Origin: Bacteroidaceae bacterium
GTDB taxonomy: Bacteria; Bacteroidota; Bacteroidia; Bacteroidales; Bacteroidaceae
Assembly: GCA_017541265.1 (NCBI GenBank)
Contig: JAFXZK010000083.1
Coordinates: 1 to 34,911 of the forward strand
Direction of reading: 5' to 3'
DNA length: 34,911 bases
Below the pieces are notes generated by a model. That model made no database searches. It saw only the letters and a list, made by a program, of their open reading frames with translations, and had not been told where the DNA came from. Positions 1-34,911 of this stretch are shown here, in pieces. Made by a program: the position numbers and the translations under genes. Position 1 is the stretch's first letter. Each line of letters starts with the position of its first letter.

Positions 1-1
1 C

Positions 2-889
2 ATGGTCTGCGAAGTCTCAGGCTTCGACCCTTCCATGACGCCCGACTCACCCGACTTCGCCATCAAGTCGAGCATGACACTCGCCACCTTCCACTCCGCC
101 TTCAACATCAGCAACGCCCTGCTACTCATCTGGTTCATACCGCAGATTGAGAGGTTCGTCTGCTGGGTCATCAAGCCTAAGAACTCGGGCGAAGAGGAAG
201 ACTTCCGACTCAACTTCATCACGGCTGGCATCATGAAGACTCCCGAACTCTCCATCCTCGAAGCACACAAAGAGATAGCCGCATTCAGCGAGCGCATACA
301 GCGCATGTTCGGCATGGTCTGCGAACTGCTCACCGAGAAGGACCCCAAGGAGTTCAACAAGCTGTTCAGCCGCATAGAGAAGTATGAGGACATTGCCGAC
401 AATATGGAAATCAGCATCGCGGACTATCTCGACCAGGTGAGCAACGCACACCTGAGCGACGAGACGAAGGCCAAGATACGTGCCATGCTGCGAGAAATAT
501 CCGAAGTGGAAAGTATTGGCGACTCATGTTACAATATGGCTCATACCATAAACATGAAGGTGCAAGGCAAGAAAGAACACTTCACCGAGGAACAATACCA
601 GCACCTCCATGCAATGATGAGCCTCACCAACCAAGCCCTGACGCAGATGAACCAGCTGATGGGCGGTCGCAAGGACTCCTTCGATGTTTACCGTTGCTAC
701 AACACGGAAAAAGAGATAAACAACTATCGCGACCAGCTAAAGTCCCAAAACATCATCGACGTCAACAACCACAAGTACACCTACGGCATCGGCACCATTT
801 ACATGGACCTCATCAACGGCTGCGAAAAGCTGGGCGACTATGTAGTCAACGTCGTAGAGGCACGCACAGGTACCAGAATGCATTCCTGA
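2..889 (+). CDS. Na/Pi cotransporter family protein, C-terminal part (partial at window start)
   Basis: This is the last 295 residues of a sodium-dependent phosphate cotransporter of the NptA/YjbB type; the true start lies upstream of the window. Residues about 25-55 (SSMTLATFHSAFNISNALLL) look like the last conserved membrane repeat with its FHxxFN motif. After a charged linker, residues about 80-285 form a helical PhoU-like cytoplasmic domain, with the EKYEDIADNMEISIADYL and EVESIGDSCYNMAHTI segments typical of PhoU bundles. Such proteins take up phosphate with sodium at the inner membrane, and the PhoU-like tail is thought to regulate transport. The gene ends two bases before the convergent cutC stop codon, so the two transcripts meet tail to tail. 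The family call is firm; substrate is inferred from the family. Confidence 0.9.
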   Translation: MVCEVSGFDPSMTPDSPDFAIKSSMTLATFHSAFNISNALLLIWFIPQIERFVCWVIKPKNSGEEEDFRLNFITAGIMKTPELSILEAHKEIAAFSERIQRMFGMVCELLTEKDPKEFNKLFSRIEKYEDIADNMEISIADYLDQVSNAHLSDETKAKIRAMLREISEVESIGDSCYNMAHTINMKVQGKKEHFTEEQYQHLHAMMSLTNQALTQMNQLMGGRKDSFDVYRCYNTEKEINNYRDQLKSQNIIDVNNHKYTYGIGTIYMDLINGCEKLGDYVVNVVEARTGTRMHS

Positions 890-891
890 TT

Positions 892-1557
892 TTATAAGCT
901 GTTCACGGTGGCACGCACCAGTTCTGCACTGGTGTGGCCGCCTTTGCGCAGGGAGCCATGTATCTCGGTGGCTCCTGTCTCGGAGAGGATGTGATGCGCA
1001 TTCTCCGGGTTGACGCCTGCGCCGGGCATGATGATGATTCTTCCCGCAGATTGTTTAACTAGGTCCTTGAGCAAGGGGATACCTTGCTCTGCCGTTGGTG
1101 CCTGTCCTGAAGTAAGCAGGCGGTGGCAGCCCAAGACGATAATCCGCTCCAAAGCCTCCAAAGGTTGCGTGCATACATCAAAGGCACGATGGAAGGTGAT
1201 GCTCAAGCCTTCAGCCTCGCCTACGAGACGTCGGACAGTCTCTTCGTCAATGCTGCCGTCCGGTTTCAATGCGCCAATCACCACACCATTTGCACCAAGT
1301 CGCCTGGCCTCGCGTATGTCGTGTTGCATACAGAGCACTTCGTCTTTGCTGTAAACGAAGTTGCCTTCGCGCGGACGAATTAGCACCTGAACAGGTATGC
1401 CCATGCCTATTGCTTCCTCCATCATTTCAGCTGACGGCGTCAAACCGTCCAGTTCAAGCGAACGGCACAGCTCCACGCGATGTGCACCGCCTTCTGTGGC
1501 TGCGCGGACGCTTTGCAGGTCAGCACAGCAAACCTCTAACTTCAGTTCATAGTCCAT
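892..1557 (-). CDS. cutC: CutC family protein (copper homeostasis family TIM barrel)
   Basis: A 221-residue protein with the hallmark CutC segments: RVELCRSLELDGLTPS near residue 30, IRPREGNFVYS near 60, GALKPDGSIDEE near 95, FHRAFDV near 120, LTSGQAPTAEQG near 150 and MPGAGVNPENA near 175. CutC is a cytosolic TIM-barrel protein linked historically to copper tolerance, although its biochemical role in bacteria is unsettled. The start codon is inside a heptanucleotide array (CATAGTY units, 1548-1596): the first residues MDYEL are encoded by repeat units, so the N-terminus appears rewritten by the repeat, or the native start was at the next conserved residues (KLEVCC). It converges on the Na/Pi cotransporter gene with a two-base gap. 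A candidate promoter lies about 180 bp upstream, separated from the gene by a terminator-like hairpin. Confidence 0.92.
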   Translation of the reverse strand: MDYELKLEVCCADLQSVRAATEGGAHRVELCRSLELDGLTPSAEMMEEAIGMGIPVQVLIRPREGNFVYSKDEVLCMQHDIREARRLGANGVVIGALKPDGSIDEETVRRLVGEAEGLSITFHRAFDVCTQPLEALERIIVLGCHRLLTSGQAPTAEQGIPLLKDLVKQSAGRIIIMPGAGVNPENAHHILSETGATEIHGSLRKGGHTSAELVRATVNSL

Positions 1558-1596
1558 AGTTCATAGTCCATAGTTCATAGTTCATAGTCCATAGTT
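1548..1596. repeat. Heptanucleotide tandem array (CATAGTY x7)
   Basis: Seven consecutive 7-bp units alternate between CATAGTC and CATAGTT. The array covers the start codon of cutC (1555-1557). The same unit occurs near 22344-22450 and, on the other strand, at 31347-31381. Confidence 0.95.
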
Positions 1597-1646
1597 GGCT
1601 TCCATCGGGCTGCCTCTCCCTACCCGAACCGGGGGCGCTCATATAC

Positions 1647-1681
1647 GAAAAAAGGAGAGTGGCTTCACAGCTTCTCTCCTT
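1647..1681 (-). terminator. Rho-independent terminator or attenuator hairpin
   Basis: Arms 1652-1659 (AAGGAGAG) and 1674-1681 pair perfectly over 8 bp around a 14-base loop. Read on the minus strand the hairpin is followed by a T run (1648-1653). It sits after the BadF-type kinase and also between a candidate promoter (1737-1767) and cutC, so it can end the kinase transcript or attenuate cutC. Confidence 0.75.
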
Positions 1682-1731
1682 CCATTGGTATTAGCTTTTG
1701 TTTAAGGTAAAAAGATTGTTTTCAGGATAAC
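1648..1731 (-). ncRNA. Candidate small RNA or cutC leader (about 80 nt)
   Basis: A Bacteroidota-type promoter (-7 box at 1737-1744) points toward a terminator hairpin at 1647-1681, with no long reading frame in between, which is the layout of a small RNA gene. The transcript would also contain a six-codon frame, MEGEKL then stop, overlapping the hairpin's first arm, so a leader-peptide attenuator ahead of cutC is an alternative. No known RNA family was recognised. Confidence 0.35.
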
Positions 1732-1736
1732 GGTTG

Positions 1737-1767
1737 CAAAGGTATGGAATTATTATGCATGATGCAA
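1737..1767 (-). promoter_or_regulatory. Candidate promoter (TTG-N20-TACCTTTG)
   Basis: On the minus strand the -7 box TACCTTTG (1737-1744) matches the Bacteroidota TAnnTTTG consensus. A TTG (1765-1767) lies 20 bases upstream, in the allowed -33 range. It would drive the candidate small RNA and possibly cutC. Confidence 0.5.
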
Positions 1768-1824
1768 GCCTTTCCTTTATGTTGTTTAGCATGTTTCGAT
1801 GATTTCCGCAAGATAGTACAATGT

Positions 1825-2745
1825 TTAATGTTCATATAGATGATATTGTACAATTCTTTCAATGGGGCGGCGCAGGATGCGGCCTATTTGCATGTCTTTT
1901 GCAGCAGCTGCAGCCCTGAGTTCCTCTTCAAATTGATATGCAATGCCTCCCACGCAGTTTATGGGTATTTCCTTGTGCCCATAAATTACAATGTTGTTGG
2001 TGATGAACAGCCGGAAAGCATCAACCAGCATGTCATGAATGGCTGGCTGGGTGCGATGTTCTGCGATGAATGGCACAAGCGAGGCCAGGAAGGTGTTTGG
2101 GGCAGGCTGGCGATAGACACGCCCTATGATGTCTGGCAGAGAAAGATTGTATTTGTCGCAGAACGCCTCTTTGAGGCTTTCGGGCAGAATGCCTTTGAAG
2201 AGACCGTTCAACAATGATTTGCCCAAGAAGGAGCCACTGCCTTCGTCGCCCAAGATATAGCCCAGGGGCGGGGTGTGCTTCACGATGTCCTTGCCGTCAT
2301 AGAGACAGCTGTTGGAGCCTGTGCCAAGGATGCAGGCAATGCCTGGCTCACGTCCACAGAGAGCACGCGCCGCACCGAGCAAGTCGCTCTCCACCTCAAC
2401 GGTGCAGTTCGGGAAGAGTTCCTTTAGAACATTCCGTACGCTTTGACTGAAAGGCTCAATACAGCCCGCACCATAGAAAAAGACAGAAAGCCTCACCCCT
2501 TCCCTCTCCAAGGGAGAGGGAGAAAAGTCACAGCCCTTCACCCCTCTTGTGGGGGAAGTCTGCAGGACGGGAGAGGGCATCTGTGTCAGCAGCTGATGGT
2601 ATAGTACATTATATATAATATCGCGCGTGTCGCGCGCGGGATTGATGCCGTCGGTTTGCAGCCTGACCTGTGTCCCATCGGGAGCAACGAATATCCAGTC
2701 TGTCTTTGTCGAACCGCTGTCAGCTATGAGAAGTGCGTTGTTCAT
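1825..2745 (-). CDS. BadF/BadG/BcrA/BcrD-type ATPase, N-acetylglucosamine kinase-like
   Basis: The protein starts at MNNALLIADSGSTKTDWIF: the DSGSTKTDW phosphate-1 loop marks the ASKHA/BadF superfamily. Later motifs agree: GAARALCGREPGIACILGTG with SNSCLYDG near residues 160-185, and LGYILGDEGSGSFLGK near 195-210. In Bacteroidota, proteins of this kind are usually called N-acetylglucosamine kinases (ATP-dependent phosphorylation of an amino sugar in the cytosol); this fits the amino-sugar hydrolases elsewhere in the window, but the substrate is inferred. I chose the start at 2745; a longer frame to 2865 has no family similarity. Residues about 56-85 are encoded by a GC-rich palindromic element (2491-2578) inserted in frame between conserved parts. 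The start codon lies just after the terminator hairpin that follows secG. Confidence 0.85.
   Translation of the reverse strand: MNNALLIADSGSTKTDWIFVAPDGTQVRLQTDGINPARDTRDIIYNVLYHQLLTQMPSPVLQTSPTRGVKGCDFSPSPLEREGVRLSVFFYGAGCIEPFSQSVRNVLKELFPNCTVEVESDLLGAARALCGREPGIACILGTGSNSCLYDGKDIVKHTPPLGYILGDEGSGSFLGKSLLNGLFKGILPESLKEAFCDKYNLSLPDIIGRVYRQPAPNTFLASLVPFIAEHRTQPAIHDMLVDAFRLFITNNIVIYGHKEIPINCVGGIAYQFEEELRAAAAAKDMQIGRILRRPIERIVQYHLYEH
2491..2578. repeat. GC-rich palindromic element, in frame within the BadF-type gene
   Basis: It consists of two local hairpins (CCCTCTCC/GGGAGAGG-type arms near 2502-2520; ACCCCTCTTGTGGGGG near 2549-2565) and a terminal GGGAGAGGG that mirrors the opening CCCCTTCCC. 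The whole stretch is translated in the host gene as a P/S/R/G-rich insertion. It belongs to the same family as those at 23652, 24604, 31057 and 31732. Confidence 0.75.
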
Positions 2746-2749
2746 AAAC

Positions 2750-2783
2750 AAAAAAGCCTCCCCTCTTTGGGATAGGGGAGGTT
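2750..2783 (-). terminator. Terminator after secG, built from a palindromic element
   Basis: Arms 2757-2764 (CCTCCCCT) and 2774-2781 (AGGGGAGG) pair perfectly, and the minus-strand transcript continues with a T run (2750-2755). The hairpin resembles the GC-rich palindromic elements elsewhere in the window, and its T run ends about five bases before the start codon of the BadF-type gene. Confidence 0.8.
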
Positions 2784-2803
2784 TGAATGTGTTTTTTGCG
2801 AGG

Positions 2804-3151
2804 TTACTCTGCTGGTGCTTCAGCCGGAGCCTCAGTGGCTGCTGGCTGTTCCATGGCGGGCACATTGCTTGGGATGGTGGCTGCCTGCTCTACGGCTTGC
2901 TGCATGATGACAGAGTCGTTGTGGTTTGCACCGGGCAGACATGCTACGCTGATGACGCTGAGGAAAATCATTGCGCCAGCGAGCACCCATGTTGCTTTCT
3001 CAATGAAGTTGGTTGTCTTGGGCGCACCAAGAATCTGGTTGTTGTTGGAGTAGTCGGCAGCCAAACCGCCGCCCTTGGATTCCTGAATCAGTACGATGAG
3101 GCACATGAGGATGGAGGCCAGTACAATCAGGATAACGATAGATGTGTACAT
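2804..3151 (-). CDS. secG: Preprotein translocase subunit SecG
   Basis: A 115-residue protein with two membrane segments (residues about 3-22 and 53-72) separated by the short loop QESKGGGLAADYSNNNQILG, which carries the conserved QESKGGGL signature of SecG. SecG is a small accessory subunit of the SecYEG channel in the inner membrane and assists SecA-driven export. The last 35 residues form an Ala/Pro/Glu-rich tail after the second membrane segment, as is common in Bacteroidota. The gene starts three bases after the TPR-like gene's stop and is the last gene of the rlmN operon, followed by a terminator. Confidence 0.95.
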   Translation of the reverse strand: MYTSIVILIVLASILMCLIVLIQESKGGGLAADYSNNNQILGAPKTTNFIEKATWVLAGAMIFLSVISVACLPGANHNDSVIMQQAVEQAATIPSNVPAMEQPAATEAPAEAPAE

Positions 3152-3154
3152 GTG

Positions 3155-3892
3155 TTATTTGTGTTTATTGTTTATTATTAGTTTCTCAAGAAATCGAATT
3201 TGGTCTGCAAAGTAACGATTTTTTTTTGGATATTTCAAGGAAAGTTGCCGGATAATTTTCACTGCGTTCTCATATTTGCCTTGTTTGATGTAAATTCCGG
3301 CCATAATTTCAGTCAATATCTCATTATCTTCGTCGTTTTGCGGCTTTTTGCTTTCGCCTGTCGGACTCTTTTCCTGTTCGTCCTCGTCGTTTTCTTCAAG
3401 AACTATTTTCCCGTGTTTGTTCTCCAGGAAGTCCTCCACGACACCGCCGCCGTTCATGGGAAGTGCGTCCGGCCTTTGTCCGCCTTGTTGGCTTTCGCGG
3501 TTCAGCAAGTAGCCGATGTAGTCCTGTGCGGCATCAATGGGATGGTTGACAGGTGTGGCGGGAGTCTGTGTTTCGAGGAAGTTGTCGATGAGGCTCACGG
3601 TGCGCGATTCAGAGGAGTCTGCAGTTTCCTCGTATCGCTTGCGTTCTTCTGCATGTGTATAGTGAGGCTCTTCGGTAAGGCGGAAGACGGCATCCCGGCT
3701 TGGCACAAGGATGGCCGTGCGCCGCAGTGTCTCGTCGTAGGCAGGATCATGTTTCTTGTAGAGAGCTTCGAGGAGCAGGATGCGTGCGACATGAAAGTAT
3801 GGGTATTCCTGCGTAAGCGTTTGCAGCTGGCTGATGGCATCGTTGTCGATGGTGTCAGGGCGTCGGATGTAGTCTATAACGTGTCGTTGCAT
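3155..3892 (-). CDS. TPR-like conserved protein of the lptE-secG operon
   Basis: A 245-residue soluble protein without signal peptide. Residues 1-60 (DAISQLQTLTQEYPYFHVARILLLEAL) form helices typical of a Bacteroidota family that sits between lptE and secG. The middle (residues about 85-185) is charged and low in complexity, with runs of Glu, Asp and Lys. The C-terminus (LTEIMAGIYIKQGKYENAVKI... KYPKKNRYFADQIRFLEKLI) is a recognisable tetratricopeptide motif, so a protein-binding role is likely. No catalytic motif is visible. Its place between an LPS-assembly lipoprotein and a translocase subunit hints at envelope biogenesis, but that is only context. It starts 15 bases after the lptE stop. 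Confidence 0.8.
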   Translation of the reverse strand: MQRHVIDYIRRPDTIDNDAISQLQTLTQEYPYFHVARILLLEALYKKHDPAYDETLRRTAILVPSRDAVFRLTEEPHYTHAEERKRYEETADSSESRTVSLIDNFLETQTPATPVNHPIDAAQDYIGYLLNRESQQGGQRPDALPMNGGGVVEDFLENKHGKIVLEENDEDEQEKSPTGESKKPQNDEDNEILTEIMAGIYIKQGKYENAVKIIRQLSLKYPKKNRYFADQIRFLEKLIINNKHK

Positions 3893-3907
3893 TTCGTGTG
3901 TTGAGGT

Positions 3908-4417
3908 TTACCAGTTGGCTACTGTGGCGTTGAAAATCTGGTCGGCGATGTCCTTTACCATCTGTGTGACGAGTTCCTCCTGAACCGCTGTAAGCTGTTG
4001 CGAGGCGTCGTAATCGGCTGTTGCTGAGAATTGCCGTTCGAAGTCATCAGTGTGTTTCTTGTTGTTGACGAAGCGGACGTTGACTGTCATCTTGAGCTGT
4101 ACCTGGCTGCTGTAGCCATCGCTGGAGATGCCTTTGTTGAACTGGTCGAAAGCGATAATCTCGCCTGCGAGTTGCAGGTCGCCGTTCTTCTTAACCTGGC
4201 GAAGTTTTGTCTGGTTAGCGTAAATATCTGTGATTCTGTTCTGGAAGATGCTCTGCATAGGTCCCCAGACGTATGCGCTGCGTAAGGGGAAGTTGTCTAT
4301 CTGGATGGTTTTCGTTGTCTCGTAATCGATGCTGGCACCGTTGAAGCGGTAGCTTACGGTACATGCCGAGACGAGCGCTGCAAGCAGGAGCAACAAGGTG
4401 TGGCATCTTCTATTCAT
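3908..4417 (-). CDS. lptE: LptE family LPS-assembly lipoprotein
   Basis: A 169-residue lipoprotein: after a basic start (MNRRC) comes a leucine-rich signal ending in the lipobox LVSAC, so the mature protein begins at a lipidated cysteine near residue 19. The mature part (YRFNGASIDYETTKTIQIDNFP, then FQNRITDIYANQTKL and QVQLKMTVNVRFVNN) matches the Bacteroidota LptE family. LptE plugs the LptD outer-membrane channel that inserts lipopolysaccharide. I chose the start at 4417, which overlaps the end of the sigma54-activator gene by eight bases; a start at 4426 adds only three residues. A longer frame to 4570 is only read-through in the activator gene. Confidence 0.88.
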   Translation of the reverse strand: MNRRCHTLLLLLAALVSACTVSYRFNGASIDYETTKTIQIDNFPLRSAYVWGPMQSIFQNRITDIYANQTKLRQVKKNGDLQLAGEIIAFDQFNKGISSDGYSSQVQLKMTVNVRFVNNKKHTDDFERQFSATADYDASQQLTAVQEELVTQMVKDIADQIFNATVANW

Positions 4418-5633
4418 CGATTCCATAGGCTTTGATTTTTCGGTAGAGCGTGCGTTCGCTGATGCCAAGTTCTTCTGCGGCGAGCTTGCGCTTGTAGTGG
4501 TTGCGCTGGAGGGAAAGCAGGATGTTGCGCTTCTCCATGTCGCCGATGTTGAGCGTATCGTCGTCGACAATCTCCTCTGCAGTGGGGATGTCCAAATCCA
4601 CAGCCGGTGAATGCTGGGGCTTTTTCTGTGCAGAGAGGGGAACAGGCAGTGTTGTCCCTGCTGGTGCCTTGTGCCAATTGTTTCCTTGTAGCTTCTCCTT
4701 GAGTTCCTGTACCTCGGAACGAAGTTCGAAGACAGCGTGGGCGAGTATCTTTATCTCCTGCTCATAGTCATGCTGGGAGCCTGAGTTATTGCTTCCTCCG
4801 ATAGTTGCAATGCCTGTATCGTCGTCGGAGTTTGGCGTGATGCCATGCTTGGCAAGCACTTCAGGCGTGATGCTGCGGCTCTCGGAGAGGATGCTGAGCT
4901 GTTCCGTGATGTTGCGGAGCTGACGTATGTTGCCCGGCCATTTGTAGGAGTTGACCACGGCCTCTGCCTCCGGGGTGAGGCGGATGGGTTCGGGGATGTT
5001 GTAGCGTTCTGCTGTGTCGAGCGCAAATTTCTTGAAGAGAAGCACTGCATCACCCTGACGTTTGCGCAGGGGTGGTATCTTGATGTTGATGGTGCAGAGG
5101 CGGTAGTAGAGGTCTTCGCGGAAGCGTCCCTGCTTGATGGCGTTGGGGATGTCCACGTTTGTGGCAGCCACGATGCGGACATTGGTCTTGCGCGGCGTGC
5201 TGCTGCCCACTCGCATGTATTCGCCTGTCTCCAGAACACGCAGCAACCTTGCCTGCGTGCTCAAAGGCAGTTCTCCCACCTCATCGAGGAAGAGCGTGCC
5301 GCCGTCGGCAGCTCCGAAGTAGCCCTCATGCTCTCCGATGGCACTGGTGAAAGCGCCCTTCTCGTGTCCGAAGAGTTCGCTGTCGATGGTGCCCTCGGGG
5401 ATGGAGCCGCAGTTGATAGCGATGTATGTTTTGCCTTTGCGTTTGCTGTGGTCATGAATGATGCGCGGAATGATTTCCTTGCCCACGCCGCTCTCTCCCT
5501 GGATGAGAACGGAGAGGTCGGTGGGAGCCACCAGAACGGCTGTGGCGAGAGCTTCACGAAGCGCTTCGTTGCGGCCCACTATGCCATAGCGGCTCATCAG
5601 TGACTGCATGTCGCGGTTTGGTTCTGAACTCAT
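4410..5633 (-). CDS. Sigma-54-dependent transcriptional activator without receiver domain
   Basis: A 407-residue protein. Residues about 15-240 form the AAA+ domain with Walker A GESGVGKE, Walker B GGTLFLDEVGELP and the arginine-finger region FREDLYYRL. The last 45 residues are a Fis-type helix-turn-helix (KRKLAAEELGISERTLYRKI). It starts with only about 18 residues before the AAA+ domain, so there is no phosphorylated receiver; control must come from elsewhere or it is constitutive. The loop that contacts sigma-54 reads GAFTSA instead of the usual GAFTGA. Residues about 290-345 form a low-complexity linker with a short coiled-coil-like stretch (AVFELRSEVQELKEKLQ). Start chosen at 5633 (MSSEPN); the upstream extension is translated 9-bp repeat. 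It lies in the rlmN-secG operon. Confidence 0.88.
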   Translation of the reverse strand: MSSEPNRDMQSLMSRYGIVGRNEALREALATAVLVAPTDLSVLIQGESGVGKEIIPRIIHDHSKRKGKTYIAINCGSIPEGTIDSELFGHEKGAFTSAIGEHEGYFGAADGGTLFLDEVGELPLSTQARLLRVLETGEYMRVGSSTPRKTNVRIVAATNVDIPNAIKQGRFREDLYYRLCTINIKIPPLRKRQGDAVLLFKKFALDTAERYNIPEPIRLTPEAEAVVNSYKWPGNIRQLRNITEQLSILSESRSITPEVLAKHGITPNSDDDTGIATIGGSNNSGSQHDYEQEIKILAHAVFELRSEVQELKEKLQGNNWHKAPAGTTLPVPLSAQKKPQHSPAVDLDIPTAEEIVDDDTLNIGDMEKRNILLSLQRNHYKRKLAAEELGISERTLYRKIKAYGIDE

Positions 5634-5639
5634 GGTTAG

Positions 5640-5692
5640 GCTTTTCTGATTATTCAGAGTATTCTGAAAACTCTGATTATTCTGATTGCTCG
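5640..5692. repeat. 9-bp-unit repeat at the pdxA-like/activator junction
   Basis: Five imperfect 9-bp units of the form CTGATTATT (with CAGAGTATT, CTGAAAACT and CTGATTGCT variants) cover the end of the PdxA-like gene and the gap to the activator gene. The stop codon of the upstream gene (5677-5679) is inside the repeat. A related 9-bp array is translated near the end of the GH84 gene. Confidence 0.75.
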
Positions 5693-6459
5693 GTGCCTTT
5701 GGCTGCTTCCTTTTCGTTTCTTCTGTCTTCACGCTTGTCGCGGTAGAGCTTGGGCAGTGGGTTCTGCCGTGCTTCGTCATAGAGAGCGCGGTTGCGGATG
5801 ATGTCTATGGCTGTGTAGATGGGGTGTGTCAGCCAGGAGACGTCAGCCAGGCCTTCCTCCTCCTCTTTCTTTTGGGCGGGCTGGCAGACGGCTGTGACGA
5901 CTGCCTCCCTGCCAGCGAAGTAGCGGACGGGGGCTTCCTCTGAAAGTCCGGCGACGATGCGCTGCGTCAGTTCTCTGCTGCTGGCGACGATGCCGTCGAA
6001 GTGGCATGCCATGTCCTCTGCAAAGAATTGTTCCACGGTGTAGGGGCCGTATGTGTTAATGCCCTGTTCTTTTGTAACTTGGCTTGCGAGGTCTGGGTTC
6101 TGCATGGCTGTTTCGCAGACGATGGCGATGCGTGGATATCGGAGGTCGAAGTCGCGCTCCAGCGTGTCGCAAAGCCTGACGATGTCTTCAACCGTTGGCT
6201 CCTTGGCGAGTGGCATGATATTCGTCTTGTCGGTCACAATAATCTCGAAGGCACCGGCAGGGCATTCCGCCAGTTCCGTCGGGCCGAATGTCAGGGCCTG
6301 CACCTTACCTTCGTCAAGGTCACGGAGGGCAACCTTCTTCTCCAACACGACGGGTGTGCAGAGTTCGAGCAAGGCAGGATCGTCATATACGCTGCGGAGC
6401 AGGTCGTCGCCATTGCCGTTGTTCCCTGTCTTGATGATGGCTATTTTGAGTCTTTCCAT
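5677..6459 (-). CDS. Degenerate PdxA-related protein (lacks catalytic motifs)
   Basis: A 260-residue protein that can be aligned by eye with 4-hydroxythreonine-4-phosphate dehydrogenase (PdxA) at several places: the N-terminus (KIAIIKTGNNGNGDD... DPALLELCTPVVL), the segment RDFDLRYPRIAIV, then YGPYTVEQFFAED and HFDGIVA, and the C-terminal AIDIIRNRALYDEA. PdxA normally has about 330-360 residues. Here roughly 90 residues of the middle are missing, the GLNPHAG motif is replaced (VCETAMQNP) and the AMYHDQG motif after FDAVL is gone, so the metal-binding histidines appear lost. Enzymatic activity is therefore unlikely; a retained structural or regulatory role is possible because the frame is open. 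A start at 6465 is also possible. It sits where Bacteroidales commonly carry pdxA. Confidence 0.7.
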   Translation of the reverse strand: MERLKIAIIKTGNNGNGDDLLRSVYDDPALLELCTPVVLEKKVALRDLDEGKVQALTFGPTELAECPAGAFEIIVTDKTNIMPLAKEPTVEDIVRLCDTLERDFDLRYPRIAIVCETAMQNPDLASQVTKEQGINTYGPYTVEQFFAEDMACHFDGIVASSRELTQRIVAGLSEEAPVRYFAGREAVVTAVCQPAQKKEEEEGLADVSWLTHPIYTAIDIIRNRALYDEARQNPLPKLYRDKREDRRNEKEAAKGTEQSE

Positions 6460-6479
6460 TTTCATTTTTTTTATTGAAC

Positions 6480-6541
6480 ATTGAATATTGAAGATTGAGG
6501 ATTGAAGGCTTCGCCCTTCTTTCAATTTTCAATTATCAATT
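6480..6541. repeat. Two opposed heptanucleotide arrays (ATTGAAN x4 and TTCAATT x3)
   Basis: Units ATTGAAT, ATTGAAG, ATTGAGG, ATTGAAG (6480-6507) face TTCAATT, TTCAATT, ATCAATT (6521-6541) across a short spacer, giving an inverted repeat. The stop codon of the DUF4837 gene (6536-6538) lies inside the second array. Confidence 0.85.
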
Positions 6542-7603
6542 TGTTTTTGGGGTTTGTTCCTCCTCTATTCCCATGTCGATGAGCGAGTACTGCTCTGCGG
6601 GAAGCTGCAGTGTATAGAGTGAACCTTCGAGTCTGCGGATGAGTCCGCGCTTCATCTTCTCGGGTGCATAGACGAAGCCCTCGACCACGATGACGCGGTT
6701 CGTCTCTGTGTCCACGCTGGAGTGGCTGACGAACGGGCCGCCCATCGCGTCGTGCTCCATATACCAGAGGCCGCGCATCTCCATGGCATAGCGTTTGTGT
6801 ACCACGATAGGCTTGACTATCGTGCAGAGCGAGTCGGTCTTCATATACATGCCGGGCTTCTCGCCGGGCAGGTTTGCCTTCATCACGGAGTCGCGCTTGG
6901 CCATCATGTATTCCCTGTTGAATGTCTCAGGTCCCTCGTAGGGATAGCTATACATGCAGATGTTCTCCAGGCCGCTTGCCGTGTTGTTGCTCGTCCAGAA
7001 GAACTGTTCGCCCTTCTTGTAGGCGGTCAGTTCTTTGGGTGCATGGAAGCGGCAGGTGAAGATTTGCCAGGCGAGGTCATAGGTCACCTTTGAGTACTTC
7101 TTCTCCAGTTCCTTGATGAGGCGGTTCATCTCGGTGCGTGTCAGGAAGTCGATGACCTCCTGCTTGTGGTCGATGCAGAACTGGCGGAAGTCTTCCAGGC
7201 TGGGGCTGTTGATGGTGAGCACAATCTGGTCCATCGCGAACTTGTTGCGCATGAAGCGCATTCCGGTGCGGGAGTATTGTGTCTTGTCGATGTTGACCTG
7301 GATGATATTGCGGAAGATGCTGAAGTTCGCGTTGAGGTCTTTCGGCTCAATCTGCGTGATGTGGAACGAACGTTCGCTCTGCGGCAGGCAGGGCACGTCG
7401 GTGTCGAGGATGTCAAAGAGCGCACGGCCGGCAGGGGCGTTCCACGTCTGCTCGTCGAGCACGACGAGCACCTCGTATGGGCGACCGCTTGCCTGCGGAA
7501 AGATTTGCTCCTTCGTGCAACTTGCCAATAAGAGAAGCAGACAACAAAACGCTGTCATTGAGGAGATGTAGTGTTTCATGTCTTTCATTATTTTTTTTTT
7601 CAT
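6536..7603 (-). CDS. DUF4837 family lipoprotein
   Basis: A 355-residue envelope protein: an N-terminal hydrophobic signal ends in the lipobox LLASC (cysteine at residue 29 from this start), followed by TKEQIFPQASGRPYEVLVVLDEQTW, which matches the Bacteroidota family DUF4837. The function of the family is unknown. I see no catalytic motif; conserved-looking parts include WQIFTCRFHAPKEL, RGLWYMEHDAMGGPF and VVVEGFVYAPEKMKRG. The first possible start (7603) overlaps the rlmN stop in an ATGA arrangement, suggesting translational coupling; starts at 7588 and 7579 also leave a proper signal peptide. It is the second gene of the rlmN operon. Confidence 0.82.
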   Translation of the reverse strand: MKKKIMKDMKHYISSMTAFCCLLLLLASCTKEQIFPQASGRPYEVLVVLDEQTWNAPAGRALFDILDTDVPCLPQSERSFHITQIEPKDLNANFSIFRNIIQVNIDKTQYSRTGMRFMRNKFAMDQIVLTINSPSLEDFRQFCIDHKQEVIDFLTRTEMNRLIKELEKKYSKVTYDLAWQIFTCRFHAPKELTAYKKGEQFFWTSNNTASGLENICMYSYPYEGPETFNREYMMAKRDSVMKANLPGEKPGMYMKTDSLCTIVKPIVVHKRYAMEMRGLWYMEHDAMGGPFVSHSSVDTETNRVIVVEGFVYAPEKMKRGLIRRLEGSLYTLQLPAEQYSLIDMGIEEEQTPKTN

Positions 7604-8625
7604 TTTTTCATTCTTTCTTTAGCGTGCAGCAGGCCGCAGGCGGCGTAGATGTCCTGTCCGCGGCTGGCGCGTATGGTGGTCGTCACGCCGTGACGTGTCA
7701 AGTAGTCGCGCAGCCATACCATTCGTTCCTCCGAAGCTCCATTGTAGAGGGTATCAGGTATCTGGTGGAAGCGTATCAGGTTCACGCGGCACTCTATGGG
7801 TGAGAGCAGGCGCACCAGTTCGCGGGCGTGCCGCTCTGTGTCGTTGAGTCTGCCGAAGACGATGTACTCGAAGCTCAGCCTCCGCTGGTGGCTCCAGTCC
7901 TGCTTCTTGAGCAGCGTCAGCAGTTCCTCGATGCCGTAGGCTTTCTCCGCAGGCATCATGGCGAGACGCTCCTCGTGGAAGGGGTTGTGCAGGCTGATGG
8001 CGAGGTGGCAGTCGCTCTCTTGCAAAAAGCGTTCCACACCTTTCCGTATGCCGACCGTCGAGACGGTGATGCGCTTCGGACTCCACGCCCAGCCGTTAGC
8101 ATCCGTGAGCAGTTCGGTGGCCCGCAGCACGGCGTCGAGGTTGTCCATCGGTTCGCCCTGTCCCATGAAGACGATATTGGTGAGCTGCTCACTGCCCGGC
8201 ACGGAATAGACTTGGTTCAGGATGTCCGTGGCAGAAAGGTTGCCCTGGAAGCCCTGCCTGCCTGTCATGCAGAATCGGCATCCCATGCGGCATCCCGCCT
8301 GACTGCTCACGCAGAGTGTCGCCCTGTCGCCGTCGGGGATATAGACGCACTCCACCTTCTGTCCGCTCTCCGTCGGGAAGAGATATTTCGCTGTGCCGTC
8401 GGTGCTCTGCTGCACGTCGCAAGGCTCTTTGCAGCCTATCTCGTACCGCTCCTTTAATGCCTCCCTCCCGCTCTTTGAGAGGTTCGTCATCTCGTCGATG
8501 CTCCTCACATGTTTCCCATAAATCCACTCCGCCATCTGCTTCGCGGCAAACGCCGGCAGCCCCGCCTCTGCGGCGACCGCCTTCAGCTCGTCGAGCCTCA
8601 TGCCAAGCAGCTTTTTCCTTTCCAT
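7600..8625 (-). CDS. rlmN: Dual-specificity RNA methyltransferase RlmN
   Basis: A 341-residue radical-SAM enzyme that methylates C2 of A2503 in 23S rRNA and A37 of some tRNAs. The iron-sulfur cluster motif CRMGCRFC is near residues 111-118, followed by TGRQGFQGNLSATDILNQV and the SAM-binding MGQGEPMDN. ITVSTVGI and AISLHNP follow in family order, and the C-terminal part keeps the second catalytic cysteine in RGQDIYAACGLL. Length is normal for the family. It is the first gene of a seven-gene operon that ends at secG, and it overlaps the next gene by an ATGA. Confidence 0.97.
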   Translation of the reverse strand: MERKKLLGMRLDELKAVAAEAGLPAFAAKQMAEWIYGKHVRSIDEMTNLSKSGREALKERYEIGCKEPCDVQQSTDGTAKYLFPTESGQKVECVYIPDGDRATLCVSSQAGCRMGCRFCMTGRQGFQGNLSATDILNQVYSVPGSEQLTNIVFMGQGEPMDNLDAVLRATELLTDANGWAWSPKRITVSTVGIRKGVERFLQESDCHLAISLHNPFHEERLAMMPAEKAYGIEELLTLLKKQDWSHQRRLSFEYIVFGRLNDTERHARELVRLLSPIECRVNLIRFHQIPDTLYNGASEERMVWLRDYLTRHGVTTTIRASRGQDIYAACGLLHAKERMKK

Positions 8626-8653
8626 TCCGTGCCTTCGCGGTATTTTTGTACTG

Positions 8654-8661
8654 CAAAGATA
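8654..8661 (-). promoter_or_regulatory. Candidate -7 box for the rlmN operon (TATCTTTG)
   Basis: The minus strand reads TATCTTTG 29 bases before the rlmN start, a perfect match to the Bacteroidota -7 consensus TAnnTTTG. No good -33 TTTG is seen at the usual distance; the upstream region is AT-rich. Confidence 0.55.
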
Positions 8662-8760
8662 CTACATATTATATAATAAGCAGGCATCCAAAGGGAAAAA
8701 GTTCCCATTTTTCACTTCTTTTGCATTTTTTCCTGTACAAAAGTTAAAAGAAAGCAACAA

Positions 8761-8810
8761 AACAACGGCAGCGACGCATCCCATACAGGAATCGTCGCTG
8801 CCGCTGTTCT
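8761..8810 (-). terminator. Terminator hairpin after the DUF1566 protein gene
   Basis: Arms 8766-8776 (CGGCAGCGACG) and 8793-8803 pair perfectly over 11 bp. On the minus strand the hairpin is followed by TTGTTTTGTT, so it can end the transcript of the gene at 8859-11225. Confidence 0.75.
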
Positions 8811-8858
8811 TTATTGTCTGGTGTTGCTGCCTGTGTCAGTCAGAGCATAAGAAACTAA

Positions 8859-11225
8859 CTACGGGCACACAGCACGAATACAGAAACCGTAGGCGCGATT
8901 ATTGAATGTCCACTGCCAACCATCGGAATTGAAGTACAGGATGTACGCGTGGAAGTCGCCGTAGTTCGGATAGAGCGAACTGGACCAATAGTAGCCGTCG
9001 CTGCCCTGGAAGTAGTGGGTGCCAAAATAGCGGCGGCCTGAGGCAGGAAGGAAGATTTGGCCGCCGTTCGGACCTGTCACGAGGATACCGTTAACCTGGT
9101 TCTGCGTAGTCCACAGATGGGAACAGTTATTGATAAGCTCCTGCTGTTGTGCCGACGATGGCATATGCCATGGTGCCCCCATATTGACTGTGGCAGCATC
9201 GTAACTCGTGCCTGCAATGTCTGAGCCGATGTTATTAAAAGATCCCGTACTAGAATTATAGTATGCATAGGTCTTATCAGTGTAATTGCTCTTTTCGCTT
9301 GTCTCACCCCAGGCATAGTAGCCATAATCTTCTGGGGTACTTGCCCCCACGTTGCAGCAAGCCCATTTTGTGCCGCTCGGCAGGCCGAGGTCTATGGGAT
9401 GGGGATGGTTGTTGTCGGGGCAGGTCAAATAAATGTCTTCAACGTCTGCACTTGGCGAAGCCAGCATGTCAATCCCCATCCACCTAATATGCGGATAAGC
9501 TTTAAGTTTCTTGCCGTCTGAAGTCACATTTGGAAATTGTTGCTCTATCTTTTTTGACCACAGAGAACCGTTATATCCACTTAAGCAATATGGCCGTGAG
9601 GTCACATCGTAGCCATCCTCATCCTTAAGAACAAAGCCTGCATCGACCTTTAGACAACGCCCGCCAAAAGCGGCAGGGCATGAAATCTTCGCCTCTGCAT
9701 TTACATTAGACGACCCTCCTGTGCGGGTAGCTTTAACATCGGAGAATGTCGGTGCCAAGGCCATTGAAAATATCTTGCCTTGGTTATTAAACTTTATACC
9801 AGGCAGGTCCAAATCGTGGCTTATGCCCCACTTCCAGAACTTCGCACTGCCAGACAAACCATAAAACCAATTCAGACTCACTTCCGTGTCGCGCAACTGT
9901 TCATACACTGCCGTACTGTTCATCGCATTCTCCATGTCAGTCTTTGTCAAGACAGGACTCCCTTCAAGGTTAACGCCCGCATCTGCCCGCAGGTGGACAT
10001 TACCTAAATCAGCCTTCTTGGTGTGTATGAAGTCAAAGCCGACCTCAAGGAAAATACCTACCCCGATGGAACCACTCAAAGACGCTTCGCCACTGCGGCT
10101 TTCAGAGACAGGAAATAGTTTGTTCACATTGTCAATCAAAGACTCACCCCTGCTGCTATATTCATAATGGAACACACTACGAAATTCCTGTGTCCATTTC
10201 TGCTGTATGGCAAACTCACCGCCTGCCTTTACGAACACTCCCGGCTTGATATAGAAATCGACCAACGGGACTATAGGCCAAAAGAAGCGGTCATAATAAG
10301 GATGCGGCAATGTTAAAGTTATGTCCTTTTCCCATTCCAAACCACCCTTCAACGAGAAGTTTTCTTCCAAACTATAATTACCCGCGACAGTCAGGCTGAT
10401 ATTCACTCCATAAGAAGGATGAACGATGACAAAAGCATTAGCCCAAACTATGGGTGTAACAGATATGTCGCCCCTCAGTTCTGAAAGGTCGAACGACAAA
10501 TTGTCGTTAGGCTGGTAGGAGTTTGTAAAGCCTAACTCATTTAAAACTACGATGGTGAGACGTCCCGGAGAGAAAATTCCTTCTGCCTTGCGCCGCCCAT
10601 CATGGGGGGTCCGTCGGATGAGATTCTTTCCGTCCCAGCCCATTTCAGAGAAACCGTAGTAACATTCAAAGACATCTTCCAACTCTACAGCCGAGCATAC
10701 GACCTCCACCTCGCCAGAGTGATGCTTTATCTCTGTCACCTCACCGGCAAAGCCGATGGGGAACACATCGCTCATTTCCAATGTGACAAGCTTGTCGCCC
10801 ACACGGGGAATCAAGCCCGAAGGAATATTGCCACTGAAATATATGGTAAGGGAGTCTTGCCGCAGCACATAGTCTCTCAACTCTTCTTCTATCCGTATGA
10901 CGTTTGGTTTATACTTCGTCTCGGGTGTGATGAAGCTAACGCTGTCAATGGTTGCAAGGGGAATGCGATAGACGGTATCGGCTGTCCAAACTTCTTGCGT
11001 GACATTCTCGGCGTGCATAACGCTGTCAAGGTCAAGGGGCGAATGCCTGATGCTGTCAATGTCGGCTTTGAAGAACGCATGGATGATGCCGTCGTTCCTG
11101 TAGATATACATGGCATCGTTCTGTGCTTGGGCCAAGACCATTGAAGATTGAAAATTGAACGTTGACCATCCCACGATGAGCAGAAACATCGCCCATCGTA
11201 CATTATTCATCGTACATCTTTTCAT
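8859..11225 (-). CDS. Secreted protein with C-terminal DUF1566/FISUMP-type domain
   Basis: A 788-residue exported protein with an N-terminal signal (MFLLIVGWSTFNF... VLAQAQ). Residues 36-60 (AMYIYRNDGIIHAFFKADID) match a start often seen in Prevotella/Bacteroides surface proteins. The middle has no domain I recognise; it is rich in beta-type segments. The last 180 residues, from DLGLPSGTKWACCNVGAS through YYAWGET, PWHMPSSAQQQELI, YYWSSSLYPN and AYGFCIRAVCP, are a DUF1566/FISUMP domain, common in Bacteroidota and Fibrobacter surface proteins and of unknown function. The start overlaps the upstream gene's stop by ATGA, so the two are probably co-translated. Residues STFNFQSSM of the signal are encoded by a heptanucleotide array (11140-11167). 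Confidence 0.8.
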   Translation of the reverse strand: MKRCTMNNVRWAMFLLIVGWSTFNFQSSMVLAQAQNDAMYIYRNDGIIHAFFKADIDSIRHSPLDLDSVMHAENVTQEVWTADTVYRIPLATIDSVSFITPETKYKPNVIRIEEELRDYVLRQDSLTIYFSGNIPSGLIPRVGDKLVTLEMSDVFPIGFAGEVTEIKHHSGEVEVVCSAVELEDVFECYYGFSEMGWDGKNLIRRTPHDGRRKAEGIFSPGRLTIVVLNELGFTNSYQPNDNLSFDLSELRGDISVTPIVWANAFVIVHPSYGVNISLTVAGNYSLEENFSLKGGLEWEKDITLTLPHPYYDRFFWPIVPLVDFYIKPGVFVKAGGEFAIQQKWTQEFRSVFHYEYSSRGESLIDNVNKLFPVSESRSGEASLSGSIGVGIFLEVGFDFIHTKKADLGNVHLRADAGVNLEGSPVLTKTDMENAMNSTAVYEQLRDTEVSLNWFYGLSGSAKFWKWGISHDLDLPGIKFNNQGKIFSMALAPTFSDVKATRTGGSSNVNAEAKISCPAAFGGRCLKVDAGFVLKDEDGYDVTSRPYCLSGYNGSLWSKKIEQQFPNVTSDGKKLKAYPHIRWMGIDMLASPSADVEDIYLTCPDNNHPHPIDLGLPSGTKWACCNVGASTPEDYGYYAWGETSEKSNYTDKTYAYYNSSTGSFNNIGSDIAGTSYDAATVNMGAPWHMPSSAQQQELINNCSHLWTTQNQVNGILVTGPNGGQIFLPASGRRYFGTHYFQGSDGYYWSSSLYPNYGDFHAYILYFNSDGWQWTFNNRAYGFCIRAVCP
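11140..11167. repeat. Heptanucleotide array inside a signal-peptide coding region
   Basis: Four 7-bp units (ATTGAAG, ATTGAAA, ATTGAAC, GTTGACC) lie in frame in the first 30 codons of the DUF1566 protein gene; they resemble the units at 6480-6507. Confidence 0.8.
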
Positions 11226-11701
11226 GGCTTGCTGACTTTGAAGGTTACGGTAGATGTCTTGACCACATAGACTGCGCCCTGGCGTTCAGGGACAGTAAGC
11301 GAGACGTTGCCGCGGCTGTCCGTCGTGCCTGATGTCACCAGTGCGCCGTCGGCAGTATAGACCTGCACGGCGGTGGAGGGAGCGAGATTTGTCATGCCGA
11401 TGTGCTTGCCGTCGAAAGAGAGCAGTGAGCCAAAGCGGCTGGCGTTGTTGATGCCGGTGGCTTCCTCGTCCTGGACGTAAGTCCACTTCGTCACAAGATG
11501 TGAAGGGATGCTGACCACAGTCATGTGGGTAGAGACGACAAGGTAATCATCGCTGAAGGTCACAACAGGCTGGTCGTCCAGCAGAATAGAAAATTTATAG
11601 TCCGACGGGCCTTGCAGCAGCATGGCATTGATGCCGTCGGATGCCGCCCTTGCTGTCAACGCGGATAGCAGCAGGAGTAATGAAAAGAACTGTTTTTGCA
11701 T
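11222..11701 (-). CDS. Small secreted protein with a C-terminal sorting-type domain
   Basis: A 159-residue protein starting MQKQFFSLLLLLSALTARAA, a clear Sec signal peptide. Residues 30-80 are of unknown type. The last 65 residues (NLAPSTAVQVYTADGALVTS... GNVSLTVPERQGAVYVVKTSTVTFKVSKP) have the beta-sandwich pattern of C-terminal domains found on Bacteroidota secreted proteins, similar to type 9 secretion sorting domains, though the canonical final KxxxK is only approximate. I chose the start at 11701; a longer frame to 11746 would put charged residues before the signal. It is coupled by ATGA overlap to the DUF1566 protein, suggesting that the two act at the cell surface together. Confidence 0.7.
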   Translation of the reverse strand: MQKQFFSLLLLLSALTARAASDGINAMLLQGPSDYKFSILLDDQPVVTFSDDYLVVSTHMTVVSIPSHLVTKWTYVQDEEATGINNASRFGSLLSFDGKHIGMTNLAPSTAVQVYTADGALVTSGTTDSRGNVSLTVPERQGAVYVVKTSTVTFKVSKP

Positions 11702-11726
11702 TTGCTCAATTATAAAAAGGTGTATC

Positions 11727-12089
11727 TTATGCAAGCTCGATGTCAAACATACTCAATATCACTTTATCCATGATGGCATCGAAGTATTCCTTCTTTACAT
11801 AGTTGTTGAATGACTGTATCACCTCGTCCGTGCGATAGTAAGTCACAATGTGTGTCACAAAATACGAATGCTTGGAGAGCGGCTTGTTGAGCCATTCGTT
11901 GCGAATCTCCATCGTAAATTCAGGGTTGATATTCTTCGAGGAGATTAGCACGGCATAGAACATGCCATCTTCTGCGTAAAGAAGCTTCTCTGTTGAAAGC
12001 ACAAGCGCCATGTGGGGCTTGATACTTCCGTCGGGCAACTGGTAGGGAACTTCCACAATTTCCCTTTGAGACACTTTGCTTACAGCCAT
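11727..12089 (-). CDS. PemK/MazF-like toxin (type II toxin-antitoxin)
   Basis: A 120-residue protein with the small-barrel pattern of the PemK/MazF superfamily: REIVEVPYQLPDGSIKPHMALVLS at residues 9-32, FYAVLISSKNINPEF at 44-58 and PLSKHSYFVTHIVT at 70-83. MazF-type toxins are ribosome-independent mRNA endoribonucleases. In Bacteroidota, variants of this form (KPHxALVLS rather than RPALVLS) are annotated PemK-like; the catalytic residues are divergent, so activity is inferred. Its start overlaps the upstream gene's stop by ten bases, as in toxin-antitoxin pairs, and both share a strong promoter at 12444-12474. Confidence 0.7.
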   Translation of the reverse strand: MAVSKVSQREIVEVPYQLPDGSIKPHMALVLSTEKLLYAEDGMFYAVLISSKNINPEFTMEIRNEWLNKPLSKHSYFVTHIVTYYRTDEVIQSFNNYVKKEYFDAIMDKVILSMFDIELA

Positions 12090-12391
12090 TTTTCTATGGG
12101 TTTGATGGTTTTACCCGTGTTGGCATCAATCACATGTCTCCATTCGGGGTCTTCTGGTATTTGGGGGACATTTTTTCCAGCAAACCGTGCTGCCAACTCT
12201 TCATCGGATGGAGAGCATGCAGACCTTCGCCTCACTTTGAAAACACGTCTTGTTTGCGAAGCCTTTTCCATTAAGTGCTCTTCCTTTTTGGCCTGTTCTA
12301 TGAGGCGTTCACCCAGCCATCGTTGGTTGCTGGCCGTGAGTGAAAGCCCTTGCAGATAGCCCCATAAACCATTTAACTGTATTGCATTCAT
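12080..12391 (-). CDS. Probable antitoxin of the PemK-like module
   Basis: A 103-residue protein. The N-terminus (NGLWGYLQGLSLTASNQRWLGERLIEQAK) is a helical segment seen in many short Bacteroidota proteins that precede PemK-like toxins, where the LSLTASNQRWL stretch resembles DNA-binding antitoxin starts. The remainder is basic then proline-rich (KVRRRSACSPSDEELAARFAG... PEDPEW). No other domain was recognised. The antitoxin call rests on the ten-base overlap with the toxin gene, size and order; direct proof is lacking. Confidence 0.6.
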   Translation of the reverse strand: MNAIQLNGLWGYLQGLSLTASNQRWLGERLIEQAKKEEHLMEKASQTRRVFKVRRRSACSPSDEELAARFAGKNVPQIPEDPEWRHVIDANTGKTIKPIEKWL

Positions 12392-12443
12392 ATTTTTATA
12401 CTTTTCTTCTTATTCTTTCAGTGTCCCCTGTGAGTACACGATG

Positions 12444-12474
12444 CAAAGTTAGTGATTTCTCCGATACGAACAAA
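12444..12474 (-). promoter_or_regulatory. Promoter of the toxin-antitoxin pair (TTTG-N19-TAACTTTG)
   Basis: On the minus strand a -33 TTTG (12471-12474) is followed after 19 bases by TAACTTTG (12444-12451), a full match to the Bacteroidota consensus. The start codon is about 53 bases downstream of the -7 box. Confidence 0.75.
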
Positions 12475-13070
12475 GGAAAGTGCGAATTATTTCTGCTTGG
12501 GGCATGAAAAAGCTTTTTCTGTGCATCAAGGGTCTGGGTTCCAATTGTCAAGGAAATTCGCAGTTGTGCCTTTTCTGGCGGCGTTTTTCTGCCCGTGTGG
12601 TGTTTTGCTACCTAAAATGCGAGAAATGGGCTTAAATCGAATGGGTACTGGTAATCAGGCGGTTGCGAGGGCGTATTTTGGAGTGCTATGTTAAGAAAGT
12701 GTTATAATGTCATGGCGTGGCGTTAAGCAGAACATAGTTTTGGGGCAAAAATGGCATGTAGCGAAGGTGAAAAGAACATGGGGTTGAGGTCATAAGTGCG
12801 TGGACTTATAGCCATAAGTCCACGCACTTATGAGAAATGAGGCACGAACTTTCCGCAAAAACAGCGTTTTGATGCTGGTCGCGATGTAAAGATTTTTGTT
12901 TTAATTTGATGGAACAAAAAGACACGAAAACACAAAGTTTTAGGGGTACTTGTATGGACGCAAAACCCTTAGTGTCTTAGTGTCTTTGTGTTCTGTTAAA
13001 AGTTTCTTTGTGTTCTGATTTGTTATTGTACCAACTTGTTTTTTCATCATTATTTATAAAAAAGGAGGGA
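12475..13070. other. Gene-free stretch between toxin-antitoxin and GH109
   Basis: About 600 bases without a supportable gene. It contains the 44-bp perfect palindrome at 12790-12833 and, near 12958-13018, imperfect 8-bp units of the type CTTAGTGT/CTTTGTGT. Short frames here do not look like proteins. Confidence 0.6.
12790..12833. repeat. 44-bp palindrome with 20-bp perfect arms
   Basis: Arms 12790-12809 and 12814-12833 are perfect reverse complements around the four-base loop AGCC. There is no T run on either side, so it is not a standard terminator. It could be a protein-binding site, a cruciform or a remnant of a mobile repeat. Confidence 0.9.
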
Positions 13071-13075
13071 AATAA

Positions 13076-13106
13076 TTGCCTGTATGCGATTTTTTCCCTA
13101 TCTTTG
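13076..13106 (+). promoter_or_regulatory. Promoter of the GH109 gene (TTG-N20-TATCTTTG)
   Basis: The -7 box TATCTTTG (13099-13106) lies 32 bases before the start codon, with TTG (13076-13078) 20 bases upstream. Confidence 0.7.
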
Positions 13107-13138
13107 CGCAGTGAATACACTAAAACTAATTAAATACT

Positions 13139-14785
13139 ATGAACATCAAACATCTTTCGATTGCCCTTTTTTCGGCAGCTTTCCTCAGTGTCACCTCTAT
13201 GGCACAAAGCCTCAGTCCCAGCACCAAGACGCATTGGGACAAGGGAACCCTCGTTGTTGATACCCCCACACGTCCTGCCGGTCAGCAGCATGTACTTGGA
13301 CTGACAGCTCCCAAGCTGCCTGTCGTCCGTGTGGCTTTCGTTGGTCTCGGTATGCGCGGACCAGGTGCTGTGGAACGCTTCACGCACATTCCAGGCACAC
13401 AGATTGTCGCCCTCTGCGACTATGAAGAGGCTCGTGCGGAGAAGTGTCAGAACTACCTTCGCAAGGCAGGACTTCCACCTGCAGCCATCTATAGCGGCGA
13501 GAAGGGCTACGAGGAACTTTGCAAGCGCCCGGACATTGACCTCGTCTATGTGGCTACGGACTGGGATCATCACTTCCCCGTTGCCAAGTGCGCCCTGCTG
13601 AACGGCAAGCACACGGCCATTGAGGTGCCCAGCGCCATGAACCTGGAGCAGTGCTGGGAGCTTATCGAACTCAGCGAGAGGACACGCCTCCACTGTATGA
13701 TTCTCGAGAACTGCTGCTACGACTGGTACGAGCTGAACACGCTCAACATGGCGCAGAACGGTGTCTTCGGCGAAGTGCTTCGCGGTGAGGGTGCCTACAT
13801 CCACAACCTCGACGACTTCTGGGACTACTACTGGAAGAACCCCGACGGCTCTGACCCTGACAAGCTGGGCTGGCGCATGAAGTACAACATGGAGAACCGT
13901 GGAGACGTCTATGCCACTCACGGACTCGGCCCCGTTGCCCTGGCACTGAACATCCATCGCGGCGACCGCTTCAAGACCCTCGTGGCTATGGACACCAAGA
14001 GCGCACACGGCAAGGAATATGTGGAGAAGAAGACCGGCAAGCCCTGCAACAACTATCGCAACGGCGACCAGACAACTACCCTCATGCGTACCGAGGATGG
14101 CAAGGTCGTGGAGATTCAGCACAACGTGATGAACCCGCAGCCCTACAACCGTCTCTACAAGCTGACAGGCACCAAGGGCTATGCCACCAAGTATCCCGAG
14201 CAGCACTATGCCCTCGACAAGAGCCAGCTCGCAGCCAGCGGTGTGGCTCCCAAGGTTGACGACCTCAGCAGCCACGGCTTCCTGCCCAAGGAAGAGCAGG
14301 ATGCCCTCGTAGCCAAGTACACGCACCCCATCATCAAGAAGTACGGCGAGATGGCAAGGAAGGTGGGTGGTCACGGCGGCATGGATTTCTTCATGGACGC
14401 ACGCCTCGTCTATTGCCTGCAGAACGGTCTGCCTCTCGACATGGATGTCTATGACCTCGCCGAATGGTGCTGCCTGGCAGAGCTTGGTACCCTCTCTATG
14501 GACAACAACTGCTGCGCTGTAGCCTTCCCCGACTTCACCCGTGGCTACTGGAACACGCAGAAGGGTTTCCAGTTCGCATGGGCTTCTCCCGCCGACGAAG
14601 CTGCTACCGAAGCTGCCGCCAATGCCTTCACAGATCAGCAGAAACAGTTGTGCGGGAAGTACCAGCTCTGGGCAATGTACGACGCCATGCGCAAAGCCAC
14701 TGCACCGAAGGACGTGAAGAAAGCTACGGCCGACTACAGCAAGGCCTGCGCCAAAATGGCCAAGGAAAAAGCAGCCAAGAAGTAA
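13139..14785 (+). CDS. GH109 family glycosidase (alpha-N-acetylgalactosaminidase type)
   Basis: A 548-residue secreted protein with a signal peptide (MNIKHLSIALFSAAFLSVTSMAQS). Residues about 60-180 form a Rossmann fold with VRVAFVGLGMRGPGAVERF (NAD binding) and DLVYVATDWDHHFPVAKCAL; HTAIEVPSAMNLEQCWELI follows as in Gfo/Idh/MocA proteins. The C-terminal half (NPQPYNRLYKLTGTKGYA, GHGGMDFFMDARLVYCLQNG, DVYDLAEWCCLAELG) matches GH109. The family uses a tightly bound NAD+ in a redox-assisted cleavage of alpha-GalNAc, for example on mucin O-glycans or blood-group A. The gene has a strong C-ending codon bias, which suggests high expression. The antisense strand is open for 597 codons but is a shadow. 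Followed by hairpin repeats. Confidence 0.93.
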   Translation: MNIKHLSIALFSAAFLSVTSMAQSLSPSTKTHWDKGTLVVDTPTRPAGQQHVLGLTAPKLPVVRVAFVGLGMRGPGAVERFTHIPGTQIVALCDYEEARAEKCQNYLRKAGLPPAAIYSGEKGYEELCKRPDIDLVYVATDWDHHFPVAKCALLNGKHTAIEVPSAMNLEQCWELIELSERTRLHCMILENCCYDWYELNTLNMAQNGVFGEVLRGEGAYIHNLDDFWDYYWKNPDGSDPDKLGWRMKYNMENRGDVYATHGLGPVALALNIHRGDRFKTLVAMDTKSAHGKEYVEKKTGKPCNNYRNGDQTTTLMRTEDGKVVEIQHNVMNPQPYNRLYKLTGTKGYATKYPEQHYALDKSQLAASGVAPKVDDLSSHGFLPKEEQDALVAKYTHPIIKKYGEMARKVGGHGGMDFFMDARLVYCLQNGLPLDMDVYDLAEWCCLAELGTLSMDNNCCAVAFPDFTRGYWNTQKGFQFAWASPADEAATEAAANAFTDQQKQLCGKYQLWAMYDAMRKATAPKDVKKATADYSKACAKMAKEKAAKK

Positions 14786-14802
14786 AGACGCAACCCTTTG
14801 TT

Positions 14803-14918
14803 CTGGCGGATTTGCAATCCGCCAGCATTGGGTATAAGCATTTGCAATGCGATAAAAGCAATAAATGTCGGGATTATAAATCCCTATACTCAATGCGGTC
14901 GGATTGCAAATCCGACCG
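14803..14918. repeat. Hairpin cluster with conserved ATT-TGC-AAT core
   Basis: Four hairpins in a row: arms CTGGCGGATT/AATCCGCCAG with loop TGC (14803-14825), GCATT/AATGC with loop TGC (14838-14850), GGGATT/AATCCC with loop ATA (14870-14884) and CGGTCGGATT/AATCCGACCG with loop GCA (14896-14918). The first two recur nearly unchanged at 34856-34903. It fills the gap between GH109 and the cyclo-ligase gene and may also slow or end transcription. Confidence 0.9.
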
Positions 14919-14927
14919 AACATAGAA

Positions 14928-15515
14928 GTGAATATAATTCAAAATTCAAAATGCAAAATTCAAAAGCAAGAGTTGCGCCGATTCATTCGGGTGCAGAAGA
15001 GACAATACACCGCTGCACAGTTGGCGTTGATGTCCGAGAAGATATGCGACAGGGTGCTTGCCTCTGCCTGGTGGCAGGAGGCAGGCACCTTGCTTCTGTA
15101 TTACCCTCTCGCTGACGAGGTGGATGTCCGTCCGCTGATTGAGAAAGCTTTCGAAAGTGGCAAGCGAGTGTTGCTGCCTGTCTGTGTGGGTGAAGAGCTT
15201 GAGCTGCACCTCTACGAAGGCGAGACGTCTTTGAGAGAAGGCGCTTTCGGCATCATGGAACCAACGGGGCCGCTCTTCGCTTCCGAAAGCTATGGCGATA
15301 TCCAGCTTGCCATCATTCCGGGCATGGCGTTCGACAGGGCTGGGCACCGCCTCGGAAGAGGCAAAGGCTACTACGATCGTCTCTTACCCAAGCTCACCAA
15401 GACAAAGTTTGTGGGCATCAGCTTCCCCTTCCAACTCTTGGACGAGGTTCCCACTGATGCCCACGATATTCCTGTGGATGAAGTGACAAGCTGTCACTCC
15501 ACTTCATTGCAATAG
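14928..15515 (+). CDS. 5-formyltetrahydrofolate cyclo-ligase
   Basis: A protein of about 180-195 residues that converts 5-formyl-THF to 5,10-methenyl-THF with ATP in the cytosol. The family signature AFDRAGHRLGRGKGYYDRLL is near the C-terminus, LLLYYPLADEVDVRPLI and GKRVLLPV are in order, and the N-terminus KQELRRFIRVQKRQYT matches the usual start region. The start is odd: no ATG is in frame before residue MSEKIC, because a heptanucleotide array (ATTCAAA units, 14937-14964) occupies the expected start; its ATG at 14951 is in another frame. I give the in-frame GTG at 14928 as the best candidate; TTG at 14904 or a non-standard ATT are alternatives. The 3' end overlaps the GH20 gene by 22 bases on the opposite strand. 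Confidence 0.85.
   Translation: MNIIQNSKCKIQKQELRRFIRVQKRQYTAAQLALMSEKICDRVLASAWWQEAGTLLLYYPLADEVDVRPLIEKAFESGKRVLLPVCVGEELELHLYEGETSLREGAFGIMEPTGPLFASESYGDIQLAIIPGMAFDRAGHRLGRGKGYYDRLLPKLTKTKFVGISFPFQLLDEVPTDAHDIPVDEVTSCHSTSLQ
14937..14964. repeat. Heptanucleotide array (ATTCAAA x4) at the cyclo-ligase start
   Basis: Units ATTCAAA, ATTCAAA, ATGCAAA, ATTCAAA without gaps. They are translated in the cyclo-ligase frame and replace the normal start region. Confidence 0.88.
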
Positions 15516-17212
15516 ACAACGCCCATCTTGTTGTAGAGCTTCTTCAGCTGTGGCAGACGCTTCTTCCATTCCTCGAAGTTCTTCTGCTCTGGGTTGCACC
15601 ATTGCACCTCGCACATAGAAGCCAATCGAGGCAGCAACTGATAGAGCGCATGTTCAGGATAAGCCACATGCTCTGTCCATAAGTTGGCTTGAACGCCAAG
15701 TATGCAGTCACCCTGCTCTTTTGTCAGTTCCTCTGGAACAAGCGGTTCGAAGGAGTACATCTTCGAGCAGGAAACAACATAGCTGTCTGTTGTGCGAGGT
15801 GACTTGCTATAGTCAGCAAGCTGAGGATGGTCGATGTAGGCATAGACATTGGGACTCATGATGACACGATGGTTCTGTCTGGCAGCTGCGACGCCACCCT
15901 TCGTTCCGCGCCAGGACATCACGATAGCGTCCTCTGTCAGTCCGCCTGCCAGAATCTCGTCCCAACCAATCAGGCTGCGTCCCTTTGACGCGAGGAACTG
16001 CTCTATCTCGTGGTTGATGTAGGACTGAAGCTTGTTCTCTGCGCTGCGACCGTCCTGGCTTCCTCTGTTGTCGCCGCCCTCAACCTTGATGTCATTGTCC
16101 GCCGTCAAGTTCAGCTCCTTAATCTTCGCCTGACACTTCGGACACTTCTGCCAACGCTCTTTCGGGCACTCGTCGCCGCCAATGTGGATGTAAGGAGAGG
16201 GGAAGACGTCGCACAGCTCACCGAAGACGGTCTTCAGGAAGGTCAATGTCTCGGGATTGCCGCCACAAAGCACCTCGCGCATCACACCCCAATGAGGAGC
16301 AACGGGGTAGGGACCGCCTGTGCAACCAAGGTTGGGGAAGACGTGCAGGGCACTTTGCATGTGGCCGGGCATATCTATTTCAGGGACAACATTGATGTAA
16401 CGCTCTGCGGCGTATTTAACGACTTCGCGACATTCCTCCTGCGTATAGTAGCCGCCATAAGGAATGTTGTCGTAGAGGCGCACTTTGCTTGGGGCGATAA
16501 TGCTCTTCTCGCGCACACTACCTTTCTTAGCAAGGTCGGGCAGAGCCTTCACTTCGAAGCGCCAGCCCTGGTCTTCAGTCAGATGCCAATGGAACTGGTT
16601 GCAGCCATGAAGCGCCATCACATCGAGGAACTGCTTGATGAACTCCACAGAGAAGAAGTGGCGACCGCAATCCAAGAGGACACCACGATAGGTGAAGCGG
16701 GGCTGGTCGGTAATCTCCACATAAGGCATTAACCCTAAATCTGGTCTTTCGGGAAGGCATTTGCGAAGCGTCTGAGCAGCACGGAACAGGCCGACAGGCT
16801 CGAAGGCAGTCAGTTCAACGCCCTTCTCCGTCACCTTCATGGTGTAGCTCTCTTTCTCTTGCTCAGTCAAAACTATGGGCTTTTTACTCTTTTTGCCTTT
16901 AGGAGCGGCAGGAGAGACGAGACGCAACTGAATCTGAGCGTTCTTGTCGCCGGGAGTCAGCTGAAGGTTCACGCCTGTGGCTTCCTTCGTCCATTCCTTT
17001 AAGAACTGAGCGATACGCGTGCATTCAGCATTGCTCGCGTCGTAGCTGACACTTGTTCCTTCTTTTAGCATAAAGAACACTTTCTTGCTCGGGTCCAACT
17101 TCACCTCCTTAGGAAGAGGGATGATGTTGTAATTGACTTGATACAACTCGTCCGCCAAAGCAAGAGAGCAGAAGGAAATAAGAAATGTAGAAAATAAGAA
17201 TAACCTTTTCAT
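15494..17212 (-). CDS. GH20 beta-N-acetylhexosaminidase
   Basis: A 572-residue secreted enzyme that removes terminal beta-GlcNAc or beta-GalNAc from glycans by substrate-assisted catalysis. It starts with a signal peptide (MKRLFLFSTFLISFCSLALA). Residues about 25-150 are the GH20b N-terminal domain, then the barrel begins at RFTYRGVLLDCGRHFF. The catalytic Asp-Glu pair is in IHIGGDECPKERW near residue 340, and NQFHWHLTEDQGWRFEV, VVPEIDMPGHMQSAL and SLIGWDEIL follow the family pattern. Start chosen at 17212; the longer frame to 17299 runs through the promoter. Promoter TTTG-N19-TATCTTTG lies 34 bases upstream. Its 3' end overlaps the cyclo-ligase gene tail to tail. Confidence 0.95.
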   Translation of the reverse strand: MKRLFLFSTFLISFCSLALADELYQVNYNIIPLPKEVKLDPSKKVFFMLKEGTSVSYDASNAECTRIAQFLKEWTKEATGVNLQLTPGDKNAQIQLRLVSPAAPKGKKSKKPIVLTEQEKESYTMKVTEKGVELTAFEPVGLFRAAQTLRKCLPERPDLGLMPYVEITDQPRFTYRGVLLDCGRHFFSVEFIKQFLDVMALHGCNQFHWHLTEDQGWRFEVKALPDLAKKGSVREKSIIAPSKVRLYDNIPYGGYYTQEECREVVKYAAERYINVVPEIDMPGHMQSALHVFPNLGCTGGPYPVAPHWGVMREVLCGGNPETLTFLKTVFGELCDVFPSPYIHIGGDECPKERWQKCPKCQAKIKELNLTADNDIKVEGGDNRGSQDGRSAENKLQSYINHEIEQFLASKGRSLIGWDEILAGGLTEDAIVMSWRGTKGGVAAARQNHRVIMSPNVYAYIDHPQLADYSKSPRTTDSYVVSCSKMYSFEPLVPEELTKEQGDCILGVQANLWTEHVAYPEHALYQLLPRLASMCEVQWCNPEQKNFEEWKKRLPQLKKLYNKMGVVYCNEVE

Positions 17213-17245
17213 TGGTAGTATTGGTTTGAAGTTAATAATTTGCCA

Positions 17246-17276
17246 CAAAGATACAACAAATTGCAGAACTATCAAA
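17246..17276 (-). promoter_or_regulatory. Promoter of the GH20 gene (TTTG-N19-TATCTTTG)
   Basis: On the minus strand the -33 TTTG (17273-17276) and -7 TATCTTTG (17246-17253) are 19 bases apart, a full match to the Bacteroidota consensus, 33 bases before the chosen start codon. This supports the start at 17212. Confidence 0.8.
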
Positions 17277-17301
17277 ACATTTCCTTTGGAAATAAGCAAA
17301 C

Positions 17302-18354
17302 CTATCGGCTCTCGCCCATTTTCTCCAAGAGCTTCTCAAGCAGGCGCGGCAAAGCATAGCGGTCGAGGTCGGACGCCTCTATCCATTGACCATTGACCAT
17401 TTCATCGTTGGCATGGGGCAGGGTGAGGCAGTAGAAGTTGGCATGAAGACGCTGGTGGGTGAGCTGGTGGCGAACGTCGCTGGCTACAGAGTGAAAAGTG
17501 AAGAGTGAAGAGTGAAGAATATCCTTGACCTTTTCTTCAACTTTTTTCATCGTTAATGGTTTGTCCGATTCTATCATAGGGAACTCGAAGAGTCCCTGCC
17601 AGATGTCACCGCTACCTCGACGGCGAAGGAGAATCTTGCCGTCCTCTGTTCGCGTATAGATATAAGTAAAGTAGCGGTCGCGAACAGCTGTCCGCTTTGA
17701 CTTGACGGGTAGTTTATCGACCTGATGCGTACACAAAGCCTGACAGGTCTCAGCAAGGGGGCAAGCCTCGCAAAGCGGCGATGAGGGCTTACATTGCAAG
17801 GCTCCAAAGTCCATGATGGCTTGGTTGTAGAGGGCAGGATGCTGACGGTCGAGCATCTCATCGGCAAGGGCGCGGAGCAGCTTCTTTCCTTGCGTGGTAT
17901 CGACAGGTTCGCTGATGCCGAAGTGACGGGCAAGGACACGCTGCACATTGCCGTCGAGCACGGCGTACGCCTCTCCGAAAGCAAAGCTCATAATGGCTGC
18001 CGCTGTGTAGTCGCCCACACCAGGCAAAGCCCTCACAAAAGAGTAGTCGCGAGGGAAACAGCCTGCTTCTGCAATCCGCTTGGCTGCAGCGTGTAGGTGA
18101 CGGGCACGACTATAGTAACCCAATCCCTGCCAAAGCCGCATCACCTCCTCCTCACTTGCCTCTGCCAGACTCTCTGCCGTAGGGAACCGCTCAGCAAAGC
18201 GAAGGTAGTAATCCATGCCCTGACAGATTTGTGTCTGCTGCAGGATGAACTCCGAAAGCATGATGAGGTAAGGGTCGCCCGTCCGCCGCCAAGGCAAGTC
18301 ACGCCCAAAAGCTTTGTACCAATGCTCTAATTGTGTGGCAAATGATGAAATCAT
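17302..18354 (-). CDS. mutY: A/G-specific adenine glycosylase MutY
   Basis: A 350-residue DNA-repair enzyme that removes adenine paired with 8-oxoguanine. Catalytic Glu is in SEFILQQTQ near residue 35, the helix-hairpin-helix LPGVGDYTAAAI with the catalytic Asp is near 110-121, and the [4Fe-4S] cysteines are in CKPSSPLCEACPLAETC (spacing C-X6-C-X2-C-X5-C). The C-terminal third is the NUDIX-like domain that recognises 8-oxoG. Two heptanucleotide arrays are translated within that domain: AGTGAAG units (17490-17517, giving SSLFTFHS) and CCATTGA units (17383-17403). A -7-like box TACTTTTG is at 18359-18366, so close to the start that the mRNA may be almost leaderless. Confidence 0.96.
   Translation of the reverse strand: MISSFATQLEHWYKAFGRDLPWRRTGDPYLIMLSEFILQQTQICQGMDYYLRFAERFPTAESLAEASEEEVMRLWQGLGYYSRARHLHAAAKRIAEAGCFPRDYSFVRALPGVGDYTAAAIMSFAFGEAYAVLDGNVQRVLARHFGISEPVDTTQGKKLLRALADEMLDRQHPALYNQAIMDFGALQCKPSSPLCEACPLAETCQALCTHQVDKLPVKSKRTAVRDRYFTYIYTRTEDGKILLRRRGSGDIWQGLFEFPMIESDKPLTMKKVEEKVKDILHSSLFTFHSVASDVRHQLTHQRLHANFYCLTLPHANDEMVNGQWIEASDLDRYALPRLLEKLLEKMGESR
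17383..17403. repeat. Short heptanucleotide array (CCATTGA) inside mutY
   Basis: Units CCATTGA, CCATTGA, CCATTTC in frame; the same CCATTGA motif recurs once in the GH84 gene near 26569. Confidence 0.6.
17490..17517. repeat. Heptanucleotide array (AGTGAAG x4) inside mutY
   Basis: Units AGTGAAA, AGTGAAG, AGTGAAG, AGTGAAG are read in frame in the linker region of the C-terminal domain of MutY. Confidence 0.85.
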
Positions 18355-18425
18355 ACTGCAAAAGTAAGGTTTTTTGCCCTGAGACGAGCCTTTAGACTAC
18401 TTTTTTCGACAATAAAAGGATAATT

Positions 18426-18453
18426 TTTCTCTTTTCACTTTTCTCTTTTCACT
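18426..18453. repeat. Heptanucleotide array (TTTCTCT/TTTCACT x4) upstream of the basic-protein gene
   Basis: Four 7-bp units alternate between TTTCTCT and TTTCACT, immediately in front of the -7 box at 18462-18469, where the -33 region would lie. Confidence 0.85.
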
Positions 18454-18461
18454 TTTTATTG

Positions 18462-18469
18462 TACCTTTG
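18462..18469 (+). promoter_or_regulatory. Candidate -7 box (TACCTTTG)
   Basis: TACCTTTG matches TAnnTTTG and is 55 bases before the start codon of the small basic protein. The -33 region consists of a heptanucleotide array and has no clear TTTG. Confidence 0.6.
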
Positions 18470-18523
18470 CAGCTCGAAAATGTGTAAAATCACAAATAGT
18501 ACTAACCATAAATACCCAAAATC

Positions 18524-18613
18524 ATGCCAAACGGAAAGAAGCATAAGAGGCACAAGATGTCTACGCACAAGCGTAAGAAGAGACTGAGAAAGAACAGACA
18601 TAAGAGCAAGTAA
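18524..18613 (+). CDS. 29-residue basic ribosomal-type protein (bL38-like)
   Basis: The frame encodes MPNGKKHKRHKMSTHKRK followed by KRLRKNRHKSK, 29 residues with more than half Lys, Arg or His. Short proteins of this exact type are conserved in Bacteroidota just before the rng gene. From memory, a protein of this kind was identified as the Bacteroidota-specific ribosomal protein bL38 in a Flavobacterium ribosome structure; I am moderately sure of that name. Such a basic peptide would bind rRNA. It has its own -7 box upstream and is followed by a long hairpin before rng. Confidence 0.85.
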   Translation: MPNGKKHKRHKMSTHKRKKRLRKNRHKSK

Positions 18614-18641
18614 AGTACTTCTCAGAGGAAAAGTTAAGAGG

Positions 18642-18716
18642 TGAAAAGGTGAAAAGGTTAAAAAGTGAAAGGGTCAGACCTTTTCCACTTGGCTTTTTAA
18701 CCTTTTCACCTTTTCA
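18642..18716. repeat. 24-bp-arm hairpin made of 8-bp units before rng
   Basis: Arms 18642-18665 and 18693-18716 are perfect reverse complements. The left arm is an array of 8-bp units (AGGTGAAA, AGGTGAAA, AGGTTAAA, AAGTGAAA). The inner part (GGGTC/GACC) extends the fold. The hairpin sits between the small basic protein gene and the rng start, so it may attenuate or protect the downstream transcript. Confidence 0.9.
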
Positions 18717-18740
18717 ATTTATAACCTTTCCAAAAAGGAA

Positions 18741-20321
18741 ATGGACGTAACGAGCGAACTTTATATTGACGTACAGCCGAAGAAAATCTCCATCGCACTG
18801 ACAGAGGACAAGCGACTGGCGGAATATCAGGAGGAGGAGCAGAGTGTCTCTTACTCCGTGGGCAACGTGTACCTGGCCAAGGTCAGGAAGCTCATGCCCG
18901 GGCTCAATGCCTGCTTCGTCAATGTCGGCCACGAGCGCGATGCCTTCCTGCATTACCTCGACCTCGGCTTGCAGTTTGCTTCCTACGCCAAGTACCTCAA
19001 GCAGGTGCAGAGCGACCGCAAGAACCTCTATCCCTTCGAGAAGGCTTCCGTCCTGCCCGACCTGCCAAAGGACGGCAGTGTGCAGACCTCTCTGCAACAG
19101 GGGCAGGAGGTGCTTGTGCAGATTGTCAAGGAGCCTATCAGCACCAAAGGTCCGCGGCTGACCTGTGACCTATCCTTCCCCGGACGTTTCCTTGTCTTTA
19201 CGCCTTTTGGCGACAAGGTCTCTGTCTCGACCAAAATCAAGAGCAGTGCCGAGCGTGCCCGCCTGAAGCAGATTGTCGAGAGCCTCAAACCCAAGAACTG
19301 CGGCATCATTGTCCGCACTGTAGCCGAGGGCAAACGAGCCAGTGAGCTGGATGCCGAGATGAAGGTGCTTGTGGCTCGTTGGGAAGACATCCTGCGCAAG
19401 GTGCAGCAAGCCAAGGAGCTGCCCACACTTGTCTATGAAGAGACGAGCCGTACCGTCGGCATGTTGCGCGACCTCTTCAATCCGGGCTACGAGAACATCT
19501 ACGTCAACAACGAGGACGTTTACAAGGAGGTACACGACTACGTCAACCTCATTGCCCCCGACCGTGTCGGCGTAGTGAAGCTTTACAAAGGCAAGCTGCC
19601 CATCTTCGATAACTTCGACGTCACACGGCAGATTAAGTCCAGCTTCGGCAGGATTGTCTCGTACAAGCACGGCGCCTACCTCATCATCGAGCATACCGAG
19701 GCTTTGCATGTGGTGGATGTCAACAGTGGCAACCGTTCCCACGGTAAGGACAGCCAGGAGGCCAATGCCCTGGAGGTCAACCTTGGTGCTGCTGACGAAC
19801 TTGCACGCCAGCTTCGACTGCGCGACATGGGCGGCATCATCGTTGTTGACTTCATCGACATGAAGTCAGCCGAGGACCGTCAGCAGCTCTACGAACACAT
19901 GTGTGAGCTGATGAAGCGCGACCGTGCCCGTCACAACATCTTGCCCTTGAGCAAGTTCTGCCTGATGCAGATAACGCGCCAAAGGGTGCGCCCCGTCATG
20001 GATGTGGCTGTCGAGGAGGCTTGTCCGACGTGTCAAGGCACAGGCCAAATCAAGAGCAGTTTCCTCTTCCACAAAGTCTTGGAGGGCAAAATCAAGTTCC
20101 TCTACTACAAGCTCGGCATCAAGCGTTTCACCCTTCATGTGCATCCCTACGTCGCTGCCTACCTGAATCAAGGCATCCTAAGCCTGCGCCGCAAGTGGCA
20201 GCTCAAGTATGGTTTTGGGGTCAGCGTCATTCCAAGCCAGAAGCTTGCCTTCCTTCAATACGAGTTCTACGATAAGGACGGTCAGGAAATCGACATGAAG
20301 GAAGAAGTTGAAATCCGATGA
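18741..20321 (+). CDS. rng: Ribonuclease E/G family protein
   Basis: A 526-residue endoribonuclease for rRNA maturation and mRNA decay, cutting single-stranded AU-rich RNA. The S1 domain is near residues 38-130 (GNVYLAKVRKLMPGLNACFVNVGHERDAFLH). The catalytic metal site shows the two expected motifs, HVVDVNSGNR near residue 326 and GGIIVVDFIDM near 366, and the zinc-link cysteines are in CPTCQGTG near 429. There is no long C-terminal scaffold region, so it is RNase G-like in size. It follows the 29-residue basic protein in the usual Bacteroidota order; RNase E-family genes are often autoregulated through their leader, and the 24-bp hairpin in front is a candidate site. Confidence 0.95.
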   Translation: MDVTSELYIDVQPKKISIALTEDKRLAEYQEEEQSVSYSVGNVYLAKVRKLMPGLNACFVNVGHERDAFLHYLDLGLQFASYAKYLKQVQSDRKNLYPFEKASVLPDLPKDGSVQTSLQQGQEVLVQIVKEPISTKGPRLTCDLSFPGRFLVFTPFGDKVSVSTKIKSSAERARLKQIVESLKPKNCGIIVRTVAEGKRASELDAEMKVLVARWEDILRKVQQAKELPTLVYEETSRTVGMLRDLFNPGYENIYVNNEDVYKEVHDYVNLIAPDRVGVVKLYKGKLPIFDNFDVTRQIKSSFGRIVSYKHGAYLIIEHTEALHVVDVNSGNRSHGKDSQEANALEVNLGAADELARQLRLRDMGGIIVVDFIDMKSAEDRQQLYEHMCELMKRDRARHNILPLSKFCLMQITRQRVRPVMDVAVEEACPTCQGTGQIKSSFLFHKVLEGKIKFLYYKLGIKRFTLHVHPYVAAYLNQGILSLRRKWQLKYGFGVSVIPSQKLAFLQYEFYDKDGQEIDMKEEVEIR

Positions 20322-20402
20322 AAAGGAAGTTGGCAAAACGGGTGTGTACCTTGCGTGCCCCCGCTTCATGCCAAAGTAGGGGCCTGATGTGAATAGAGGC
20401 AA

Positions 20403-21308
20403 ATGAAAAGGATTCCTTATTTCGATTTGGCAAAGGGAGTCTGCATCCTTTTGGTTGTCTGGTTTCACCTTGGCGTTCATTCTGTTTTCGACCCATACCT
20501 TAATGCCGTCCGCATGCCTCTCTATGTCTTTTTGTCGGGTTTGTTCTTTAAGACATACGGCGGACTTCTTCAGTTGGTGCGCAAAAAGACAAAGAAGCTG
20601 CTCATTCCCTTCTTCTTCTTCTATCTCACCACATCTGTTTTGCTGCCAATAGCCGCTCACAAGGTCTTTGGAATAAATTTCAATACGGGGCAGGACTGGA
20701 GGCTGCTTTACGCATTTCTGACATACAGCGACTTCCCCAACATCCCATTGTGGTTTCTCTGGGGCCTTTTCATCCTTAATGTGTCGTTTTATGTGTTGCA
20801 GAAATACATAAAGTCAGAAATCCTGTTGGGGCTGTGTTGTCTGGGGCTGGGCATCCTGTTGGGGAACGTCCTGACACTGCCTGCCTCTGTCAGCAGGGCT
20901 TTCAGCTACTTCTTTTATTTCTACCTTGGGTACATGGTTACGCGTCACGCGATAATGGAGAAGGTGTCTGTCCGGCATGTCTTGCCCGTGTCATTTCTTA
21001 TGTTCCTTGTTTTGGGCTTATGCAATCCGACATCTGAGGTCTTGTCATACGTCTGGCAGAGCATGTTGTCCGTTACGGGAGTCCTGACACTTCTGCTGCT
21101 GTGTAAGCAAATCGAGTACTTGCCTTACGTTTCATACGTTGGCAGGTACTCCATCATGCTTCTCGTCACCCACGAACCGCTTATCAGGGTGCTGAGCCTC
21201 ATGCACATCGACAATCCCTATGCCGGTTTCCTGATTCTGGCAGTGTCCTACCTTTTCATTATCCCCTTTATGCGGCGCTTCATGCCTCATGTAACGGCTC
21301 AAAAGTGA
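20403..21308 (+). CDS. Acyltransferase 3 family membrane protein
   Basis: A 301-residue integral membrane protein with about nine hydrophobic segments. The N-terminus (YFDLAKGVCILLVVWFHLG) carries the conserved histidine in the first membrane helix and the preceding DxxKG/DxxRG motif of acyltransferase family 3. VRMPLYVFLSGLFF and WFLWGLFI follow in family positions. These proteins O-acylate sugars of cell-surface polysaccharides, lipids or peptidoglycan, using a cytoplasmic acyl donor. The target is unknown. It is 81 bases downstream of rng on the same strand and converges with the ATP-grasp gene; the 39-base gap holds a partial GC-rich palindromic element. Confidence 0.85.
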   Translation: MKRIPYFDLAKGVCILLVVWFHLGVHSVFDPYLNAVRMPLYVFLSGLFFKTYGGLLQLVRKKTKKLLIPFFFFYLTTSVLLPIAAHKVFGINFNTGQDWRLLYAFLTYSDFPNIPLWFLWGLFILNVSFYVLQKYIKSEILLGLCCLGLGILLGNVLTLPASVSRAFSYFFYFYLGYMVTRHAIMEKVSVRHVLPVSFLMFLVLGLCNPTSEVLSYVWQSMLSVTGVLTLLLLCKQIEYLPYVSYVGRYSIMLLVTHEPLIRVLSLMHIDNPYAGFLILAVSYLFIIPFMRRFMPHVTAQK

Positions 21309-21347
21309 GTATTGTATAAAGCCCTTCCGGCAGGCTGGGGGAGGGTG

Positions 21348-22346
21348 TTAGCTGAATGCTTCGACCTCTGCGGAGTAGTGTCCGTAGATGTACTCCACGA
21401 CCATGCGGCCGTAGCGACCTTGTTCGCTGACGAGGCATGAAACGAGACCCATCGTCCAGCGCCAGTTGACTTCGATGCAGGGGCAGATGCCCTCCTCGGC
21501 CAACATCATGTCGATGCCGACGGGGCCGCTGTAGTCGAAGCGGCGCAGACGCTCTTCCCACCAGCGACGAATCTCCTGAAGGTATTGCAAGGGGATATAT
21601 TGTGCCAGCCATGCGAGCTTCTGCCCTTCCGGTGCCACCCAGTTGCCTAAGTAAGCACCTCGTTCGTTGGTGTAGAAGAGGGAAAGCCCTTTGTACTCGA
21701 CACCGCCCTTGCCGTCAAGCCAGAACTCCAGGGCGAAATCGGCAATCTTGTGCAAGAACTTCTCCACGACAATGCTACCCTGCTGACGAAGGATGCGGCG
21801 AACCCAACTTGAGTCCTCTCCCTTTAAGGGAGAGTTAGAGAGGGTCTTCAGCCCTCTTCCGCTGCTACTCCAAGGCGATTTCAACAGGACATTTCTTATT
21901 CTCTTATTTTCTTCATTCCTCATTTTCCCGACCGCTTCCTCGACCTCCTCCATGCTTTGGCAAAGCGTGGATTCGCCCACAATGTGTCCGTCGAGAGGAA
22001 GTTGTTCGCGAAGCTCCTGCAAGAGAGAGACGGCTGTTCGTCGATGCGAGAGTTGTCTGATGTGCTCTATCCTTTCGGCAGAAGGCAGAAGCGACGCCTG
22101 AACGCCTGCCTGCTTCAGTTGATGGCAAAGCGCAGGACTCCAGCCCCAGGGCAAGATGCGCGTGTCGTCGGCAAGGCACAAACGGTCTTCGCCATTCCAG
22201 ACGATGTCGTCCTCCTTTGCCCACCATTGCGGCAGCCACCACAGTTCGCGCCGCATCTGCTGAATCTGTGCAGGAGGCGTATAGCCGGGGTGCCCGTCGG
22301 CAAGCGCCATATCGTTCTCAGGATTGAAGACAAATAAATAGTTCAT
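21348..22346 (-). CDS. Uncharacterised ATP-grasp-like protein
   Basis: A 332-residue soluble protein (MNYLFVFNPENDMALADG at the start). Residues about 155-310 have ATP-grasp features: NVLLKSPWSSSGRGL (phosphate-binding loop), IVVEKFLHKIADFALEFWL, and the metal-binding region GIDMMLAEEGICPCIEVNWRWTMG. ATP-grasp enzymes join a carboxylate to an amine or thiol through an acyl phosphate. The substrate is unknown; the N-terminal 150 residues are a family-specific domain. It is the last gene after the GH84 and fusion genes, so an envelope or peptidoglycan-related ligation is a guess. The start codon is contributed by a CATAGTY heptanucleotide array, and residues about 166-179 (LKTLSNSPLKGEDS) come from a palindromic element in the ATP-binding loop region. 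Confidence 0.75.
   Translation of the reverse strand: MNYLFVFNPENDMALADGHPGYTPPAQIQQMRRELWWLPQWWAKEDDIVWNGEDRLCLADDTRILPWGWSPALCHQLKQAGVQASLLPSAERIEHIRQLSHRRTAVSLLQELREQLPLDGHIVGESTLCQSMEEVEEAVGKMRNEENKRIRNVLLKSPWSSSGRGLKTLSNSPLKGEDSSWVRRILRQQGSIVVEKFLHKIADFALEFWLDGKGGVEYKGLSLFYTNERGAYLGNWVAPEGQKLAWLAQYIPLQYLQEIRRWWEERLRRFDYSGPVGIDMMLAEEGICPCIEVNWRWTMGLVSCLVSEQGRYGRMVVEYIYGHYSAEVEAFS
21811..21850. repeat. Palindromic element in the ATP-grasp gene
   Basis: CTCTCCCTTTAAGGGAGAG forms a hairpin and is followed by TTAGAGAGGGTC. It is read in frame in the host gene, directly after the SSSGRGL loop. Confidence 0.75.
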
Positions 22347-22450
22347 AGTCCATAGTTATGAGTTCATAGTTATGAGTTCATAGTCCATATGTTGGCTGAG
22401 TTTGCAGGGCGTAGCCTTAACTATGGACTATGAACTATGGACTATGAACT
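22344..22450. repeat. Opposed heptanucleotide arrays between fusion and ATP-grasp genes
   Basis: Units CATAGTC, CATAGTT, ATGAGTT, CATAGTT, ATGAGTT, CATAGTC (22344-22385) face four RACTATG units and a partial fifth (22419-22450), separated by a spacer that itself starts with GGCT and ends with AGCC. The arrays supply the start codon of the ATP-grasp gene (22344-22346) and the stop codon of the fusion gene (22442-22444). Confidence 0.9.
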
Positions 22451-25400
22451 AATCTTGGCTCCTGTGTAGTAGTGTTTCAGTATCTCTTTGTAGCTGTAGC
22501 CTTGCTCGCCCATGACGGCGGCACCGATTTGGCAGAGGCCTACGCCGTGGCCCCAGCCGCGCCCGTGAAGGATGAAGCGACCCGGGATGCCGTCGCTGAC
22601 ATTCCTTGTCTCGACGGTGAAGGCGCTGCTCTTCAGAGTTGATGTGCTGAGCATACGGCGAACCTCAAGCTCCTTGCCGATGACGAATTCCCTTTCCTTG
22701 CCGATAATGCGCAGTTTGCTGATGTGTCCGCCTGGTCCCTTCTCGACAATCTCCATGCCCAGGATTGGTCCGAGTTCCATCTTCAGGTGCTTGCAGATGC
22801 GGTCGTGTATCTCTTCTTGCGACAGCTCTTCCGTCCAATCGTAGAAGTCGCGTGTCTCGAGGTCGTAGTCGTTGAGCACTTGGCGAAGAATCTTTTTGTT
22901 GTTTGTGTTGCAGAAAGGATCTTTGACAGAGCGCAGGTAAGGCACCTTGATGTTCTCCCAGCAGTACTGGAATTCGTTTGTCTGTCCGCCGCAGCACTTG
23001 CCGAAGCGTGTGTCGCATATCTTCCCGTCGTACATCAGCACCTGTCCCCGGGTGGCGTTCACAGCTTCTGCAACCTGCGGATTGCTGGCGCGGGTGATGC
23101 CCTGATAGCGCTGGCAGTGGTCGTCAGCACAGACGTCGAAGATGGTGTGGTCTTCCCTGTCGTACCAGCGGATGCTTTCGCCCTCGCCTTTGACGAAGGA
23201 GAAGAAGGGGGCAGGCTGGCCGGCTCGCTCTTGTCTTCTCTGCATCTGGGCATAGAGCCAGCTGCGGCTGATGACGGCAGAGGCTTTCAGGAACTCCAGG
23301 GAGCAACTGCTCTTCATCTCGCTGCTGATGACGCTCGTCAGGTAATCCTCGACAGGCAGGATGTTGATGGCGACTATCTTGTCTTCATCAACGACGAGCT
23401 TGAGGATGCCTTGGAAAGTCTGTGACTCCTGTCGTTCCCAGTGGAACTTTTGGCCGATGGTGACATTATGAAGCGTAAATGCCCCCTCCCCACGGAATGT
23501 CAACTCCTGATATACATTGCCTCCCCAGCGGATGCCGCCCTCGGTGTATTCTGCCGTTTGCTCACCTATGACCTCGTTGCCTTTCGCTTGATAGGGCGTG
23601 TTCATGCAGAAACGAATGACCGTGTCCTTCATAATGCCGACAGAGACGGAAGACCCTTCCAAACCTCCCCGAGGAGAGGCTTCCGTTCTCTCCCCTTCGG
23701 GGGAGTTGGAGGGGGGCTGGAGATCTGTGAGGCTTTCTATTACTGGCTTCAGCTCCTCTTCGCTCAAGGTTACTTCCTGCAAGATACTTACTGCCTTCTC
23801 TGCCGTCAACGTCTTGAAGTCCTCTTCTCTTGGCGTGATGAAGAGGCCGCACATGTCAAGTGCGCCGGGGCTTATCAGCAACTGCTCCTTGCCCTCGGCA
23901 TAGTAGCAGTCGGGACGGTGCTTGCTGCGAGGGAAGATGAGTGTGACGATTTCGTCGGGATGGCTCGAAGTGCCCTCCTGTCGCCAGCAGACGATATTGA
24001 GGCGCGGCTCCGTCTCGTCGCCCACAATTGGCAGGGCCTTATAGACCCGCTGGCAGAGGAGGCTGTCGCTCTCGGCTGGCAGGCTTCTTATCACAAAGAC
24101 GGGACAGGCATAGCCCTCCAAGAGGTAAAGCCCCATGCGGCTGCCCACGTTGCCCGCCTCTTCCATCGATGCCACCTGTTCGCCCGTCAAAGGATAGAGC
24201 TTCCGCAACCCCTTTTCGTACATTGTCCAGTCTCGTTCCAGTGGCACGATGCCTCTACTTCCTGCTTGAAGGTGCATGTGGTCGGGACACGACGCGCCGC
24301 ACAGTGGGCCGTTGTAGAAAACGATATGCTTGGGCATATCCCACGCCATGCGGCGGAGCGTGGCGAATGAGCTGTAGATGCTCTGCGGAGTGTGTCTTCG
24401 CATTGGGATGGTGAAGTGCTGAGGCAGGATGGGGTAGGGGTTGACGAGAATCTGATAATGCTTCTCCGTCATCAGCTTGTGCTGCTCCTTCGGTCTGTTC
24501 TGGTCGCAAAGGAAGCATGGGCGTTGGCTGATGCTTTTCTTGTCGATAGCGGCACCAGTAGAGACGATGCGGGCAGGGTTCCATTGGACGAGGAGAGACA
24601 AACCAGACCCTCTCCCGACCTCTCCCTTGTAGGGAGAGGAATTGATAGTATAGCCACAGAAAAAGTAACCACTCCCCTCCCTACAAGGGAGGGGTCGGGA
24701 GAGGGTCTGCTCCAACGCCTTGTATCTTTCGGCGGCTTCGGGCCATTCCTGCAATTCCTTTTGGAAGAAAGCCTCAATTTCCTTTGCCGTCACCTTGTGC
24801 TGCCAAAGCTGGTTGAGTTGCTGACGCGCCTTGATTTCGAGGGTGCGCAGATGGTCTTTGTAGGTGTTGTTCTTGTTAATCTTGTCTTGGCTTAATGCTG
24901 CGTCGCTGTTGCCTTCCCAGCGACGGCACAGGTACACCTCATCGTAGATGCGACCGATGCGATACCTGCGGCTTATCATCAGGCCGAGCGCATAGTCCTC
25001 CCCATAACTGGTGTTCGGTATCTGAAGCTCTCGGAGGACAGGCGTGAAGAAGGCACGAGGCGCACCAAGGCCATTGATGCGGAGCGCATTGTTGCGTCCG
25101 TTCTGCAACGTCCATTCGCGGTGGTCGATGAGGCCTGGCGGCAGGGTGTTCAGTTGGAAGTCGCACATCCTGTACGAGCCAATTACCATCGCTGCGCCCT
25201 CGGCATAGAAGGTATCCACCATGCGCTGCAAGGTATGAGGCGAGGAGTAGAGGTCGTCGCTGTCAAGTTGCACTACGAAACGTCCCACCTGCGGATGATG
25301 TACCGCCAAGTTCCAGCAGCCGCCGATGCCGAGGTCGTCGCGGTCGGGGATGAGGTGGATGAGCGAAGCCCCCTCCCCGCTCCCCCTTTGGGGGAGTGCT

Positions 25401-26242
25401 TTGTTTATCTTCTCCGTCGTTCCGTCTGTGGAATGGTTGTCGATGACGATGACGTTGAAGGGGAAGGTTGTCTCCTGCTCGAGAGCCGAACGGATAGCAT
25501 CTTCTATGGTGCGCTCACGGTTGCGGACGGGAATGATGACCGAAGCCTCGACTGCGAACTCACCTTCCGAGAGGTTCACCTCGTCGTACTCGTCGCCGTG
25601 CAGATAGGCGTTCAAGGCGCGAAGATGCCGCGTGCAAGCCCGCTCCATCTCGACTTGCCTGCTGCGGTTGCGCGGGTCAACATAGTCGAACTGCTTCTGC
25701 CCGCTCAGCCTCGTATCATGCTCAACTTCAGTATAAAGGAACTCATCGACGTGCAGGGGCAACTGCTTCCGGCTGATAAAGAGGCGCAGGTCATAGAGTG
25801 CCGCGAACTGATAGTTGTGAAGGTTCTCCTGCGCGACGTACTCCTTCAGCACCTCCGTGCGGAACAGAAGCACACTGCCCATCTGGAAGTCATCGCGAAC
25901 GGAGCCGAGTTGGTAGTCAATGAGGGGAGCGGGGAGGGGGCTGATGGGGAGTGTGCGTTTGTAGTGGTCGCTGTATATCATCAGCGCCCCGCTGTCCTCG
26001 GCAATCGTGAGGAGTCGTGTCAAGGCGTGATAGCCGAGCTGCAGGGTGTCATACTTCGTATATAATAATGTATAGGGAGCTGTCGCTGTCTCTGCGATGA
26101 AGCGTATCGTCTTGGTGTTGCCTGGACCGTCTTCGCGCAGGAAGTTCACCTCTTTCACGTTCTCGTCAGCCAGCAGGCCGTCCAGCGTCCCTTTGACTTG
26201 CTCGTCGCTCTGCCAGGGGATAAAGCAGTCGATATGTTTCAT
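22442..26242 (-). CDS. Fusion: GT-A glycosyltransferase x2 + DUF4922 (HIT/GalT-type) + SpoIID/LytB
   Basis: One open frame of 1266 residues without signal peptide. Residues 1-215 look like a degenerate GT-A fold ([19 protein letters not shown]... MIYSDHYK). Residues about 232-470 are a clear GT2 domain: [28 protein letters not shown], metal-binding LDSDDLY near 328 and GEDYALG. Residues about 480-840 are a DUF4922 domain related to GDP-galactose/Ap4A phosphorylases: [10 protein letters not shown] near 576 and the HxHxQ motif in [10 protein letters not shown] near 652. Residues about 880-1266 are SpoIID/LytB, with the catalytic glutamate in [13 protein letters not shown] near 975, CGGQTNEF and [15 protein letters not shown] near 1226. 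SpoIID normally cuts peptidoglycan outside the membrane, so its presence on a cytosolic chain is odd. Three palindromic elements are translated inside it. It follows GH84 by 12 bases. Confidence 0.85.
23652..23722. repeat. Palindromic element in the fusion gene (DUF4922-SpoIID linker)
   Basis: Opening CCAAACCTCCCC and closing GGAGTTGGAGGGGGG pair imperfectly around two local hairpins (CTCCCCGAGGAG and CTCCCCTTCGGGGGAG). It encodes residues about 841-864 in the linker. Confidence 0.75.
24604..24709. repeat. 106-bp palindromic element in the fusion gene
   Basis: Outer arms 24604-24620 (CAGACCCTCTCCCGACC) and 24693-24709 are perfect over 17 bp. Inside are two hairpins: TCTCCCT/AGGGAGA (24621-24637) and a 9-bp CCCCTCCCT/AGGGAGGGG stem near 24674-24694. 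It encodes residues about 512-547 in frame, at the start of the DUF4922 domain. Same family as 31057-31169. Confidence 0.9.
25365..25402. repeat. Half palindromic element in the GT2 domain
   Basis: CCCCCTCCCCGCTCCCCCTT and the following GGGGGAGTGC form one hairpin. It encodes [12 protein letters not shown] between two conserved GT2 strands; the same peptide (ALPQRGSRKGA) occurs in the GH84 protein. Confidence 0.8.
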
Positions 26243-26254
26243 AGTTGGATAATG

Positions 26255-29200
26255 TTATTTGATAACTACTTTCTTGCCGTTATGGATGTAGATACCCTTT
26301 GGTAATTTACTATTTACTATTTTATGGCCGATAAGGTCGTACCAGGCTTTTGAATAATCGGAATAGTCAGAGTATTCTGAATAGTCAGAGTCTTTGGAGC
26401 ACTCCCCGATGCCTGTGACGATGACGGTTCCTTCATCTGTCTCTTCGGTAATCTCGTAGATGAGCGGCGGCTTTGATGTCCAGCTTATCTTTGCGGCAAC
26501 GGCGAGGGGATAGGAGGTGAGGTCGAAGCGAGAGACATAACCTGTCAGAGGACCAAGTTCAGTCCATTGACCATTATCTGTCGTGACATAGACCTTTGCG
26601 TTGGACTGCTTGCTTCCGTCCTGATAGATGGTGAGCGACTTTGTGTAGTGCTGCGAACGGAAATTCCAAAGAACAGCTCCCTTCCGGCTCCCTCTTTGGG
26701 GGAGTGCTGTTGCGCCGTCGGCATCGGCGAGTTCCTTAATGGTCCTACCGTCGGCATCGGTGGCAAGGCCTTGGTGGGCTTCCTCGAAGAGGCGGCCGTT
26801 CACTTCAATTTCGTAGATACGGAGCCAGTTCGTCGTCTTTGGCGTGGCGAGGTAGAGGCGGACGTATCGTGCCGACTTGCCTCCGCCGTCGAAGTCGCAG
26901 TAGGTCATCACGTCGTTATAGACCACGTTGTGCTCATCCTCGAGCGTATAGTTTGTGTTTGTTGTGCCGCTGATGGGGATGCTTTCCCAGGTCTTCCCGT
27001 CCTCGGAGAGTTGCACGAGGCCGGCTGTCATGTAGTCGCCGTTCTCTGTTCCCATGCAGATGCGCACGTCGTTGACAGGCAAAGACTTACGGAGCCTCAC
27101 GGTATAGGCATCTCCATCCTCTTGGTTGCGCCTGATGCAAGTCCAGGTGTCGTAGTCGCCATCAATCATGTACTTCTCCGTGTGCCCGTCGTAGAAGCCG
27201 GCGCTGCATTGCGGTGTGGTGGCTGACACAGGCTTCAGCTTGACGGGGAGCGTGAGGCTGAACTCTGTCTTGGAAATTGTCAGCACACGCGCCTCGGCAG
27301 AGGGATTGAGCAGGATGACATATTTAACATGCTCAGTGGGAAGGGGGGCGCCCTGCTGCATCGTCATCCATTGTTTGCCATTAGAAGACCAAAGCACTTC
27401 GTAGTTCTCCCAAAGCGTGTCCGCCACGGCAATGTCCTCAAGCTGTGTCGCTTCGGGAAGGGATATGCCGACGTAGTCGCCCTGGTTCATCACAACGGGC
27501 TGGGACAGTTTGATATAGGCAGAGCCGGTGGTGCTGGAATACGAGGCAGAGCCGTTTATGTCCTCGCGGTTGCTCACAATGCTGGGACCTGTGGCATTGA
27601 GGTTTGTGAAGTAATCCTTGCCGAGCGCATTCTCGGAGAACCATTCCACGAAGGGCATCATTGCTTCCTGTGCAGGCTCTGCGTAGCGGGTGGAGAGGCG
27701 GATGCTACTGCCCATGCCGGTAAGGATGTCAAAGGCAAAGCGCGAGTCAGTGCCAAGCCCGCCCACATAGTTCATCTCCTCGACGAAGGCTTCCCACTTG
27801 TCGTCGTCGTTTGGCGTGACGACGAGGGATGAAAGCTTGGCAATCTCCTGAGCCATCGCCTCGAGCTTCAGGAGCCAGGGCTTGATGTCCTTGTAAAAGA
27901 GGCTTTGGCTCTCGTCTTCCGATGCTTCAAGGGTGTGCAGCTCTTGGCAGGCGACGAGGATATTCTGAACCTCTGTCACCATCGCCTCTGTCGGAGGGTT
28001 GCCCTTGCCCAGTGCTGTCTTGAAGCGCGCGGCAAGCGTGTTGAAGGCCGATGCGTCGAAGTAGCACAGGTAGGGCGCAAGGAGGCGAAGAGCATCGGCA
28101 TGTTCCTTCCCCACCACGGCTGGGAGTGCGGCTTCCCAAGCGCTCATGTTGTCGAAAGCGGCATTGTTCCAAGTGTAGTCGCCCACGCCGAACAGCGCAA
28201 TCTTCGACACTTCGCCCTGCTGCATGGGATTGATGATGATGGTCATTGCGTCCTGAAGGTTGGCTTCGAGGCGTGCGTCACTGCTGATGCGCGGATGCAC
28301 GTTGAAGTTGGAGTAGGTGTCGAGCGGGAAGAGCTTCGTCACGTCCTGGTCATTGCAGGGATAGTTCCACCACCAGGCCACTTTGCGCCCGAGGTAGTTC
28401 TTGCCCTTCTGCAGGTCGCTCGTGTTGGGCACCGACCACGTCCTCGTTCCGGTGATGTAGATGTCCACCTTCGCCGGCGTAGAGCGCAGGGCATTGTAGA
28501 ACTTCTGGCGGTTCTCCTCGGTGGATTGGTTGAAGTTATAGACCTGCGGCACGACATTCAGGGGCTTCACCGTGTCTTCTGGGGCGGCTCCCTCCTTGTT
28601 CCACTTCTGGTCGATGAGGTTCTGCACTTCCGTTATCCGGTTGGCATTGAGCTGCAGGATGGCGTCGTCGGTCGGTATGCCCACATCATCGACGCAAATG
28701 CCGAATTGGCGCACGCCGAGGCGGTACATGTTCTGGAACTTCGTCATGATTTTCGAGACGACGGTGGTGTTGCTGGCATTGGTGAAGTTCGACCCCGGAT
28801 GGATGGCCCAGATGAAGTTGACCTTGCACTGGTGCGCCACCTTCGTGATGTCGCGGAGCATGCTCTGGGACAGGTAGCCCAGTTTCCGCTGCTCCGCTGT
28901 GATGCTTGTCGGATAGGCTTGGTCCCATTTCTGCGAATGGTAGGGGTCGCTCTTGGCACCGTACATATACATGTTCAGCTTGTAGCGTGCCATGAAGCGG
29001 AAGAGGTCTTTCGTCACCTCAGCGCTGTAGGGCACACCGTAGTAGCCCTCGATGATGCCTCGGTTCTTCACGTCGGCGTAGTCCTGTATCTCGCCGCAGA
29101 CGATAGTACCTCCGCCCTCCGTCAGGGGGAGTTCCGTGTCGAGGATTTGCTCAAGGGAAGCTAGGCCGTAGAACGTGGCGTCCGTGTTCTCGCCAACGAT

Positions 29201-29587
29201 GAGGATGTCTGCTTCGCCACCGTCCTGCCTCCCGATGGAAATGTTGTGACGGTCGTACTTCTTCGGCGTCGTGAGGCTGCTCTGCACGCCAAGTCGGAGC
29301 ACCGCCTGCCCCTCTGCCGGTACATCGGCGAAGACTGCCGTCCTGCCGTGCTCCTCAAGCACCTCAACCGCACGGTCTCGCGTATATTGGTCAATGCCGT
29401 CCTCGGCGATGATGCTCACCGTCTCGGTGACAATGGCGGTTTGGTCAGTCAGGGAAGTTAGGTGGGGAATGGGGTGAATGCCGTAAGGATTGGTTCCTGA
29501 ACCGGTCGAAGAATTTTGTGCTCCGAGGGGACTAAAATGAAAAAGTATAAGTGTAAAGCAAAAAATGAATATGGCAAGTCTTCTCAT
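26255..29587 (-). CDS. GH84 beta-N-acetylglucosaminidase (secreted, multi-domain)
   Basis: A 1110-residue secreted enzyme; the signal peptide is MRRLAIFIFCFTLILFHF with cleavage near GAQ. Residues about 40-165 are the GH84 N-terminal domain. The catalytic barrel begins at GIIEGYYGVPYS near residue 176 and has the Asp-Asp pair in FGICVDDVG near 298. Members remove beta-linked GlcNAc (O-GlcNAcase or hyaluronidase-like, NagJ type). After a helical region, residues about 820-950 form an F5/8C-type sugar-binding domain (MIDGDYDTWTCIRR... ARYVRLYLA... LRIYEIEVNG). The last 30 residues (AWYDLIGHKIVNSKLPKGIY) are a short sorting-type C-terminus. Two repeats are translated: ALPQRGSRKGA from a palindromic element, and DYSEYSDYSDYS from a 9-bp array. 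The promoter is at 29627-29660. Confidence 0.92.
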   Translation of the reverse strand: MRRLAIFIFCFTLILFHFSPLGAQNSSTGSGTNPYGIHPIPHLTSLTDQTAIVTETVSIIAEDGIDQYTRDRAVEVLEEHGRTAVFADVPAEGQAVLRLGVQSSLTTPKKYDRHNISIGRQDGGEADILIVGENTDATFYGLASLEQILDTELPLTEGGGTIVCGEIQDYADVKNRGIIEGYYGVPYSAEVTKDLFRFMARYKLNMYMYGAKSDPYHSQKWDQAYPTSITAEQRKLGYLSQSMLRDITKVAHQCKVNFIWAIHPGSNFTNASNTTVVSKIMTKFQNMYRLGVRQFGICVDDVGIPTDDAILQLNANRITEVQNLIDQKWNKEGAAPEDTVKPLNVVPQVYNFNQSTEENRQKFYNALRSTPAKVDIYITGTRTWSVPNTSDLQKGKNYLGRKVAWWWNYPCNDQDVTKLFPLDTYSNFNVHPRISSDARLEANLQDAMTIIINPMQQGEVSKIALFGVGDYTWNNAAFDNMSAWEAALPAVVGKEHADALRLLAPYLCYFDASAFNTLAARFKTALGKGNPPTEAMVTEVQNILVACQELHTLEASEDESQSLFYKDIKPWLLKLEAMAQEIAKLSSLVVTPNDDDKWEAFVEEMNYVGGLGTDSRFAFDILTGMGSSIRLSTRYAEPAQEAMMPFVEWFSENALGKDYFTNLNATGPSIVSNREDINGSASYSSTTGSAYIKLSQPVVMNQGDYVGISLPEATQLEDIAVADTLWENYEVLWSSNGKQWMTMQQGAPLPTEHVKYVILLNPSAEARVLTISKTEFSLTLPVKLKPVSATTPQCSAGFYDGHTEKYMIDGDYDTWTCIRRNQEDGDAYTVRLRKSLPVNDVRICMGTENGDYMTAGLVQLSEDGKTWESIPISGTTNTNYTLEDEHNVVYNDVMTYCDFDGGGKSARYVRLYLATPKTTNWLRIYEIEVNGRLFEEAHQGLATDADGRTIKELADADGATALPQRGSRKGAVLWNFRSQHYTKSLTIYQDGSKQSNAKVYVTTDNGQWTELGPLTGYVSRFDLTSYPLAVAAKISWTSKPPLIYEITEETDEGTVIVTGIGECSKDSDYSEYSDYSDYSKAWYDLIGHKIVNSKLPKGIYIHNGKKVVIK
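26305..26325. repeat. Heptanucleotide array (ATTTACT) in the GH84 C-terminus
   Basis: Units ATTTACT, ATTTACT, ATTTTAT in frame encode the HKIVNSK segment of the C-terminal sorting-type region. Confidence 0.65.
26345..26395. repeat. 9-bp array encoding a DYS tripeptide repeat in GH84
   Basis: Units GAATAATCG, GAATAGTCA, GAGTATTCT, GAATAGTCA, GAGTCTTTG are read in frame as SDY/SEY triplets just before the C-terminal sorting-type segment. The units resemble those at 5640-5692. Confidence 0.8.
26674..26711. repeat. Half palindromic element in GH84
   Basis: GCTCCCTTCCGGCTCCCTCT followed by TTGGGGGAGTGC. It is translated in frame as ALPQRGSRKGAV, nearly the same peptide as in the GT2 domain of the neighbouring fusion gene. 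Confidence 0.8.
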
Positions 29588-29626
29588 TTGACAGTTTCAC
29601 GAGTTGTGGTTTTATTGTTTACGCCA

Positions 29627-29660
29627 CAAAGATACGAAAAAAACGTGAAAAATGAATCAA
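29627..29660 (-). promoter_or_regulatory. Promoter of the GH84 operon (TTG-N23-TATCTTTG)
   Basis: The minus strand has TATCTTTG at 29627-29634, 39 bases before the start codon, with a TTG (29658-29660) 23 bases further upstream, at the far end of the accepted range. Confidence 0.6.
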
Positions 29661-29727
29661 CAGGTTACAATTTTTTTGCTTTTGACAGAGGTGAAGTGCC
29701 TCAGTCCTCCTAATCAAATTTTACGCA

Positions 29728-29830
29728 GGACTGCAGTCCGCCTATAATTTACCTATGGAAGGACTGCAGTACCACCGCGGTGGGACTCCAGTCCTCCCAT
29801 AGTGGTACTAAAGTCCAACCACGGTGGGAC
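29728..29830. repeat. Palindromic element with CCACCGCGGTGG centre
   Basis: The main unit is a 50-bp imperfect palindrome (29753-29802) centred on CCACCGCGGTGG (29772-29783), flanked by AGGACTGCAGT-type arms. A separate perfect GGACTGCAGTCC lies at 29728-29739, and a partial third copy (AAAGTCCAACCACGGTGGGAC) ends near 29830. It fills the gap between the GH84 promoter and the end of the symporter gene and may act in transcript termination. Confidence 0.85.
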
Positions 29831-29849
29831 GAGCCTGTATCCGTGCTGT

Positions 29850-31340
29850 TTATGTCCAGCCTTCGAGGTCAGCTTCGGGGAAGAGGCTGGGATTGAATGT
29901 CGGCTCCTTGCCCTTGCTGCGCTGCTCCTTGAAGTCCTTCAGGAGGCGGAAGGCGTAACGGCTCAAGAGCAGGACGGCGATGAGGTTCGTGATGGTCATC
30001 AGTGCCATTGCGAGATCCACGATGCCCCAGGCCTGCTGCAAGGTCATAAAGCCGCCCAGCAGCACCATCACGCCGCTCAACAGGCGGAACAGCGTCACCG
30101 CCCAGGGCTTGCCCGTAATGTAGCGGATGTTCGTCTCGCCATAGAAATAGTTGGCAATGATGGTCGAGTAGGCAAACAGGAAGATGGCAGCCAACAGGAA
30201 CCAGCCGCCGAAGCTGCCAAGGTGGTGCTCCATCGCGTGACCCGTGAGGATGATGCCGTCGTCGCCGCAGTCGTAGAGTCCGCTCAACAGGATGATGAAG
30301 GCGGTGCAGGTGCATATGACGAGGGTGTCGGTGAAGACGCCGAGGCTCTGCAGGAGGCCTTGATAGACGGGATGCGGAATGGTGGCAGTGGCAGCGGCAT
30401 TCGGGGCACTGCCCTCACCGGCTTCGTTCGAGAAGAGACCGCGCTTCACGCCCTGCATGATGGCGATGCCGACAGCGCCGCCAGCTGCCTGCTCCCATCC
30501 GAAAGCACTCTTCACGATGAGGCTCAGCATGGCCGGTATCTGTGTGAAGTTCACGGCAAGGATGTAGAGTGCCAACAGGATGTAGCCGATAGCCATGAAA
30601 GGCACGACCATCGCGCAGAAGCGGGCAATGCGCTGAATGCCGCCGAAGATGATGAGCAAGGTCATCAGAGCCAGTCCGCCTGCCACATACTTCATAGGAA
30701 CATGGAAAGTGTTGCTGAGCGCGTCGCAAAGGGTGTTGCTCTGCACAAGCTGGTTGGCAAGGCCGAAGCCATATATAATAAGGAAGGCAAAGAGGATGCC
30801 CATCCAAGGTTGCTTCAGGCCGTACTTCATGTAGTAGGCGGGACCTCCGTAGAAGCTGTCCTTGCCGTGCCGCTTGAAGAGCTGGGCAAGTGTCGCCTCC
30901 ATGAAAGCCGTACTTGCTCCCAGCAAAGCCATCACCCACATCCAGAACACAGCACCCGGTCCGCCTACGAAGATGGCACTCGCCACACCAGCCAGGTTGC
31001 CCGTGCCCACTCTTGAAGAAAGGCTGATGGCAAAGGCTTGGAAGGAGGAAATAGACAGACCCTCTCCCCACCTCTCCCTTGTAGGGAGAGGAGTGGTTAC
31101 ATCATCCCCCTCAACACGTTTGTCAGTATCTGCTCCTCTCCCTACAAGGGAGAGGCGGGGAGAGGGTCTTAGATTCTTGAGCATCGTCGGCAACATCGTG
31201 AACTGCACGCCACGAAGGTTCCAAGTGAAATAAAGCGCACAACCCACCAGCATCGTGATAACGATGTAGGTCCACAACGCATCGCTTATCGCAGCGATGA
31301 TGTCAAACTTTATAAACTCGAGGTTCAAGAAGTATTCCAT
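29850..31340 (-). CDS. AGCS family amino-acid:cation symporter
   Basis: A 496-residue inner-membrane transporter with about ten hydrophobic segments. The family motifs are clear: SSRVGTGNLAGVASAIFVGG near residues 107-126 and GLFSNEAGEGSAPNAAATA near 310. AGCS proteins import alanine, glycine or similar amino acids with sodium or protons. Residues about 58-95 are encoded by a 113-bp GC-rich palindromic element (31057-31169) placed in the cytoplasmic loop between the first membrane segment and the conserved SISSFQAFAISL segment; without it the length is normal. It starts 36 bases after the PEP-synthase-like gene, separated by a heptanucleotide array, so the two are probably co-transcribed. Confidence 0.93.
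   Translation of the reverse strand: MEYFLNLEFIKFDIIAAISDALWTYIVITMLVGCALYFTWNLRGVQFTMLPTMLKNLRPSPRLSLVGRGADTDKRVEGDDVTTPLPTRERWGEGLSISSFQAFAISLSSRVGTGNLAGVASAIFVGGPGAVFWMWVMALLGASTAFMEATLAQLFKRHGKDSFYGGPAYYMKYGLKQPWMGILFAFLIIYGFGLANQLVQSNTLCDALSNTFHVPMKYVAGGLALMTLLIIFGGIQRIARFCAMVVPFMAIGYILLALYILAVNFTQIPAMLSLIVKSAFGWEQAAGGAVGIAIMQGVKRGLFSNEAGEGSAPNAAATATIPHPVYQGLLQSLGVFTDTLVICTCTAFIILLSGLYDCGDDGIILTGHAMEHHLGSFGGWFLLAAIFLFAYSTIIANYFYGETNIRYITGKPWAVTLFRLLSGVMVLLGGFMTLQQAWGIVDLAMALMTITNLIAVLLLSRYAFRLLKDFKEQRSKGKEPTFNPSLFPEADLEGWT
31057..31169. repeat. 113-bp palindromic element in the symporter gene
   Basis: Outer arms AGACCCTCTCCCC (31057-31069) and GGGGAGAGGGTCT (31157-31169) are perfect. 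Two inner hairpins, CTCTCCCTTGTAGGGAGAG and CTCTCCCTACAAGGGAGAG, are mirror copies of each other. Same architecture and nearly the same sequence as 24604-24709. Confidence 0.9.
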
Positions 31341-31346
31341 GTCAAT

Positions 31347-31381
31347 AACAATGAACTATGCACTATGAACTATGAACTAAG
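31347..31381. repeat. Heptanucleotide array (AACTATG x5)
   Basis: Units AACAATG, AACTATG, CACTATG, AACTATG, AACTAAG. The stop codon of the PEP-synthase-like gene (31377-31379) lies in the last unit. Confidence 0.88.
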
Positions 31382-34300
31382 AGCTCATCACCACCGCTTC
31401 TTTCTTGCAGCCGTCGACCTTGATGGTGAGAGGCTGGGGCAAGCGGACGTGGCGGACGTGTTCTGTCTCTTGGACGGCGGGCAGCGCGTCGAGGACTTCC
31501 TGCCGGTAGATGCCGTCGCCTCGGTAGGCGTTGATGGTCAGGTAGCAGACACCAAGCGACGTGAGGTTCTGGAAGAAGTGAGTTCCTTGGCTGGGGTCAA
31601 CCTGGAAGCTGTCAAGCCCTGCCTCCACGATGACTTGTGCCGCGCTGATGTGCGACCACTTGACAGGAATGCCGAGCCAGGGGTCGCTGCTTCCCCAACG
31701 ACCAGGTCCGATGAGGAGGTAGGAAGGAGCACCAGCCCCCTCCTGCTCCCCCTTTGGGGGAGTGTCCAATCTGCAATCCTCTTTGCTTCCTAAGCACTCC
31801 CCCAAAGGGGGAGCGGGGAGGGGGCTGGCTGGGGCTGTGGGCTGGTTTAGGAACCCCCTGTTTATCTTCTCTATCTCTTCGGCGATGGCGGGATTGTTCC
31901 CCGGCGTGTAGCCGTCGGTCTTGACGTAGACGATGTCCTGAATGTCGGTATAGATGCCGTGGCCGATGGCTGAATGTGAGCGCAAGAGGCAGTCCTCGTC
32001 GGGAATCGCGGTGAGGTCTTCGTCAAGCTCCATGCGGTTGTCCACCATCGGACGAATCTGCAGGAGGCAGAACTCGCCGGTGCGGTCGGCGTGCAGGTTG
32101 ACGGCAAACTCAATCTCGACGGGTCGCTTCATCTCGTCCTGACCGTACTTCAATACTTTGCGCATCAGCTCTGCCAAGGGGAAGACGTCGCTCTGCAGGA
32201 CACCCGCGAAGGAGATTATCTTGCGGTTGCGCCCCTCGTAGTAGCCGTCATAGATGCACTGGTCAAAGGGGTCGTAGGTCGAGCAAATCCATTGGAGCGT
32301 GCCGTCGCCTTCTGCCTCGCGGACAGGTACTTTGATGAGGTTGAAGCCGTCGTTGACGCTCATTTCACCTGCCTCCTTGGAACTCAAGGCACGAAGGGCG
32401 AGGAAGTGTGTCTGGGTGTCGCGCAGGGCAATCTCCATCTCGCTCATCTGCAAGACCTGATGCGGATGTGCGGGACAGACGCGGAGACTCGTGCCGCCGT
32501 CCACAATGTACTTGCCGAGACCCATTGCCAGCGAGACAGTTCCCTCTTCGGCTTTCTCGTCGCCGATGGGGTAGTAGTTGATGCTGCGTGCCACGCCGCT
32601 GATGACGGGATAGAACCTGCCGTTGTGCTCCTCGCCCACCACCTCTTGCAGGATGACGGCCATCTTCTCCTGGTCGATGACGTTGCTTGTCGCCGTCATG
32701 TAGTCCTTGCTGCTCCGATAGAACACACTCGCATATACGGCTTTGATGGCTTCCGAGAGCATCGAGAGACGCTCGTAGCGGTCGTGCGCCGCAGGTATCA
32801 TGTAGGTGCTATAGACGCCGGCGAAAGGTTGGTAGTGCGAGTCTTCGAGGAGGCTTGAGGAACGTATCGCGATAGGACCATCGACGACATCGAGGAAGGC
32901 TTCCATGTCGCCGACCAACCTCATGGGCAATCTTGCACGAAGGAAGTGCTGCAGTATTTCTTCGTCGGGGATGTCGCTGAGAGCCAGTTGGTAGAGGTCG
33001 TTGGTGTCCATGAACTCGTCGAAGATGTCAGTGCAGAGCACGACGGTCTTCGGGATGCAGACCGTCACGCCCTCCTTCTCGTTGAGGTCGGTGTGCCGTC
33101 CAAGCAGATGGTCGATGAATGCGAGGCCGCGTCCCTTGCCGCCCAGACTGCCTTCGCCGATGCGGGCGAAGTTGCTGTACTGGTCGAAACGCTCCCTCTG
33201 GAAGACTGCCACGACGCCCTGGTTCTTCATCCTTCGGTAGGCGACGATGGCGTCAAGGATAATCGCGCGGTGTGCGTCCACGTCCTGCAAGCTCTCCCAA
33301 GTGATACCCTTCAGGAACTCGGAGATGGGGAAGAGCGCACGGCTGGCAAGCCATCGGCTCACGTTGTTGTGGGAGATATGGTAGAGCAGGCTTCGCGTGG
33401 GCAGCGTCATGATGTTGTTCTGCAAGTCCTTCAGGTTGTGCAGGCGTGCCACTTCCTCCATCGTGTCGGGGTCGCGGAAGATGAAGTCGCCGAAGCCGAA
33501 ATAGTCGCGCAGGTGGTCGCGCAGGTCAACGTCAATCTTCTTGGAGTTCTTGTCGATGAAGCTTGCGTGGCATTCCTTTGCCAGCCGCTCATTCTCTGTC
33601 TCGCTCGAATCGAGGATGAGGGGCACATACGGGTCGCGGGCACGGATGGCGCTGAGCAGCTTGAAGCCCGCATCCGCCACCTTCTCGCCTCCATGCGTCA
33701 TGGGGAAGCGGCAGTCGCTGATGACACCCAGCGTGTTGTCGGCAAAGCGGTTGTAGAGCAGCCACGCCTCTTCGTAGTTGCGCGCCAGCACAATCTTCGG
33801 CCGTCCGCGCATTCGCAGCATCTCGAGGCTTGTATTGAGGGCTTCGGTGGCAAAAGCGAGGCTCTGTTCCAGCACGAACTTGTAGAGTGCAGGCAGGATG
33901 CTCGAGTAGAACCTGATGCCGTCCTCCACGACCAGCAGCATCTGCACACCTGCCGATTTGATGTCGTGCTCCAGGTTCATGCGGTCCTCCATCAACTTGA
34001 TGATGGAGAGCAGCAGCTCCGTGTTGCCTAACCAGCAGAAGACGTACTCGAAGGCGCTCAAGTCCTCGTTCTGCATACGTTTTGTGATGCCGTGGCTGAA
34101 GGGCGTCAGCACCACGATGGGCGTCATCGGGTAGTGGTGCTTGATTTCGCGGGCAATGTCGAAAACCGAGTTGTCCTCGGCAGCAGGCATCACGATAACG
34201 AGGTTCACCTGCCCTCCCGCCATTGTCTGCTCGGCCTCCTCGCGGCTGTGTACCTGCAGGAAGCGTGGCGGGAAGCGAAGTCCCAGCTTGGCGTATTCCG

Positions 34301-34427
34301 AGAAGATTTTCTCATCTACTCGCCCGTCGTCTTCGAGCATGAAGGCATCGTAGGGATTGGCGATGAGCAGCACGTTATACACGCGGTTGAGCATCAGGTC
34401 AACGAAGGAGGTATCTTTCAGAGTCAT
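31377..34427 (-). CDS. Receiver-like + PEP/pyruvate-binding (PPDK N-terminal) protein
   Basis: A 1016-residue cytosolic protein. Residues about 17-150 resemble a receiver domain without phospho-acceptor (NLVIVMPAAEDN in its place). Residues about 160-300 are a second receiver with LLVVEDGIRFYSS, the likely acceptor Asp in GVISDCRFP, and the LILDSSE... SFIDKNSK end. Residues about 425-790 form the ATP-grasp domain of PEP synthase/pyruvate phosphate dikinase: GEGSLGGKGRGLAFID, AIRSSSLLEDS and FAVNLHADRTGEFCLLQIRP. The phospho-histidine domain and the PEP-binding barrel are missing, so it cannot perform the full reaction. The C-terminus (LLIGPGRWGSSDPWLGIPV) is specific to this Bacteroidota family of unknown function. 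Residues about 867-899 come from an inserted palindromic element. Promoter at 34470-34501. Confidence 0.85.
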   Translation of the reverse strand: MTLKDTSFVDLMLNRVYNVLLIANPYDAFMLEDDGRVDEKIFSEYAKLGLRFPPRFLQVHSREEAEQTMAGGQVNLVIVMPAAEDNSVFDIAREIKHHYPMTPIVVLTPFSHGITKRMQNEDLSAFEYVFCWLGNTELLLSIIKLMEDRMNLEHDIKSAGVQMLLVVEDGIRFYSSILPALYKFVLEQSLAFATEALNTSLEMLRMRGRPKIVLARNYEEAWLLYNRFADNTLGVISDCRFPMTHGGEKVADAGFKLLSAIRARDPYVPLILDSSETENERLAKECHASFIDKNSKKIDVDLRDHLRDYFGFGDFIFRDPDTMEEVARLHNLKDLQNNIMTLPTRSLLYHISHNNVSRWLASRALFPISEFLKGITWESLQDVDAHRAIILDAIVAYRRMKNQGVVAVFQRERFDQYSNFARIGEGSLGGKGRGLAFIDHLLGRHTDLNEKEGVTVCIPKTVVLCTDIFDEFMDTNDLYQLALSDIPDEEILQHFLRARLPMRLVGDMEAFLDVVDGPIAIRSSSLLEDSHYQPFAGVYSTYMIPAAHDRYERLSMLSEAIKAVYASVFYRSSKDYMTATSNVIDQEKMAVILQEVVGEEHNGRFYPVISGVARSINYYPIGDEKAEEGTVSLAMGLGKYIVDGGTSLRVCPAHPHQVLQMSEMEIALRDTQTHFLALRALSSKEAGEMSVNDGFNLIKVPVREAEGDGTLQWICSTYDPFDQCIYDGYYEGRNRKIISFAGVLQSDVFPLAELMRKVLKYGQDEMKRPVEIEFAVNLHADRTGEFCLLQIRPMVDNRMELDEDLTAIPDEDCLLRSHSAIGHGIYTDIQDIVYVKTDGYTPGNNPAIAEEIEKINRGFLNQPTAPASPLPAPPLGECLGSKEDCRLDTPPKGEQEGAGAPSYLLIGPGRWGSSDPWLGIPVKWSHISAAQVIVEAGLDSFQVDPSQGTHFFQNLTSLGVCYLTINAYRGDGIYRQEVLDALPAVQETEHVRHVRLPQPLTIKVDGCKKEAVVMSS
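31732..31828. repeat. 97-bp palindromic element in the PEP-synthase-like gene
   Basis: Outer arms 31732-31764 and 31795-31828 are nearly perfect over about 33 bp (CCAGCCCCCTCC start, GGAGGGGGCTGG end), each holding a CTCCCCCTTTGGGGGAG hairpin. It is translated as a Pro/Gly-rich insertion just before the conserved YLLIGPGRWG motif. Confidence 0.9.
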
Positions 34428-34469
34428 CTTTGTTATTTACAATTTTACAATTTACTATTTAATTGCGTA

Positions 34470-34501
34470 CAAAGGTACGAATTATTCTTCATACAGCCAA
34501 A
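34470..34501 (-). promoter_or_regulatory. Promoter of the PEP-synthase-like/symporter operon (TTTG-N20-TACCTTTG)
   Basis: On the minus strand TTTG (34498-34501) and TACCTTTG (34470-34477) are 20 bases apart, a full consensus match, 42 bases before the start codon. Between them and the gene are ACAATTT-type heptamers (34439-34460). Confidence 0.8.
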
Positions 34502-34538
34502 CATTCGGGGCAAAACCACTTGTTCTGTAAAAATAAAC

Positions 34539-34573
34539 AAGAGAGCGTGTCTGTTATTTTGACATGCTCTCTT
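34539..34573 (-). terminator. Terminator after the smalltalk gene
   Basis: Arms 34539-34551 (AAGAGAGCGTGTC) and 34561-34573 (GACATGCTCTCTT) pair with one mismatch around a nine-base loop. On the minus strand TTGTTTATTTTT follows. Confidence 0.75.
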
Positions 34574-34637
34574 TTCTTGGTGTTGCGGTTGTTGCAGGTG
34601 TTGCAGTTGTTGCGATTGCTTTCATTTCCGGCTCTGT

Positions 34638-34748
34638 TCAAATTGGGCCGAAGCCCATGCAGCTTGTAGTTGTGATGGCTGTCAGGGCGGCGGTAACGGC
34701 AGCCACGATGACCTTCAGGATGACTTCCCAGATGTTGTTCTTTTTCAT
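34638..34748 (-). CDS. Smalltalk micro-protein (36 residues)
   Basis: The minus strand encodes MKKNNIWEVILKVIVAAV followed by TAALTAITTTSCMGFGPI. A short basic start, a hydrophobic helix and a TSCMG end are the pattern of the Bacteroidota 'smalltalk protein' family, whose function is unknown. The TTTSC resembles a lipobox, so it may be lipidated. In this phylum it usually lies next to an HU-family DNA-binding protein gene and an N-acetylmuramoyl-L-alanine amidase gene; the first may be just beyond the window end, upstream of this gene. A heptanucleotide array (GGTTATT units) directly precedes the start codon, and a terminator follows. Confidence 0.85.
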   Translation of the reverse strand: MKKNNIWEVILKVIVAAVTAALTAITTTSCMGFGPI

Positions 34749-34751
34749 AAT

Positions 34752-34774
34752 GGTTATTGGTTATAGGTTATTGG
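34752..34774. repeat. Heptanucleotide array (GGTTATW x3) upstream of smalltalk
   Basis: Units GGTTATT, GGTTATA, GGTTATT begin four bases upstream of the smalltalk start codon. Confidence 0.75.
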
Positions 34775-34855
34775 ATGCTTTAGCACCAAGGCGCGATTGT
34801 AGTCGCGGATTCCAATTTATTTATAATTTAGCCATTTGGCAATTTTTCCCTCGTT

Positions 34856-34911
34856 CTGGCGGATTTGCAATCCGCCAGCATCGAATATAAGCATTTGCAA
34901 TGCGATAGACA
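34856..34911. repeat. Second copy of the ATT-TGC-AAT hairpin cluster (cut by window end)
   Basis: Arms CTGGCGGATT/AATCCGCCAG (34856-34878) and GCATT/AATGC (34891-34903) repeat the first two hairpins of 14803-14850 with only a few changes between them. It runs into the window end. Confidence 0.9.

Follow-up and report, generated by a model that had tools for sequence, protein, structure and literature searches.

Eight GC-rich palindromic inserts were found in the window (the whole 34,911-nucleotide stretch of Bacteroidaceae DNA that was analysed), distributed across six reading frames, every one of which is open. Since nuclease genes of the same genome share these palindromic ends, the inserts are probably short, non-autonomous deletion derivatives of a DUF559 nuclease gene that lies between inverted GC-rich palindromes, with mobility, cleavage and expression all predicted. 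With somewhat less assurance, we favor the broader view that these units, present in many Bacteroidota, represent a new class of bacterial mobile element, in which a homing-type DUF559 nuclease with inverted palindromic ends enters proteins in frame without splicing, and in which the matching nuclease moves short deleted copies in trans, these forming flexible linkers in many proteins of the cell. The phenomenon as such has precedents, since palindromic repeats lying in frame within genes have been described for other bacteria (PMC3733652).

The inserts, their host genes and the nuclease genes of the same genome are listed in Table 1. All eight places named in a preliminary description of this DNA contain an insert, with the frame kept at each. 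All six host genes are on the minus strand. The fusion, GH84 (NAGidase), sodium:alanine symporter and PPDK_N proteins are supported by Pfam, whereas those named "BadF kinase" and "ATP-grasp" in that description have no Pfam match (E ≤ 0.001). The window has no Rfam match at gathering scores. The first core pattern has nine matches at five places in the window (≤3 mismatches), a number reached by 0 of 100 shuffles.

Table 1. Palindromic inserts and host genes of the window, and DUF559 (PF04480) nuclease genes of the same genome
Feature	Position or contig	Location	Details
Palindromic insert of a further type	2491..2580	"BadF kinase" gene	hairpin 2501-2521
Single CTCTCCCTTTAAGGGAGAG palindrome	21808..21850	ATP-grasp-like gene 21348..22346	
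Small palindromic insert, CTCCCCTTCGGGGGAG core	23688..23726	fusion gene, site 3	
Family A element	24605..24709	GT2-DUF4922-SpoIID fusion gene, site 2	
Single family B palindrome	25365..25403	fusion gene, site 1	
Single degenerate family B palindrome	26673..26710	GH84 gene	
Family A element, paired palindromes	31057..31170	Na:alanine symporter gene	encodes 39 residues
Family B element, paired palindromes	31733..31827	PPDK_N gene	encodes 33 residues
Host gene, BadF-type kinase (preliminary name)	1825..2865		no Pfam match
Host gene, ATP-grasp-like (preliminary name)	21348..22346		no Pfam match
Host gene, GT2-DUF4922-SpoIID fusion	22442..26242		three inserts; Pfam-supported
Host gene, GH84 (NAGidase)	26255..29587		PF07555, E 1.3e-82
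Host gene, sodium:alanine symporter family	29850..31340		PF01235, E 2.1e-151
Host gene, PPDK_N-containing protein	31377..34427		PF01326, E 1.6e-39
PF04480 nuclease gene	C89		family A ends
PF04480 nuclease gene	C102		family B ends
PF04480 nuclease gene	C16		CCCTTAAAGGG ends
PF04480 nuclease gene	C56	nested in epimerase gene	

The elements had been taken as related members of one family; they separate instead into families A and B, with the cores CCCTTGTAGGG and CCCCTTTGGGG respectively, a CCCTTTAAGGG type and further types. Across the genome the first core gave 42 + 46 strand matches (88), compared with 1 + 0 for the reversed pattern; near-palindromic copies score on both strands, and the 88 strand matches correspond to 63 places, counted by hand. 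For CTCCCCCTTTGGGGGAG, at least 77 and at least 72 strand matches were found (at least 149 together), with 0 + 0 in the reversed control. Same-family neighbours located 20-150 bp apart in stretches of this genome are in +- order in all 65 cases and are thus inverted pairs. The target duplications whose search had been proposed in the preliminary description, and which mark the MITEs of DDE transposons, were not found at 22 family A and 36 family B elements, where words of 2-6 bases showed no clear excess over shuffled flanks; palindromic extension of the element flanks did not go beyond chance.

Among paired elements of this genome, 57 of 70 lie inside ORFs that are open through the element, without stops and with the frame kept, as compared with 41% for random insertion of the same elements (binomial p 5e-12). 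The earlier picture of palindromic elements dispersed in frame in linkers is borne out. The encoded peptides are 17-52 residues long for pairs within ORFs and 9-12 for single palindromes, and in 18 of 30 sampled host ORFs there is Pfam evidence on both sides of the insert in one frame. Element length modulo 3 does not cleanly separate the in-ORF copies from the others. That the inserts are translated is predicted from the open frames. It is very improbable that they are instead bypassed or spliced, in the manner of inteins or of mitochondrial bypass elements. Such a reading would suit their location in enzymes usually considered essential (TsaD, EF-type GTPase), although bypassing would not need the frame to be kept free of stops in 57 of the 70 pairs.

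Comparison with orthologues, as had been suggested, was carried out at the aligned sites, with no orthologue available for the BadF site and a single one for the GH84 site. Most same-genus orthologues lack the insert or have other families in the same linker. The symporter insert is missing from 5 of 5 aligned same-genus orthologues and the GH84 insert from G008, the sole alignable one. The site 2 insert of the fusion gene is missing from G027, G036, G005, G035 and G024, and in this linker G020 has a family-B-like pair and G013 a small GC palindrome. At site 1, G027 has a different palindrome pair and G036, G005, G035, G013 and G024 have no palindrome; the site 3 linker differs among the aligned relatives. 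Near the insert of the ATP-grasp-like gene, G027 and G005 have a full family A pair. The exception is the PPDK_N insert, which is shared with one relative, G027; it is missing from G036, G005 and G035, its place being taken by other palindromes in G020 and G013 and by an own linker in G024. In the available orthologue alignments, the insert often takes the place of host codons and is not a simple interruption. This loss of some host codons at the junctions, together with the lack of target duplications, is a better fit to break repair than to classical transposition.

DUF559 (PF04480) nuclease genes have palindromes with the architecture of the inserts at their flanks. An inverted repeat scoring at least 13 between the flanks was present at 92 of 127 distinct DUF559 loci, after removal of two rows (L249 and L259, scores 8 and 7), compared with 1 of 381 control windows of the same size. 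The threshold was set from the controls of a first locus set and then applied to 79 further loci, where inverted ends were found at 51 as compared with 1 of 237 controls. The 35 loci without strong inverted ends include 15 of the 29 that are deeply nested. Four PF04480 matches are present in the genome of the window. In profile searches against the PDB the nuclease matched 3hrl (1.8e-28) and 3r3p, a "Mobile intron protein" (5.3e-9), which we take to be I-Bth0305I. The residues D, E-x-D-G and H are invariant in 13 of 13 aligned sequences and a motif of this form is found at 123 of 127 loci; as in homing endonuclease genes, a homologous nuclease fold (PF04480, 3r3p profile) is thus combined with conserved catalytic-type residues. 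One nuclease gene, in G020, has an internal stop.

The type of palindrome mostly tracks the type of nuclease, with exceptions. For CTCCCCCCGTGGGGGGGAG, 74 strand matches were found in G015 and 14 in G016, where it flanks a nuclease; none of the other 59 genomes has more than two. The B core of C102 recurs at six named loci, where the nuclease shares 72-81% identity with the C102 nuclease. Among pairs from different genomes, the fraction sharing a core was 0.875 of 8 at a nuclease identity of ≥0.85, 0.696 of 46 at 0.70-0.85, 0.149 of 87 at 0.60-0.70 and about 0.015 of 3638 at 0.40-0.60. The B core is kept among eight B-type nucleases even though pS is ≥0.6 in 24 of their 28 pairs; dN/dS is 0.06-0.3 where computable. 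Over all distances the linear relationship between palindrome and nuclease similarity is weak (Mantel r 0.132, with 94 of 2000 permutations as high), the covariation signal lying in close pairs. Several genomes are rich in family A, and a nuclease with A ends was found only in the genome of the window and in G016. No PF04480 match was found in G027, with 38 B and 20 A strand matches, or in G018, with 24 A matches; similarly, CCCCTCCAAAGGAGGGG has 10 matches in the genome of the window and 16 in G027, and a nuclease of this type was found in neither. Such palindromes with no cognate nuclease detected count against the preferred reading, although draft incompleteness or loss may account for them.

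Whole nuclease genes were also found nested in frame, with host Pfam matches on both sides, in LeuRS, MetH, RecG, GH31, UDP-GlcNAc 2-epimerase, MazG and DegT and in class I synthetases that we assign as IleRS and ValRS. In several species a nuclease gene lies at apparently one and the same site of a given host gene. The nuclease within the epimerase keeps the frame in G000 and G024, and in ten same-genus relatives both parts of the host protein are matched and no nuclease is present, so that these represent empty sites; such patchy occupancy was seen at this one epimerase site only. The epimerase of G029 has a broken frame. No intein family was found among the Pfam matches of 20 nuclease-nesting ORFs. 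As the association of palindromes with DUF559 genes does not by itself give the direction of cause, these genes might be hosts or targets, with repeats inserting beside small genes or with a nuclease that destroys or contains palindromes without moving them, and a Caulobacter DUF559 protein is described as Vsr-like (PMC12907096). We regard this as distinctly unlikely given the inverted ends at most loci (92 of 127) and nearly none in controls, the type-for-type matching of palindrome and nuclease, and the presence of the whole unit, in frame, within enzymes.

The mobilising enzyme ranked second is a Y1 (RAYT) protein. The inserts would then be REPIN-like elements moved by a RAYT-type Y1 (HUH) transposase, with the DUF559 genes as passengers between palindromes, and the nuclease could indeed be a passenger. 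This explanation, which we consider unlikely, is suited by the REP-doublet architecture and the lack of target duplication, and the genome has four PF01797 (Y1) genes. At the flanks of one of these, on C42, lie palindromes of another family, CTGGCGGATTACAAATCCGCCAG, such that a RAYT-like pair may exist here. Another, the IS200-like gene on C49, is bordered by short GC palindromes whose cores resemble those of A and B, and about 1.6-2.2 kb from it lie one pair of family A and one of family B. Against it, no full-arm A or B element was found in the 8-12 kb examined around each of the four genes, so that none has the same flanking palindromes as a cognate Y1 gene would, the C49 gene having only short palindromes of similar core. 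Moreover, A and/or B matches occur in G005, G015, G016, G018 and G020, in which no PF01797 match was found (E ≤ 0.001), and it is the DUF559 type that the palindromes track.

In the preferred reading, the DUF559 nuclease, with its profile like that of a mobile-intron protein, would cut DNA, and the break would be repaired with element DNA; short palindrome pairs would be moved in trans. Since most reading frames through the palindromes are open and yield P/S/G/R-rich peptides, a copy arriving in frame within a linker would do little harm and persist, with other copies purged by selection. Collectively, the short mirror-image inserts and the nuclease genes with the same ends suggest a little-known form of selfish DNA that survives through translation in protein linkers.

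Both REP-type palindromes and in-frame RPEs are long established, and to our knowledge REPs have been tied to tyrosine (Y1) transposases only. An enzyme family that is unrelated to these transposases and also has matching palindromes provides a testable source for such repeats. If this is correct, DUF559, a "protein of unknown function" in Pfam, would gain a role, the repeated P/S/G/R-rich linkers of host proteins would be explained, and selfish DNA would be seen to survive translation without splicing.

The inserts resemble Rickettsia palindromic elements in effect, being dispersed and in frame in linkers as had been proposed, although the proposal lacked the link to a nuclease. Like RPEs and intragenic GTAG/CGTC REPs (PMC3733652), they are small palindromic repeats, often dimers, found in frame in many unrelated genes whose proteins are presumed functional. 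They differ in that a same-ended nuclease gene exists and that the ends have no terminal tag, GTAG or CGTC (or complement) being found within 8 bases of an end in 0 of 70 pairs; in family A, GTAG is located in the loop. REPs are also mostly between genes (PMC3733652), whereas the present pairs are mostly in ORFs. With the REPIN/RAYT system (PMC3116915) the elements share many copies of inverted palindrome doublets forming a hairpin and an enzyme gene with matching palindromes, but REPIN doublets are described as extragenic and their enzyme is a tyrosine transposase, in contrast to the DUF559 nuclease here. EDxHD-family homing endonucleases, which include I-Bth0305I (PMC3943268), are similar in the 3r3p profile match and in the shared insertion sites; here, in contrast, there is no apparent intron or intein, the nuclease reads through in the host frame, and there are palindromic ends as well as short derivatives dispersed in the genome. 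The GC clusters of yeast mitochondria (PMC4478555) are likewise mobile, palindromic and GC-rich, with intron endonucleases proposed to help their movement, but are mitochondrial, mostly intergenic and have putative flanking target duplications. The BrickBuilt MITE of Porphyromonas gingivalis (PMC4596501) is also a repeated non-autonomous element of a Bacteroidota genome, but lies between genes, contains a minisatellite and has ISPg-like terminal repeats.

The possibility that the spacer between paired palindromes is host sequence was dropped: by eye, the symporter spacer is faintly like the lost linker and that of fusion site 2 is not. The flanks of the elements show a bias toward purines on the left and pyrimidines on the right. 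When folded as DNA, the symporter element forms one long hairpin (z -10.8).

Eight GC-rich palindromic inserts were found in six reading frames of the window, all of which stay open; the window is an entire contig (C3) of a draft assembly that totals 3,240,122 bases over 143 contigs, with an estimated completeness of 87.37%. Five of the eight belong to two families, A and B, that recur genome-wide. The first core gave 88 strand matches in this genome, at 63 places by hand count, compared with 1 for a reversed-pattern control, and the second gave at least 149, compared with 0.

Palindromes, repeats and associated genes (window coordinates unless a fetched locus, L, is named)
Feature	Sequence	Position	Remark
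Family A	GACCCTCTCCC-nn-CCTCTCCCTTGTAGGGAGAGG + variable middle + inverse		
Family B	AGCCCCCTCCCCGCTCCCCCTTTGGGGGAGTGCT + variable middle + inverse		
Insert	CCCTTTAAGGG type	21808-21850	
Insert	CCCCTTCGGGG type	23688-23726	
Insert, further type		2491-2580	
Different palindrome family	CTGGCGGATTTGCAATCCGCCAG	14796-14925; 34848-34907	
Y1-transposase-like gene, contig C42		L061 1035-1865	Close CTGGCGGATTTGCAATCCGCCAG variants on both sides
IS200-like Y1 gene		L059 1387-2026	Amid many short GC palindromes (GCCCCAAAGGGGC, GCCCTTGCAGGGC, GCCCCTTCGGGGC)
Tandem repeats	AGTTCATAGTCCATAG type	1530-1607; 22326-22454; 31340-31389	Mostly intergenic
Nine-base repeats	TCTGATTATTCAGAG...	5636-5699; 26349-26394	Second within GH84 frame, encoding SDYSEYSDYSDYS

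In a sample of 90 stretches of the genome (350,382 bases, including the window), 135 core clusters comprised 70 inverted pairs, 43 single palindromes, 21 bare core matches, some of them due to chance, and one other; one "pair" (contig C49, 18320) is a short-palindrome cluster adjoining an IS200-like gene. Fifty-seven of the 70 pairs lie within an ORF that stays open across the element and has 40 or more codons to either side of it and 150 or more altogether, and the remaining 13, some at contig ends, lump together intergenic positions and broken frames. The same elements placed at random satisfied this definition in 41% of 1000 trials (binomial p 5e-12 for 57/70 against 0.41), and uninterrupted random places did so in 72% (1000 trials). 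ORFs in DNA of this kind are in some cases antisense, so the 57 were put in random order and the first 30, two of which share one ORF, were searched against Pfam: in 18, either one domain extends across the element or there are domains to its left and right; a domain lies on one side only in seven, and five have none. Among the hosts are TsaD, an EF-type GTPase, QueA, a DEAD helicase, GH20, GH35, GH92 and transketolase.

Occupancy of the window sites varies among same-genus relatives. The symporter insert is absent from all five relatives aligned, and that at site 2 of the GT2-DUF4922-SpoIID fusion from five, the linker bearing a family-B-like pair in genome G020 and a small palindrome in G013. 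The PPDK insert is common to the source genome and G027 and absent from G036, G005 and G035, with other palindromes in G020 and G013. The ATP-grasp-like site has a family A pair in G027 and G005 but a small palindrome in the source genome. Different families have thus made repeated use of the same linkers. By eye, the source genome is without ∼10–15 host codons present in relatives at the symporter, fusion site 2 and epimerase sites, and no target duplications were found at 22 A and 36 B elements. The flanks of B elements (2–10 bases) are purine-rich on the left (0.68) and pyrimidine-rich on the right (0.66), and are not mutually complementary. At fusion site 1, locus L168 (G014) has a different repeat-like peptide (EELRMKREELRINS) in the linker, which may therefore also be open to repeats of other types.

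Some inverted pairs are several hundred bases apart, and two of these, one with A ends on contig C89 and one with B ends on C102, each enclose a small ORF belonging to PF04480 (DUF559), a family present in 31 of the 61 genomes searched. Its profile matches PDB entry 3hrl and also 3r3p, an entry named "Mobile intron protein"; the PADLOC model for homing endonucleases gives a weak match (E 1.4e-5 to 3.2e-4), and so do other models. Each nuclease gene was scored by the strongest inverted repeat shared between its flanks. Shifted windows at the same locus were the controls, and the threshold of ≥13 was derived from the first 128 of these, none of which exceeded 12. Among loci that are best matches from mostly draft genomes, 92 of 127 reached this score, compared with 1 of 381 control windows: 24/30 in relatives (best-scoring per genome), 17/19 in further copies from the same genomes, and 51/78 in named contigs drawn from the best 80 of 549, whose titles are Bacteroidota wherever a known group is named. 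Five of 132 fetched loci were dropped: L261 (the same gene as L250), L259 (missed at a stricter cut-off; end score 7 in the first scoring), L249 and L324 (too close to an end; L249 scored 8 in the first scoring) and one duplicate.

At 29 of the 127 loci the nuclease is itself in frame within a longer protein that extends 60 residues or more beyond it in both directions. By Pfam it separates the catalytic domain of LeuRS from the editing domain (L232, L248) and is nested in an epimerase (source contig C56, L255), MetH, RecG, GH31, UDP-GlcNAc 2-epimerase, MazG, DegT and class I synthetases, taken for IleRS and ValRS; nucleases also occur as terminal fusions to GcpE, phosphoglycerate mutase and guanylate kinase. 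Judged from the sequences at the junctions, the insertion site appears common to several loci for MetH, GcpE, RecG and the epimerase. The epimerase nuclease is in frame in the source genome and G024; in G029 it is joined to the C-terminal part, the N-terminal part being in another frame with a stop. In ten same-genus relatives both host parts are matched and the nuclease is missing.

Nuclease paralogues within one genome bear different palindromes, and close relatives from different genomes mostly bear the same one. Among different-genome pairs the core is common to 0.875 of 8 at nuclease identity ≥0.85, 0.696 of 46 at 0.70–0.85, 0.149 of 87 at 0.60–0.70 and ∼0.015 of 3638 at 0.40–0.60; over the whole set, palindrome and nuclease similarity correlate weakly (Mantel r 0.132, a value reached in 94 of 2000 permutations). 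Two nuclease-borne palindromes served as predictions. CTCCCCCCGTGGGGGGGAG, carried by nucleases of G015 and G016, has 74 and 14 matches there and at most 2 in each of 59 other genomes. CCCCTCCAAAGGAGGGG, carried by nucleases of G020 and G013, has 31 and 11 matches there, and the palindrome that G020 carries in its PPDK linker belongs to this family; CCCCTCCAAAGGAGGGG also has 16 matches in G027 and 10 in the source genome, where such a nuclease was not found, so this prediction succeeded in part. Several genomes likewise hold A or B copies without a detected matching nuclease. G018 and G027 have many A or B matches and no detected DUF559 match, for which draft incompleteness or loss is the sole account we offer. 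Eight B-type nucleases have pS ≥0.6 in 24 of 28 pairs, the B core nonetheless being kept, and dN/dS is low in all six nuclease groups tested.

These data directly show that inserts and nuclease genes share ends, that palindrome type matches nuclease type with exceptions, that the inserts keep the frame, that occupancy varies, that nuclease genes are nested in frame and that the nuclease is under constraint. In the mechanism we propose, the DUF559 nuclease would cut DNA, the element would be copied while the break is repaired, short copies could be mobilised in trans, and the host protein would tolerate the translated peptide. It is probable that the inserts are short derivatives of such a nuclease element, our confidence being lowered slightly by the genomes in which A copies occur but no A-type nuclease was detected.

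Intragenic in-frame REPs are already described (PMC3733652). In the open-access literature searched, papers mentioning DUF559 or related terms have no palindromes or mobile elements in their titles, and "palindromic" does not occur in the excerpts of one, PMC12907096. In extracts, PMC4596501 and PMC5771137 treat Porphyromonas gingivalis repeats (an intergenic MITE and assembly repeats), with no occurrence of "endonuclease". Among the titles listed by this search, which covered open-access papers, none concerned palindromes of Bacteroidota that are in frame or linked to a nuclease; an earlier description in print is possible.

The CTGGCGGATTTGCAATCCGCCAG palindromes and the Y1-like gene on C42 likely constitute a separate RAYT/REP pair. 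The cores of the short palindromes around the IS200-like gene of L059 resemble families A and B.
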